From positions 1-28,815 of the IMG/VR virus record IMGVR_UViG_3300027859_000061: a stretch of 28,815 bases of DNA; one strand, written 5' to 3'. This document shows positions 1 to 28,815 of this stretch, in pieces. How positions within the stretch are numbered: position 1 is the stretch's first letter; every line of letters starts with the position of its first letter. A program made the translations under genes and the position numbers. The notes under the pieces are model-generated. The model made no database searches. It worked only from the letters and a program-made list of their open reading frames with translations, and was not told the DNA's origin. The stretch comes from a virus.

Positions 1-211
1 TCTTTGGTGTAATCGCACCAGTTGTATTCTTCGATACAAAACTAGGATATTGTTGTGCAACTTCTTTGACCACTTTATCATATTGTCTTTGTTGAGTTGC
101 GATTAGTTCATTATATATAGTTCGTTTAGATTTAGTCTTTAATGATTTGGTCTTTCTCTTTCGACCAGTCATATCATATCGTAAACTACCTACTAAATTT
201 ATCGTTCCCAT
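1..211 (-). CDS. Small basic phage protein, C-terminus cut by window edge
   Basis: An open frame starts with ATG at 211 and runs off the left edge without a stop, giving 70 codons. The N-terminus contains SLRYDMTGRKRKTKS followed by further Lys/Arg-rich sequence, then a YPSF stretch. I recall similar short proteins opening with a 'SLRY.MTGRKRK' segment in T4-like marine phages, but none with a known function. It has no visible membrane segment. A near-consensus sigma70 promoter ends 7 bases upstream of the start codon and there is no Shine-Dalgarno sequence, so it is probably the first gene of a new transcription unit and may be read from a leaderless mRNA. The product is unknown. Confidence 0.7.
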   Translation of the reverse strand, partial: MGTINLVGSLRYDMTGRKRKTKSLKTKSKRTIYNELIATQQRQYDKVVKEVAQQYPSFVSKNTTGAITPK

Positions 212-218
212 GTATATA

Positions 219-247
219 ATTATAATATATGTATGTCATTCTTTCAA
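219..247 (-). promoter_or_regulatory. Sigma70-type promoter for the left-edge gene
   Basis: On the minus strand TTGAAA (242-247) and a perfect TATAAT (219-224) are separated by exactly 17 bases (225-241). Only 7 bases separate the -10 box from the ATG at 211, so initiation would fall at or one base before the start codon. It lies in the gap after the first oxygenase gene, as expected for a host-RNA-polymerase promoter in a phage. Confidence 0.7.
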
Positions 248-256
248 CCACTTTTT

Positions 257-889
257 TTAAGGAAGATAGTTAATCCATCCTGTGATTGCATACTTAGTAT
301 CTTGCAATGGTGGGTTACCTCTATGCACATGAGTAAACCCAGCTGGCCAACATACAAATCTTCCTTTCACTGGCGATACTCTTACACCTTGATATAAGAA
401 TTCTGTTTCACCACCATCTTCTACATCATTTAGATACACCATGTATGCAAGTATACTTGTTCTATCATATGCACTTGAACCACCTTCGAAATGCCAGTTA
501 TGATATCCTTCACTTGGTCTTGTCTTTTGCATTTTCATTTGTGCATTATAAAGACCACTATAAACACCTGAGTCAATTACAGGATATCTTATTTGCCATG
601 ATTCTATCACATCATTGTGAATCCAATCACCTATATCTCTGATTGCACCATTAGTCATTGTGTCCATCTCTGTAATGAATATTGATGTATCTGACCTCTG
701 TGCGATATGAGCGCCATAGTCTCTTCGTGTATGAGTTAGACCATGTTCTTCATGTTCATCAAATATACGGATACATTCATCACATACATCATCACCAATA
801 ATACCATCTAGTATTCTTATATGTTCACCAGTCGAATCATCCCATGGTAATTCTACTCTGTTCTTTACTGTTTCTCTATTATCTGCCAT
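257..889 (-). CDS. 2OG-Fe(II) oxygenase, prolyl-4-hydroxylase-like
   Basis: This 210-aa protein has the double-stranded beta-helix pattern of the P4H-like 2OG-Fe(II) oxygenases. The metal site reads YHNWHFEGG, so the first two ligands would be H133 and E135 (HxE in place of the usual HxD). The distal histidine is H189 in HVHRGNPP, and K199 in KYAITGW is placed to bind the 2-oxoglutarate carboxylate. Such enzymes use 2-oxoglutarate, O2 and Fe(II) to hydroxylate a substrate, which cannot be predicted here. It is the last of four tandem oxygenase-like genes; its ATG overlaps the stop of the upstream one as TAATG, so translation is probably coupled. The HxE variant leaves some doubt about activity. 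Confidence 0.85.
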   Translation of the reverse strand: MADNRETVKNRVELPWDDSTGEHIRILDGIIGDDVCDECIRIFDEHEEHGLTHTRRDYGAHIAQRSDTSIFITEMDTMTNGAIRDIGDWIHNDVIESWQIRYPVIDSGVYSGLYNAQMKMQKTRPSEGYHNWHFEGGSSAYDRTSILAYMVYLNDVEDGGETEFLYQGVRVSPVKGRFVCWPAGFTHVHRGNPPLQDTKYAITGWINYLP

Positions 890-1560
890 TATTCTTCTCT
901 CTCGTGTTCATCTCTACCGAACCATATCAGTAGAACAAATCGTTGACCCTCATATATCGGTTCAACCCCATGCCACATTTTTGTAGAATTGTTAAAGAAT
1001 GTAATTGTTCCTATATCTTTTGCAACTAGATTACCTTGCACATTGAGTTGACCGCCTTTGTAGTCATCATTGAGTTGCATGATACATGTTCCAAAGTCTG
1101 TATCTTCTGCAACATCTCTATGAAAAGGGAAGAATGAATCTTCTTTGTAGTGAACAATTTGCATGTATGTAATTCTTCTAAAGTCAGGATGGTCTGGTAT
1201 CAAATGACCCATGACTTCTAATACTGCATTGTATTCTTTTGAACCATCGGCGATAGTCGCATGGTCTTTGTTATGGTCTGCCTCATATTTGTATGATAAG
1301 TTTCTTTCTGTTATCTCATCTGGTGGTGTCACCTCTGAGTTTGCATAATCACATTCAGTAAACGGTAAGTTTAGAAATTGTTCTATGATATGGTCACAAC
1401 CCGCTGGTGTAATTATGTGTGGTATTATCGTAATGAAATCACTGTTGCGTTCTATTTCAAACTCTTCGCCTGAATATTTGTCTACAACAACTTCTGATTC
1501 TGTTTGTTCTTCTGCACCATCCATCTTTGATTGTGCATATGTTCCTAAATTAATAACCAT
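889..1560 (-). CDS. 2OG-Fe(II) oxygenase
   Basis: The protein has 223 aa from the chosen start. FFPFHRDVAEDTDFGTC supplies the HxD iron ligands (H147, D149), MWHGVEP the distal His (H197), and the Arg of EGQRFVLLIWFGR (R207) is the likely 2OG-binding residue. This is a complete catalytic set for a 2OG-Fe(II) dioxygenase; the substrate is unknown. Another in-frame ATG lies six bases upstream at 1566, but the Shine-Dalgarno sequence AAAAGGAG (1567-1574) directly abuts that codon, whereas it has six-base spacing to the ATG at 1560, so 1560 is preferred. The gene overlaps its upstream neighbour by 11 bases and its downstream neighbour by one. Confidence 0.85.
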   Translation of the reverse strand: MVINLGTYAQSKMDGAEEQTESEVVVDKYSGEEFEIERNSDFITIIPHIITPAGCDHIIEQFLNLPFTECDYANSEVTPPDEITERNLSYKYEADHNKDHATIADGSKEYNAVLEVMGHLIPDHPDFRRITYMQIVHYKEDSFFPFHRDVAEDTDFGTCIMQLNDDYKGGQLNVQGNLVAKDIGTITFFNNSTKMWHGVEPIYEGQRFVLLIWFGRDEHEREE

Positions 1561-2266
1561 TGTCATCTCCTTTTGGGTGATAGAAAGTCACTTGCGTGAA
1601 TCTCCAGTTTTCTAAGTATCTATGATAGTCTTCTATATATGCACCATGCATACAATTACCAGGAAATATCACACATCGATTGAACTTCGCAGGTATAACT
1701 TTTCTTATGTTGAATCTCTCTTCTACAGGATATAATAATGCCATGTTCTCATCGTTAGTAATCCATTCACCATCATATATTGCAGTTCCACCATCTTCTT
1801 GTTTATCAAGATAGACTAACATGTTGAGTGTAGACAAATGGTCTGGCGTATTCAATGCACTATCAATGTGAGGATAGTGTTGCATCTTCTTATCAAATAC
1901 TTCTGCTGTCTTGAAACAGTTGAACTCATATAGGCGTGACCAATCATAATGACCTTTGAAGAAATATCGTCTGCATAAATCTAATAATCTCTGTTGAGAG
2001 TTTTCATATAATCTAGTTGGGTGACCAACCTTGTCTACAATTCTACAGTCGAAGTAATCTATACCATTGCGTGTGTTAGATTCAGGATTATATTTCCATA
2101 ATGGGTATTGTCTGTTGATTAAGAACTCGTGTAAGTCTTCTGCATTTTCATAGAAGTCATCTATCACAATTGAGAAACCATCGAATGTATGATTATCAAA
2201 TGAACCTCTCATTTTGTATAGTTCATCGTAATCTACTATTCTGTTGATGTCATCTATGTGGTTCAT
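1550..2266 (-). CDS. 2OG-Fe(II) oxygenase-like protein
   Basis: This 238-aa protein carries a recognisable facial triad: H133 and D135 in YPHIDSAL, and H207 in FPGNCMHGAY, with R222 (NWRFTQ) in the expected 2OG-binding position. The segment LNMLVYLDKQEDGGTAIY matches the core strands of the fold, where a GGT(A/E)IY/F pattern is typical of phage and bacterial members. The substrate is unknown. The start ATG overlaps the TGA of the preceding gene (ATGA), so it is translationally coupled. It differs strongly from its three oxygenase neighbours, so the cluster is not a simple recent tandem duplication. Confidence 0.8.
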   Translation of the reverse strand: MNHIDDINRIVDYDELYKMRGSFDNHTFDGFSIVIDDFYENAEDLHEFLINRQYPLWKYNPESNTRNGIDYFDCRIVDKVGHPTRLYENSQQRLLDLCRRYFFKGHYDWSRLYEFNCFKTAEVFDKKMQHYPHIDSALNTPDHLSTLNMLVYLDKQEDGGTAIYDGEWITNDENMALLYPVEERFNIRKVIPAKFNRCVIFPGNCMHGAYIEDYHRYLENWRFTQVTFYHPKGDDNGY

Positions 2267-3006
2267 GTCAAAACTCCATAATCAAATTGGTCGCCATGAT
2301 GATATGATTCTAAATCTTCGGCGTGTTGTAAGTTAAAGGATATACTTATGCGTTCATAAGATTCATTTTCTCGTGGGTGACCCTTTGGTACGCTATGCAT
2401 TAGATACGATGGCCACAATAAAAAGTCACCATCTTGTGGGTGAAAGTTGAATGATGTATGTTGTCGACCAGTAAATTCATATTGTGAGTCTTCTGGTCTC
2501 ATCTCATCATCATTACCTGACTGACTATGTAATGCAGGCATATTAGGATTCCAGAACTTGATTGGTTCTGATGAGTCTTGCGTTGAGACATAGTATGTGC
2601 CTGATAGTCTAGACTTAACATGATTATGACATTCATGGTCATGTGGTTCATTGTATACATTCACCCATGCAAAGAAATGTATATCGTGTCTATTGACATC
2701 TGTAAAATCTAAATTGTATTGACTTCTACAAAACTCAACATAGGTATCTTTCATCTGATTTGCAAAGTCATTATACCAAGGTTGTTGGTGTGTCTGTTCT
2801 CTTGCATCAGGATAAAAGTATGTGGTGTATTCTGTTAGTGGGTCACCTTTCGGTAATGTGTCTATTATATTTCTACAGTGGTGTGCAACCTCTGTATGAT
2901 TTAGATTTACTTTTCCTTGAAATATAGTTGTAGGGAAGACATTGACATAATCTCCTCTACAAGGTGAATAAGTATTGTTAATTCTGTTCGTCTGTATTGG
3001 TTTCAT
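2263..3006 (-). CDS. Putative 2OG-Fe(II) oxygenase (2OG-FeII_Oxy_5-like)
   Basis: The 247-aa protein resembles the family of putative 2OG-Fe(II) oxygenases in which the iron site sits in an H-x-H...SGTYYV context: here H127 and H129 precede SRLSGTYYVST. The later part GDFLLWPSYLMHSVPKGH gives the distal His (H204), and the Arg in ERISISFNL (R219) is the likely 2OG ligand. The N-terminal VNVFPTTIFQGKV is also usual for this family. His replacing Asp as second ligand is a family feature rather than damage. Its start lies 29 bases inside the preceding lipoprotein gene, and the next gene begins at its stop. It is the first of four tandem oxygenase-like genes. Confidence 0.75.
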   Translation of the reverse strand: MKPIQTNRINNTYSPCRGDYVNVFPTTIFQGKVNLNHTEVAHHCRNIIDTLPKGDPLTEYTTYFYPDAREQTHQQPWYNDFANQMKDTYVEFCRSQYNLDFTDVNRHDIHFFAWVNVYNEPHDHECHNHVKSRLSGTYYVSTQDSSEPIKFWNPNMPALHSQSGNDDEMRPEDSQYEFTGRQHTSFNFHPQDGDFLLWPSYLMHSVPKGHPRENESYERISISFNLQHAEDLESYHHGDQFDYGVLT

Positions 3007-3490
3007 TCACGGTCACATTACGATAATATATTACAACTTCTCCCAATTGTTTGATGTATCTCTTTAACTCTTGCATATCTTCTGCCATGACTTTGTAGTC
3101 ACCGATAGTAGTTGCAACAAATAGTATCTCACCATCATTTACTCTTCTCATTTCATCCATAAATTGGTCATAGTATGTATAACCTACTGGCCAGTCTGGA
3201 TTCTCTCTTTCATCTAACTCACATGTCTTTGGTCTTTTGAATTGTTCTACACCCTCATCGTTGAACTTCTTAGGTTCATATGGTATAGTTCTTCTACATG
3301 GATTTACTATCTTCGCCTCTGATACTACAAACCATTTCGGTGCTGTTAGTTGCACTGGTCTAGGCAAATCAGGTTGAAGTATTTCAATCTCTAATGGTTT
3401 AGATTCTATCTGTATCTTTTTTGTTGGTAATAACGAACAACTAGTCGTTAGTATCAGGATTGGTAAGATTATATAATTCTTTAGTGTCAT
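2978..3490 (-). CDS. Lipoprotein, candidate outer-membrane spanin (Rz1-like)
   Basis: The 170-aa protein begins with a short charged end, a hydrophobic stretch and a lipobox-like TTSC at residues 15-18, so it should be a lipoprotein with its acylated Cys near residue 18. The mature part is rich in proline early on (LQPDLPRPVQ). Its start lies within the 3' end of the preceding membrane/coiled-coil gene in another reading frame, the arrangement of Rz/Rz1 spanin pairs that fuse inner and outer membranes in the last step of lysis of Gram-negative hosts. GGAGGG eight bases before the ATG is a good ribosome site. It is longer than lambda Rz1, so the assignment rests on topology and gene arrangement, not sequence identity. 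Confidence 0.6.
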   Translation of the reverse strand: MTLKNYIILPILILTTSCSLLPTKKIQIESKPLEIEILQPDLPRPVQLTAPKWFVVSEAKIVNPCRRTIPYEPKKFNDEGVEQFKRPKTCELDERENPDWPVGYTYYDQFMDEMRRVNDGEILFVATTIGDYKVMAEDMQELKRYIKQLGEVVIYYRNVTVNETNTDEQN

Positions 3491-3824
3491 CCTCTATGCC
3501 CTCCATTACTAGTTCACTTGCATTGTTCATTCTTAGTTCTATCATACCAGGTTTCTTTAGTGCAAGTAAATCTAAATTGTGTCTTGAAAATATTTCTAGG
3601 TATTCTGCCTTCTCTGATTCAATTTCTGCATTTCGTCTAGTCATTTGCAAAAGAGATTTACCTTGTTTTTCAAAGTTATCTCGCAAGGCGGTCATCGCCT
3701 GTGTCTGTTCTTCTAATGCAGTTTCTAATTTTATATTGTTCTCTTTGAGTGTCTCATTCTGATTATACAAATAGAATGTGAGTAAACCCAAGGTCACCAA
3801 TAGACCCATTGTAAATTGATTCAT
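3441..3824 (-). CDS. Inner-membrane coiled-coil protein, candidate i-spanin (Rz-like)
   Basis: This 127-aa protein has one N-terminal membrane segment (about residues 6-22) followed by a long charged, heptad-like helix (residues 24-90), which is the layout of an Rz-type inner-membrane spanin with the coiled coil in the periplasm. The downstream lipoprotein gene overlaps its last 50 bases in another frame, matching known embedded or overlapping spanin pairs. AGGGAG upstream of the ATG is a good Shine-Dalgarno sequence. A 26-aa membrane ORF lies just upstream. No endolysin was recognised in the window, so lysis genes may be dispersed, as in T4-like phages. Confidence 0.6.
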   Translation of the reverse strand: MNQFTMGLLVTLGLLTFYLYNQNETLKENNIKLETALEEQTQAMTALRDNFEKQGKSLLQMTRRNAEIESEKAEYLEIFSRHNLDLLALKKPGMIELRMNNASELVMEGIEDDTKELYNLTNPDTND

Positions 3825-3833
3825 ATTTTCTCC

Positions 3834-3914
3834 CTAAAAGATTACTATAATAAGACTAACGATTATGAATGCCCCAAATATAACTTCTTCTTCGTCAAAT
3901 CTCTTCGGTGCCAT
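3834..3914 (-). CDS. Tiny single-pass membrane peptide (26 aa)
   Basis: ATG at 3914 opens a 26-codon frame ending in TAG at 3834. The peptide has a charged front (MAPKRFDEEE) followed by a 16-residue uninterrupted hydrophobic segment to the C-terminus (VIFGAFIIVSLIIVIF). AGAGG lies about six bases upstream of the ATG, inside the preceding gene. The frame overlaps the 3' end of the preceding gene by 20 bases and fills an otherwise empty gap directly before the candidate spanins. A holin-like or accessory lysis role is possible from position only; chance cannot be excluded at this length. Confidence 0.45.
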   Translation of the reverse strand: MAPKRFDEEEVIFGAFIIVSLIIVIF

Positions 3915-4152
3915 CCCAATCCTCTACTATAAAGTTCAGACCACCTGAACTTCTGTATTCTACTACCTTGTTATTTTCATCTCTGAACTTTAAATGTTTC
4001 TCTTTCTGAACTAATAGTTTCTTGGCGACAAAGACTCTATCATCTGCATCACCATAAACACTGTTAAAAGATACAGTCACTTTATATCTAGTAGTAAACT
4101 TGGACTTTATCCAGTAGTAGATATACTTAACCCATTTTTTTAACTTGTTCAT
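3895..4152 (-). CDS. Conserved-looking small protein, function unknown
   Basis: The 85-aa protein has a basic, aromatic N-terminus (MNKLKKWVKYIYYWIKSKF) that could form a short amphipathic or membrane-associated helix, followed by a beta-rich part (RYKVTVSFNSVYG) and an acidic tail. I do not recognise a family. The start codon follows an ACTAAATA box by five bases and has no Shine-Dalgarno sequence. It precedes the candidate lysis genes. Confidence 0.6.
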   Translation of the reverse strand: MNKLKKWVKYIYYWIKSKFTTRYKVTVSFNSVYGDADDRVFVAKKLLVQKEKHLKFRDENNKVVEYRSSGGLNFIVEDWDGTEEI

Positions 4153-4156
4153 AGTT

Positions 4157-4170
4157 ATATTTAGTTGTTA
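4157..4170 (-). promoter_or_regulatory. TAACAACTAAATAT element upstream of the 85-aa gene
   Basis: This 14-base sequence on the minus strand recurs exactly at 21527-21540, again five bases (counted from the ACTAAATA box) before a start codon without a Shine-Dalgarno site. Its 9-base front half, TAACAACTA, is also found at 15319-15327 before the gene starting at 15307. ACTAAATA resembles the T4 late box TATAAATA with two changes. It may be a variant late or middle promoter; the overlap with the upstream stop codon (AAC TAA) is a caution. Confidence 0.35.
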
Positions 4171-4670
4171 TTTCTGAGGTCTTTTAGAATGTTGATAGTA
4201 TTCTTTGCACTAGTGTGAACTATGCCGATACCACCTGCCTCTTCCCATGCATCGATGTTCTTTTGTCTATCATCGATTAGAACAGAACCCTCATAGGCGT
4301 ATGCCGCCTTTTGTGTCCCTGTAAATGTGCAAGTCACTGGCACAGTAGGGTCAACATGTCTCTTAATCCATTCGTTCTTATCAAACACAACCAACTCTCT
4401 GTTGACTTCACCAGCGGCAGTCAATATCTCCCATGGTGTTTCACAATGTCTGACATATGCAAGTAAGTCATACATGTCAACCATAGGTGGCAAGTTTGCG
4501 AATAGTCTTTTGTTAGTAAGTTCTTCTTTTCTTATATCGTATGTAGTGTGACCTGCATCATCATTAGTAAGTGGTTCACCCAAATACTGAGGCATTTCTA
4601 CACCCCTCAAAAAGTCGGCGAGAACACCGTCCATGTCTAAAAATATTCTTTTTATTTTTCCTTTCATCAT
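4161..4670 (-). CDS. HAD-family 5'(3')-deoxyribonucleotidase-like phosphatase
   Basis: The 169-aa protein opens with the HAD motif I FLDMDGVLADF (nucleophile D12, acid/base D14), has a motif II-like ILTAAGE, and ends with motif IV SVLIDDRQKN. The small size and DMDGVLADF signature match the NT5C-like deoxyribonucleotidases of phages, which remove phosphate from (deoxy)nucleoside monophosphates; a role in tuning nucleotide pools would fit the upstream nrd operon. The frame extends to a TTG at 4706, but that TTG is the first base triplet of a perfect -35 box. The start at 4670, six bases after the TATAAT box, is therefore chosen; it also places motif I close to the N-terminus as in homologues. 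Confidence 0.8.
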   Translation of the reverse strand: MMKGKIKRIFLDMDGVLADFLRGVEMPQYLGEPLTNDDAGHTTYDIRKEELTNKRLFANLPPMVDMYDLLAYVRHCETPWEILTAAGEVNRELVVFDKNEWIKRHVDPTVPVTCTFTGTQKAAYAYEGSVLIDDRQKNIDAWEEAGGIGIVHTSAKNTINILKDLRNNN

Positions 4671-4676
4671 GTAAGT

Positions 4677-4706
4677 ATTATAGTCTTTTTTGATGGTCAT
4701 TGTCAA
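4677..4706 (-). promoter_or_regulatory. Consensus sigma70 promoter for the HAD gene
   Basis: On the minus strand a perfect TTGACA (4701-4706) and a perfect TATAAT (4677-4682) are 18 bases apart. The -10 box ends six bases before the ATG at 4670, so the transcript should begin at or next to the start codon. The promoter lies inside the 3' end of the HExxH gene, indicating that the HAD gene can be transcribed separately from the nrd operon. Confidence 0.7.
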
Positions 4707-5016
4707 GGGTGGTTTCTAGTAAATACGCCTCATTTTCATCTAAAGGTTCACCATTTAGAACCTGTCTAGCATGCACCATTTCGTGTGCAAGTGTGATATA
4801 TCTTTCTTGATTGAGTTTGACATATATGTTGATATATGTGCGTTTGCCTAATATTCTTGGGTGTTCTATGATACCCATTTGACTAAAAGATGGCGGTAAT
4901 CTCTTTATCTCGATGACTGCATTGTGGTGGTCGATACCCAATGTTTTAGAATAGTCGACTGCCTTCTCTAACAGTAATGTGTTTTTACAGTAAATCTCCA
5001 TCTTCAAGTTCTTCAT
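4678..5016 (-). CDS. Small HExxH metalloprotease-like protein
   Basis: This 112-aa protein contains an HExxH zinc-binding helix, ITLAHEMVHARQ (H78, E79, H82), with an acidic helix 14 residues later (ENEAYLLE, around E96) that could give the third ligand, as in short zincin or SprT-like domains. Outside this motif I find no recognised domain, and the short length leaves substrate recognition unexplained. It overlaps the 55-aa zinc-ribbon gene and is part of the tightly packed operon downstream of nrdB. The alternative start at 5001 would shorten the protein by five residues without touching the motif. Confidence 0.65.
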   Translation of the reverse strand: MKNLKMEIYCKNTLLLEKAVDYSKTLGIDHHNAVIEIKRLPPSFSQMGIIEHPRILGKRTYINIYVKLNQERYITLAHEMVHARQVLNGEPLDENEAYLLETTLDNDHQKRL

Positions 5017-5152
5017 TATATACTTCTAAATCTTCTTCGCCACACATAGGACAACATACTGGTCGTAAATCCTCGTGTTCTTCTCGCACCTCTGTGATAT
5101 CAATAGTCATATCAAGGTCGCAATCGGCACAATAGATGTGATGTCTAATCAT
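4985..5152 (-). CDS. Zinc-ribbon-like small protein (55 aa)
   Basis: An open frame from ATG at 5152 to TAA at 4985 encodes 55 residues. It has two Cys pairs, YCADC near residues 7-11 and CCPMCG near 33-38, separated by an acidic/charged stretch, which suggests a single zinc ribbon. It fills the only gap between the 84-aa gene and the HExxH gene, overlapping both by 8 and 32 bases, in line with the compact operon. Function unknown; small phage zinc ribbons are often transcription or nuclease adaptors, but nothing here decides that. Confidence 0.65.
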   Translation of the reverse strand: MIRHHIYCADCDLDMTIDITEVREEHEDLRPVCCPMCGEEDLEVYNEELEDGDLL

Positions 5153-5399
5153 CTTTTTCCTCGTCTAGTTTCTTCTCTCCTATGACTTCATCATAGAAGT
5201 TCTCAAATGACTTTGATTTACCATTTATTGTTGCATATGGTAATTCTCTGTCTTCTGGTGGATTCATAAAGTCTTCGCCCTTTGTATATACTCTGACTTC
5301 ATGTTCATCATGGTCTATGGTTCTAATGACATGTTTCCACCTCATATCTATAACATCTTGTTCGTTAGGATGGTTCAGATATAAGATGTAAGAGTTCAT
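5145..5399 (-). CDS. Hypothetical acidic protein
   Basis: The 84-aa product has no motif that I recognise. It has a short beta-like N-terminus (NSYILYLN), many charged residues and an acidic, Lys/Glu-rich C-terminus. The start codon overlaps the glutaredoxin stop (ATGA), so the two are coupled in translation. Its place inside the nrd/redox operon suggests an accessory role there, by position only. Confidence 0.6.
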   Translation of the reverse strand: MNSYILYLNHPNEQDVIDMRWKHVIRTIDHDEHEVRVYTKGEDFMNPPEDRELPYATINGKSKSFENFYDEVIGEKKLDEEKDD

Positions 5400-5629
5400 A
5401 CTTTTCTATAACCCTTAGACCATTCTTCTAGTTCAGTGTAACCACCTATGTTTTCACCATGAACTCTGATTTGTGGAAATGTTCTTGCACCAGGAAACTT
5501 GTCTAACATTTCTTCTCTGCCAAAATCTGTTCCTAATGATTGATATGTGTATTCATACCCTTTCATTTCACATAATTGTTTTGCCCTATCACAAAAAGGA
5601 CATTGTGGTTTTCCGTATATCTCTATCAT
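5396..5629 (-). CDS. Glutaredoxin
   Basis: This 77-aa protein is a complete glutaredoxin: active site CPFC (C10-C13), the cis-proline segment TFPQI (T50-P52) and the glutathione-binding GGYTEL (from G62). It should use glutathione to reduce disulfides in the cytoplasm; the obvious partner is the C-terminal CxxC of the NrdA encoded upstream, since each round of ribonucleotide reduction leaves that pair oxidised. Start and stop overlap neighbours as ATGA on both sides, placing it firmly in the nrd operon between the cytochrome c gene and an 84-aa unknown. Confidence 0.93.
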   Translation of the reverse strand: MIEIYGKPQCPFCDRAKQLCEMKGYEYTYQSLGTDFGREEMLDKFPGARTFPQIRVHGENIGGYTELEEWSKGYRKV

Positions 5630-6075
5630 TCTGGTAACCCCGCTTCTATAAATTCGCCAATAGTATCTATATCACTATCTGATAATAGACCTGCCTGAGC
5701 CCACATAGTTGAACTCATATTGCCGACTGTTTCTCTATTTTGATAGGCGTATAACCTATCGACTATGTATTCTTTACTTTGACCTGCAAGTGCAGGAAAT
5801 ACTCCCATACCCTCGCCTTTCTGACCATGACAAGCGGCACAACCACCCCATAGACCACGAATAGAACTGAATTCGTCAAGACTTGCAAGTGCTTGTTTCT
5901 CTCTTAATTGTTCTACAACAGTTCCGTTTTCTTCGACATATTTGACATAACATTCACCTGTGCATGAACTGTTTCTTGGGTAACCTTTGTATTCTAAGTT
6001 GTTATATGTATGACTTAAAAGACCATACATGAACCCACATATGCCTATTACTAAATAAAATGCATTTTCTCTCAT
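5626..6075 (-). CDS. Membrane-anchored cytochrome c, class I (c553-like)
   Basis: The 149-aa protein has an N-terminal hydrophobic segment (residues 6-21) acting as signal peptide or membrane anchor. It then has a linker with a CTGEC pair (C38, C42) and a cytochrome c domain: heme-binding CAACH at 79-83, GxGxxxFPALAGQS, and a likely axial Met at M124 in TMWAQAGLLSDSDI, typical of c553-type proteins. It should sit on the periplasmic side and need the host's heme-attachment machinery. An upstream in-frame start at 6165 would place 30 extra residues before the signal; the ATG at 6075 is chosen because it overlaps the previous stop as ATGA and puts the hydrophobic segment at the N-terminus. Cytochromes are unusual phage cargo. 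A role as an electron shuttle that keeps respiration going during infection is inference. Confidence 0.88.
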   Translation of the reverse strand: MRENAFYLVIGICGFMYGLLSHTYNNLEYKGYPRNSSCTGECYVKYVEENGTVVEQLREKQALASLDEFSSIRGLWGGCAACHGQKGEGMGVFPALAGQSKEYIVDRLYAYQNRETVGNMSSTMWAQAGLLSDSDIDTIGEFIEAGLPE

Positions 6076-6293
6076 AGTTTTATTGCCAATAGTAAGAAAA
6101 TCGCCATCAATGTGATGTTTGCAAAGAACATCAATAAACCTAGTATCGTATGATACCAAATCCATCTTGTCTTGTATGCGTTCTCTATTGTTAATTCATC
6201 GGGGTCAGGCGAACCATCTGTATTTCTTGCAACTTTTTTAGATAGTTCTTCCTCTTCTCTACTTCCCCATAGTATTTGCCACCATTTGTTCAT
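6072..6293 (-). CDS. Small membrane protein next to cytochrome c
   Basis: The 73-aa protein has a charged, cytoplasmic-type N-terminal half (EEEELSKKVARNTDG) and a hydrophobic C-terminal half from residue 44 (WIWYHTILGLL... to LLLAIKL), long enough for one long or two short membrane helices. I recognise no family. It lies between nrdB and the cytochrome c gene with ATGA overlaps on both sides, so it is co-translated with the cytochrome and could be its membrane partner or dock it to a host oxidase. That is inference from position and topology. Confidence 0.7.
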   Translation of the reverse strand: MNKWWQILWGSREEEELSKKVARNTDGSPDPDELTIENAYKTRWIWYHTILGLLMFFANITLMAIFLLLAIKL

Positions 6294-7387
6294 AATTTGA
6301 AATCCTGAAATGTATCGTCACTGACATCTTGTTTAATCCCACCAATGACATAAGATTCAATCTCTGTCTCTTGTGGGGCGTTCTGTAATCCTCTACTATT
6401 CAACCAGTGACGAGTCCATGGTAAAGGATTGTTAGCAGATGATACATCGTATATTGGGTTGAGACCAATCATTCTTAATCTCTTGTTTGCAATATACTCG
6501 ACATACTTATTCAATAGTGGTACCGATAAACCTATCATACTACCATCTTTGAATAGAAACTCTGCCCATTCTTTTTCTTGTGCAACTGCATCTTCATACA
6601 TCTCGTAAACTTCTTGTTCACAATCTTTCATGACTTTATTCATTATCTTATCATTCTCATGTTTCTGATAACATTTAAGTATGTGTTGTGATGTTGCAAG
6701 GTGTTGTGCCTCATCTCTGGCGATGAATGATATTATCTTCGCACTTCCTTCCATCAGTTTAAGTTCACCAAATGCAAAACTACATGCAAATGATACGAAA
6801 AATCTTATGCCCTCTAGTATGTTGACTGATACAAGTGCAAGATATAATGCCTTGTATAGTTCATACTCATCTACTTTCAACCCTAAGAGTTGTCTACGAC
6901 CTAATTCTATGAAATGGTCATACTTTTCTGTGACCATAACTGCCCTCTTAATGATTGCATCTTCGTCTAAAATAGTGTCAAATACATCGGCAGGGTTTGG
7001 GTATATGTTCTTGATGATATGTGTATAACTTCTACTATGAATAGTCTCCATGAAGTCCCATGTAATGATACAAGACTCTAGTTCAGGTAAAGTGACGAAT
7101 GGTAAGAATGCTATGGACGGCGCTCTACCTTGAACTGAGTCTAGTAAAGTTTGATATCTGAGATTAGAAGTAAAGATATGTTTTTGTGCATCATTGAGTG
7201 TTGCGTAATCGTTTCTATCTTTTTGTAATGATACTTCTTCTGGTCTCCAGAAATACCCTAATTGTGTTTGTGTAAGTTTGTCAAAGATAGGATATTTGAA
7301 CTCATCAAATCTTTGCGTGTTTAGTTCTTCACCAAAGAATAACTTGTTCTTTGTGAAATCGATTTTGTTCTTATTAAATACTGTCAT
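6290..7387 (-). CDS. nrdB: Ribonucleotide reductase class Ia, small subunit
   Basis: This 365-aa protein is the radical-generating beta subunit of aerobic ribonucleotide reductase. All diiron ligands and the radical tyrosine are present. D83 lies in LLDSVQGR, E114 and H117 in METIHSRSY, the radical Y121 follows directly, E192 lies in NILEGIRF, and E226 and H229 in RDEAQH. They match E. coli D84, E115, H118, Y122, E204, E238 and H241. The frame opens at 7411, but the ATG at 7387 overlaps the preceding TGA (ATGA) and gives the usual N-terminus TVFNxN, so it is preferred. It works with the NrdA encoded upstream; the two genes are separated by an oxygenase gene. Confidence 0.97.
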   Translation of the reverse strand: MTVFNKNKIDFTKNKLFFGEELNTQRFDEFKYPIFDKLTQTQLGYFWRPEEVSLQKDRNDYATLNDAQKHIFTSNLRYQTLLDSVQGRAPSIAFLPFVTLPELESCIITWDFMETIHSRSYTHIIKNIYPNPADVFDTILDEDAIIKRAVMVTEKYDHFIELGRRQLLGLKVDEYELYKALYLALVSVNILEGIRFFVSFACSFAFGELKLMEGSAKIISFIARDEAQHLATSQHILKCYQKHENDKIMNKVMKDCEQEVYEMYEDAVAQEKEWAEFLFKDGSMIGLSVPLLNKYVEYIANKRLRMIGLNPIYDVSSANNPLPWTRHWLNSRGLQNAPQETEIESYVIGGIKQDVSDDTFQDFKL

Positions 7388-8325
7388 TTCTTTTTCTCTA
7401 CTATATGCCAATCATCATAATTGTTCACCATGTTTTGATACTCTGCCTTATAATATGCAGTATCAAATCTATTGAACTCTTCACTTGTTTGTAAATTTGT
7501 CCATCTATTTGCACGACCATCTAGTTCTAATGCATATCTAGGATGTGCTGTCGGAACATCATGGTTTTCGCCTACAATAAACTCATTGATATCTCTCATG
7601 AGAGATTGTGCATTGAAGAAGTGAATGAATAGATGATAACTATAATCACCTAGTAAGTAGTCTCGCCAGTGTGGTATGTTTGGTCCTTGATACAACAGGA
7701 TATCTCCTGGTTCAAGTGATATCGCCTTACACCCATGATTAGTTCTAAGTCTCTGCGGTATGTCCTGTGATTGTTTCTTTACAGTATCGCCATCGACTTT
7801 TGCATAATTTCTATCATTCTTTACCCATATCTTCCAAGGTTTGTTGTCATCGGTTTTGTAATCTAGACAAAGTGTTGCACTTACCTCACATGATGGTCTA
7901 TCAGTGTGAGTTCCTAGATATGCACCTCTTGTATACTTTCTAGTATATGAGTATGTCTCCCTCAAATCCATATCAATATAATCTTTGAGTTTATTATGTA
8001 TAAAACCGTGAAGTGCAACACCCCATGGTGTGCAATAACCACCCTTAGATTTACCTATTGATGACTGAGGATTCTTAAATGTGATATCTCTGTTCTCTTG
8101 TTTTGTGTGATAGTCACCTCTTTCTTCATCAGCACGCCATATATCCATTGCAAATCGAATCATTTCTTTTGGTAAAAAATCTCTCAACACAACATATCTT
8201 TCTTTCATGAACTGCCATGTTTCAGGATTAGTTCTGCCTCTTATCTTTGTTGTGTGTTCATGTGATTCATGAACTCTGGCATCCATATAATATTCTATTG
8301 TCTTTGCATCAAATGGCACAGGCAT
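7384..8325 (-). CDS. 2OG-Fe(II) oxygenase-like protein between nrdA and nrdB
   Basis: The protein has 313 aa from the chosen start. Iron-site residues are visible as GTHTDRPSCEVS (H140, D142) and IPHWRDYL (H219), in the strand context of the double-stranded beta-helix fold (EPGDILLYQG before the distal His). Basic residues near the end of the fold could bind 2-oxoglutarate, but I cannot pick one with confidence. The frame extends to a TTG at 8349, with ATGs at 8343 and 8340. ATG 8325 is chosen because GAGGAAG lies six bases upstream. It overlaps the end of nrdA by 17 bases and nrdB by 4, so the three are co-translated. A link to ribonucleotide reduction is possible only by position. Confidence 0.75.
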   Translation of the reverse strand: MPVPFDAKTIEYYMDARVHESHEHTTKIRGRTNPETWQFMKERYVVLRDFLPKEMIRFAMDIWRADEERGDYHTKQENRDITFKNPQSSIGKSKGGYCTPWGVALHGFIHNKLKDYIDMDLRETYSYTRKYTRGAYLGTHTDRPSCEVSATLCLDYKTDDNKPWKIWVKNDRNYAKVDGDTVKKQSQDIPQRLRTNHGCKAISLEPGDILLYQGPNIPHWRDYLLGDYSYHLFIHFFNAQSLMRDINEFIVGENHDVPTAHPRYALELDGRANRWTNLQTSEEFNRFDTAYYKAEYQNMVNNYDDWHIVEKKK

Positions 8326-10600
8326 CGCAATCTTCCTCATCATTATCAAATGGGTCTTGTTCTAATGGTTCTTGAATTACATCTTCTACTTTACCATCCA
8401 TAGTGTTCTGATAGTATGATGTCTTCCAACCATATTTGTATGTATTCAGTAAGTCTTTCGCCATAACTGATACAGGCACTTCATTATTATCATAGTTCTC
8501 GGGATTGTATGACCAGTTACCACTGATACCCTGGTCGAAAAACTTCTGCATTACTGCAACTATGTTGATATAACCTGTATTGTCTGGCATATCCCATAAC
8601 AAAGTGTATGCACTTTTAAGGTGTGAGTATTGTGGCACTATTTGTTTGAGTGTTCCTTTCTTACTCTTCTTGACTGACAAGTAATCTCTAGGTGGTTCAA
8701 TACCATTAGTTGCATTTGATGATACACTAGATGATTCACTTGGCATTTGTGCAGTAAGTGTTGAATGTCTCAAACCATTTGTCATTATCTCTGCCCTTAG
8801 TTTCTCCCAATCCATAGTATATTTTGGTTTTACAATATCATCTACATCTTTCTTATATGTATCTATCGGTAGAATACCTTTTGAATACTTTGTTCTATCG
8901 AAATAATCACATGCACCTTTTTCTATTGCAATTTGATTACTTGATTTGAGTAGATAGTATTGAAACTTCTCAGTCAACTCGTGGACGAGATTCCAGGCGT
9001 TCTGGTCACTATATTTGACTCTATTTTTCGCCAGATAGTGTGCAAGACCAATATACCCTATACCTAAACTTCTTCTTGCACGAGTAGACATCTCAGCGGC
9101 AGCGACAGGATATTCTTGATAGTCAATCAACTCTTCTAAACCCCTCACTGCAAGGTCGCAAATCTCTTCTAGTTCTTCATCTTTGACTACACCCACATTC
9201 ACCGCACTCAATATACATAGTGCAATCTCACCCTCATGGTCATCAATATGTTGTATTGGGTCTGTAGGTAATGTAATCTCTTGACATAGATTACTCATGT
9301 TCACCTTATCTAAGAATGAACTATGAGTATTACTATGGTCTATATTCATGATATAGATTCTGCCAGTCTCCGCTCTTTCTTTGAGTAAATCTGTAATTAA
9401 CTCTCTGGCACTTATTTTCTTTTTAGGAACTGAATATGCGTTCTCATACTTTTCATACATCTCATCAAATGTATCGGTACCAAATGCCTCGTATAAACCA
9501 GGCACATCATGAGGACTGAATAAAGTTATCTCTTCGTTGTTTAAGAATCTCTTGTAGAATAATTCTGATAACTGAATACTATAATCTAGTTTTCTAACTC
9601 TGTTGTCTTCTGTTCCTTTGTTGTTCTTTAGAACAATAATATCTTCGATTTCTTGGTGCCAGATAGGAAAATGAACTGTTGCACTACCCCCTCTTACACC
9701 ATTCTGAGTGCAACATCTGACCGTTGACTCGAACTTTTTCAAGAATGGTATAACACCTGTGTGTTGCACTTCGCCACCTCTTATCTTTGCACCAAGACCT
9801 CTAACTCTTCCTGCGTTGATACCAATACCTGCCCTTTGGGCGACATATCGACCAATCGCCATGTCACTAGAGAATAGTGAATCTAATGTATCATCACTAT
9901 CAACTAGAACACATGATGCAAATTGTTTCAGTGGTGTTCTTACACCTGCCATGATAGGCGTAGGTATGTTTATCTTAAACTGAGATGTTGCATCATAATA
10001 TTTTTTGATATATGTAAGTCTGTTATCTTTGTCATAGTTTCTAAACAATGTCATTGCAATTAACATATACATGAATTGTGGTGTCTCAAACAATGTGCCT
10101 GTTGACCTATCTTGAATCAGATACTTATCTACTACTTGTTGTAGACCTGCATATGTAAATTCATAATCTCTACTATGTCTTAGATATGAGTTTAGTTTTG
10201 TATACTCTTCTTCTGTATAATCACTGAGTAAATCATTTGTATATAAACCTGCGTTCACATTTCTTTCTACGATATCTCTGAGTGGTGGATATATCTCTGC
10301 ATCTTTCCACTTTGTATTGAATACTTGTTTCTGAACTGCAAACAATAATAATCTGGCCGCCACGAACTGATAGTTTGGTGATTCTAAACTGATAAGGTCA
10401 CTTGCACTTTTGACAAGTATCTTTTGTATTTCTTGCGTTGTAATGCCATCATAAAACTGTAGACCACTATTCATTTCTACTAATGATTCTGATACACCTG
10501 TAATGTTTCTACAGGACTTCTCAACCATTTTATGTATCTTATCTAAATCAATATTTACTTTTGAACCATCTGACTTAATAACTTTTATTTCTGAATTCAT
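8309..10600 (-). CDS. nrdA: Ribonucleotide reductase class Ia, large subunit
   Basis: This 763-aa protein is the catalytic alpha subunit, almost the length of E. coli NrdA (761). It has an N-terminal ATP-cone (EIKVIKSDGSKVNID), the redox cysteines C230 (FASCVL) and C462 (ALCILSA), the active-site loop N437/C439/E441 (SNLCQEITLPT), the radical-transfer pair Y729-Y730 (TSYYQNT) and a C-terminal CxxC (C758, C761) that hands reducing power to the active site. It makes dNDPs for phage replication. The nearby glutaredoxin is the likely reductant. Its start overlaps the primase stop as ATGA, so primase, nrdA, the oxygenase and nrdB form one transcript. Confidence 0.98.
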   Translation of the reverse strand: MNSEIKVIKSDGSKVNIDLDKIHKMVEKSCRNITGVSESLVEMNSGLQFYDGITTQEIQKILVKSASDLISLESPNYQFVAARLLLFAVQKQVFNTKWKDAEIYPPLRDIVERNVNAGLYTNDLLSDYTEEEYTKLNSYLRHSRDYEFTYAGLQQVVDKYLIQDRSTGTLFETPQFMYMLIAMTLFRNYDKDNRLTYIKKYYDATSQFKINIPTPIMAGVRTPLKQFASCVLVDSDDTLDSLFSSDMAIGRYVAQRAGIGINAGRVRGLGAKIRGGEVQHTGVIPFLKKFESTVRCCTQNGVRGGSATVHFPIWHQEIEDIIVLKNNKGTEDNRVRKLDYSIQLSELFYKRFLNNEEITLFSPHDVPGLYEAFGTDTFDEMYEKYENAYSVPKKKISARELITDLLKERAETGRIYIMNIDHSNTHSSFLDKVNMSNLCQEITLPTDPIQHIDDHEGEIALCILSAVNVGVVKDEELEEICDLAVRGLEELIDYQEYPVAAAEMSTRARRSLGIGYIGLAHYLAKNRVKYSDQNAWNLVHELTEKFQYYLLKSSNQIAIEKGACDYFDRTKYSKGILPIDTYKKDVDDIVKPKYTMDWEKLRAEIMTNGLRHSTLTAQMPSESSSVSSNATNGIEPPRDYLSVKKSKKGTLKQIVPQYSHLKSAYTLLWDMPDNTGYINIVAVMQKFFDQGISGNWSYNPENYDNNEVPVSVMAKDLLNTYKYGWKTSYYQNTMDGKVEDVIQEPLEQDPFDNDEEDCDACAI

Positions 10601-11634
10601 ATCTTCTTATACTCCACCAATTGTAATTTTGCTGAGAGACCTTTAACTGTATTACGATTGATGATTTCAACAACCTCACTCTCACTCAAACCACTCATTA
10701 TCATATCATTAATATCTTTACACTCTGTTATTCGTTTATCATTCCAAATACACACACGATACCCTAGGTCTATGACCTCTTCTATCTTCTTGATTATCTC
10801 TTTGTTGCGTGGTTCATTGTCAAATACAAGTATTGCGTTGTCTTTTATATCTTCTGGTATCTTCTTAAAATCACTTCCTGCAACTGCGATACTATTCGGA
10901 AGGAATAGACTGTCTATGGGTCCCTCTGTCACATAGATTGTCTTTGTTCTGTCCACTTTATTAAGATTAAAGATGAGTGGAAAGTCATCTCGAAATCTGA
11001 GTGTAAGATATCTGAGTGGTGAATCGTTGATTGCACGACCAGATACCCCAACCAGTTTCCCATCCTCATCATAGAATGGTAATACTATTCTAGGGTCTTT
11101 ACCTAGAACTCTGTCCTTATACTTATTAGATAATAAGTTAAGAGTTTGTGCCTGTGGTACGAACCACAAGTCTTTCATTGCGAACTCAGGCACTTTTCTA
11201 TCTAACAGATATTGGCGTGCCTCATGATTCTCGACTACAGGAAATGAAATCGCTTCAAGCATGTTCTTTTTCTCCTTAGTCTCATTTTTATTTAGAATAT
11301 CTGTTCGTGGAGTGAACTTAAATTTATCACTCGAAGGCATTTTTCTTTTGGGTTTATGCCCTTGTTCTGCGAGAAACTCTTTTAAGTATTCTCTATGAAC
11401 TGTAGGAAAGTTTTCTTTTATAAAGTTTACACTTGATGTAGTCTTACCACAGTTATGACATTTATAGATGAACGATTGTTCTTTAACAAAATGATAACCT
11501 CTGGACTTATATAGGTTCTTTTGAGAGTCACCGCAATAGGGACAGCGATGATTCAATGTGTTTTCATTGACCCATTTTGACCTGTCGAGATTCGCCATAA
11601 CCATCGACAAATATTTTCGCTCTAACCATAACAT
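10597..11634 (-). CDS. 61: DNA primase, T4 gp61-like
   Basis: The 345-aa protein matches the length of T4 gp61 (342). A zinc ribbon at the N-terminus (C31-x2-C34 and C59-x2-C62, in CPYCGDS and KCHNCGK) binds the template. The TOPRIM catalytic domain follows, with the glutamate motif IYVTEGPIDSLFLPNS and the acidic motif ILVFDNEPRNKE, in the order found in bacterial-type primases. It makes RNA primers for lagging-strand synthesis with a gp41-type helicase, which is not in this window. A sigma70-type promoter ends eight bases before the start codon, and there is no Shine-Dalgarno site. It is the first gene of the nrd operon. Confidence 0.92.
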   Translation of the reverse strand: MLWLERKYLSMVMANLDRSKWVNENTLNHRCPYCGDSQKNLYKSRGYHFVKEQSFIYKCHNCGKTTSSVNFIKENFPTVHREYLKEFLAEQGHKPKRKMPSSDKFKFTPRTDILNKNETKEKKNMLEAISFPVVENHEARQYLLDRKVPEFAMKDLWFVPQAQTLNLLSNKYKDRVLGKDPRIVLPFYDEDGKLVGVSGRAINDSPLRYLTLRFRDDFPLIFNLNKVDRTKTIYVTEGPIDSLFLPNSIAVAGSDFKKIPEDIKDNAILVFDNEPRNKEIIKKIEEVIDLGYRVCIWNDKRITECKDINDMIMSGLSESEVVEIINRNTVKGLSAKLQLVEYKKI

Positions 11635-11642
11635 TACTATTC

Positions 11643-11671
11643 ATTATACAGTAATGTGGTCTGTTTGTCTA
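11643..11671 (-). promoter_or_regulatory. Sigma70-type promoter for primase and the nrd operon
   Basis: TAGACA (11666-11671, five of six matches to TTGACA) and a perfect TATAAT (11643-11648) are 17 bases apart on the minus strand. The -10 box ends eight bases before the primase ATG at 11634, predicting a leader of at most one or two bases. It occupies the only gap between the membrane-protein gene and the primase gene, and separates the virion-type region from the nucleotide-metabolism operon. Confidence 0.7.
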
Positions 11672-12487
11672 CTTGGTTTTGTCTACTTTAGGAAGTTTAT
11701 TTTTAGGCACTTGAATGACATATCTGTTCTCAACAACCTTTGGTTTATCTTGTTCGACTCTTCTCGCAATCAGACCAGTTGTTGACACCAATAATAACAC
11801 CGCAAGTGGGTCAAACACAAAGATGAGTGCGTAAATCACCCACCTAACAGCGTTGTCAAGATACTTGACACTTTCCTCTTGACCATAAATTACCTCTGCA
11901 ACATACTTGATTGGGCCAATCTCCGCTTCTTGTTCTAACTGCAATCTTTGTAATGGTAATTTATCTTCATTCAATTCTACTATATCACCTATGATTATGT
12001 CAATATCATTTGCGATTTCATCTCTCTCATCTTTCTGTCTTCTATCAATATAGTTTCTGTCTTGTGGTCTTGCAGTGTCTAGAATGTTATCTAAACCTGC
12101 AACTCTATCTTCTAGTCTCTGTAATTGTCCTTCTTTTGATTCTATTCTCTTATCGATGATAGACATCTCTAGTGAGTATGAATCACCTACAAGTGTTGTC
12201 TCTATGTTTGCCTTTGATAGATACCCAAATATACCTAATGATGTAATTAACATCAAGACACCAACTGAGGTGACTAGATAGTATTTCATGTAGTTTAGTT
12301 TGTCCCACGCAATATGTAAAAAGGCGGCAGTCACTAACTTACCAAACTCTAATGCACTCATCATGACAATAGTTCCAATATAAGCACCTGCAAATATAGT
12401 TGCCATACCTAAGATTGAAAAGTAAGCGGCGATACCTGCAATACCTATAGAGGTAAATAGGGCTAGCCAGTTTAAAAATTTTAACAT
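11669..12487 (-). CDS. Multi-pass membrane protein with coiled coil
   Basis: The 272-aa protein has three N-terminal membrane segments (about 5-24, 26-46, 69-90). A roughly 100-residue charged coiled-coil follows (105-190), then a fourth membrane segment (216-240, with VFDPLAVLLLVSTTG) and a basic tail. The layout resembles phage and bacterial proteins of the DUF4407 type, with which the 'FxxDPLAVLLL' end is compatible, but I am not certain. An in-frame ATG at 12577 lies 88 bases inside the preceding gene; the ATG at 12487 is chosen because it follows directly after that gene's stop and starts at the first membrane segment. Function is unknown; the coil would face the cytoplasm or periplasm between helices three and four. 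Confidence 0.7.
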   Translation of the reverse strand: MLKFLNWLALFTSIGIAGIAAYFSILGMATIFAGAYIGTIVMMSALEFGKLVTAAFLHIAWDKLNYMKYYLVTSVGVLMLITSLGIFGYLSKANIETTLVGDSYSLEMSIIDKRIESKEGQLQRLEDRVAGLDNILDTARPQDRNYIDRRQKDERDEIANDIDIIIGDIVELNEDKLPLQRLQLEQEAEIGPIKYVAEVIYGQEESVKYLDNAVRWVIYALIFVFDPLAVLLLVSTTGLIARRVEQDKPKVVENRYVIQVPKNKLPKVDKTK

Positions 12488-12488
12488 A

Positions 12489-14291
12489 TTAATAGTCGTA
12501 TCTTTTGAGAATTCGTGTATAGAGTTTCTCAGCCTCTTTTTTGTTCTTGTCTTTATATCTATTTCTACTTCTGACAAGTGGCGTATCTGTTGATACAGCG
12601 GCGCCTGTTGCGTTCACTGGTGCATCTTCATCTATGACATTGTTATGGGCATCCCAATCTAGAATGTATTCCATCATGTCATCTGCAACTTTATAACCTG
12701 CGGTCTTATCACTAGGATAGTGTATACCTGCGTTGACTCTTCCTTCACCCGATTTGTCTGCCATTTCAAATAATTTATCTTGATGTGCAGGATATATTTT
12801 ACTATAGTAGTTTGCAATTACTTTTGCCTGTAGTGCATGATTACTAGGATACGCAGGTGAATGTGCTGTCTCAGTATCTAAGAACTTTATAGGCATACCA
12901 AGTTTCTCTGCGACAACATATGGTCTTGGTCTCATGTATTTGTTTTTAAAATGTCTGCCTACATTTCTTGCACTTTTCTTTAATAGTTCCATAAAGTTCT
13001 CGTTGAACTCTAAGTCATTGTCTTCCATGTATTCTTTGATATAGTATGATGTGTCTTCATCTGTATCAATATACTCTTTCTTCTTGGCGTCAGATAAGTT
13101 TTTAATTTGTTTACTCATCTGTTCTAATTCTGCCTTTGTCTCTTTTGATGTGTTTGCAGGCGGGTCTTTCATCTCTAGTTTATCTAGACATTTGATATCA
13201 AAATATTTACCTAGTTCTTTCTTCTTAACATTTTTTGCATCGAATTGTGATTTAAGACTATCTAACTTCTGAACTGACTCAATAAACATCTCATTCTGAA
13301 TACCAAGTTTCTTGTCAACTGCCTTTGTGCCTTTCTCTATTGATTGACCCATTGACTCTGCCCATTTGACCATTCTCTCTTTCATGACTTTGCCTGCCTT
13401 AGTCTCACCTGCACTCTGTAATCCTGAGTATGTCAATGCAAGTGCAAGACCTGTAGCACCACCCATCCAGATAGGAAGACCGCCTGTTGCCATACCTACA
13501 GATAGTAAACCCATACCTTTTATACCATCAGGTGTGGCGATTAGTTCTCTGAAACCTGCCTCTCCTGCAAATGCTTGTGGTATTATCGTAAGGTCAAAAT
13601 CAGATTCAATATCACCTGAGAATGACATTCTTAACCACTGACCAATTGCAAGTCCTGATACTGCAACTGCACTCAGTTTTGATAGTGCTGGGTTTGACTG
13701 CATAAACTCATCAGTCTTTATGATACCTCTTTCTAATTTCTGAAATGATTTTGTATCATGAATAGCGGCGCCACCAACTGTAAGAGTTTTACCTACAGTT
13801 CTAAGTGTGCCCATGACAATTCTTGATGATGCGGATATAGAACCACCAATTGCCTTAACTGTATTGTATACTGATGGTTGTTTAAATGCAATTTGTATTG
13901 TTTCTAAATCGGCGCCAACTGCATCTACAACACTTTGAACATGTTGTTTTAAGTCTTTGACTGTATCTGGTAATGTCTCATCTACTTCTGGTTCTTGTTC
14001 TGCCTCTGCACCATCACCAACACCATCTGCATAATCATCTGCCTCTTTGTCTTCTGGTTCTGGTTCGTCTGATTGTGATTTGTCGGCGATTGCCTTTTTG
14101 AGTTGTTTTGTTTTCTCTGAATCAGGATGTGCCTTGATGTATGCCTGTTGTTTCTCTGGCGACATATCAAAGAACCATGCATCTTTCTTTTTAGTTTCTT
14201 CGATTAGTAATTCTTCGAATACTAAATCTACAGTGTCACACCATTTTCTATAGTCTTCATCTATGTGATATAATACTTCTTCAATATACAT
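12489..14291 (-). CDS. 600-aa protein with C-terminal PAP2-type phosphatase domain
   Basis: Residues 1-60 are charged, 70-110 an acidic linker (EPEPEDKEADD), 150-310 contain Gly/Ala-rich hydrophobic stretches (GLLSVGMATGGLP), and 320-430 are coiled-coil-like. Residues 449-528 carry the full PAP2/vanadium-haloperoxidase signature. Motif 1 is K449-x6-R456-P457, motif 2 is PSNH (482-485, Asn for the usual Gly), and motif 3 is R518-x5-H524-x3-D528. The domain should remove phosphate from a phospholipid, nucleotide or other phosphoester via a phospho-His intermediate. Its placement in a large protein among virion-type genes suggests a structural or injected enzyme rather than a housekeeping one; that is inference. 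The start overlaps the previous gene by 11 bases. No signal peptide is visible. Confidence 0.75.
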   Translation of the reverse strand: MYIEEVLYHIDEDYRKWCDTVDLVFEELLIEETKKKDAWFFDMSPEKQQAYIKAHPDSEKTKQLKKAIADKSQSDEPEPEDKEADDYADGVGDGAEAEQEPEVDETLPDTVKDLKQHVQSVVDAVGADLETIQIAFKQPSVYNTVKAIGGSISASSRIVMGTLRTVGKTLTVGGAAIHDTKSFQKLERGIIKTDEFMQSNPALSKLSAVAVSGLAIGQWLRMSFSGDIESDFDLTIIPQAFAGEAGFRELIATPDGIKGMGLLSVGMATGGLPIWMGGATGLALALTYSGLQSAGETKAGKVMKERMVKWAESMGQSIEKGTKAVDKKLGIQNEMFIESVQKLDSLKSQFDAKNVKKKELGKYFDIKCLDKLEMKDPPANTSKETKAELEQMSKQIKNLSDAKKKEYIDTDEDTSYYIKEYMEDNDLEFNENFMELLKKSARNVGRHFKNKYMRPRPYVVAEKLGMPIKFLDTETAHSPAYPSNHALQAKVIANYYSKIYPAHQDKLFEMADKSGEGRVNAGIHYPSDKTAGYKVADDMMEYILDWDAHNNVIDEDAPVNATGAAVSTDTPLVRSRNRYKDKNKKEAEKLYTRILKRYDY

Positions 14292-14910
14292 CTTCGGCAG
14301 TGAATAGAACTTTGTCTTCGCCTATTCTTCCTTCGTAAATGAGAACACCATAACCTATGCAAGATTCTTTTACATCTGTTATCTTTGTCTTCTCTGGATA
14401 AATTTTGATTTCGCCATTGTCTTCAAAGTTTTGTTTAAGTTGTCTTCTTAGATGATAGTCACCACCCTCCATTCTTAAAGTGCAAAGTTTACCAACTTCT
14501 GTTGCCTCTTCTAACATCTCAGGTTCAAATACATCTTCTTCTTTGAGTAGTCTATAGAAGTCTTCATACAATTGGTCTGTTTGTTCTGAGTCTAGATTTG
14601 TTTCTTCTTTGAGTAATGCAAGTGCAACGGCGTATGAGGCAAATGCAGTCTTACCAAATGGCACCATTCTAATTAGTTTCTTTAGATTGAATACTAATCT
14701 ATGTAATGGTGTAAGTGAATTCTTCTCTTCTTTTGTTTTAGGGTTGTTCTCTATGAATGAACCTTTGACATCTGGATGCGGAAGTTTCTTGATACGATTA
14801 CCATTTGAGTCTATGAACCCAAACTTATATGCAGGAGTTTTTTTGAAGTCTGTTGTCAACATCTTCAAAATCCTGAATACGATTAAACTGTCTATTACTC
14901 TTCCGACCAT
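14281..14910 (-). CDS. Conserved T4-like phage protein of unknown function
   Basis: The 209-aa protein has a hydrophobic N-terminus (VGRVIDSLIVFRILKML) followed by KTPAYKFGFIDSNG and LHRLVFNLKKLIRMVPFG. I recall similar proteins in T4-like marine phages, always unassigned. The C-terminal part is acidic and then beta-rich. A later ATG at 14862 would remove the hydrophobic leader; the full-length start is kept because a late-promoter-like CATAAATA lies five bases upstream of it. It is transcribed together with the PAP2 gene, whose start lies within its last codons. Confidence 0.65.
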   Translation of the reverse strand: MVGRVIDSLIVFRILKMLTTDFKKTPAYKFGFIDSNGNRIKKLPHPDVKGSFIENNPKTKEEKNSLTPLHRLVFNLKKLIRMVPFGKTAFASYAVALALLKEETNLDSEQTDQLYEDFYRLLKEEDVFEPEMLEEATEVGKLCTLRMEGGDYHLRRQLKQNFEDNGEIKIYPEKTKITDVKESCIGYGVLIYEGRIGEDKVLFTAEDVY

Positions 14911-14915
14911 ATATC

Positions 14916-14923
14916 TATTTATG
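14916..14923 (-). promoter_or_regulatory. Late-promoter box CATAAATA
   Basis: The minus strand carries CATAAATA followed by five bases (GATAT) and the ATG at 14910. It matches the NATAAATA form of the T4-family late promoter. In T4 transcription starts about six bases after the box, which here is the A of the start codon. No Shine-Dalgarno sequence is present. Confidence 0.5.
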
Positions 14924-14935
14924 CAATCTGAATGA

Positions 14936-15307
14936 CTATAGTTCTCTTAGTCTTGTTGCAAGTTTTTCGTCTATAGGATAATCTATCAACCAACCCTCTT
15001 CTATGAGATTTAGATACAATAACATTGTCTTGATTGATGACCAGTGTTGTTCATCTTTGATTTTGAATTCTAACATTCTCATGCATGGTTTATAACCAAA
15101 TACATTGAAAAGACATATGATATGGTTTAACATGAGGCGTTCTCTCATTTCACCATTTTCGTGATAACGATGTAGTAATCGTTTTAGATATCTAAACCTA
15201 CGCAAGTCTTCATTAAAGTCCTCAATGTCTTCACATTGGGGGTCATCGTAATGTTTTTGTGCAAATGCGTTAAAGTTTTTTGCTGTGATTTTGTCAAATA
15301 GACCCAT
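14936..15307 (-). CDS. Hypothetical protein, helical, virion-region
   Basis: The 123-aa protein is predicted from its composition to be mostly helical (RRFRYLKRLLHRYHENGEMRERL, shortened here to its pattern of Arg, Leu and Tyr). It contains MLNHIICLFNVFGYKPCMRML, a pattern I associate with a small family of uncharacterised T4-like phage proteins. There is no catalytic motif. The sequence upstream of its start has the TAACAACTA element (15319-15327) and a large hairpin rather than a Shine-Dalgarno site. Confidence 0.6.
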   Translation of the reverse strand: MGLFDKITAKNFNAFAQKHYDDPQCEDIEDFNEDLRRFRYLKRLLHRYHENGEMRERLMLNHIICLFNVFGYKPCMRMLEFKIKDEQHWSSIKTMLLYLNLIEEGWLIDYPIDEKLATRLREL

Positions 15308-15323
15308 AATATAAATTGTAGTT

Positions 15324-15359
15324 GTTAAATTGTCTACTAATATATAGTAGACAATTAAC
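15324..15359. terminator. Large inverted repeat, terminator or mRNA-end hairpin
   Basis: Arms 15328-15339 and 15345-15356 are perfectly complementary over 12 bp around a five-base loop (ATATA). Three further pairs (15324-15326 with 15357-15359) form after one bulged A at 15327. It starts eight bases after the stop of the gene at 15368. No T-run follows on the minus strand, so a classical Rho-independent terminator is doubtful; it may protect the 3' end of the upstream transcript or slow polymerase. Confidence 0.6.
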
Positions 15360-15367
15360 AGAGGTTC

Positions 15368-15802
15368 TTATACTAAAGAACCGTATACTTTGAACGAACC
15401 TGATTCTAGTTGTTCGTATTTGACTTTTAGAGAAACGATTTTCTCTTCTTTGTCTAATTGGTCAATAGGTGTGTCAACTGATTTACCAATTGTTTCGCCT
15501 CGAAGTGAAAACTCTAAGTTCATTTCTCCTGAACCTGAGAACTCTTCTTCTTGAACTTCACCATGACCTTCAACTGAGTTTTTCTTATGAAGACCTAACA
15601 TAGATAGTTTTGATTCCATTTGTGCGATAGCAGCCTTAGGGTTCATGAACTCAGAAACAGCAGTATGTCCTAATATTGCGTTTACTTTGTTCTTAACTTC
15701 TAAGTCATCTATATCATAAGGAACTTTAGATGAAGATAAACCTGCACCTTGAAACCCTGGCATGCCATGGTCTTCGTGTAAATATTCTTTAAATGTTTTC
15801 AT
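15368..15802 (-). CDS. Candidate internal head protein with capsid-targeting N-terminus
   Basis: The 144-aa protein begins MKTFKEYLHEDHGM, closely resembling the T4 capsid-targeting sequence MKTYQEFIAE. L-H-E at residues 8-10 provides the prohead-protease consensus (I/L)-x-E. The rest is unrecognised: a Gly/Ser-rich stretch, a helix (NPKAAIAQMESKLSML) and a beta-rich C-terminal half (MNLEFSLRGETIG, SLKVKYEQLE). AGGAT precedes the ATG. The protein is probably packaged in the head and trimmed after residue 10; what it does there is unknown. Confidence 0.65.
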   Translation of the reverse strand: MKTFKEYLHEDHGMPGFQGAGLSSSKVPYDIDDLEVKNKVNAILGHTAVSEFMNPKAAIAQMESKLSMLGLHKKNSVEGHGEVQEEEFSGSGEMNLEFSLRGETIGKSVDTPIDQLDKEEKIVSLKVKYEQLESGSFKVYGSLV

Positions 15803-15806
15803 AATT

Positions 15807-16070
15807 CTATCCTGTTATTGCGACACCAACACCTAATACTTCTGCGTTGGCGGCGAAGATTTCATCAGAAGGTTCTTTTTCAACAACCTCTGATGAATTT
15901 GCCTTCAATGTGAAAGTCCCAATTAAACTATTAGAGCTATTCTCTATTGAAACAAGTCTATCTGTTCCACCAGAGTTCACTAGTCTTACAGCAGTTGAAC
16001 TGCCAAAGTTTGAACCATTTGTTGTGGATGTTCCACAAGCTGCTTCTGAACCTAATACTTTAATTCTCAT
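15807..16070 (-). CDS. Small beta-rich virion-type protein
   Basis: The 87-aa protein is rich in Ser, Asn, Gly and Val with alternating beta-strand patterns (STAVRLVNSGGTDRLVSIEN). There is no signal peptide or catalytic motif. It looks like a small structural or decoration protein, and is placed between an immunoglobulin-like virion protein and a candidate internal head protein. AGGGAAAG lies upstream of the ATG. No family is recognised. Confidence 0.6.
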   Translation of the reverse strand: MRIKVLGSEAACGTSTTNGSNFGSSTAVRLVNSGGTDRLVSIENSSNSLIGTFTLKANSSEVVEKEPSDEIFAANAEVLGVGVAITG

Positions 16071-16082
16071 AATCTTTCCCTA

Positions 16083-16634
16083 TTAAGCGGCGACTGTTAT
16101 TGTGCCGGCTGCTGTTCCAATTGCACCACTATTTGTGATAGTTGCGTTACCACCACCAGCAGTGTCAACAATAGTTCCACCATTTAGTGAAATTGCGTTT
16201 GCACCAATACTTAGTTCGTCACCTGCTGATGTAGCTGCATTACCAGCTGCAATTGCAAGATTGAATACTAATTCGTTGGTTGTTGAGCCACTTGCATATG
16301 ATAATGTGTGGTTTGCTCTTTGGTCATTAACAACAGTTAATTGTGGTGTTCCTGCTACAGTCACATTCTCGTTAAAGAATACTTTAACTGATAGTGTTCC
16401 ACCATCTGATTTATCGAATGCTGTAGAAACAAAGTCTATCTCAACGATGTCTGCCTGTCCGATACCAACAGCAAGGTCAGCACCAGTAGCAACTAAGATT
16501 TCTTCAAGATTTCTTGAACCAACTGTTTTCTTTAAAACCCAACCTTCAGGTTTTGCGATACAGTTCTTAGCGTCAGCAGTAGATAAGTATTTTGGTTTTG
16601 ACTCATCTGAGTCTGATACTCCCCATAATGCCAT
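16083..16634 (-). CDS. Virion structural protein with Ig-like domain
   Basis: The 183-aa protein starts MALWGVSDSDESKPKYLS, an N-terminus I recognise as typical of structural proteins in T4-like marine phages. Residues 75-180 look like a bacterial immunoglobulin-like repeat of the kind with 'VxFNENVTVAGTPQLTV' strands, low in Lys and rich in Thr, Ala and Gly. Such domains decorate capsids or tails and bind weakly to surfaces or sugars. AGAGAGGAAA provides a good ribosome site. The exact place in the particle cannot be told from sequence. Confidence 0.65.
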   Translation of the reverse strand: MALWGVSDSDESKPKYLSTADAKNCIAKPEGWVLKKTVGSRNLEEILVATGADLAVGIGQADIVEIDFVSTAFDKSDGGTLSVKVFFNENVTVAGTPQLTVVNDQRANHTLSYASGSTTNELVFNLAIAAGNAATSAGDELSIGANAISLNGGTIVDTAGGGNATITNSGAIGTAAGTITVAA

Positions 16635-16648
16635 TTTATTTTCCTCTC

Positions 16649-17227
16649 TTATTTAGCATATTTCAATACTGTTTTGAAAACCTTATCGAAATTTGTTTTA
16701 TCTTTTTGTAATAACTGTAAGTATTTAGTTCGAACAGGCGCTCTAATTGACATTAAAGCGTCATGAACTTTGACTGCATCGTCTCTTTTTACCTTGATTT
16801 TCTTCATATCGTCTGTTCTGACTTCACCATCTTTAGTGATATCTTTAAACTTACGAAGTTGCATCAACATAGAGGCGTCTGGTCTGTTCTGAACACCCTT
16901 TGCCTTAGATTGCATTGCATCTAAAGCTCTTTGGTATACTTCATCCTCTTCGGCTTCTGAATACTTACCCTTTGCCATTGTAGATATTTTATCTAGTTTG
17001 GCTTTCAAGTCTTTCTCGTTCTTTGCCTGTGCAACTGCACGAGCGACTTTCTTATTGCCTGCATCTGACATCATGCCAAAATCAGCAATTTTCTCCATAA
17101 TCTTGTTGACTTCGCCTGCCTTTTTCTTGACATAACCAAGTTTCAACAATTTCTTTTTGAAACTTTTTCTTCTTGCATCAGTAGTGAGAATCTTCTCAAT
17201 CTGTGCGTTTGTTAATTCTTTTGCCAT
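16649..17227 (-). CDS. Lys-rich helical protein, candidate internal head protein
   Basis: The 192-aa protein is very Lys-rich and helical, with no hydrophobic segment and no Cys, similar in style to its neighbours but lacking the MKTF-type leader. It begins MAKELTNAQIEKILTTDARR. Its start overlaps the stop of the 845-aa gene as TAATG, so the two are made together. A DNA-binding or core-scaffold role in the head is plausible from composition and position only. Confidence 0.55.
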   Translation of the reverse strand: MAKELTNAQIEKILTTDARRKSFKKKLLKLGYVKKKAGEVNKIMEKIADFGMMSDAGNKKVARAVAQAKNEKDLKAKLDKISTMAKGKYSEAEEDEVYQRALDAMQSKAKGVQNRPDASMLMQLRKFKDITKDGEVRTDDMKKIKVKRDDAVKVHDALMSIRAPVRTKYLQLLQKDKTNFDKVFKTVLKYAK

Positions 17228-19764
17228 TACTTATTTGGCATTCTTGCATGTTTCTTGGCAAGTGCCTCTTTTTCTCTTCTATGTGTATCTGATAGTCTCT
17301 GTTTCTCTCTTGCCTTTTGAACAGCGTCTTCATACATTTGTGCATATTCGTCCATGACATTTAGTTTATCATATGACATTGATTCAAATGCACCTGCTCT
17401 TCCTTTGATTTTAGACTTTCTTCTTAATGCTTTCATTTGAATATTTCTTAGCATTTGACCGTGTTTGCCCTCAGTAAATGTTTCTTGTTTTTTGTCTGAA
17501 ACTTCTTCAAAGAAAGTCCCACCATCAACTGCCTTCATAAGGTCATATTCATATGCCATTTCGTTTGTTGCTCTTCCTGTTTTGATGTGGGTCACTGCAT
17601 ATGAAAGTTCTTCTCTTGTCATAGTGTCATGAGCGCCGAGTCTCTCTAATCTTCCAAATCGTTCATACATTTTTGCAAATAGAGCATCTTTGTCATCGAA
17701 TCCTTTTTCCTTTTGTTCAGGAGTTGCCTTTAATTTTTTGAAACTTCTGAGAGTTCTATTCATTTCTGCATTTGCTTTTGCATTTTCTCTCATACTATCG
17801 CCGATAAATGCAAAGTAGTAATCTTTGTCATAGATAGGATATGATAAGACAATATATGCACTTGGAAACATACTATTGTTATAATACATTCCACCTGCTT
17901 TCTCGTTTTTCATTATCCATTCTTCTTCTTTTTTATCTATGGCAAGTTTTTTTGCATAAACATCAAGAGGCATTTCTTTTGACATTTTTGCTTCTGAAAG
18001 AACTGACTCATTTGCCATAGTGACATCTGACATACCACCACCGTCTAACATATTCTTCTTGATTGACTTGTCGAATATGTAATCAACAACTGCGGTGAAA
18101 CCTCTCATGTCTGTATCTGATACTGCAAACCCACCTGAAATCTTTTCTAGTTTTGCACCAACTTTCTTAGTGACTACTTTCAGATGTTTCTCTAAACTCT
18201 TGTCTTTTACTTTTGTGAATTTAAGAACTTTGCCTTCTACAAGTTCGCAATGTTCAGCATTTTGCATATCTCTGTATGCATCAAAAGAGTTCATGATTGG
18301 TCTGCCTTTTGAATCTTTCTGTCTACTTGCAGCTCTATCACTCATCATCTTCATGGTGTTAAGTTCACCAATCAATGATAATACTTTCTGTTGTGCCTTT
18401 AGTATTGCCTCGTATGTAGGATTAAACCCTGTGCTTTTGAGTGTCTTGTCACCTGTCTTTGCGATTTGTTGATAACCTTTCTTGACTTTTTCCATGTCTT
18501 TAGAAAGTTTCTTCGCCATGTTTATTTCTTTATCGGTAACTTCGTTTATTGATTCACCCATTTTCAATATGTCACTAATACTTGCCTGTGGTTGTTGACC
18601 AGGTTTTGTAGGTTTCATAGGGATTTGTTTAGCAACCCTATAGAATTTTTCTATTGATTTTAAACCTTTTGAAATACCACTACGAATATCTGCAAATGCA
18701 GGTGCTGAAAGACCAGAACCTCTCATAGTTTTATCTACTTCTTTGAGCATATTCTTTAGTTTCTTTTCTAGAACTTTAACTTTCTTTACATCAGCCTTGT
18801 CATATGGTGCTTCACCTAAAACACTTCGAACTTCTTCTTGAATATTCTTTTGTAGTTCTTCGTTGTATGGGAAACCTTTTAGAGGATTCTTACTAAACTC
18901 ATTTTTCTCTGTGTGAACATAATTTGGTTTCAACATCTTAGCTGCTTTCTTTCTATCATGATATTTTAATACATGTTTTTTACCCTTGTCATCTTTGACA
19001 AGATAACCTGTATTTGTTTTTTGAATGATTTTACCAAATTGTTTATTGCCCTTAGAGTCATAAAAATCATGTTCTAGACCAACTCTCGCACTTTTAGATG
19101 TCTCTGTGCCCATACCATATTGTGCAAGTTTTCTGTAGTTTTCATCTAATGGAACTTCTTTGTAACCATCTTTTTTAAGTTGTGCAATTTTCTCTTTATC
19201 TTTTTTAGATATTGTAGCACGAGAATAACCACCCTTATCTTTAACTAATCTGACATGAGTGTTTTTACTGAAATGAGAAGCTGCCTTTTTAGCCATTTTA
19301 TCTTGACCCCAAAAAGAACCTTCCATTCTGGCAGAGAAAGCACTTCTAGGTGTGTTTGCCATGTGACCACTTCTAGCTCTAGTAATTGCATCACTTTCAC
19401 TATTTGCAGTGACTTTTACTTCGCCTCTTGGTCCTTTAACAATGTATCGTCTGAATTCATTAAGGTCTTCTCTGATATCATATTCTACTGATTCATTTGC
19501 ATACTTCAATGCACTCTGAACTTCTTTTGATTTAAGAATCTTATCACCATAGAACTTTTTGATTTCACTAGATGCGACAGACATTGCACCTTGTAAATCA
19601 AGTGCAACTTCTACTGCCTTTTTTATTTGTGGGTCTTTGACTTTATTTCGTCTAAAGTAAGTAGATACTTCACGACCTGTGAGTTTTTGTTTACCATAGG
19701 GGCCAAGGGGATTGACCTTACCATCTTTATCTAAAACCTTTTTTGACTCGTGAAACAAGTTCAT
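17227..19764 (-). CDS. 845-aa Lys-rich protein with multiple prohead-protease-like sites
   Basis: This large protein is rich in Lys, Glu, Ala and Met, with long helical stretches and no catalytic motif I can name. It has several sites that fit the T4 prohead-protease rule (I/L)-x-E followed by a small or other residue: L316-G-E318/A, I406-N-E408/V, L508-V-E510/G and L589-S-E591/A. It also contains NPLKGFPYNE at residues 293-302, which recurs in the 161-aa protein encoded at 22787-23272. CAGGGAG precedes the ATG. It may be a head-core or injected protein processed into pieces; an alternative is an uncut virion or tail-associated protein. Confidence 0.55.
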   Translation of the reverse strand: MNLFHESKKVLDKDGKVNPLGPYGKQKLTGREVSTYFRRNKVKDPQIKKAVEVALDLQGAMSVASSEIKKFYGDKILKSKEVQSALKYANESVEYDIREDLNEFRRYIVKGPRGEVKVTANSESDAITRARSGHMANTPRSAFSARMEGSFWGQDKMAKKAASHFSKNTHVRLVKDKGGYSRATISKKDKEKIAQLKKDGYKEVPLDENYRKLAQYGMGTETSKSARVGLEHDFYDSKGNKQFGKIIQKTNTGYLVKDDKGKKHVLKYHDRKKAAKMLKPNYVHTEKNEFSKNPLKGFPYNEELQKNIQEEVRSVLGEAPYDKADVKKVKVLEKKLKNMLKEVDKTMRGSGLSAPAFADIRSGISKGLKSIEKFYRVAKQIPMKPTKPGQQPQASISDILKMGESINEVTDKEINMAKKLSKDMEKVKKGYQQIAKTGDKTLKSTGFNPTYEAILKAQQKVLSLIGELNTMKMMSDRAASRQKDSKGRPIMNSFDAYRDMQNAEHCELVEGKVLKFTKVKDKSLEKHLKVVTKKVGAKLEKISGGFAVSDTDMRGFTAVVDYIFDKSIKKNMLDGGGMSDVTMANESVLSEAKMSKEMPLDVYAKKLAIDKKEEEWIMKNEKAGGMYYNNSMFPSAYIVLSYPIYDKDYYFAFIGDSMRENAKANAEMNRTLRSFKKLKATPEQKEKGFDDKDALFAKMYERFGRLERLGAHDTMTREELSYAVTHIKTGRATNEMAYEYDLMKAVDGGTFFEEVSDKKQETFTEGKHGQMLRNIQMKALRRKSKIKGRAGAFESMSYDKLNVMDEYAQMYEDAVQKAREKQRLSDTHRREKEALAKKHARMPNK

Positions 19765-19766
19765 AC

Positions 19767-20864
19767 TTAACTCCCTGTATCTCTTTCTTTAGGTGGTACT
19801 GCCTTGTTTGCATCTGCTCTCGCTTTAGCGGCAGTTGAATCTTTATAGAATTTTGCTTTTGACTTAAACTCATTTCTGAATTTGTATACTTGGTCAACAG
19901 CTCTTTCTTCTGCCTCGTCTGAATTTGCAGTTGCCTCATCGTTGTATGCTTTGTTTAGTTTCTTAGCGATTTGTAATAGTGCATTATATCCAACTTTCTC
20001 TTTGTTGTCCATACCGCCATCTGAATTACTATCTTTGCCTACTGCCTTTCTGATACCTGAACTATCTTTTCCTGCATCAGGTATTCTGACATTACCAATG
20101 ATTTCTGAAATCATTTCTACACCAAACTCTTCGATGATAGGCATTAGATGTTCTTTCATCTTCTGCATCTTTCTGATTCTTTCTTTCTTTTTCTGTTCTG
20201 CATCTCTAAGTTTTTGATTTGCATCTTTAACAGACTTCTGCATATCTCTTCTGACTTGTTGAATATCTTTCTTCTCAGGTTTGCCAGACATCATGGTTGT
20301 TTCTTTAACATCTTTTTCTTTAACGATTTTCTTTTTGCCTTCTTCATCGCCTTTCATGATTGGTTCAACTTCATCTACAGTGTATTGTTTACCTGCACAT
20401 GTGAAAGTCTTCTCGCCCATTTCTTTTGCTTTTGCAAGAGCACCTGTGAATTTGTTGCCCTCATCTTTCATTGCCTTCTTGATAGCAGCTCTTCTCTTAT
20501 GAAGATACTCATCTGATGAATCTGTATCGCCATCGTTATCGATATCTGCATCTGCCTTACCGACAGGGTCGAGTTTCTTTTCTTCGATTGTTTCTTCTTT
20601 GAGTTCTGGATGTTTATCAAGAACATCGTCTTTTGACATGCCTCTTGATAACATGAACTTCATGATACTTTTTTTGTCACCCATGACATGAGCTTCGTCA
20701 TCGCCAGGTTTTGGTTTCATAAATCTTACACCTGCCTTTTTGGCAAGAGGCATAAGTTTACTCTCAGACCCACGAACAATCTGCATTGCAACTTTCATTT
20801 CTGATAGTTCTAATACAGACTTTGAAGCGTCAAGCATAGATTGTGATAAATCTTTAATTGACAT
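19767..20864 (-). CDS. Charged coiled-coil protein with EF-hand-like loop
   Basis: The 365-aa protein contains a calcium-binding type loop at residues 107-118 (DIDNDGDTDSSD), with Asp at positions 1, 3, 5, 7, 9 and 12 and Gly at 6, as in EF-hand or dockerin loops. It is followed by EYLHKRRAAIKKAM. A long Lys/Glu/Arg coiled coil occupies about residues 195-245. I recall this KADADIDNDGD...EYLHKRR segment from other T4-like marine phage proteins. There is no enzymatic motif. The start overlaps the stop of the upstream gene as TAATG. Probably a virion or head-core component. Confidence 0.55.
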   Translation of the reverse strand: MSIKDLSQSMLDASKSVLELSEMKVAMQIVRGSESKLMPLAKKAGVRFMKPKPGDDEAHVMGDKKSIMKFMLSRGMSKDDVLDKHPELKEETIEEKKLDPVGKADADIDNDGDTDSSDEYLHKRRAAIKKAMKDEGNKFTGALAKAKEMGEKTFTCAGKQYTVDEVEPIMKGDEEGKKKIVKEKDVKETTMMSGKPEKKDIQQVRRDMQKSVKDANQKLRDAEQKKKERIRKMQKMKEHLMPIIEEFGVEMISEIIGNVRIPDAGKDSSGIRKAVGKDSNSDGGMDNKEKVGYNALLQIAKKLNKAYNDEATANSDEAEERAVDQVYKFRNEFKSKAKFYKDSTAAKARADANKAVPPKERDTGS

Positions 20865-21229
20865 TATAATTCCCCTTTATCGAAGTAGTTAAACATCTTC
20901 TGTTTACCTGCCTCATTTAGTCTTAATGATTTCGCAAGTCTGCCAAGCATATTGCGTTCTGTTAGTTTCTCGATGGATTTTTCTACTGATTCGGATTGTT
21001 CAGCGAGTTGTGTCTCTACATCTCTGAGTTCAGTTTCAAGTCGGAGTTTTTTCTCTTCGAGAGACTCCACTTTTGTTTCTGACTTCTCTGCCTCTTCCTT
21101 AAATTCTTCTTTAAGTAGCGCTTCGATTTCATCCTCTGTAAGTGTGTCCTCGTTTACTGGTTCTACTACAGGTTGTTTGCCATGTGCTCGAACTTGTTCT
21201 AGTTTGTCTTTCCAACTTTGATTTTCCAT
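20864..21229 (-). CDS. Acidic coiled-coil protein, candidate core/scaffold component
   Basis: The 121-aa protein is acidic and heptad-like from residue 30 to 95 (LEEKKLRLETELRDVETQL), with a short basic C-terminal part (MLGRLAKSLRLNEAGKQK). This is the style of small head-core or assembly chaperone proteins, but no family is recognised. A perfect late box TATAAATA lies eight bases before the ATG and there is no Shine-Dalgarno site. It is the first gene of the transcript that continues into the EF-hand-like and 845-aa genes. Confidence 0.55.
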   Translation of the reverse strand: MENQSWKDKLEQVRAHGKQPVVEPVNEDTLTEDEIEALLKEEFKEEAEKSETKVESLEEKKLRLETELRDVETQLAEQSESVEKSIEKLTERNMLGRLAKSLRLNEAGKQKMFNYFDKGEL

Positions 21230-21237
21230 GATATAGT

Positions 21238-21245
21238 TATTTATA
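21238..21245 (-). promoter_or_regulatory. Late-promoter box TATAAATA
   Basis: A perfect T4-type late box on the minus strand overlaps the stop of the upstream 93-aa gene and ends eight bases before the ATG at 21229. The expected transcript start is two or three bases upstream of the start codon, leaving no room for a ribosome binding site. Confidence 0.65.
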
Positions 21246-21522
21246 TGTTCTCAATCCTTATGATTAAGTCATTTTCCCCTTTTATTACTCTGTGATAAAC
21301 CATCTTCTGTATAAAGTAATCATGACCTATCATTAATTCTTCTGGCAACTTATCATCAAACTGCAATTGCCAACCTTGTCCACCTAAGATATGAATTTTT
21401 CTATGCGTTCTATCTCTATGCCAGACTAATTCTTCTTCTGAAACATCACTACTAAAGGTTCGAACTATGTAGTTTCGACCTGTTCCATGCTGTTCTAATA
21501 CCTGTTCAGTATATGGTTTCAC
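21241..21522 (-). CDS. Small cupin-like protein
   Basis: The 93-aa protein reads as a short beta-barrel: YIVRTFSSDVSEEELVWHRD, then a GGQGWQLQFD strand, HDYFIQKMVYHRVIKG and DLIIRIE. WHRDRTHR and YHRVIKG give His residues at cupin-like positions, so a metal may be bound. I recall similar short cupin-like proteins in T4-like marine phages. The start codon is GTG (21520-21522), preceded by the ACTAAATA box at five bases and no Shine-Dalgarno sequence. Function is unknown. Confidence 0.6.
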   Translation of the reverse strand: MKPYTEQVLEQHGTGRNYIVRTFSSDVSEEELVWHRDRTHRKIHILGGQGWQLQFDDKLPEELMIGHDYFIQKMVYHRVIKGENDLIIRIENI

Positions 21523-21526
21523 ACAA

Positions 21527-21540
21527 ATATTTAGTTGTTA
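21527..21540 (-). promoter_or_regulatory. TAACAACTAAATAT element upstream of the cupin-like gene
   Basis: An exact copy of the 14-base element at 4157-4170, located the same distance before a start codon (ACTAAATA box plus five bases). It lies in the short gap after the stop at 21545. Identical sequence and spacing at two unrelated genes suggest a regulatory signal rather than chance. Confidence 0.4.
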
Positions 21541-21544
21541 ATTT

Positions 21545-22081
21545 TTACCAGAAAAATGAACCACCACCACTCAAACCTAATTGTTTTGCGTATCTTGGTA
21601 GTCTACAAGACCAATAACCTGGTGTAGTTTTATCGTTTGCAGTATCACAATTATGTCTTGCAACATAAGATGCTCTTGCTTTTGGGTCTTTGAATTTTAC
21701 ACTTAGACCTGATGTATCTCCAAATGTGACTTTCTTTACTTTGTCACCATCTTTGACATACACATAAAACTTCTTAGGCCCACCTGCTTTTGGTTTGCCT
21801 ATAGGTTTGTCTTCATTCTCTTCGTTTATTTCCATCATAGGACAATCTAAGGGAACTAAATTGCCCTCAAATACATCATATTCACCTAAATCTGTTTCTA
21901 GAATCATACCATCTATTTCGGTAAGTCTATATTTTTGTTCTTTTGCGAGTCTTCGTGCCTCGTTAATGATTTCGAAATACATCATTGAACCTAATCTGAA
22001 AGGATTGTCTAACAGATTTGTATGGTTTATCTGCATCTCATCGAGTGTTTCTCTTATTGCAAGTTCTTTGAATGTCTTCAT
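21545..22081 (-). CDS. Candidate head-targeted protein with DUF5872-like domain
   Basis: The 178-aa protein begins MKTFKELAIRETLDE, a T4-type capsid-targeting leader with a possible cut after I-R-E (residues 9-11). The C-terminal half (about 95-175) matches what I know of DUF5872: KKFYVYVKDGDKVKKVTFGD, then ARHNCDTANDKTTPGYWSCR and LPRYAKQLGL. The paired Cys (HNC, WSC) suggest a metal site or disulfide. Function of the domain is unknown; it is common in phages and could bind DNA. The ATG overlaps the upstream TGA as ATGA, which fixes the start at the targeting peptide. Confidence 0.7.
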   Translation of the reverse strand: MKTFKELAIRETLDEMQINHTNLLDNPFRLGSMMYFEIINEARRLAKEQKYRLTEIDGMILETDLGEYDVFEGNLVPLDCPMMEINEENEDKPIGKPKAGGPKKFYVYVKDGDKVKKVTFGDTSGLSVKFKDPKARASYVARHNCDTANDKTTPGYWSCRLPRYAKQLGLSGGGSFFW

Positions 22082-22488
22082 TTTTGTGGTATTGCGTTTT
22101 TGTCTGCCTTTTCTATAGGTTTCTTTCTTTTCTTATTGAGTTCTTGTTTGATTAAACCCTTTCTGAGTTTCTTAGCAATTCTGGCGATAGCGGCAGTCTT
22201 CTTATCTAAAAACTTACTGAGTGCAATCTTTTGACCCATGCCCAAGTCTTTCTCTGATTTACCTCTGAGTCTTTTCTTTTTAAGAACTAATCTTGCCTTC
22301 TTCTTTGCTCTTCTGTCAATAGTTTTCTTATCTATCTTAATTTTTTTAGAAGCAATCTTTCTGGCGATTTTCATTTTGTTCTTATTCTTTCTAGCCGCCT
22401 TTGCTCTTTTAAGACGAGTCATCATAGAGTCGACTCTTTCGTCTAACTCTGTGCTATCGTCTTCTAAAAATTCACGAAATGTTTTCAT
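22078..22488 (-). CDS. Highly basic head-targeted protein, histone-like
   Basis: The 136-aa protein starts MKTFREFLEDDSTELDERV, a capsid-targeting-like leader with L-D-E at residues 15-17. After the leader it is almost entirely Lys/Arg/Ala/Ile: by my count 50 of 136 residues are Lys or Arg. Such a protein would bind DNA strongly and, if packaged, could neutralise or condense the genome, much as T4 internal proteins are basic and leave the head with DNA. Start and stop overlap neighbours (TAATG upstream, ATGA downstream), fixing the start at the leader. Confidence 0.7.
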   Translation of the reverse strand: MKTFREFLEDDSTELDERVDSMMTRLKRAKAARKNKNKMKIARKIASKKIKIDKKTIDRRAKKKARLVLKKKRLRGKSEKDLGMGQKIALSKFLDKKTAAIARIAKKLRKGLIKQELNKKRKKPIEKADKNAIPQK

Positions 22489-22787
22489 TAGTCTTCTAAG
22501 TCTACCTTACCGTCCCATTTGCCTGATTCAATTTGTCGTATCATGTCATAACATGCACTTTCGACTGCTTGTAAACCTTTAAATATTTTGTCTGGTCCTT
22601 GAGCTGCACGATTGTTATATTGAAACTTCTCGTGGTCTTTGTTAAGTTTTTCAACAGTCTTTAAAATCTTTCTATAACCATTGATTTCTGACTTTCTGTT
22701 AAACTCTGAACCTTTTTTCTCAGCAGGACTTTTCTTATGAAAGTCTATTCTCTCGTTCAGTTGATTATATTCTTTAAATGATTTCAT
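22488..22787 (-). CDS. Small head-targeted protein of unknown function
   Basis: The 99-aa protein begins MKSFKEYNQLNERID, with the targeting pattern and a site L-N-E at residues 10-12. The rest is a charged helical protein with SACYDMIRQIESGKWDG near the C-terminus; no family is recognised. TAATG overlaps at both ends place it in a translationally coupled chain with the DUF5824-like gene upstream and the basic protein downstream. Confidence 0.65.
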   Translation of the reverse strand: MKSFKEYNQLNERIDFHKKSPAEKKGSEFNRKSEINGYRKILKTVEKLNKDHEKFQYNNRAAQGPDKIFKGLQAVESACYDMIRQIESGKWDGKVDLED

Positions 22788-23272
22788 TATTTACCACCAA
22801 CTTGTTTTGCGAGGTCTTGGTCTGCACCACCCCATGTTCCTTTAGACTTTGTAGTAAAACTATTCACTCTTGCCAGACCCCATTGGGTTGGATTAGTTCC
22901 TGGTCTATGTCCTGTTCGCCATGCCGCTACACCTCTTTTGAATACTTTCTTTAGTATACCCAATGGCATGCCTGATTTCTCTGCTTTGTTTTTCAAAGCG
23001 GCATCAGGATTTGATTCTTCTAATTCAATAGCAGCCAAGTCTTCTTCAATCTCCATAAGATTTTTATCAAACCCAAACTGTTCGTTGTAAGGAAAACCTT
23101 TTAGTGGATTATCAAAAGCCATAGAAAAATGTTGTTTCTGTTGTGCATCATTGGCCTTTTTTGCTTCTTTGATGTATTCATCTACACTCTCTTTGTAGTT
23201 AGTTTCTAACTCACCTGGTGTCTCTGACTGTAGGTATTTTAGATACTCATCTGTTCCCATTTCATGTGGCAT
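22787..23272 (-). CDS. DUF5824-like phage protein
   Basis: Residues 90-161 match the DUF5824 pattern found in many T4-like phages: AEKSGMPLGILKKVFKRGVA, then AWRTGHRPGTNPTQWGLARV and NSFTTKSKGTWGGAD. The N-terminal half is acidic and contains NPLKGFPYNE at residues 55-64, shared with the 845-aa protein. Function of the domain is unknown. Unlike its downstream neighbours it lacks an MKTF leader. The gene follows the DUF6321-like gene by one base. Confidence 0.7.
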   Translation of the reverse strand: MPHEMGTDEYLKYLQSETPGELETNYKESVDEYIKEAKKANDAQQKQHFSMAFDNPLKGFPYNEQFGFDKNLMEIEEDLAAIELEESNPDAALKNKAEKSGMPLGILKKVFKRGVAAWRTGHRPGTNPTQWGLARVNSFTTKSKGTWGGADQDLAKQVGGK

Positions 23273-23273
23273 G

Positions 23274-24191
23274 TTATTTCTCCTTCTTATCTAAATAGGC
23301 GGCAATCGCCATTTGTCTAATCTTTTTATCTGACTTACCTTTAAACTGTGGTGCATCAGACTTTCTAAAATCGTCTATGTAATCTCCTGCATCTGCATTT
23401 GGTCCTAGTTCTTCATACTTAACTTTGTGCATTTTGTCTTTGATTTGGTCCATTCTCTTATGAATACCCATTAAAGAATCTTTTCTTCCACCTGACTCAG
23501 CCTTATCTGCCTGTGTTCTTAAATCGGCAAGTTGTTTCTTCAAGTTCATATACTTACGCACATCATATGATTCTTCTAGTTCTTCATTGTATTGTGCAAC
23601 AATCATACCTATTTGATTGATAAGAGATGTGATTACTGGTGTAGGTAATGTTGATAGTTGTTGCATTGTATCTTTAGATAGACCTTTAACTTTCTTTAGA
23701 TTCTTTTTCCAAGTAGATATTGCAGTCATATCTTTGTTCTTTTCATTCATCTCTGGAACACAATCTGGTACCATTTTCTTACCTTTCTTCTTCATACCAA
23801 CTTGTTTATAACCATCCCAACATGCTTCTTTTTCTAGTCTTTTGCCATCTTTATCATACTTACCTGATTTTTTCTTTGCGATAGCAATTGCGGCTTGTTG
23901 TGCAGGTGATACTGCCTCACCATACATTTGTTTGAACTTATCTGTATGTTTAGATGGTTTAGTTTTCTTTAGTTTGCCGTCTTTGTCTCTATCACCTGGT
24001 GCTTCTTTGTATGCATTAGGGTTGTCATCAGACATACTTGCACCCTTTTTAAAGTGTGCATCTCTGGCGTCTTTCTTATCTTTCTTTACACCTGAATAGT
24101 ATTTCTTAGGTTGAGTTCCCTTTTTGTCATCGACATCTGGGTCTTGTGCGACTCTTCTAAGTTTTTCTAATATGTTATCTAACTGACTCAT
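23274..24191 (-). CDS. DUF6321-like phage protein
   Basis: The 305-aa protein has near its N-terminus the block KKYYSGVKKDKKDARDAHFK followed by DDNPNAYKEAPGD, which I associate with DUF6321 of marine T4-like phages. A second block, CWDGYKQVGMKKKGKKMVPD with Cys at 124 and 144, recurs in such phages as well. The C-terminal half is helical and Lys/Asp-rich. No activity is known. The start is at ATG 24191, five bases after a perfect late box, without a Shine-Dalgarno sequence. Confidence 0.65.
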   Translation of the reverse strand: MSQLDNILEKLRRVAQDPDVDDKKGTQPKKYYSGVKKDKKDARDAHFKKGASMSDDNPNAYKEAPGDRDKDGKLKKTKPSKHTDKFKQMYGEAVSPAQQAAIAIAKKKSGKYDKDGKRLEKEACWDGYKQVGMKKKGKKMVPDCVPEMNEKNKDMTAISTWKKNLKKVKGLSKDTMQQLSTLPTPVITSLINQIGMIVAQYNEELEESYDVRKYMNLKKQLADLRTQADKAESGGRKDSLMGIHKRMDQIKDKMHKVKYEELGPNADAGDYIDDFRKSDAPQFKGKSDKKIRQMAIAAYLDKKEK

Positions 24192-24195
24192 AATA

Positions 24196-25488
24196 CTATT
24201 TATACTTTTTTGTAAGTAATTGTCTTTGTCTCCATAAAGAAGAAGGTTTGTTATTAGGGAAAGATGTAGACCATGTCATAAGTTTACTAAACAATGAGTT
24301 TGTTTTCTTTTGTAGTGTTGACAAATCATCATCATTTGTGACTTGAACAAAGTCTTTTTTGAATATCTTCTTCATGATATCAATATTCTTTTGTGACCTA
24401 TCCCAATCTTTCTTAACTATTTCAGGTGGTAATTTTCTAGCACGCATTGAGTTTCTTTTTTGTGCGTTATCTAATGATGCACTTACATACACCATCTTAG
24501 ATTCATACCCCAATCTATCTAACATACCTTTGTAGAATTTAATCTTACTTGAATCTGCACTTGTAGTATCGAAAACAAGACCTAGTCTGCCATCAATGTA
24601 TCTGTCCATCATTCTAGTAGTTTGTCTTTTTGCTTTCTTTCTGATTGGGTCTCTGATTTCAGCAGGCACAGTTTTTAAATCTAGAGTTTGACCTGCCTTT
24701 TTTAAACCTGTTTCAAATGATTTATCTGTATTGACTATCTTCAAACCTAATGCCTTGAATGATAATTTATTTACTACAGTTGATTTACCAGAACCTGGAC
24801 CACCCATTAAGAATACTGCCTTGAAAATGCCTGGGTCATATACACCCTCTTGAATTAAATCTTCTTGCATGTAAAGTGGTAGGTGTGTATCTTCGTTGAT
24901 ACCCATACCCTTACGCACATCTTTGTATAGTTTGTCTGCGAACTGTTTATTTGCCACACCTTGTTTGAATGTGTCGAAGTCTCCTTGTTCAGCGGCAGCT
25001 CTCATTTTACTTGCACTCATTCCTGATACATCATCTGCATCGGGGTCTCTCTCACCTGCACTGACTATCTGTATCTCATCGAACTTATAGAAACCATGTC
25101 TTGCCTTTGTGCCATTGTATTTCTTTAGTAATGCATCGAACTCTCTGATTCTATCTGAACCTGCAACCATATAGATACTTCTATACCCTTGACTGTATAA
25201 TGCGTTTGCAATTTCAAATACAGTTCTTGCACTGACATCTGGCACTTTGACTTTCTTACCAAAGAACTTTCTTAGATAGTTTACTTTCTGTTTGTGATTG
25301 AGTGGATTCTTTTTCTTATCGTTTGAATGTGATGTAAATACCATTGCATCACCACCAACTTTCTTTGCAAGTCTATTCAATACATCAACTAGTTTTGCGT
25401 GTCCTGTTGTCGGTGGATTGAAACGACCAAATGCAAACACTACTGGTCTGTTCTTTGCTTCTGATATAAATCTTTTTAGTGTTTTCAT
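24196..25488 (-). CDS. Capsid-targeted NMNAT-like nucleotidyltransferase fused to P-loop kinase
   Basis: The 430-aa protein starts MKTLKRFISEAKNRP, a capsid-targeting-like leader with I-S-E/A at residues 8-11. Residues 16-195 form an HIGH-type nucleotidyltransferase: GRFNPPTTGH (21-30) and MSASKMR (157-163), as in NMN adenylyltransferases. Residues 222-410 are a P-loop kinase: GGPGSGKST (229-237) and VFDTTSADSS, close to zeta-toxin/PNK-type kinases. Between them, I212-Q-E214/G fits the prohead-protease rule, so the two domains might be separated in the head. The order resembles NadR (NMNAT plus nicotinamide-riboside kinase), making NAD salvage a candidate, though the kinase half looks less like NadR. 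An upstream TTG at 25500 is rejected: ATG 25488 shares its A with the upstream stop (TAATG) and starts exactly at the leader. Confidence 0.75.
   Translation of the reverse strand: MKTLKRFISEAKNRPVVFAFGRFNPPTTGHAKLVDVLNRLAKKVGGDAMVFTSHSNDKKKNPLNHKQKVNYLRKFFGKKVKVPDVSARTVFEIANALYSQGYRSIYMVAGSDRIREFDALLKKYNGTKARHGFYKFDEIQIVSAGERDPDADDVSGMSASKMRAAAEQGDFDTFKQGVANKQFADKLYKDVRKGMGINEDTHLPLYMQEDLIQEGVYDPGIFKAVFLMGGPGSGKSTVVNKLSFKALGLKIVNTDKSFETGLKKAGQTLDLKTVPAEIRDPIRKKAKRQTTRMMDRYIDGRLGLVFDTTSADSSKIKFYKGMLDRLGYESKMVYVSASLDNAQKRNSMRARKLPPEIVKKDWDRSQKNIDIMKKIFKKDFVQVTNDDDLSTLQKKTNSLFSKLMTWSTSFPNNKPSSLWRQRQLLTKKYK
24197..24204 (-). promoter_or_regulatory. Late-promoter box TATAAATA
   Basis: A perfect late box on the minus strand overlaps the last two codons and stop of the kinase-fusion gene (TAT AAA TAG) and ends five bases before the ATG at 24191. 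The T4 rule puts the first transcribed base at the start codon. Confidence 0.6.
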
Positions 25489-26693
25489 TATTTGTCCCAA
25501 TTCTTGGCGACTGTAAAGTTATTTAGTGAGAACTCCATTCGGTCTACTAACTTCACTGCCTTGCCATCGTTATCAATTGCAACATATCCTTCTGGATTTA
25601 CTGTCTTCAATCCATTAGAGTCTCTTACAAATGTTCCTATTGATTTTGCTTTGTTTAGTCCTTTTATTATTATATCTTTACCATCAACTAGATTAGTTTG
25701 AAATATAGTCAATGCATTGATGAACACCTTTAAACCTAATAGTTCTCTTCTGAGTTGTTCACCCATTTGTCTTTTTTGTTCTTTTGTTTTTTCCATTTTG
25801 ACTTTTGCAACTACTTTGTTTTTCCAATAGTCATCAAAATGTTTTATGTAATCTGCATAAGAGAGTTTGAATTTACCCTTTCTTATCTGAGTATTCATAT
25901 ATGTTTTGTATGTTGCACCTGCACCTTTCTTCGCAATGGTGTCTTGAACTTTCATAAACTTTATCAATGCAGGTCTTTTGATTTGTCTAAATGCTTTACC
26001 TGTTGTTGATAATGCCTTTGACAATGCAACTGATTCTTTTGCTGTGAGTGTAGAATTACCTGATACATCTTTGTATGTTGCATCATCAATCCATACATCT
26101 CTAGAATTACCTAGTGTTGATATGTCTGCACCAAATGATGCACTAAGGTCTTCTATTGAACCACCAGTGTATGTGGTGTGAAATACTATACCATATTTTG
26201 CGTTTGCAATCTTCTCACCTAAGTCTGATTTGATATCAACTGCATACATTATGGTGTTTGGTTGAAATGTGACACAATCTACATCATCTATCTTTTGCAT
26301 CTTCTTGTCTGAGTCTGTAAACATCAAATCACCTTGCAGTATCTTGTTCCAAGATAGTTTAGATAGATGTCTGAATGATTCTAAGAACTTAGTTTCTAAG
26401 TCGCCAGACAACTCAGGAGCGTCTTTAATCGCCTGTTCTGAGGTGTAATGTAGTTGTGCTTTAGTGAATAGTGATTTCTTTGCGACAAAGAACTGACCTG
26501 TCTCTGGATGTTTTCCTGCCCATATTGCAGGTGCACCATCCCATTTTACAGTCATGTTTACACCACGAGATGAATTGCCTTTCATCATGTCTCGAAGTGA
26601 TTGTAGGAAGTTTATAGATGCACGACCACCATCAATACCATTGTTGATGATTTCGTCTTCTAAATGCTCTAGATGTAGATTTTTCACTGCCAT
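25488..26693 (-). CDS. Divergent covalent nucleotidyltransferase (ATP-ligase-like)
   Basis: The 401-aa protein carries the ordered motifs of the ligase/capping-enzyme superfamily. Motif I is KWDG (K50 the expected nucleotidyl-lysine), then ILQGDLMF (119-126, motif III with Asp for Glu), EGYV (368-371, motif IV) and KAVKL (378-382, motif V). The 240 residues between III and IV far exceed the usual spacing and include a Lys-rich helical insert (about 230-345). It would activate an RNA, DNA or other 5' phosphate with AMP or GMP. I associate the KWDGAPA context with the uncharacterised DUF6267-type phage proteins. A late promoter and hairpin leader precede it, and it is coupled to the nucleotidyltransferase/kinase gene by TAATG, suggesting a joint task. 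Confidence 0.7.
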   Translation of the reverse strand: MAVKNLHLEHLEDEIINNGIDGGRASINFLQSLRDMMKGNSSRGVNMTVKWDGAPAIWAGKHPETGQFFVAKKSLFTKAQLHYTSEQAIKDAPELSGDLETKFLESFRHLSKLSWNKILQGDLMFTDSDKKMQKIDDVDCVTFQPNTIMYAVDIKSDLGEKIANAKYGIVFHTTYTGGSIEDLSASFGADISTLGNSRDVWIDDATYKDVSGNSTLTAKESVALSKALSTTGKAFRQIKRPALIKFMKVQDTIAKKGAGATYKTYMNTQIRKGKFKLSYADYIKHFDDYWKNKVVAKVKMEKTKEQKRQMGEQLRRELLGLKVFINALTIFQTNLVDGKDIIIKGLNKAKSIGTFVRDSNGLKTVNPEGYVAIDNDGKAVKLVDRMEFSLNNFTVAKNWDK

Positions 26694-26722
26694 AGTAGTA
26701 TCACTTTTTGTTCGTGTAATTA

Positions 26723-26735
26723 GTTGCTATGCAAC
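26723..26735. promoter_or_regulatory. Short hairpin at the predicted 5' end of the ligase-like mRNA
   Basis: GTTGC and GCAAC form a five-pair stem with a three-base loop. It begins about six bases after the TATAAATA box at 26741-26748, that is, at the predicted first transcribed base. A hairpin at the extreme 5' end can protect phage mRNA from decay. The stem is short, so this is tentative. Confidence 0.4.
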
Positions 26736-26740
26736 ACTAC

Positions 26741-26748
26741 TATTTATA
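26741..26748 (-). promoter_or_regulatory. Late-promoter box TATAAATA with normal leader
   Basis: A perfect late box in the gap between the 146-aa gene and the ligase-like gene. Unlike the other late boxes here it leaves a leader of about 40 bases before the ATG at 26693. Confidence 0.7.
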
Positions 26749-26751
26749 TAT

Positions 26752-27192
26752 CTACGGTGCTGATGCCTCGATAGTTGCCAGGTCTTCTAAAGAATGTAAA
26801 CCTGATGGGTCTTCTCCATTATCTACGATTGCTTGATAATGAGTTTGTTTCTTGGTAAGATATGTTATAAAGTCTGAAAGTAAACCTTTTTCTGTATTCT
26901 TAGTAGTTGTTGTAGCATTTGTTATACTAGTCCAAATATCAAACATAGTGCCAGAAGTTGCTGATGAATTTGCACTTCTCCAATCTGCAGCCATTTGGTC
27001 TAAACCACCTGTGCCAGTCCACTCGTGAACTAAAGATACACCATCTCTGGCATATTGAGTGTAAGCAGGAACACCACCATCAAGATATATCTTAATGTTT
27101 AATGATTTTGTTCCTTCAATACAATCGTATTCGTATTGTGCTCTCTCTAATTTTGCGTTAATATCTGTTAGTTGGTCTGCGTATACACCCAT
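26752..27192 (-). CDS. Unknown virion-type protein
   Basis: The 146-aa protein begins with a helix (YADQLTDINAKLERAQYEYD), followed by a Gly/Thr/Ser-rich part and a final helix. Its composition (little Lys, many Thr, Ser and Asp) differs from the Lys-rich head cluster and is more like tail or decoration proteins. No family is recognised. AGGAG five bases before the ATG is a good ribosome site. Confidence 0.6.
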   Translation of the reverse strand: MGVYADQLTDINAKLERAQYEYDCIEGTKSLNIKIYLDGGVPAYTQYARDGVSLVHEWTGTGGLDQMAADWRSANSSATSGTMFDIWTSITNATTTTKNTEKGLLSDFITYLTKKQTHYQAIVDNGEDPSGLHSLEDLATIEASAP

Positions 27193-27204
27193 AGTATCTC
27201 CTAA

Positions 27205-27224
27205 GATTTATAATACTATTTAGT
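27205..27224 (-). promoter_or_regulatory. Late-promoter-like boxes before the 146-aa gene
   Basis: Two candidate boxes lie in and beside the short gap: ACTAAATA (27217-27224) and TATAAATC (27205-27212). From the first, transcription would begin near 27211 and leave about 19 leader bases including the AGGAG site; from the second the leader would cut into that site. The first is therefore the better candidate, although it deviates from the consensus at two positions. Confidence 0.4.
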
Positions 27225-27396
27225 TTTTTGATAGCGGTCTGGAGTGCAGTTTTTCATCTATTTGTTCAATTTTTAATGAAACAACTTCTGCTTTCTTATC
27301 TTCGCCATTTGATTTCATAGTTTTAAGTTCTCTTTTGAGTTGAACTTTCTTCTGAATCATACCGATAACTTCATCGGGTTTAAAGTTCTTATTCAT
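27220..27396 (-). CDS. Short coiled-coil protein (58 aa)
   Basis: An open frame from ATG 27396 to TAA 27220 encodes 58 residues, highly charged with a heptad-like pattern (VIGMIQKKVQLKRELKTMKS, then VSLKIEQIDEKL). It fills the gap between the GIY-YIG gene and the 146-aa gene. An AATAAATA box lies seven bases upstream and there is no Shine-Dalgarno site. The function is unknown; an adaptor or assembly factor would fit its size. Confidence 0.6.
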   Translation of the reverse strand: MNKNFKPDEVIGMIQKKVQLKRELKTMKSNGEDKKAEVVSLKIEQIDEKLHSRPLSKN

Positions 27397-27403
27397 AATC
27401 TTT

Positions 27404-27411
27404 TATTTATT
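27404..27411 (-). promoter_or_regulatory. Late-promoter box AATAAATA
   Basis: A NATAAATA-type box on the minus strand in the 24-base gap after the GIY-YIG gene, ending seven bases before the ATG at 27396. The predicted transcript would start one or two bases before the start codon. Confidence 0.5.
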
Positions 27412-27420
27412 GCACACCTC

Positions 27421-28701
27421 TTATGCCATATCTTCCATTGTTCTGAATTTTTTATCTGACTCTTCATGAGGTAAGTCTACAAACTCAAAACTCACATTTC
27501 TTGGTTCTAAGAAAAACTCTATTGTATCACTATCTCTTTTACCTCTATTAGCATGCCAACTTCTCAAATAACTAGGAGCTGGATGTCTAACTAAAGTGAT
27601 AACACTTTTGATATCATCGGTCATATCTTCTTTGATACTATGTAAAAGACCTGTTATGTTTACCATACCACTTGATACAGTGTAAACTAGAGTGTCTCCT
27701 GTTTTCATCATGTTTTTAATTTTATCTTGTAATTGTTTTTTTCTAGAAGGACTTTCCCAATCAATGAGTGTTTTACCAGACATGTTTAAGATGTTTTCTG
27801 CTATTCTTTTATCTGCTTGTTTCATGAGAAGTTTTGCTTTTCTTTTAGGCACTTTCAAACCAACTAATAGGTCTTGCATCTCATCTGACATTGCATCTAA
27901 ATCATTCTCTGTATTTTCTGTCATGATATACTTTATCAAAGTTTCATCTTCATTTGTTTTTGGGTCAATAACACTATCTGGCGCATTTAACATGTTCGCC
28001 AAGTATGCAATCTCAGAAGTGGTAAAATCAGCATAATCTTCAGCAGGTATTCTTACTGTTGGCAAATCAACACCATGTTTTGAATCATTTGTAGCCTGAG
28101 TTGAGTGATTACCACCAATACCGTGAGAACCATCAAAACCATACTCATCAGTATCTTCTTCGTAAAAATCATCAAGCATAACTGCCAGCAATTCAAGTGA
28201 TTGTGTATCTCCGTGGGCATCATCAATTGCACCTTGAATATCTAATTTATGGTCTCTATCAGTTTCAACTCTTGCTTGTTCGAAAATACTTTTTAATAAT
28301 TGTTCAGCATCTGTCATTTCTGGAGTATAATAACCATTTTTGATTTTCTCAAATAACTGGCGAACTTTCTCTTTATCTGTTCCTTTATTGATAGGTGAAC
28401 CGTTAGATTGATTAAAATACTCAGGATTATTTTTGGCATCTACCTCAGACAACATTTTGTATTCTTTGTTTCTCATATTGTGATAACTGCCATATGCAAG
28501 AACTTCAAATAGAAATTCTTCATTTGGGTCTCTAAGCAATTTATTGAACTCTTCGTTTTTTGAACTGTGATTGTATCTATCATTAAGTTTACCTTTATGA
28601 ATACCTAGATACTTTCTACCTGTTTCAACATGAGTATATCTGTAAAGATATGACTCATAAGAACCTGTTGTTCCTTTTATTTTTGTTTTAATTTTTGCCA
28701 T
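27421..28701 (-). CDS. GIY-YIG-type nuclease with long C-terminal extension
   Basis: The first 100 residues of this 426-aa protein read as a GIY-YIG fold: YLYRYTHVETGRKYLGIHKG (GIY as LYR, YIG as YLG at 31-33), followed by the basic/His segment DRYNHSS (R42, H45), a metal-binding Glu in NKEYKML (E80) and a final Asn in YFNQSNG. Such domains cut DNA using one metal ion. Residues 110-426 are unlike the DNA-binding tails of T4 Seg or I-TevI enzymes that I know: an acidic central part with Gly/His-rich GSHGIGGNHS, then helical and beta-rich segments. It could be a homing-type, repair or host-DNA nuclease. Its start overlaps the stop of the PNK-like gene (TAATG). Confidence 0.65.
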   Translation of the reverse strand: MAKIKTKIKGTTGSYESYLYRYTHVETGRKYLGIHKGKLNDRYNHSSKNEEFNKLLRDPNEEFLFEVLAYGSYHNMRNKEYKMLSEVDAKNNPEYFNQSNGSPINKGTDKEKVRQLFEKIKNGYYTPEMTDAEQLLKSIFEQARVETDRDHKLDIQGAIDDAHGDTQSLELLAVMLDDFYEEDTDEYGFDGSHGIGGNHSTQATNDSKHGVDLPTVRIPAEDYADFTTSEIAYLANMLNAPDSVIDPKTNEDETLIKYIMTENTENDLDAMSDEMQDLLVGLKVPKRKAKLLMKQADKRIAENILNMSGKTLIDWESPSRKKQLQDKIKNMMKTGDTLVYTVSSGMVNITGLLHSIKEDMTDDIKSVITLVRHPAPSYLRSWHANRGKRDSDTIEFFLEPRNVSFEFVDLPHEESDKKFRTMEDMA

Positions 28702-28815
28702 TAAAAGTCTCCTTCTGCGACTTGAACTACAGTAAAACCTTTATCTCTCCACATGTCGACAACTTTCTGCCTATCATCGAAGATTAAATCAATCTTACCA
28801 CCCATATCAATGAAC
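28701..28815 (-). CDS. pseT: Polynucleotide kinase/phosphatase-like, C-terminal end only
   Basis: The last 37 residues of a frame entering from the right edge include LIFDDRQKVVDMWRDKGF and end TVVQVAEGDF. This is the motif IV region and C-terminus of the HAD phosphatase domain of T4 Pnk (PseT), where a DDR..VV.MWR...G....QV..G.F pattern is typical. The full protein would remove 3' phosphates and, if the kinase domain is present outside the window, phosphorylate 5' ends during RNA or DNA repair. The stop overlaps the GIY-YIG start (TAATG). A HAD protein of another type is possible because only the end is seen. Confidence 0.65.
   Translation of the reverse strand, partial: FIDMGGKIDLIFDDRQKVVDMWRDKGFTVVQVAEGDF

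Follow-up and report, generated by a model that had tools for sequence, protein, structure and literature searches.

The window, i.e. the whole 28,815-nt stretch of DNA that was analysed, corresponds to positions 1 to 28,815 of IMG/VR record IMGVR_UViG_3300027859_000061, a bacterial virus from the ocean, and has a GC content of 36%. It carries T4-type core genes (gp61-type primase, NrdA and NrdB), and a primase tree, to which long-branch warnings apply, placed it among T4-like phages (Kyanoviridae and kin). When its nucleotide neighbours among named phages were sought in a near search, nrdA was the main matching part. A search with the 845-aa protein of the window gave no match, and neither a tRNA nor an Rfam match was found in the 28.8 kb searched. 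The promoter sites of interest, with the genes behind them, are given below.

211..253, minus strand: sigma70-like promoter (TTGAAA at 247-242, 17 nt, TATAAT at 224-219), 7 nt from the ATG at 211; the gene continues past the window end
4668..4706, minus strand: consensus sigma70 promoter (TTGACA-18-TATAAT), 6 nt from the ATG at 4670; gene 4161-4670, deoxyribonucleotidase-like
11632..11671, minus strand: sigma70 promoter (TAGACA-17-TATAAT), 8 nt from the ATG at 11634; gene 10597-11634, gp61-type DNA primase
14908..14922, minus strand: late box ATAAATA, 5 nt from the ATG at 14910; gene 14281-14910, phrog_18642
21227..21244, minus strand: late box ATAAATA, 8 nt from the ATG at 21229; gene 20864-21229
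24189..24203, minus strand: late box ATAAATA, 5 nt from the ATG at 24191; gene 23274-24191
27394..27410, minus strand: late box ATAAATA, 7 nt from the ATG at 27396; 58-codon ORF, a weak member
4150..4164, minus strand: late box CTAAATA, 5 nt from the ATG at 4152; gene 3895-4152
21520..21534, minus strand: late box CTAAATA, 5 nt from the GTG at 21522; gene 21241-21522
27190..27223, minus strand: contrasting leadered late box CTAAATA, 24 nt from the ATG at 27192, with AGGAG in the leader
16632..16656, minus strand: contrasting leadered late box CTAAATA, 15 nt from the ATG at 16634, with GAGAGGA between
26691..26747, minus strand: contrasting late box ATAAATA, 47 nt from the ATG at 26693

The original prediction held that three TATAAT elements end 7, 6 and 8 nt and four ATAAATA boxes 5, 8, 5 and 7 nt before ATGs that lack a Shine-Dalgarno (SD) sequence; all seven distances were correct, and an SD motif was present at 0 of the 7 starts. 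The CTAAATA form of the late box had been overlooked, and it abuts the starts at 4152 and 21522 and precedes the leadered starts at 27192 and 16634, both of which have an SD motif. When 4152 and 21522 were added to the original seven, the SD motif was found at 0 of 9 promoter-abutting starts as compared to 14 of 27 other ATG starts, hand-picked from the ORF list with the ORFs listed with TTG starts omitted (Fisher P 0.006), an absence that is not independent of the box because the box occupies about -12 to -6. AAAAGGAG at 1567 lies directly against the ATG at 1566 and is therefore unable to serve it; it could be used for an in-frame ATG 6 nt further on. The late box at 26741 had been described as an exception with a normal leader; the leadered start behind it, at 26693, lacks an SD motif as well.

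AT-rich DNA supplies many TAAATA and ATG, and box and start codon might thus meet by chance. The GC content of the window fits this explanation, as does the total of sigma70-like matches in window positions 1-16000 (67, against 67.2 in shuffles, i.e. no excess), among which the sites at 211, 4670 and 11634 scored 11, 12 and 11 of 12 and were three of the four best. However, an ATG opening an ORF of at least 50 codons lay 5-8 nt after ATAAATA in 4 of 5 cases in the window, whereas 20 permuted 7-mers taken together gave 13 of 164 (binomial P ~2e-4). Box-to-start distances were then counted in 150 related sequences with deduplicated starts, the N-termini from overlapping contigs being deduplicated at 70% identity within each distance. 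These counts, as well as those of SD motifs, coupling, the sigma70 peak, purines and terminators, omit the 18 most distant primase loci (L064-L081) and ORFs of fewer than 60 codons, and P-SSM2, KVP40, G008, G010 and G006 were used minus their final 12.4, 4.8, 0.007, 3.8 and 20.1 kb, respectively. The count with controls, which the original prediction had proposed, showed that late-box distances peak sharply at 5 nt precisely: 89 distinct starts had an ATG at this distance from ATAAATA, versus a mean of 4.9 per other distance, and given this difference the spacing is not due to chance. The late-box core [AC]TAAATA emerges from the peak, since the ATGs at 5 nt numbered 89 for ATAAATA, 36 for CTAAATA, 0 for GTAAATA and 1 for TTAAATA, and GTG, TTG and CTG each occurred 0 times 5 nt after ATAAATA. 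The effect was not seen when the box was permuted or had another first letter, nor when different start codons or distances were counted, and it was also absent from T4 and P-SSM2, which are equally AT-rich. Chance is refuted for the whole set, for which we regard it as exceedingly improbable; an individual site, for instance 27396 or 211, could still have arisen in this way.

For the sigma70 -10 boxes in the window's group, the distance to the ATG peaked at 6-7 nt. Only 1 of 197 HTVC008M starts fitted the sigma70 version (197 of 198 features were counted, the feature starting at base 1 being omitted). A loose primase scan also flagged P-SSM2 and AG-345-F15, indicating that the sigma70 label is noisy, and the label changed 11 times on the primase tree.

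The spacing was expected to be preserved in relatives, and when each distinct context was counted as keeping it if a box stood 3-9 nt upstream of an in-frame ATG, this held for five of the original sites and failed for 27396 (just 5 of 33 distinct relatives). It was kept at 4670 in 22 of 29 distinct relatives (20 of those 22 at 6 nt), at 11634 in 45 of 54 (mostly 6-8 nt), at 14910 in 26 of 34 (21 at 5 nt), at 21229 in 13 of 13 (8 nt in eight, 5 nt in three and 6 nt in two) and at 24191 in 32 of 41 (28 at 5 nt), and start 211 had no homologue among the fetched loci. CTAAATA also stood 5 nt before starts similar to 4152 in L003, L005, L007, L014 and others, and the relative G008 has ATG where the window has GTG at 21522.

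The late-box distances were bimodal, being either 5-8 nt without an SD or 16-40 nt mostly with one, and starts at 9-15 nt were scarce (28). An SD motif, which random positions carried in 8.6% of cases, was found at 8 of 118 starts in the 5-nt class and at 2 of 39 in the 6-8-nt class, as compared to 65 of 91 at 16-25 nt and 78 of 143 at 26-40 nt. Of all leadered late promoters with an SD (143 in number), 81% have a purine at base 6 after the box, which fits this base being +1. An intrinsic terminator was located immediately upstream of the box in 11 of 118 abutting cases versus 4 of 234 leadered ones, which leaves little space for a leader.

On the sequence evidence, we consider it highly probable that part of the late regulon of these phages runs as leaderless messages, as do some early genes in the window's group. 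The T4 late box extends from -13 onward, as given in an excerpt of PMC2988020, and with this geometry an ATG exactly 5 nt after the box would place +1 on the A of AUG, a position that we infer by carrying it over from T4. RNA polymerase with a gp55-type sigma would initiate at base 6 downstream of the box, and this base would be the A of AUG or lie 1-3 nt before AUG, so that the message would have neither leader nor SD. Ribosomes recognising a 5'-terminal AUG would then start translation of these leaderless messages. Further late genes in these phages, with 16-40 nt from box to AUG and mostly an SD, would be translated in the other mode, giving two translation modes from one promoter type.

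Alternatively, the boxes may be real promoters whose RNA is little translated, the genes being mainly translated by coupling from read-through messages. A same-strand upstream stop lay within -12..+20 of 62 of the 118 abutting starts, close enough for coupling, and the box often contains the upstream stop codon. However, at 21 of the 118 no ORF on the same strand ends within 60 nt, and 11 of the 118 directly follow a terminator. In HTVC008M, the divergent genes 18916(-)/18943(+) have only 26 nt between their start codons, with both boxes inside. Since coupling also does not explain the exact 5-nt spacing or the restriction to ATG, we judge this explanation unlikely. The original prediction had divided the genes into leaderless first genes and others translated by SD or coupling; the prediction is supported, but the split needs refining because many late promoters of these phages have SD leaders, because both signals are missing from 74 of the 197 starts in HTVC008M and because of the 62 stops just described.

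If the ATG merely suited positions +1 to +3 of the promoter, the true start might lie downstream of it, inside an ordinary SD-bearing leader. An SD at in-frame start codons within codons 2-30 was, however, no commoner behind abutting starts (15 of 111) than behind leadered ones (13 of 72), and all 16 HTVC008M ATGs 5-8 nt after a box that open at least 30 codons are annotated starts. The first codons behind abutting starts were conserved in relatives, and a codon-position test was weakly favourable to these starts, with a third-position excess for the primase; it was not in favour for 24191, which showed no such excess, or for 21229. A downstream start thus appears very unlikely.

The SAR11 phage HTVC008M has 16 late boxes abutting annotated starts and 8 leadered ones, of which 8 of 8 have an SD. 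Its annotation includes a late sigma factor, a late promoter factor and a polymerase processivity factor. In the window group, as in HTVC008M and Mosig, the abutting share of late starts was 0.24-0.62, and it was at most 0.04 in nine records (T4, RB49, KVP40, phiM12 and five cyanophage-type).

Host-wide leaderlessness was also considered as a cause. No 6-nt peak was seen in 660 kb from three SAR11 genomes, where one start lay at a distance of 6 nt and promoters were few, and across five SAR11 genomes TATAATN6ATG slightly exceeded its reversed control. The host sample does not explain the pattern, although it is limited in size and consensus-like promoters are rare in SAR11.

Some phages of this kind encode bS21, a ribosomal protein located beside the anti-SD. 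It is conceivable, albeit doubtful, that phage-encoded bS21 acts as a translation switch, shifting host ribosomes to favour leaderless late messages in the late phase of infection. bS21 was found in 9 of 19 records; the abutting share was at least 0.12 in 8 of 8 bS21-bearing records with measured spacing, and at most 0.04 in nine T4-type or cyanophage-type records without bS21. It was found in 0 of 21 further records, 15 of which are fragments of 14-58 kb. As a strict partner bS21 was rejected: G006 has bS21, but a 5-nt peak is not evident in it, with 2 of 17 starts abutting and 4 lying at 0-4 nt, and G002, a 97-kb fragment in which bS21 was not found, shows the peak. If the idea is true, phage-modified ribosomes for leaderless mRNA become directly testable.

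If the leaderless reading is true, some of the most abundant bacterial viruses of the sea express part of their late genes without SD-led initiation, including structural ones (a HTVC008M gp13-like adaptor, baseplate and tail genes), and a single promoter type feeds two initiation modes. It would provide gene finders with a start signal in these genomes, and ribosome choice could be tested on a natural paired set of leaderless and leadered genes. It would also supply late promoters missed by an earlier study, according to which attempts to predict late promoters in Pelagimyophage genomes failed (PMC7029224). A literature search, whose coverage left out most subscription papers, found no report of T4-like marine phages whose late transcripts lack a leader.

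The box core and its placement are common to these phages and to T4-type late promoters (gp55/gp33/gp45-dependent, TATAAATA), whereas the first base of the box is A or C here. In T4, RB49, KVP40, phiM12 and cyanophage-type phages the next start lies 16-40 nt from the box, whereas a quarter to three fifths of late starts abut it here. The Pelagimyophages (HTVC008M group) HTVC008M and Mosig share the abutting pattern with the window, which on the primase tree belongs to an uncultured branch distinct from theirs. Leaderless mRNA is itself of a known kind, and the literature search found no case of its use across a gp55-type late regulon. According to excerpts, phage transcripts are often leaderless (AR9 paper), so that the general idea has been published, and bacterial leaderless genes have a -10-like signal about 12 bp upstream of the start (PMC3160421); lambda cI is the classic phage case, named in that excerpt only as the lambda example. 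As in bacterial leaderless genes and lambda cI, the -10 element here stands directly before an AUG without an SD; unlike in them, the arrangement occurs in a lytic T4-like phage group and would operate via both sigma70 and the late sigma of the phage.

The original prediction read the first genes of seven transcription units in the window as leaderless. All seven of its box-to-ATG spacings are correct, and none of these starts (0/7) carries a Shine-Dalgarno (SD) motif. Its list of late boxes (T4-type, [AC]TAAATA) stands for the ATAAATA sites but overlooked the CTAAATA form, which also counts as a late box and places further starts in the abutting set (box 5-8 nt before the start codon; leadered, 16-40 nt). 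In the window, ATAAATA abuts ATG in 4/5 cases versus 13/164 for permuted boxes.

Promoter-associated starts in the window, with conservation counted as distinct sequence contexts having the box 3-9 nt upstream of an in-frame ATG
211, minus strand: sigma70-type promoter; no homologue among 160 loci
4670, minus strand: sigma70-type promoter; kept in 22/29, 20 at 6 nt
11634, minus strand: sigma70-type promoter; kept in 45/54
14910, minus strand: ATAAATA; kept in 26/34, 21 at 5 nt
21229, minus strand: ATAAATA; kept in 13/13
24191, minus strand: ATAAATA; kept in 32/41, 28 at 5 nt
27396, minus strand: ATAAATA; kept in 5/33
4152: CTAAATA, 5 nt before ATG; missing from the original prediction
21522: CTAAATA, 5 nt before GTG; same box with ATG in the relative G008
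27192 and 16634: late promoters, CTAAATA with SD leader

Spacing was thus kept in most relatives at 4670, 11634, 14910, 21229 and 24191 but mostly not at 27396, and the leaderless interpretation is supported, although conservation leaves two of the seven sites unproven. Among the homologues were sequences from distant records such as HTVC008M, Melnitz, T4 and Syn9, in which the window's sites were mostly absent. By eye, a tRNA-gene-like 3' end (GGTTCGAATC...CCACC) precedes the 14910-homologue late box in loci L030, L036, L041, L060, L161 and others. On the minus strand at 1560-1566, AAGGAG touches ATG 1566; the gene more probably starts at the in-frame ATG 6 nt further along.

Box-to-start distances were counted over relatives with controls, using 150 group sequences (2.7 Mb; 142 loci and eight records) with deduplicated starts and ORFs of at least 60 codons, and a sharp late-box peak was found at 5 nt. 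ATG followed ATAAATA at 5 nt in 89 cases, the mean at other distances from 0 to 40 being 4.9, and no GTG, TTG or CTG start did so in these sequences; the 5-nt counts for CTAAATA, GTAAATA and TTAAATA were 36, 0 and 1. Late-box distances were bimodal: 5-8 nt without SD excess (8/118 at 5 nt and 2/39 at 6-8 nt, the random level of 8.6%), or 16-40 nt mostly with SD (65/91 at 16-25 nt, 78/143 at 26-40 nt). Sigma70-like promoters peaked at 6 nt (41 starts) and 7 nt (20), most neighbouring distances having 3-14 and 0 nt having 18, and TATAAT with at most one -35 mismatch gave 13, 9 and 4 starts at 6, 7 and 8 nt. At the same mismatch limit, this combination was scarce in SAR11 pieces L408-L440 (8 in 660 kb versus 222 in the 2.7-Mb phage group). 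One sigma70-like match in the window (15307-15336, minus strand; TAGACA-17-TATATT, 0 nt to ATG at 15307) misfits leaderless geometry and reflects either chance or a different start.

Since T4 late boxes start at -13 (PMC2988020), an 8-bp box spans -13 to -6, which places +1 at the sixth base past its end. That base was A or G in 81% of 143 leadered SD-bearing late promoters of the group and in 76% of 25 T4 promoters, a purine bias that fits +1 there independently of the ATG. If T4 geometry carries over, messages with 5-nt spacing would start at the start codon and be leaderless. The real start could instead be a downstream codon with SD, a reading not favoured, since SD accompanied 15/111 in-frame downstream start codons behind abutting starts versus 13/72 behind leadered starts. 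Coupling to the upstream gene is possible, being feasible at 62/118 abutting starts, but 21/118 have no near upstream stop, so coupling cannot be the rule there. Given this weak downstream-start case and the limits on coupling, the simplest reading is that ribosomes would recognise the 5'-terminal AUG of abutting genes.

Late boxes lie 5-8 nt upstream of 16 of the 197 annotated HTVC008M starts, and eight further starts have leadered late boxes, all with SD (8/8); the others carry SD only (98), the sigma70 version (1) or none of these signals (74). At two of these 16 abutting starts an SD match is present, but on the far side of the box from the start codon, outside the inferred RNA. Annotations among the 16 include head-tail adaptor, tail tube cap, baseplate wedge, tape measure, DNA end protector and CsgF. 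Divergent starts at 18916(-) and 18943(+) lie 26 nt apart with both boxes within, and an intrinsic terminator ends just upstream of the box at 6280 and 75559.

The 28.8-kb IMG/VR virus record, whose minus strand carries the main genes, encodes gp61-type primase, NrdA and NrdB, and is therefore assigned to a T4-like phage. Also on the minus strand, two adjacent genes (257-1566) match phrog_61 (2OG-Fe(II) oxygenase family), and an ORF at 5626-6165 without a PHROG match has a CAACH (CxxCH) motif suggesting a c-type cytochrome; a ferrochelatase-like match lies at 7384-8349. In a 51-row primase tree (midpoint root, long-branch warnings), the window falls within an uncultured 29-row branch, separate from the paired SAR11 phages HTVC008M and Mosig.

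Abutting share (starts at 5-8 nt / starts at 5-8 or 16-40 nt; G-numbers, relative genome records)
Window 4/7, HTVC008M 15/24, G008 17/32
G002 12/30, G003 13/33, G010 10/27, G005 10/30
Mosig 7/29, Melnitz 4/28, G006 2/17
P-SSM2 2/45, T4 1/28, AG-345-F15 1/32, S-PM2 1/31
P-SSM7 0/28, Syn9 0/27, phiM12 0/19, KVP40 0/29, RB49 0/22

The abutting pattern thus extends across two or more deep branches; the OM43 phage Melnitz shows it weakly. Genes for the ribosomal protein bS21, described as the main translation-related difference between pelagimyophages and cyanomyophages (PMC7029224), occur in 9/19 records (HTVC008M, Mosig, Melnitz, G001, G003, G005, G006, G008 and G010) and are absent from T4, KVP40, Syn9, P-SSM2, S-PM2, phiM12, phiM9, AG-345-F15, P-SSM7, P-TIM68 and RB49; their presence follows the pattern loosely.

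Late promoter prediction in pelagimyophages was reported as unsuccessful (PMC7029224), and a scan of the Melnitz genome for the T4 late motif counted 15 late promoters (PMC9004378), 'leaderless' occurring in the accessible text of that paper only within a reference title. The literature searched, whose coverage was limited, contained no description of a leaderless late regulon for these phages. Leaderless genes themselves are known: in bacteria a -10 signal at around position -12 identifies them (PMC3160421), and phage transcripts are "often leaderless" according to the AR9 paper (PMC5312081). The sequence comparisons support a phage late-sigma regulon that would use leaderless transcription beside ordinary SD leaders.

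Follow-up and report, generated by a model that had tools for sequence, protein, structure and literature searches.

The window, that is, the whole stretch of DNA analysed here, is a 28,815-base virus record of a T4-like phage with about 36% G+C. Its minus strand carries, in this order, nrdA, the gene of a 321-aa protein, nrdB, the gene of a 73-aa membrane protein (called mem73 below), the gene of a 149-aa cytochrome c and a glutaredoxin gene (Table 1). Three 4-nt ATGA overlaps join nrdB to mem73 (6290-6293), mem73 to the cytochrome (6072-6075) and the cytochrome to glutaredoxin (5626-5629). An upstream in-frame ATG at 6165 would give a 179-aa version of the cytochrome; the relatives begin at or near the ATG of the 149-aa form. 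An initial annotation of the region had pointed to a CAACH heme site, a likely axial M124, an N-terminal anchor, a length of 149 aa, the ATGA overlap with the preceding gene and a place between nrdB and glutaredoxin. All of these are present, on the minus strand.

Table 1. Position of the genes and protein features in the window
Feature	Position	Strand	Basis
Phage class I cytochrome c, 149 aa, N-terminally anchored	5626..6075	-	sequence, Pfam, alignment of relatives, predicted fold
N-terminal hydrophobic segment (about residues 5-24), predicted uncleaved anchor	6004..6063	-	sequence and hydropathy
C38-TGE-C42-Y43, invariant cysteine pair, proposed disulfide	5947..5964	-	69/69; C-x6-C in two divergent phage sequences
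CAACH covalent heme site (C79, C82, H83; residues 79-83)	5827..5841	-	sequence; 69/69
Met124, distal axial ligand	5704..5706	-	69/69; aligns with Met of c554/c552
mem73, 73-aa single-TM protein; optional neighbour	6072..6293	-	ORF; comparison of loci
nrdB, class I ribonucleotide reductase small subunit	6290..7411	-	PF00268 E 3.4e-53; 68.7% to Pelagibacter phage HTVC008M
Glutaredoxin	5396..5629	-	PF00462 E 4.1e-12
321-aa protein between nrdA and nrdB, 2OG-Fe(II) oxygenase-like	7384..8349	-	motif reading; no Pfam match
nrdA, ribonucleotide reductase large subunit	8309..10600	-	PF02867 E 2.8e-131

The 149-aa protein contains a single CXXCH motif. It scores above the cut-off of the PF00034 profile (E 2.3e-6; 29.3 bits vs 21.3) and just short of that of the related PF13442 (25.2 bits vs 27). 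A PDB profile search retrieved 22 sequences over the heme domain, with c-552/c4, c546/556, c554 and c552 on top and c553 lower. A structure model of residues 24-149, built on a 63-row alignment (A2; pLDDT 79.9, pTM 0.61) and replacing an earlier model with a pLDDT of 66, resembles cytochrome c546/556 (8yts; Z 13.0, rmsd 2.0, 81 aligned residues), c554 (2zzs; Z 12.1), c552 (1cno; Z 11.7) and the c4 chain of a Pseudomonas bc1-cbb3 supercomplex entry (8smr_K; Z 11.4). In structure matching, c546/556, c554, c552 and the c4 domain rank over c553, with Z values from 13.0 to 11.0 that are partly tied. No viral structure in BFVD matched the model at E <= 0.001. By its CXXCH motif, distal Met, predicted fold and PF00034 score, the protein is a predicted class I cytochrome c. 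The initial annotation had called it c553-type; the class I assignment stands while c553 seems too narrow, since c546/556, c554, c552 and the c4 domain fit as well or better. Identity with CcoP, subunit III of the cbb3 oxidase, was considered and rejected: TIGR00782 gives 17.5 of 179.95 bits and there is one heme motif, not two.

With the class I monoheme cytochromes c (c546/556 8yts, c554 2zzs, c552 1cno, c553 1dvh, and the c4 domains 8smr_K and 1etp) the phage protein shares CXXCH, the distal Met, the predicted fold (Z 13.0 to 8.1) and, as read from the alignment, the FPxLaGQ and LSDxDI segments. It differs from them by an additional N-terminal anchor, followed by a linker of about 50 residues that includes a cysteine pair (CxGxCY), and by the sequence Met-Trp-x-Gln-Ala at the axial Met.

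Relatives were sought in IMG/VR, where the single cytochrome protein found 36 loci and a 29-row alignment (A1) found 348 cytochrome places, of which the best 80 were taken. There was no match at E <= 0.01 among 50,697 phage records, compared at the protein level and possibly lacking near-identical records. After removal of shorter, weaker and identical rows, 69 distinct near full-length sequences were retained, including four that come from phage-like MAG contigs. All 69 keep C38, C42, Y43, W76, C79, C82, H83, F93, P94, M124 and W125. Conservation of the heme motif, which the initial annotation had set as a test of its reading, is thus complete in this sample. M120 is kept in only 67 of the 69 and M124 is therefore the better candidate for the axial Met; it also aligns with the Met of the solved structures of c554, c552 and c546/556. 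The invariance of C38, C42, Y43, C79, C82, H83 and M124 indicates that these features are not due to chance. A hydrophobic N-terminal segment occurs in 68 of the 69 sequences, the exception (L150) being cut by a contig end. Comparison of the window gene with its nearest relative, L001, gives a dN of 0.071 for a dS of 0.37 (0.100 and 0.46 with L002), and as judged from these sequences the cytochrome is under purifying selection. Being an intact gene within a phage operon, and under such selection, it is by sequence an auxiliary gene for a putative phage-encoded electron carrier. Later scans added 19 distinct frames, some of which repeat the same contigs or are incomplete. They show M-W-x-Q-A (19), CXXCH (18), CxxxCY (16), C-x6-C-[YF] (2) and FP (16), from which it appears that distant members vary more.

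The cysteine pair of the linker had been proposed, as CTGEC, to be a redox or attachment site. Its spacing is replaced by C-x6-C in distant phage relatives adjacent to DoxX genes (L306, L307 and L308, identical or nearly so, and L310), that is, in two distinct sequences that keep both CAACH and the M-W-x-Q-A segment. As the pair survives this change of spacing, it would be more consistent with a disulfide, structural or redox-active, than with a metal site of the CxxxC type. The pair is invariant in the 69 sequences; its role as an attachment site finds no support. A Sco- or CuA-like copper site at CxxxC was rejected: in our reading, alignment A1 shows no conserved His/Met pattern adjacent to the pair, besides the shift to C-x6-C in the two divergent sequences.

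Cellular sequences resemble the cytochrome mainly in its heme domain. A search of 398 genomes from the same phylum as a Paucimonas MAG gave matches at E <= 1e-8 in 124 of them; the matches listed cover mostly about residues 60-147, and six start between residues 10 and 55. In a further set of 119 genomes, which overlaps the first in part, 85 match at E <= 0.001. We examined 42 cellular loci, including those six and nine early-starting ones from the second set; each of the 42 has a frame that matches the phage profile, and there are 45 such frames in total. None of the 45 has C-x3-C-[YF] or C-x6-C-[YF] within the 70 residues before the heme motif, and the upstream part of the early-starting matches reads mostly as a signal peptide or another domain. 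Since none of the 42 loci carries the pair pattern, the linker looks phage-specific within the material searched. A cellular relative sharing the N-terminal region, which could have pointed to the redox partner, was found neither in a GTDB scan nor in the 398- and 119-genome sets and the 42 loci. The GTDB scan yielded six loci. Two were discarded, L125 as what reads as a chance match in the wrong frame and L126 as a match to the heme domain alone. The other four (L121, L122, L123 and L124), binned with Synechococcus, Sphingobacteriales and Planctomycetaceae MAGs, are phage-like by gene order; they contain nrd-cytochrome operons of the phage type and are probably mis-binned phage contigs. A SAR11 16S probe pattern found nothing among the 398 genomes, and a low-GC genome considered as a possible SAR11 centre is not SAR11; its order includes genomes as large as 5.4 Mb.

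The gene neighbourhood was compared in 98 cytochrome loci, one per contig with near-identical contigs kept separate: 80 from the best of the alignment search, nine from the single-protein search, four from the mem73 scan described below, four from GTDB and the window. Because they were gathered via the cytochrome or its neighbours, the co-occurrence counts are not population frequencies. The place in a nucleotide-synthesis operon proposed by the initial annotation recurs widely, nrdB lying within 2 kb upstream in 73 of the 98 (overlapping or within 10 nt in 32). It is elsewhere in the locus in four and not in the sequence examined in 21, some of these from contig ends. Of the 70 loci flanked by 1.5 kb or more on each side, nrdB is near the cytochrome in 56 and glutaredoxin in 54.

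According to identity with the nrdB of the window, the neighbouring nrdB genes were divided into lineages A (above 60%), B (40-60%) and C (below 40%), which comprise 18, 52 and 3 loci respectively. The nearest known nrdB is that of Pelagibacter phage HTVC008M for the window (lineage A), that of Xanthomonas phage XbC2 for L163 (lineage B, 61%) and that of Pelagibacter phage HTVC115P for L156 (lineage C, 72%). In a tree of the 69 phage and 25 cellular cytochromes, the five labels A, B, C, no nrdB and cell require 21 changes, compared with a minimum of 4 and a mean of 51 after shuffling, and the well-supported branches require no fewer than 7 for A and no fewer than 7 for B. The split between phage and cell sequences has a weak bootstrap of 41/98, which is itself unsettled, many cell rows filling less than half of the columns. 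This mixing of nrdB lineages on the cytochrome tree indicates that the cytochrome follows phage lineage loosely and has moved between phage lineages while keeping its seat by nrdB. A scan anchored on nrdB found the cytochrome in 2 of 80 loci among the matches listed, and in 1 of 64 with at least 1.2 kb downstream; it misses known carriers such as L001, so these figures give no frequency. The linkage is one-sided: the cytochrome is mostly found by nrd genes and these need no cytochrome. By this pattern of sequences the cytochrome is an optional, mobile addition.

The mem73 gene had been put forward as a co-translated membrane partner of the cytochrome. Its relatives occupy 568 IMG/VR places, of which the best 80 were taken. 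Of 89 ORFs of the family, 15 lie in cytochrome loci and 74 in loci without cytochrome, most of the latter from the mem73 scan itself. Conversely, mem73 occurs somewhere in 10 of the 98 cytochrome loci. In seven, all of lineage A, it lies no more than 400 nt upstream of the cytochrome; it is directly adjacent in five (the window and L039-L042) and separated by a 56-aa ORF in two (L177 and L124). A conserved pair of cytochrome and mem73 was accordingly rejected, and the proposed partnership finds no support. Often mem73 alone fills the slot between nrdB and glutaredoxin. A relative lies beside an annotated baseplate hub and tail lysozyme gene in Phage C48C1 (L037, 5968-6159), which gives the family a second home in phage genomes; the cytochrome search had no match in the collection holding this phage.

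Cytochromes c of class I obtain their heme in the periplasm, through the maturation system of the host, and pass electrons on, as a rule from bc1 to a terminal oxidase. Cellular cytochromes with this role may be anchored at the N-terminus. On account of its position, anchor, fold and conservation, we propose that the phage supplies a membrane-tethered electron carrier which would feed a host terminal oxidase during replication. We assign this reading, which combines sequence, structure model and analogy, a probability of about 0.52. The cytochrome would be made together with the phage ribonucleotide reductase, insert into the membrane by its N-terminal helix so as presumably to face the periplasm, and obtain heme from the host cytochrome c maturation system. 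It would then carry electrons in the host respiratory chain, with bc1 and a terminal oxidase as the most likely partners. Oxygen respiration, proton-motive force and ATP supply could in this way be kept going during phage dNTP synthesis. The position of the gene beside those for DNA building blocks suggests that the infected cell is kept respiring while phage DNA is copied. The initial annotation had seen in the protein a periplasmic-type cytochrome c, of class I and anchored in the membrane, with a predicted host-dependent heme attachment; the present comparisons support this view. Electron carriage, which it had also put forward, is the likely role.

The main alternative is that the cytochrome serves a phage-encoded membrane redox assembly, made of DoxX, a protein called tm127 and/or small single-TM proteins, which would take electrons from quinol or thiols and protect the cell or tune its redox state rather than top up the host carrier pool. 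Besides mem73, the membrane families found near the cytochrome are tm127 (two TM segments, the second with a conserved His), mem86 (a single C-terminal TM), DoxX (PF07681 over cut-off in both proteins tested) and the 56-aa protein. They are not versions of one homologous partner, a possibility rejected since hhalign probabilities did not exceed 1.1% in five pairs (mem73 against the other four; mem86 against tm127). Their distribution argues for the assembly in that mem86, tm127 and DoxX occur in 59, 43 and 11 of the 98 cytochrome loci and in 7, 0 and 0 of 78 loci without cytochrome, mostly mem73 loci. DoxX relatives occupy 126 IMG/VR places, some on contigs of 230-250 kb (DoxX scan L266-L343, e.g. 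L302 and L315). Among the best 80 of the 126, the cytochrome occurs somewhere in 22, within 200 nt of DoxX in 16, and tm127 somewhere in 36. The 14 loci anchored on tm127 include four with the cytochrome, 12 with mem86 and four with DoxX. However, 58 of the best 80 DoxX loci have no cytochrome, tm127 lies within 200 nt of DoxX in only eight of them and all three genes occur together in nine; moreover, the DoxX and tm127 scans share contigs with the cytochrome set and are not independent of it. At least one of the five families is nearby in 50 of the 70 well-flanked cytochrome loci and none in 20, and the window itself has no match to DoxX, tm127 or mem86. An assembly of this kind seems unlikely.

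It is less probable still that the cytochrome acts as the carrier for a particular host dehydrogenase, e.g. in methanol or sulfur-compound oxidation, so that electrons enter the chain from a single substrate. The closest structure found belongs to a cytochrome from Thioalkalivibrio, a sulfur oxidiser; another gene of the window has its nearest relative in the Methylophilales phage Melnitz, and a model for methanol-related c-type cytochromes is matched weakly (E 0.037; 13.8 of 161.75 bits). Against this, the cytochrome spans several phage lineages and the window nrdB points to pelagiphages. A membrane-anchored heme-domain protein without electron transfer, acting in lysis timing, superinfection exclusion or as a heme sink, appears quite improbable: a spanin-like gene pair does lie nearby in the window, and upstream of nrdA in many relatives, yet both axial ligands are strictly conserved, the predicted fold is of class I and Met124 would be needless. 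Finally, the four MAG contigs might suggest cellular contamination or passing capture of a host gene. Their phage gene order, the number of IMG/VR places, the absence of the linker from the cellular loci and the overlap of the window gene with its neighbours inside a phage operon make this explanation extremely improbable.

A bolder extension of the proposed electron carrier, tentative and on the whole rather unlikely, is that phages carry their own reshuffled branch of the respiratory chain. It would combine a cytochrome c peculiar to phages, whose membrane-proximal domain bears a disulfide, with DoxX, small single-TM subunits and a 2-TM protein that has a conserved His in the membrane. Its location beside ribonucleotide reductase would allow electron flow, oxygen use and dNTP synthesis to be set up together, and the set would be traded among unrelated phage lineages. 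As a separate observation, DoxX and tm127 represent a second recurring association of phage membrane genes.

Phage electron carriers are known from cyanophages, where they belong to a light-driven chain. The plastocyanin and cytochrome c families are unrelated. Plastocyanin is a copper protein found with photosynthetic hosts, whereas the phage cytochrome is predicted to carry heme c and to be membrane-tethered, lies in an nrd operon and is proposed to act in non-photosynthetic respiration. Nevertheless cyanophage plastocyanin (petE) is likewise a phage-encoded electron carrier and, according to a review (PMC10452541), may pass electrons to cytochrome c oxidase. In a cyanophage transcriptome study, oxygen is proposed as the acceptor and nrdA/nrdB belong to the highly expressed middle cluster (PMC5082946).

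If the proposed role is correct, management of the electron-transport chain would extend to the phages of respiring bacteria, through a widely distributed heme c carrier that is linked, in several lineages of nrdB, to dNTP synthesis, and the gene would offer a concrete handle on whether respiration limits phage DNA synthesis. A literature search limited to the main texts of open-access journal papers found no description of this cytochrome family. Earlier studies report cbb3 oxidase reads in the viral fraction (PMC3474794), soxD on viral contigs (PMC8190135) and ccoP in a review table (PMC12713726). CcoP (cbb3 subunit III) and SoxD are also heme c proteins but, unlike the phage cytochrome, subunits of known enzymes. 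A cytochrome c gene is likewise attributed to Microcystis viruses, as an auxiliary gene 'cytochrome C' (PMC12542629). That gene differs by its cyanobacterial host and photosynthesis context, the distinction being drawn from the description only. A study of oxygen-depleted ocean waters reports having seen no electron carriers, cytochromes included, in its phages (PMC8115048), and the word cytochrome is absent from the main text of a pelagimyophage survey (PMC7029224).

Other genes of the window, all on the minus strand, deserve mention. The 321-aa protein matches PHROG families labelled 'ferrochelatase', a doubtful label since the sequence itself looks as if it may be 2OG-Fe(II) oxygenase-like. 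Four consecutive proteins at 257-3006 have matches of the 2OG-Fe(II) oxygenase type (PF13640, PF13759), the third being slightly under the cut-off for PF13640 and over that for DUF6445. A further nucleotide-metabolism gene, encoding a deoxy-5'-nucleotidase-like protein (NT5C, PF06941), lies at 4161-4706. At 3441-3824 a protein with an N-terminal TM segment and a coiled-coil-like region overlaps a lipoprotein with an LTTSC lipobox (2978-3490). The pair matches no spanin family and, in our reading of the sequences, resembles an i-spanin/o-spanin couple; relatives of both genes adjoin nrd genes in many loci. Outside the window, the cytochrome is followed in one contig (L197) by a ferritin-like protein (10457-10897; PF00210 E 5.2e-17).

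Follow-up and report, generated by a model that had tools for sequence, protein, structure and literature searches.

Class A nonspecific acid phosphatases, which are secreted to the periplasm via a signal peptide and carry the signature G-S-Y-P-S-G-H-T, act on a broad range of phosphomonoesters at acid pH. On the phage side, the available portions of two reports describe the internal proteins of T4, with their targeting sequence and trimming (PMC3012670, PMC9958956). A cytidylyltransferase-like protein has been detected in the virions of S-SM1 (PMC3037559), S-SCSM1 (PMC9602691), and S-CREM2 (PMC10665884), according to the available portions of these papers, the latter two of which note that enzymes detected in virions are possibly contaminants. 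Here, a known enzyme fold is found in a new setting, as part of a 600-amino-acid phage protein.

The window, i.e. the whole stretch of 28,815 bases that was analyzed (IMG/VR record IMGVR_UViG_3300027859_000061), comes from an uncultured marine T4-like phage, and the genes taken as real all lie on its minus strand. Pfam and NCBIfam scans identified the genes for ribonucleotide reductase (nrdA and nrdB) and a DnaG-type primase, and the window also has a block of small genes, most of which matched nothing in Pfam. With a DUF6267 neighbor used as a marker, the nearest annotated phages are the methylophage Melnitz group, Pelagibacter phage HTVC008M, and cyanophages, and the three records examined from these groups belong to the family Kyanoviridae. 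A T4-type gp23 capsid gene occurs in six of the nine longer records carrying the PAP2 family (one of the nine has only the N-terminal module, CORE, described below); the remaining three, which may be fragments, gave no gp23 match. The window also contains four consecutive 2OG-Fe(II) oxygenase-like genes at positions 257-3006, three of them above the Pfam cut-off and the third in order (1550-2266) just below it, with a DUF6445 match; a candidate fifth oxygenase at 7384-8349 was rejected, having no Pfam match at 0.001. Other genes encode an NT5C-type 5'-nucleotidase (4161-4706), a cytochrome c-like protein (5626-6165), and a protein with a cytidylyltransferase-like domain followed by an AAA_33/zeta-toxin-type kinase-like domain (24196-25500).

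The gene under study, at 12489..14291 on the minus strand (the plus strand of this interval is full of stops, and the initial annotation had not stated the strand), encodes a CORE-PAP2 fusion of 600 amino acids with relatives in 20 IMG/VR loci, 19 of which match from residue 1, the other (L013) being cut at a contig edge. The PAP2 module, residues 335-600 (12492..13289, minus), opens with Met335 (NE-MFIESVQ), resembling the starts of separate PAP2 genes, and ends in a tail, residues 555-600 (12492..12629, minus; EDAPVNATGAAVSTDTPLV...), a form of which is also present on many separate PAP2 genes. The catalytic motifs, residues 449-528 (12708..12947, minus), read K449-x6-R456P457, P482SNH485, and R518-x5-H524-x3-D528; they are supported by motif, homology, and conservation, and the complete pattern K-x6-RP...PSxH...R-x5-H-x3-D was absent from all 20,000 shuffles of the fusion protein. 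The full PAP2 active site first proposed for residues 449-528 is thus confirmed by an exact motif, the shuffles, and homology to acid phosphatases. Across 63 distinct domains, comprising the window's and 62 from the best 80 of at least 577 IMG/VR loci, Lys449, Arg454, Arg456, Pro457, Tyr481, Pro482, and Ser483 never vary, nor do His485, Gly517, Arg518, Gly522, His524, and Asp528. Because Ser483, His485, and Asp528 were partly preselected by the scan patterns, Lys449, Arg456, Arg518, and His524 provide the independent test, and the His and Arg residues, whose loss in homologues the initial annotation had named as telling against its reading, are kept in all 63 domains examined. Among the 14 fused proteins of alignment A1 (the window and 13 of the 20 fusion loci, the other seven being identical proteins), Arg454 is replaced by Tyr in L004 and L005, with the catalytic set kept. 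The Gly-to-Asn change noted in the second motif is real but ordinary, position 484 being Gly in 43, Asn in 19, and Ser in one of the 63 domains. Both modules are under purifying selection, with dN/dS values of 0.07-0.21 for PAP2 and 0.05-0.19 for CORE (seven pairs each, of which the more divergent ones approach saturation). Given the retention of the catalytic residues in 63/63 domains and the low dN/dS, the enzyme is most likely active, as judged from sequence; catalysis would proceed by His524 with His485, which we take to be the catalytic pair from what is known of the superfamily.

By its motif and its predicted helical-bundle fold, the module belongs to the PAP2 superfamily. Pfam PAP2 (PF01569) gave an E value of 0.0015 and 18.7 bits with the window protein, against a cut-off of 27.2 bits, whereas the two separate-gene relatives scanned, L057 (40 bits) and L113 (48.9 bits), exceed it; NCBIfam PhoC matched the window protein with an E value of 1.1e-5, far under its own cut-off, and a PHROGs search at 0.01 returned no match to the fusion protein. 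The acid phosphatase 7f18 in the PDB was matched by phmmer (E 7.4e-10), and a profile of 10 relatives placed class A acid phosphatases as the nearest solved relatives (E 1.7e-14). The AlphaFold model, whose confidence is good mainly for the PAP2 module, reaches a pLDDT of 65-94 per 10-residue block over residues 431-540, and a PAP2 bundle is predicted for this segment, in line with the check that had been proposed. In Foldseek with the model of the full protein, the 26 best matches are all class A acid phosphatases (best E 6.8e-5, target TM-score about 0.65, five at E ≤ 0.001), with membrane PAP2 enzymes and vanadium haloperoxidases ranking below them. The best 19-residue hydropathy is 1.25 in CORE and 0.31 in the PAP2 part, so that the fusion protein has no clear transmembrane helix, and by the hydropathy measure alone no signal-peptide-like hydrophobic stretch appears in the first 60 residues (best value -0.03). 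These results give no support to the two functions initially suggested. As regards a membrane-acting enzyme, the 26 best Foldseek matches are soluble and the PAP2 part is without a hydrophobic stretch; as regards phosphate scavenging, no signal-peptide-like stretch is seen, and Pfam shows no phosphate-uptake or Pho-type neighbor among all 38 window proteins, although the NT5C-type nucleotidase gene is present.

The N-terminal module, CORE, spans residues 1-334 (13290..14291, minus) and is defined by alignments A1, A3 (the window, Phage NCTB, and seven of the A1 loci), and A5 (the window and 20 chosen loci); it is most conserved at about residues 206-295. A further alignment, A4, comprises the window and nine of the A1 loci. 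The description of this part as Gly/Ala-rich holds, and it is predicted to be helical, in AlphaFold models of low confidence built with 14 and 21 rows (mean pLDDT 48.4 in the second); its hydrophobic character stops short of a clear transmembrane helix. PHROGs searched against 21 CORE members gave scattered weak matches, the best with an E value of 0.00069. A motif at residues 42-60 (window 14112-14168), MSPEKQQAYIKAHPDSEK, recurs by eye upstream of the conserved core in CORE relatives, including that of Phage NCTB. CORE without PAP2 was found in 11 IMG/VR loci (L042-L049 and L051-L053, some of them near-identical) as well as in Phage NCTB, and the window protein is a fusion of two modules each found without the other; neither this make-up nor the large family of separate PAP2 genes was visible to the initial annotation. 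CORE also has other partners. For example, in L049 (5737-7203) it is joined to a w209-type protein (E 6.2e-24 to an HTVC008M gene), in L045 to a basic protein matching a separate Melnitz gene (E 3.5e-14), and L042 and L051 have in common a third type of CORE tail. In the window, a gene of the same type as this L049 partner, w209, immediately precedes the fusion gene. In our reading of the sequences, the joints resemble former N-termini, as in QMKTFLELYEG of L045 and NEMFIESVQ of the window protein.

The fusion state has changed repeatedly. In a tree of 67 PAP2 rows, from which L107, L114, and L125 were left out as cut at contig edges, the fused rows need four state changes, of which well-supported branches force at least three, so that fusion, loss, or exchange happened more than once. 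The window protein is 68-95% identical to the fused protein of L006 over residues 121-320 and 28-60% identical thereafter, and it is 70-71% identical to the separate gene of L057 over residues 441-560. A simple module swap is disfavored by the last 40 residues, which are 90% identical to the fused protein of L005 and 38% to the separate gene of L057; any exchange therefore covers the enzyme part and not the tail.

There are at least 577 related IMG/VR stretches, of which the best 80 were examined, as against weak partial matches at most among 50,697 annotated phage records, a collection that may lack close relatives of the window's own record. One of the four queries had no match there, and the matches to the others cover at most 58% of the query at no more than 35.5% identity (best E 1e-6), falling in bcrC or PAP2-family genes, hypothetical genes, and unannotated records. 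A genome scan gave ten matches on MAG contigs, nine of them at 28-35% identity. The best, L138 in a Verrucomicrobiales MAG (42%, E 2e-39), had been a candidate for a cellular origin of PAP2 and was rejected as such, being probably a phage contig, because a w209-type ORF adjoins its PAP2 ORF, which has the same tail. In the literature, as far as the sources are available, the terms PAP2 or phosphatase together with phage lead to incidental or unrelated papers, and the family may still be in print; the available part of PMC9469726 concerns a giant-virus contig, the words "phosphatase" and "PAP2" are absent from the main text of the pelagimyophage paper (PMC7029224), and the word "phosphatase" is absent from the Melnitz paper (PMC9004378).

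PAP2 occupies a recurring slot. The gene directly upstream of the fusion, w209 (14281..14910, minus; PHROG 18642/2086), overlaps it by 11 bases, and the downstream gene, TM302 (11669..12484, minus, with Met 12484 as the likely start), encodes a membrane protein with four hydrophobic segments. Within the best 80 of at least 577 PAP2 loci, figures that are not shares of the whole family, the order w209, PAP2 as a separate gene, TM302 accounts for 45, CORE-PAP2 followed by TM302 for nine, PAP2 within a cytidylyltransferase protein for 10, and PAP2 before DUF6267 for nine; four left-cut loci have PAP2 before TM302, one right-cut locus has it after w209, one has it after TM302, and one has none of these neighbors. 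Measured from the first Met, the median length of the separate PAP2 ORFs is 253 amino acids (58 ORFs). The proteins joining PAP2 to a cytidylyltransferase-like part (L118, L119, L122, L124, and L126-L131) are about 910-1030 amino acids long, and the one scanned, L122, has an additional nucleotidyltransferase domain near the Pfam cut-off. Conversely, among the best 80 of 103 TM302 loci, again not shares of the whole family, PAP2 is present in 69 and absent in 11, eight of which have more than 3,000 bases upstream; the CORE, PAP2, and TM302 sets partly share contigs with the 20 fusion loci. In L187 and L189, TM302 comes after w209 and the PAP2 gene that would separate them is missing, so PAP2 appears dispensable, and an obligatory PAP2-TM302 pair is ruled out by TM302 occurring without PAP2. 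In five other TM302-only loci, a small gene and an apparent DNA polymerase gene lie upstream (by eye). HTVC008M and Melnitz carry homologues of w209 and the primase in order, with no PAP2 match at an E value of 1e-6. L187 also carries an AurF-like N-oxygenase gene (1173-2261, Pfam E 9.7e-13) between w144 and DUF7207.

The sequence ATAAATA precedes w209 at 14916..14922 on the minus strand and resembles the T4 late promoter, given as TATAAAT in the available part of PMC3037559. Counted in distinct loci over the 60 bases that precede the start of each match, [ACT]TAAATA is present before w209 in 39/39, before DUF7207 in 15/35, nrdB in 8/34, w144 in 7/39, an S-layer-like gene in 6/34, and three others once each; it is found in 0/44 before the primase, 0/38 before nrdA, 0/43 before TM302, and 0/63 before PAP2. 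The number of copies of ATAAATA in the window is in itself meaningless, being lower than in shuffles (5 versus a mean of 11.6, i.e. rarer than expected), and it is the fixed place before w209 that counts. The window element ends 5 bases before the w209 ATG, which is odd for a promoter. The element may point to late expression of the gene.

Whether the enzyme travels in the virion was approached through a T4-type N-terminus pattern which, although written post hoc, retrieves ipI, ipII, and ipIII and no others from 32 complete T4 genes in one stretch and matches 1/66 proteins in an S-CREM2 stretch, 2/59 in an HTVC008M stretch, and 4/38 in the window. The four window proteins (15368-15802, 22078-22488, 22488-22787, and 24196-25488, all minus) start with MKTFKEYLHED, MKTFREFLEDD, MKSFKEYNQLN, and MKTLKRFISEA, respectively, and the fusion protein is not among them; another at 21545-22081 (minus) starts with MKTFKELAIRE and fails the pattern. 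Of 18 chosen N-termini of PAP2 relatives, some with start codons selected among several, ten fit it, namely that of L123, where PAP2 follows TM302, and nine in which PAP2 has a DUF6267 or cytidylyltransferase setting, compared with 0/6 for those of the window slot. In the latter slot, the PAP2 genes, the window's included, encode proteins beginning with M(F/Y)I(E/N)E... or similar. Separate PAP2 proteins start with MKTYKEYINED (L123), MKNFTNYFEEA (L113), and MRRLKSYIIED (L120), to be compared with MKTYQEFIAEA and MKTFKEFTST of T4, and the CORE-only protein of L045 has the T4-internal-protein-like start MKTFKNYTST. The virion cytidylyltransferase of S-CREM2, which starts with MKNFSSFLTEA, is homologous to that of the window (E 3.7e-37), and its gene precedes DUF7207 and then primase, nrdA, and nrdB. 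According to the available part of PMC10665884, the S-CREM2 virion list includes genes 154, 155, 156, and 160 and not 157, 158, 159, and 161, gene 160 sitting between DUF7207 and the primase. The clear window homologues in this block are limited to the cytidylyltransferase (154), DUF7207 (159, absent from the virion list in that part of the source), and the primase (162); genes 155 and 156 have no window match, and gene 160 matches w305 weakly (E 0.004). Of the virion enzyme initially envisaged, the PAP2 fold and active site stand, and a virion location is plausible by association.

Our preferred interpretation, to which we assign a probability of roughly 0.45, is that of a late, soluble phosphomonoesterase carried in the phage head. 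Late in infection, a marine T4-like phage would make the PAP2-type enzyme and pack it in the prohead among other internal proteins; ejected with the DNA into the host, it would, at the start of the next infection, remove phosphate from a small soluble phosphoester, thereby aiding host takeover or countering defense. The ester would most likely be nucleotide-like, a guess drawn from the cytidylyltransferase link. In the lineage of the window, the enzyme would be the C-terminal part behind CORE, a helical module also joined to other small phage proteins. Packaging is indirectly supported by the targeting-like N-termini of relatives, the virion-type fusion partner, and the late-promoter-like element. 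Next in our ranking, and rather doubtful, is the same soluble phosphatase staying unpackaged in the infected cell as an auxiliary metabolic enzyme on nucleotides or sugar phosphates. The window protein does lack a canonical targeting motif, an NT5C-type nucleotidase is also encoded in the window, class A acid phosphatases have broad activity, and in most long-enough loci of the slot the PAP2 gene stands directly before TM302, followed by primase, nrdA, and nrdB. Against it stand the conserved element before w209, none being found before primase or nrdA, the T4-type N-termini of other clades, and the 10 loci, among the best 80 of at least 577, where PAP2 is joined to a cytidylyltransferase protein of virion type.

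An enzyme of the membrane or envelope, perhaps held there by CORE or TM302, that acts on phosphates of lipids or undecaprenyl phosphates to help in phage entry, in lysis, or in keeping out other phages, is improbable. The downstream gene encodes a membrane protein in 58 (45 + 9 + 4) of the best 80 of at least 577 loci, and CORE has moderately hydrophobic Gly/Ala-rich helices, but none of its stretches exceeds 1.25 and the PAP2 part is devoid of hydrophobic stretches; the closest structures are soluble enzymes, TM302 lacks PAP2 in eight loci with room upstream, and PAP2 lacks TM302 as a neighbor in the DUF6267 (nine) and cytidylyltransferase (10) settings of the same 80. The retention of the catalytic residues in 63/63 distinct domains, with dN/dS of 0.07-0.21, makes it more improbable still that the PAP2 part is a noncatalytic structural or binding domain of the virion, as might be read from its score under the Pfam cut-off and from the Asn in motif 2, which is common to 19 of the 63 domains. 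Extending the head-packed phosphatase to a wider picture, which taken jointly is speculative and unlikely to hold in full, marine T4-like phages may carry interchangeable head-packed enzymes, with CORE as a carrier spliced before varied cargo (PAP2, the w209-type protein, and the basic protein found alone in phage Melnitz) whose former N-termini are kept. PAP2 would be the phosphatase of a packaged set that adds the cytidylyltransferase and kinase-like protein and that would rewrite host nucleotide/NAD chemistry, or undo nucleotide-based defense, on entry.

Compared with known systems, the phage domain is closest in sequence and fold to class A acid phosphatases (P. aeruginosa 7f17/7f18, PhoN, PhoC, and E. 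blattae 1d2t), with which it shares K-x6-RP, PSxH, and R-x5-H-x3-D as well as solubility. It differs from them in having Gly rather than Ser before Arg518 and another context in motif 2, in showing no signal peptide, and in being joined, in part of the family, to CORE or a cytidylyltransferase protein. Because motif 2 of the window protein reads S-P-A-Y-P-S-N-H-A, departing from the class A signature, and no signal peptide is seen, the module is not a class A acid phosphatase, although its mode of action is probably similar. Membrane PAP2 lipid phosphatases (B. subtilis 5jki, PgpB, and LpxE) belong to the same superfamily and are weaker fold matches, and they have several transmembrane helices, whereas the phage module has none by hydropathy. 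Phage NCTB BN7874_033, a 243-amino-acid hypothetical protein, is a CORE homologue (31% over residues 114-309) but, unlike the window protein, has no PAP2 part; the CORE fusions constitute a natural set of carrier-and-cargo joints. The T4 internal head proteins IPI, IPII, and IPIII have starts resembled by the N-termini of some PAP2 and CORE relatives and are dispensable cargo, as PAP2 would be; the likeness concerns these relatives, the window protein having no such capsid-targeting motif. The virion NMNAT/cytidylyltransferase-like proteins of S-SM1, S-SCSM1, and S-CREM2 are a different enzyme from PAP2, which the available parts of the sources do not mention with them. They are, on the other hand, of the same type as a window gene (homology being shown for S-CREM2), and PAP2 is directly fused to a protein of this type in 10 loci among the best 80 of at least 577; if PAP2 is packaged as well, a phosphatase would be added to the enzymes carried in phage heads.

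Follow-up and report, generated by a model that had tools for sequence, protein, structure and literature searches.

Five proteins encoded on the minus strand of the window, a fragment of 28.8 kb that lacks gp21 and makes up the whole viral record, begin with MK[TS][FL][KR] and each carry an (I/L)xE site, as seen by inspection of the sequence and its open reading frames. The tag is conserved among relatives, is used specifically in one gene cluster headed by a late promoter motif, and belongs to phages whose relatives encode the matching protease. We consider it highly probable that this leader is a T4-type capsid-targeting sequence (CTS), and that the tagged proteins are made late, docked, cut by a gp21-type protease, packed and most likely injected, to act early in infection.

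Leaders, payloads and their gene cluster

All five N-termini were present as first described (window coordinates below all refer to the minus strand). Two of the five have the exact T4 spacing, with hydrophobic residues at positions 4 and 7, I or L at 8 and E at 10: MKTLKRFISE (25459–25488), the leader of a nucleotidyltransferase-kinase protein with a predicted cut at E10/A11, and MKTFKEYLHE (15773–15802), that of a 144-aa protein with a predicted cut at E10/D11. The site is shifted by one residue in MKTFKELAIRE (22049–22081; 178-aa protein, predicted cut E11/T12) and by two in MKSFKEYNQLNE (22752–22787; 99-aa protein, predicted cut E12/R13). The leader of a basic protein, MKTFREFLEDDSTELDE (22438–22488), has D at position 10 and its next site at E17, followed by R. 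Shifted sites of this kind have a precedent, because T4 IPI starts with MKTFKEF and has an ITE/A site at residue 19, where it is cut. At 25488, 22787 and 22488 the preceding gene's stop shares one base with the ATG, at 22081 it shares four, and at 15802 the two are 4 bases apart, in keeping with the overlapping or adjoining stops described for four of the five genes. The lack of homology described for the proteins was likewise borne out for their bodies, as BLAST searches with residues 1–20 removed found no mutual similarity (best E 0.36).

The payloads fit their first descriptions to varying degrees. The 430-aa protein at 24196–25488 does have the two domains expected of it, an NMNAT-like cytidylyltransferase fold (residues 19–123; Pfam CTP_transf_like, 2e-6) and a P-loop kinase (residues 225–367; AAA_33, 4e-11); it also matches PHROG 3041 (8e-66), and a fold search matched polynucleotide kinase and NaMN adenylyltransferase. 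The supposedly histone-like protein (22078–22488; PHROG 23027, 1.5e-10) is very basic, with a net charge of about +34 in 136 aa, but matched no histone family in Pfam and PHROG searches; leader-bearing basic proteins occur in the same cluster of Melnitz and C48C1. For the 178-aa protein (21545–22081; PHROG 7595, 6e-14) the label DUF5872 found no support, as Pfam gives only DUF5754 at an E of 0.03, below the cut-off. In Melnitz, the homologous sequence forms the C-terminal part of a 650-aa fusion protein with the cytidylyltransferase at its start. No family was found among Pfam or PHROG matches for the 99-aa protein (22488–22787), and a fold search with the 144-aa protein (15368–15802; model confidence 62), which has homologues in 29 viral loci at 31–100% identity, gave no significant match. 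The PHROG and Pfam matches of the window proteins included no internal head protein family of the T4 IPI, IPII or IPIII kind.

In relatives, the cluster of tagged genes lies between those for the gp41 helicase and the gp61 primase. It is headed by a DUF6267 gene (25488–26693; Pfam PF19782, 1e-92), which is leaderless in the window; its C48C1 homologue has a leader, and the one in Melnitz starts with a leader-like sequence. Upstream of this operon-heading gene stands a T4-type late promoter motif, TATAAATA (26741–26748), which recurs directly before the gene starting at 21229 (21238–21245). Of 66 distinct regions upstream of DUF6267-gene orthologues, 41 contain NATAAATA, mostly 32–59 bases from the start, and none has it on the opposite strand; upstream of orthologues of the 21229 gene it was found in all 24 distinct regions. 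A T4-type gp21 prohead protease (Peptidase_S77) is encoded by all 10 relatives searched, by six of six cyanophages and by each of the seven leader contigs that are at least 70 kb long.

Chance expectation and conservation

The leader pattern is not due to chance. Shuffling residues 2–20 of the 22 cluster genes produced five MK[TS][FL][KR] starts in none of 20,000 trials and four leader-plus-site patterns in none of 20,000, and the strict leader followed only two of about 4,700 internal Met codons. Across 186 related viral loci, the T4 spacing ranked first among 495 spacings, with 122 distinct N-termini (median over all spacings 4, runner-up 33). Within the gp41–gp61 cluster of nine genomes or fragments, 15 of 169 genes carried the tag, compared with nine of 1504 elsewhere (p 4e-10), counts that are partly non-independent given the relatedness of the sequences. 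Run over the whole T4 genome as a control, the pattern returned IPII, IPIII, gene 61.1, which sits at the T4 position matching the cluster, and a gene at 107323–108606, which we take to be that of gp24, a shell protein and gp21 substrate. The original identification of the leader as a T4-type CTS, modular on unrelated proteins, is supported by these results, by the gp21 genes of the phage group and by the late promoter motifs of the cluster. In the T4 CTS, positions 4 and 7 serve targeting, and positions 8 and 10 processing (PMC9026906).

Conservation of the leader extends through the whole families of the 15802 and 25488 proteins, is moderate in that of the 22081 protein and weak in those of the 22488 and 22787 proteins. 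M1, K2, F7 and E10 of the 25488 enzyme show little or no variation among 23 relatives. A 27-sequence alignment of the 15802 family, reaching down to 27% identity, has M1, K2, F4 and E10 without exception, and its residues 11–20 are hypervariable. The 22081 leader was found again in close relatives as MKTF..xAI.E, and that of 22488 is variable, yet present, in relatives. At a near-identical locus (L033), the 22787 protein is replaced by one only 32% identical, with the leader MKSFKEYLEE kept. Homologues that lack the leader, which the original prediction had named as evidence against it, occur in part: the HTVC008M enzyme retains MKTLKELL but not the E10 site, and P-HM2 has a short enzyme with no leader.

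Tagged proteins in virions and in other viral contigs

Published mass spectrometry detected cytidylyltransferases in the virions of S-SM1, S-CREM2, S-SCSM1 and S-SZBM1, and in all four cyanophages this protein carries the tag core, one residue shorter in S-SZBM1. The 25488 enzyme agrees with the cyanophage protein (T4-GC190, PHROG 3041) in both its nucleotidyltransferase domain and its position in the gp41–gp61 cluster. All four S-CREM2 ORFs with the exact tag are among its published virion proteins (hypergeometric p 0.003). In S-SCSM1, seven proteins of the cluster have been flagged as virion proteins; its ORF30, with an exact tag, is absent from the published list. Several cluster virion proteins of S-SCSM1 and S-CREM2 bear no tag, and therefore another route exists.

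The authors of the S-CREM2 study raised the possibility that enzymes present in abundance co-purify with virions, and the cyanophage papers on virion cytidylyltransferases, kinases and SAM lyase could not distinguish packaging from contamination. The tag offers a mechanism and also a sharp prediction, a peptide starting directly after E10; for S-SCSM1 ORF91 this would be AAESGASVQAK, as against EAAESGASVQAK from the uncut protein. The publications on these cyanophage enzymes name no packaging signal. Nor did our literature search, which covered few subscription journals, find the capsid-targeting signal named for marine phages, and a review that covers the CTS has cyanophages only in its reference list (PMC9026906).

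Packaging of tagged proteins is strongly supported, and the four window proteins besides the enzyme may be packaged as well. Because the tag is T4-style and relatives of one tagged protein were found in purified particles, the window proteins are probably loaded into the head and delivered with the DNA. The predicted packed and injected set is partly supported, through its T4-type CTS and the virion detection of tagged enzyme homologues in four cyanophages; the DUF5872 identity of one member is not.

When viral contigs were searched with the leader only, all 81 matches began open frames, and they formed 24 tagged families, SAM lyase and ADP-ribosyltransferase among them and most without a Pfam match. 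The largest of these matches PHROG 14802, annotated as ‘virion structural protein’. The recognisable payloads are mostly enzymes (adenylate kinase, 5'-nucleotidase, SAM lyase, ADP-ribosyltransferase and NMNAT-like), and one tagged protein has an ART-PolyVal domain. We lean towards the wider view that one short tag serves as a general modular delivery system across T4-superfamily phages, by which dozens of unrelated proteins, these enzymes among them, would be loaded and injected; T4 gene 61.1 would then be an overlooked fourth internal protein. If so, the tag alone would identify unknown injected effectors. It would be a sequence-only route to the injected proteins of uncultivated ocean phages, which similarity of the bodies to T4 internal proteins fails to reveal.

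Proposed mechanism and known systems

We infer docking, cleavage, injection and early action as follows. The tagged proteins would be expressed late from the gp41–gp61 cluster, and during prohead assembly their hydrophobic residues 4 and 7 would dock them onto the scaffold core. A gp21-type prohead protease would then cut behind the (I/L)xE glutamate, freeing the proteins inside the head, where they would be packed with the DNA. Most likely they would pass into the host along with the DNA and act ahead of phage gene expression; the substrates of the two-domain enzyme would be nucleotides or NAD.

Tagged proteins might instead enter the prohead, be cut and remain inside as parts of the head or core that condense DNA or form internal structure, rather than serve as effectors in the host, an improbable outcome in our judgement, though one to which the strongly basic payload, the similar leader of the T4 gene presumed to encode the shell protein gp24 and the structural annotation of the largest leader-only family all lend weight. 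Against it stand the predominance of enzymes among recognisable payloads and the ejection of the T4 internal proteins and Alt (PMC9026906).

Explanations of the leader other than capsid targeting fare worse. Its codons are A-rich in this phage group (AAA, ACA, TTT and GAA dominate), as would suit an initiation feature aiding translation of AT-rich genes that have no Shine–Dalgarno sequence; such a role is very unlikely, given that residues 7, 8 and 10 are retained despite varied codons, that nearly every other gene in these genomes lacks the leader, and that the leader also occurs in S-CREM2, a genome of 47.9% GC. The flanking helicase and primase genes in relatives could point to a localisation signal for another target, such as the replication complex or the host membrane, but the leader's exact agreement with the CTS positions of T4, the detection of tagged proteins in virions and the late promoter motif leave this a slighter chance still. 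Slightest of all is the prospect that recombination copied 5' gene ends which are now functionless: the same first residues do repeat in adjacent genes, but four positions stay the same in deeply diverged proteins, right next to a hypervariable stretch, and the gene swap at L033 retains the leader.

A T4-type CTS invites comparison with IPI, IPII and IPIII of T4. The window leaders share their length and key residues, two being identical to IPI in its first six residues (MKTFKE), and the systems have in common a gp21-type protease (here in relatives), payloads with unrelated bodies and one basic payload. They differ in that the window payloads include a two-domain enzyme encoded in a conserved gp41–gp61 operon and have no body homology that we found, and in that this phage group is marine (Kyanoviridae and pelagiphage-like groups). 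As a candidate head cargo the enzyme recalls Alt, the injected, gp21-processed ADP-ribosyltransferase of T4, but it is of another kind, and the Alt leader is not known to follow this consensus. Closer are the virion cytidylyltransferase/NMNAT proteins of cyanophages (T4-GC190; S-CREM2 ORF154; S-SCSM1 ORF91; S-SZBM1_140), which are homologous, share the tag core and occupy a matching genome cluster, whereas in the window enzyme a P-loop kinase forms a second domain. Finally, the polyvalent proteins described for phages and conjugative elements by Iyer et al. (2017, PMC5512222) are also effectors delivered with DNA, as the tagged proteins would be, and one tagged protein has the ART-PolyVal domain; those proteins are large and multi-domain, whereas in the present system the short tag is common to small, separate genes.

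The leader in the window and the question of chance

The window, a single 28,815-base record, is a genome fragment from a T4-like marine phage. Its genes lie on the minus strand, beginning with an operon whose first gene encodes DUF6267 and reaching genes for a gp61-like primase and ribonucleotide reductase. The order gp41 helicase, intervening cluster, gp61 primase and nrdA is common to Methylophilales phage Melnitz, Pelagibacter phage HTVC008M and many cyanophages. As originally predicted, five genes here (minus-strand starts 25488, 22787, 22488, 22081 and 15802) carry a T4-like capsid-targeting leader: the upstream stops overlap or nearly adjoin the starts, and by BLAST the protein bodies are unrelated to each other.

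Shuffling the N-termini of all 22 genes in the cluster 20,000 times never reproduced the five MK[TS][FL][KR] starts, nor did it reproduce the four leader-plus-site matches. Because that pattern had been picked after the sequence was seen, we applied a rule from T4 genetics, where residues 4 and 7 govern targeting and 8 and 10 processing (PMC9026906), requiring hydrophobic residues at 4 and 7, I/L/V/M at 8 and E at 10. Applied to 3,144 genes called in 186 related viral loci, the T4 spacing yielded 122 distinct N-termini, the most for any of the 495 ordered spacings that these residue classes allow (second, 33; median, 4). In these loci, 38 families include at least one exactly tagged member; for 31 of the families, position 4 is F or Y. 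Across nine genomes or fragments excluding T4, the rule matched 15 of 169 cluster genes versus 9 of 1,504 others (Fisher p 4e-10), and a looser spacing 22 of 169 versus 9 of 1,504, although such p-values overstate independence because orthologues recur in the counts.

On the whole T4 genome the same rule returned four genes: IPII, IPIII, 61.1 and a gene at 107323-108606, which we take to be gp24, also cut by the prohead protease gp21. Gene 61.1 (54 aa; NC_000866 18966-19130, locus L284:467-631) adjoins gp61, a position corresponding to the marine cluster, and begins MKTFKEFIKED, a full capsid-targeting sequence; it is a candidate for an overlooked T4 internal protein.

Conservation of the leader and breadth of its payloads

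The leader is conserved to different degrees in the five families. In a 27-sequence alignment of the 15802 family, reaching down to 27% identity, M1, K2, F4 and E10 are invariant (HTVC008M fits only with a two-residue gap), positions 7 and 8 switch among similar residues via many codons, and residues 11-20 are hypervariable. The 25488 family never departs from M1 and K2, and hardly ever from F7 and E10; close relatives of 22081 keep MKTF..xAI.E, and the 22488 leader is looser. The 22787 counterpart in the near-identical locus L033 is a replacement, 32% identical in its body, that begins MKSFKEYLEE, while other relatives start differently and, at the corresponding position, retain an (I/L)xE-R junction. 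Jumbo-phage homologues of the two-domain 25488 enzyme start directly at the fold's first strand (MSKRCVFMFGRMNP, MKKTCIMVYGRFNP), making the leader an add-on module. Structure prediction renders it, at low confidence, as a short N-terminal helix.

A DNA search of viral contigs seeded solely with the leader (MKTFKE[FY][ILM]xE) gave at least 81 matches; among the matches listed, all 81 readable ones are open reading-frame starts, and the 77 long enough for comparison form at least 24 families. Payloads among the matches listed include a SAM lyase (2e-17), an ART-PolyVal ADP-ribosyltransferase (1e-23), a DPBB lytic transglycosylase (3e-9) and, as weak matches, a zinc protease and an RNA 2'-phosphotransferase. 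The first set of tagged proteins includes an adenylate kinase (6e-38) and a 5'-nucleotidase (3e-13), each with its fold starting a few residues from the predicted cut.

The cluster has further features of its own. Three separate genes (25488, 24191 and 23272; window 22787-25488) match, one after another, the single 678-aa profile PHROG 3041; fused and split forms therefore alternate in this cluster. The motif NPLKGFPYNE, possibly a second shared signal, is common to two otherwise different cluster proteins (window 22787-23272 and 17227-19764). Elsewhere in the window, four consecutive genes (257-3006) resemble, by eye, 2-oxoglutarate/Fe(II) oxygenases, and a 600-aa protein (12489-14291) has a weak, below-cut-off match to PAP2 phosphatases (E 0.0015).

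Tagged proteins in cyanophage virions

Published virion proteomes contain tagged proteins: cytidylyltransferase T4-GC190 of S-SM1 (Sullivan et al., 2010; PMC3037559), beginning MKKFSAFLNEA; S-CREM2 ORF154 (PMC10665884), MKNFSSFLTEA; S-SCSM1 ORF91 (PMC9602691), MKSFLQFLKEA; and S-SZBM1_140 (PMC9146016), MRFRQFIIEA, shorter by one residue. The S-CREM2 list holds 52 proteins of 219 ORFs (PMC10665884). A first Fisher test, restricted to ATG starts and granting non-virion genes any in-frame start, gave p 0.045; the annotated ORFs with an exact tag, namely ORF6 (SAM lyase, Pfam 2e-19), ORF13, ORF14 (kinase, GTG start) and ORF154, are all in the list (4/4, hypergeometric p 0.003). Co-purification with virions is possible, as the S-CREM2 authors warn (PMC10665884). 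In S-SCSM1 the syntenic cluster includes seven genes flagged as virion proteins (PMC9602691), most without the tag, and one of that phage's tagged genes, ORF30, is unflagged; the tag is thus a good but non-exclusive virion marker.

Two virion proteins carry leader-like sequence in unusual places. In the Cas9-like S-CREM2 ORF12 (L283:7704-10313) the tag core RFASFMAEAA sits at about residues 18-27 of the protein as annotated, whose true start may lie elsewhere, and the 69-aa S-SCSM1_93 (L243:7627-7836) has RTFKEFLEYIE at its C-terminal end.

Proposed late expression and processing, and comparison with T4

A T4-type prohead protease family is present in 10/10 relatives, 6/6 cyanophages and T4, the window being a fragment, and in all seven contigs of at least 70 kb in the leader-searched set. 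Of 66 distinct orthologous regions, 41 have the T4-type late promoter motif NATAAATA upstream of the DUF6267 gene (opposite strand, 0/66), and for the 21229 gene it lies ahead in 24/24; in the window alone its count is not above chance. Between this motif and the DUF6267 start codon, an inverted repeat of the type GTAGTATTAC ... GTGATACTAC (window 26694-26748), kept in many relatives, could form a 5' mRNA hairpin.

We consider it very probable that these late-made proteins are sent to the prohead core by the leader, which a gp21 homologue removes, leaving them alongside the DNA inside the head. From the precedent of T4, and from the enzymes among the payloads, they would be expected to be injected next and to act early. 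The window enzyme combines an NMNAT-like nucleotidyltransferase with a P-loop kinase and so could plausibly serve, early on, in the metabolism of NAD or nucleotides, or in the repair of nucleic acid ends.

The literature searched yielded no statement of leader use on a conserved late enzyme operon in marine T4-like phages, and none tying the leader to the as yet unexplained enzymes in cyanophage virions; to that extent, this use and this link are what is new. The signal itself is that of T4.

What the first reader, a model, noticed from the sequence alone, without database searches (positions are those of the whole stretch)
24196..25488. Head-targeted nucleotidyltransferase-kinase with a protease site between its two domains
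Seen: leader MKTLKRFISE/A, HIGH-type domain (GRFNPPTTGH, MSASKMR), then I-Q-E/G at 212-215, then a P-loop kinase domain (GGPGSGKST). The potential cut lies exactly in the linker between the domains. Known: NadR joins NMNAT and ribosylnicotinamide kinase activities in NAD salvage; T4 packages an injected ADP-ribosyltransferase (Alt) with the same kind of leader. Inference: the phage may inject two separate enzymes made from one precursor, possibly acting on NAD or on a nucleotide tag at the moment of infection.
Basis: partly seen in the sequence, partly recalled or inferred. Interest (0 to 1): 0.82.

Follow-up and report, generated by a model that had tools for sequence, protein, structure and literature searches.

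The report
Injected phage enzyme pair in one precursor
A marine T4-like phage gene appears to encode two enzymes joined by a cut site for the phage's own head protease, so that one precursor would be packed into the virus head, split in two and injected into the host; the packing and cutting are inferred from sequence and have not been seen directly.

Summary
The 430-aa ORF (minus strand, 25488→24196) is a HIGH-type nucleotidyltransferase (NT) followed by a P-loop kinase, with MKTLKRFISE|A at its start and IQE|G at 212-215 between the domains. The leader has the register of T4 IPII/IPIII (MKTYQEFIAE|A). In 80 of 80 relatives kept, the joint reads [ILV]xE|G. Both sites fall in low-confidence model segments (1-11, 200-216).

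The strongest evidence is reciprocal. Where other phages encode the kinase alone, the same E|G ends a short N-terminus, for example MKTFAELQE|G. Where the NT follows another module in those phages, E|A becomes the joint in 17 of 17 distinct rows. Published mass spectrometry found leader-bearing NT relatives in virions of three cyanophages; a fourth with a leader was not reported.

Best reading: head-targeted polyprotein cargo processed by a gp21-type protease. Packaging of the NT family is largely known; the conserved cleavable joint looks new within my searches. The NAD proposal is open: NadR's curated cut-off is not met, and the kinase looks zeta/polynucleotide-kinase-like. Main caveats: no cleavage was observed, and E214-G215 adjoins an invariant kinase motif, so its conservation could be structural.

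The parts
24196..25488 (-). NT-kinase precursor, 430 aa (P0001)
25459..25488 (-). capsid-targeting-like leader MKTLKRFISE (residues 1-10), predicted cut E10|A11
   Evidence: T4 ipII/ipIII MKTYQEFIAE|A in the same register; leader end E(A/Q) in 80 of 80 relatives kept; pLDDT <50 over residues 1-11
24901..25452 (-). HIGH-type nucleotidyltransferase domain (residues 13-196)
   Evidence: Pfam CTP_transf_like; model matches PPAT Z about 15 and archaeal NMNAT Z 13.4
24841..24900 (-). interdomain linker (residues 197-216) with candidate cuts after E199 and E214
   Evidence: pLDDT <50 over 200-216; E199, E214 and G215 invariant in the 30 rows of A1; motif at 214 in 53/53 and at 199 in 35/53
24844..24849 (-). 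codons of E214|G215, predicted scissile bond of I-Q-E|G
   Evidence: [ILV]xE|G in 80/80 fusions and in 68 of 68 readable further kinase loci
24199..24840 (-). P-loop kinase domain (residues 217-430)
   Evidence: Pfam AAA_33 and Zeta_toxin; model matches polynucleotide kinase 4gp7 Z 14.1, PSTK and UMP-CMP kinase Z 13.6 (tied within 1)
25488..26693 (-). DUF6267 gene directly upstream; invariant KWDG, EGYVAI and VKLV
   Evidence: PF19782 E 1.1e-92; conserved residues; its C-terminal half is fused to the NT in the S-PM2 ORF
23274..24191 (-). cassette protein; a module carried inside the NT polyprotein in HTVC008M and Melnitz
22787..23272 (-). cassette protein with DUF5824; also a module inside the NT polyprotein elsewhere
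21545..22081 (-). cassette protein starting MKTFKELAIRE; the last module of the Melnitz polyprotein, where it follows a conserved LIE|S site
   Evidence: homology starts at Melnitz residue 498; motif site after E496 in 46/46

Best explanation
The gene encodes a cargo polyprotein of a T4-type head. The first ten residues target the precursor into the prohead core. The gp21-type prohead protease then cuts after E10 and at the interdomain joint (E214, perhaps also E199), leaving a free HIGH-type nucleotidyltransferase and a free P-loop kinase in the capsid, which enter the host with the DNA. The joint arose by fusing two cargo genes and keeping the second gene's leader cut site; relatives fuse, split and re-pair the same modules at the same sites. 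Shown here: both domains, the leader match, conservation of both sites, their place in low-confidence segments, and the leader/joint correspondence. Inferred: packaging, cutting and injection of this protein, and nucleotide chemistry as its function (substrate unknown).
For: Leader in the register of T4 ipII/ipIII; T4 gp24 (LLRE|S) and gp23 (FLTE|A) show the same type of site (sequences; cut positions partly recalled). Relatives' major capsid proteins: 10 of 13 N-termini read, LxE where a propeptide cut would be expected in 10 of 10, followed by A in 7, T in 2, I in 1. Relatives have the protease: 13 of 13 records PF03420 and 13 of 13 PF07068. Joint [ILV]xE|G in 80/80, with P2 free (T, Q, M, K, R). 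Further kinase loci: 68 of 69 readable, 68 of 68 with [ILV]xE|G (G part of the pattern), at the end of an 8-14-residue N-terminus in 66 and inside an adenylate-kinase fusion (KTFKEMKEFIKE|G) in 2. Melnitz kinase MKTFAELQE|G. Agrobacterium phage Atu_ph07 SEVTE|G after a different N-terminal domain. NT domains placed after another module: E|A joint in 17/17 distinct rows of the kinase-alone phages. Other polyproteins: leader 50/50 and joint E290|A 50/50 (cyanophage type); leader, E200 and E496 sites each 46/46 (Melnitz type). Virion data: NT with leader reported in virions for S-SM1, S-SCSM1 and S-CREM2 (leaders); the S-PM2 NT, without a leader-type site before it, reported undetected (sequence); the leaderless PA5oct NT lacks the MS note that 6 of 8 features in its stretch carry.
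Against: No cleavage, virion or injection datum exists for this protein. E214-G215 runs straight into the invariant kinase motif VYDPGIFKA, so it could be kept for folding. S-CREM1's NT has a leader (MKRYTNFLSE|A), but the 14 virion proteins summarised for that phage are four structural and ten of unknown function or unmatched, with no NT named (passages). HTVC008M-type NT leaders keep the targeting part (MKTLKELLRKK) but lack the cut Glu (10 of 10 distinct short rows, plus L001). In the other polyproteins the motif also occurs inside modules, e.g. ref 34 (18/46) and 534 (42/46) in the Melnitz type, 242 (18/50) and 328 (17/50) in the cyanophage type. The leaderless NT group is also motif-poor (9 vs 17 expected). 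The authors of two virion papers warn of possible carry-over. The window record gave no protease match (PF03420); it may be a fragment.
Confidence: 0.7

Rival explanations
1. Packaged but not split: only the leader is removed, and the enzyme stays a two-domain protein in which the conserved linker, including E214-G215, is structural.
For: The linker is conserved over some 15 residues (consensus ExTLPxYMxEDLIxEGVYDPG), and the E-G pair is followed by an invariant kinase motif.
Against: Linker 200-216 has pLDDT <50. The same E|G ends an 8-14-residue N-terminus of stand-alone kinases (66 rows) and recurs after unrelated partners. P2 is free while P3 stays I/L/V.
Confidence: 0.17
2. A NadR-like bifunctional enzyme of NAD salvage, made during infection to refill NAD after host NADase defence.
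For: Domain order as in NadR; NadR 6gyf is Foldseek's first row. HIGH NTase-P-loop kinase fusions for NAD are described in jumbo phages (PMC7824862, passages). NMNAT fold match Z 13.4. The S-CREM1 NT is annotated 'bifunctional NadR-like protein' by its depositors.
Against: TIGR01526 30.0 bits vs 341.15 and TIGR00482 18.8 vs 112.45. The kinase is AAA_33/zeta; AAA_28, which I recall as the class of NadR's kinase, scores 17.1 vs 27. Leader and joint are unexplained. The kinase occurs without the NT, fused to adenylate kinase.
Confidence: 0.25
3. An injected nucleic-acid repair or modification set: PNK-like kinase, ligase-like DUF6267 and nucleotidyltransferases act on RNA or DNA ends, for example to mend tRNAs cut by host anticodon nucleases.
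For: Kinase matches polynucleotide kinase Z 14.1 and the tRNA kinase PSTK Z 13.6 (tied with UMP-CMP kinase 13.6). DUF6267 has invariant KWDG, EGYVAI and VKLV; its weak matches include RNA-editing, tRNA and DNA ligases over residues about 44-211, Z 5-6. In L190 the neighbouring gene fuses a Pol-beta-type NTase to the NT.
Against: The DUF6267 model is poor (pLDDT 71.9, residues 349-401 <50), the best Foldseek row has E 0.2, Z under 8 is within noise and the top VIA rows are unrelated. D255 is kept but the PNK arginine three residues on (motif recalled) is not. The NT has no obvious place in a repair path.
Confidence: 0.25
4. The motif matches are accidental and the protein is an ordinary cytoplasmic phage enzyme.
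For: A loose motif census is at chance level; S-CREM1's leader-bearing NT was not reported in its virion.
Against: Conservation and positions and virion detection of leader-bearing relatives.
Confidence: 0.08

Closest known systems
T4 internal head proteins (IPI-III, Alt) with capsid targeting sequence and gp21 processing
   Same: Ten-residue leader in the same register; gp21-type protease and gp23 in related records; the family is described as packaged and ejected (PMC9026906, passages)
   Different: T4's cargo is matured by trimming its ends (Alt at both termini); here an internal site would split one precursor into two enzymes
Virion-associated NMNAT/cytidylyltransferase proteins of cyanophages (T4-GC190)
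   Same: Homologous NT domain, leader of the same type in S-SM1, S-SCSM1 and S-CREM2, virion detection published
   Different: No kinase domain in those; the passages seen do not describe a targeting leader or cut sites
NadR (NMNAT-ribosylnicotinamide kinase)
   Same: Order HIGH NTase then P-loop kinase; top Foldseek row
   Different: Far below the NadR cut-off; kinase of AAA_33/zeta type; cleavable joint and leader
Zeta-toxin/AAA_33 kinases, PSTK, bacterial polynucleotide kinase
   Same: Kinase fold and Pfam families
   Different: Substrate residues differ from PNK as far as read; no antitoxin looked for; sits in a head-cargo precursor
Giant-phage head cargo processed by the SPN3US gp245 protease
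   Same: Prohead protease cutting after Glu in packaged, ejected proteins (PMC10052503, passages)
   Different: The cuts reported there remove N-terminal propeptides, or the protease's own tail, rather than splitting two enzymes

Membership tests
T4-type capsid-targeted, gp21-processed head cargo | short N-terminal targeting leader ending in (I/L)xE|A | tested here: met
   MKTLKRFISE|A; 80/80 relatives kept have E(A/Q) there; T4 leaders fetched
T4-type capsid-targeted, gp21-processed head cargo | phage has a gp21-type protease | tested here: inconclusive
   No match in the 28.8-kb record, which may be a fragment; present in 13 of 13 related records
T4-type capsid-targeted, gp21-processed head cargo | mature protein in virion, cut at the site | not testable with these tools
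   Only relatives have published virion data (one leader-bearing relative not reported)
T4-type capsid-targeted, gp21-processed head cargo | ejected into the host | not testable with these tools
   -
NadR | NCBIfam TIGR01526 over curated cut-off | tested here: not met
   30.0 bits vs 341.15, residues 19-79 only
NadR | NMNAT and ribosylnicotinamide kinase activity | not testable with these tools
   -
NMNAT (TIGR00482) | curated cut-off | tested here: not met
   18.8 vs 112.45 bits
HIGH/cytidylyltransferase-like superfamily (PF01467) | gathering score; HIGH-type and SxSxxR-type motifs | tested here: met
   28.3 vs 21 bits; G21-T27, G29-H30, S158-K161 and R163 invariant in 30/30
AAA_33 / Zeta_toxin kinases | Pfam gathering score | tested here: met
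   43.9 vs 27 and 32.1 vs 22.3 bits
AAA_33 / Zeta_toxin kinases | toxicity and cognate antitoxin | not tested
   -
Polynucleotide kinase | fold and catalytic Asp/Arg pair | tested here: inconclusive
   Fold Z 14.1 to 4gp7; D255 invariant; partner Arg (recalled motif) not at the usual place

The most novel reading that the evidence does not exclude
Marine T4-like phages build their injected cargo as mix-and-match polyproteins. Each former cargo protein keeps its leader's cut site when fused behind another, so the head protease acts as a release enzyme for a whole set of injected nucleotide-handling enzymes (HIGH NTase, Pol-beta-like NTase, adenylate kinase, zeta/PNK-like kinase, ligase-like DUF6267).
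Probability: 0.48. Interest if true: 0.82.

Novelty: new variant of a known kind. Interest (0 to 1): 0.67.

Why it matters
If true, capsid maturation also matures injected enzymes, and fusion joints in phage head cargo can be read from sequence. [quoted passage not shown]

Tried and rejected
Whole-gene-set census of N-terminal motifs: the loose form is at chance; several narrower forms were tried, the last chosen after seeing the N-termini, and it is enriched in only two of three gene sets. My gene sets for this come from a simple greedy ORF caller, not from the annotation.

Membership of NadR and of NMNAT: cut-offs not met.

Own-record search for the prohead protease: no match; the record is only the 28.8-kb window.

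Search for homologues in bacterial and archaeal genomes: 23 loci, 21 titled as MAGs and two from one bin (Water_Bin34). The patterns used came from the NT part only, so kinase-only genes could not be found. One (L214) matches over residues 1-428; the other 22 match no further than residue 229. The neighbourhoods were not analysed and I take them to be phage contigs binned with cells. They gave no headless control for the E|G conservation.

An ADP-ribosyltransferase impression for the N-terminal part of Atu_ph07 gp053: by eye only, no support in Pfam, PHROGs or PDB, dropped.

DUF6267 as a ligase: model and matches too weak to claim. NadR chains are not among the 50 VIA rows shown; this is no test.

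PADLOC: two weak P-loop matches, mad8 and mad3, E 0.0011 each; not followed.

Virion association: S-CREM1 turned out to carry a leader without a reported detection, so the clean split that I first had (three with, two without) does not hold. S-CBWM1 and S-SZBM1 did not appear in the listed rows and were not checked.

Literature: the listings show no title on a capsid-targeting leader or an internal prohead-protease joint in cyanophage or pelagiphage NT proteins. The lists are capped and the library holds open-licence papers only, so this is weak. All papers cited were seen as passages found by search terms, none read whole.

Full report
What is there. The window is a whole 28,815-base virus record. 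Its closest named relatives are Kyanoviridae (T4-like) phages. The finding's gene is on the minus strand, 25488→24196, 430 aa. Pfam places a HIGH-type nucleotidyltransferase (NT) at 19-123 and a P-loop kinase of the AAA_33/Zeta_toxin type at 223-388, above gathering scores.

Leader. T4 ipII and ipIII, fetched from the T4 record, begin MKTYQEFIAE|A; the window protein begins MKTLKRFISE|A in the same register (the T4 cut positions are partly recalled; the review PMC9026906, passages only, says residues 4 and 7 matter for targeting and 8 and 10 for processing of IPIII). Other proteins of the same cassette begin alike (MKTFKEY, MKTFKEL, MKTFREF, MKSFKEY). In 13 of 13 related records searched both a gp21-type protease and a gp23-type capsid protein are present. 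Of the 13 capsid loci 10 gave a readable N-terminus (two gave none, one the wrong ORF); all 10 have LxE where the propeptide should end, followed by A in 7, T in 2 and I in 1.

Conservation. The viral-contig scan found 172 relatives; the 80 best were kept. The joint is [ILV]xE|G in 80 of 80 (the G was part of the locating pattern) and the leader end has E(A/Q) in 80 of 80. Among 53 distinct sequences (window plus 52 from 78 rows; two contig-cut rows dropped) the motif [ILVM]xE[AGSTN] falls at residue 214 in 53, at 10 in 43, at 199 in 35 and once near a C-terminus, and never in the folded parts, where shuffling expects 48.6. Four of the ten misses at residue 10 come from my start choice, four have F at P3 and two Q at P1'. 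The rows share ancestry, so these are not independent. In alignment A1 (30 rows chosen from them) E10, E199, E214 and G215 are invariant. The AlphaFold model (pLDDT 77.7, pTM 0.48) has three segments of three or more residues under 50: 1-11, 147-156 and 200-216. Two of the three are the leader and the joint.

The leader/joint correspondence. A tblastn search of phage records with the kinase domain found 8 records: four Melnitz isolates, HTVC008M twice and Atu_ph07 twice. The Melnitz kinase begins MKTFAELQE|GVYDPN and the HTVC008M kinase MIPFILKE|GLYDPG. Of 69 kinase loci from viral contigs (HTVC008M itself is among them) 68 could be read and 68 of 68 have [ILV]xE|G. In 66 it ends an N-terminus of 8-14 residues (one of them with no upstream stop in the contig). 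In 2 it sits inside an ORF whose first half is an adenylate kinase (PF00406, E 1.7e-36), with KTFKEMKEFIKE|G at the joint (an internal ATG there could also start the kinase alone). In Agrobacterium phage Atu_ph07 the kinase follows a different domain with SEVTE|G. Conversely, where the NT is preceded by another module in the kinase-alone phages, 17 of 17 distinct rows have an E|A site directly before it; in L190 that module scores as a nucleotidyltransferase of the Pol-beta type (PF01909, 21.7 vs 21 bits). So the end of a leader in one phage is the joint of a fusion in another, for both enzymes.

The same logic in other polyproteins. Cyanophage NT proteins (75 loci, 50 distinct complete rows): 50 of 50 have the leader site and 50 of 50 a site (E290|A) before the next module. 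Melnitz-type 650-aa proteins (80 of 440 relatives kept, 46 distinct complete rows): 46 of 46 have the leader site, 46 of 46 a site after E200 at the end of the NT domain, and 46 of 46 one after E496. The module whose homology starts two residues after E496 is a separate gene in the window (21545-22081) with its own MKTFKEL start. The rule is not clean: in these two groups the motif also recurs inside modules (Melnitz type 34 in 18/46, 534 in 42/46, 544 in 17/46, 556 in 24/46; cyanophage type 242 in 18/50, 264 in 20/50, 328 in 17/50). An S-CAM1-type NT of about 187 aa with no extra modules (80 of 541 relatives kept, 55 distinct) has no leader (0 of 55) and no conserved site; it is also motif-poor, so motif scarcity inside the NT fold is not special to packaged forms.

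Virion data. From passages: PMC3037559 reports the citidylyltransferase T4-GC190 in S-SM1 virions and as encoded but undetected in S-PM2; PMC9602691 reports an NMNAT in S-SCSM1 virions; PMC10665884 reports a cytidylyltransferase in S-CREM2 and cites others. I read the proteins: S-SM1 MKKFSAFLNE|A and S-SCSM1 MKSFLQFLKE|A, S-CREM2 MKNFSSFLTE|A. The S-PM2 NT (annotated T4-GC190) follows a DUF6267 part in its ORF with no [ILV]xE site directly before it; the true start of that ORF was not settled. Pseudomonas phage PA5oct's NT is leaderless and lacks the ESI-MS/MS note that 6 of 8 features in the stretch carry. Against: S-CREM1's NT begins MKRYTNFLSE|A, yet the paper's summary of its 14 virion proteins names four structural and ten unknown or unmatched ones and no NT (PMC9964418, passages). 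So three of four leader-bearing NTs are reported in virions and neither of two leaderless ones is: suggestive, no more. S-CBWM1 and S-SZBM1 were not checked; for Syn9 and S-CRM01, whose leaders I read, I did not look up virion reports. Authors themselves warn that such proteins may be carry-over.

What the enzymes do. The NT and P-loop signatures are intact and invariant in A1. The NT matches phosphopantetheine and NMN adenylyltransferases about equally (Z 15 and 13.4). NadR and NMNAT models are far below cut-off. The kinase matches polynucleotide kinase (Z 14.1), PSTK and UMP-CMP kinase (both 13.6), tied within 1. The neighbour DUF6267 keeps KWDG, EGYVAI and VKLV in 22 of 22 rows, which recall the ligase/capping superfamily (recalled motifs), but its model is weak and its best ligase rows have Z 5-6. 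An NAD role is possible, and an RNA- or DNA-end role is about as possible.

Counter-evidence. HTVC008M-type NT proteins have a targeting-like start without a cut Glu (10 of 10 short rows, and L001). E214-G215 directly precedes an invariant kinase motif and could be structural. Nothing here shows cutting, packaging or injection. Generic motif counts are at chance.

Verdict. Observation confirmed; interpretation partly supported. A packaged NMNAT-like family is known. The conserved cleavable joint, and its identity with the leader ends of separately encoded cargo, is what looks new.

Noticed in passing
window 25488-26693 (-): DUF6267 has invariant KWDG, EGYVAI and VKLV resembling ligase/capping nucleotidyltransferase motifs I, IV and V; in S-PM2 (L477) its C-terminal half is in one ORF with the NT. 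Structure evidence weak.
   Followed up: partly
L190 4431-5666 and 5663-7345: Adenylate kinase fused to the same kinase, next to a Pol-beta-like NTase fused to the same NT, with site-like joints in both.
   Followed up: partly
L001 12648-14438 and relatives among L134-L155: NT leader MKTLKELLRKK keeps the targeting-like start but has lost the cut Glu.
   Followed up: partly
window 5626-6165 (-): A cytochrome c-type gene (CAACH, PF00034 28.7 vs 21.3 bits) in a phage.
   Followed up: partly
window 12489-14291 (-): 600-aa cassette protein with a sub-threshold PAP2 phosphatase match (E 0.0015).
   Followed up: no
window 257-3006 (-): Row of oxygenase-like genes; 2263-3006 matches PF13759 2OG-Fe(II) oxygenase, the others judged by eye only.
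   Followed up: no
L214-L236: NT-family genes in 23 contigs of bacterial and archaeal genome records, one matching the full NT-kinase (L214); taken to be phage contigs binned with cells, neighbourhoods not checked.
   Followed up: no
L133 3245-5581: Atu_ph07 778-aa protein: leader-like MKWNDLNE|A, unidentified N-terminal domain, SEVTE|G, kinase, then two similar C-terminal stretches (by eye).
   Followed up: partly
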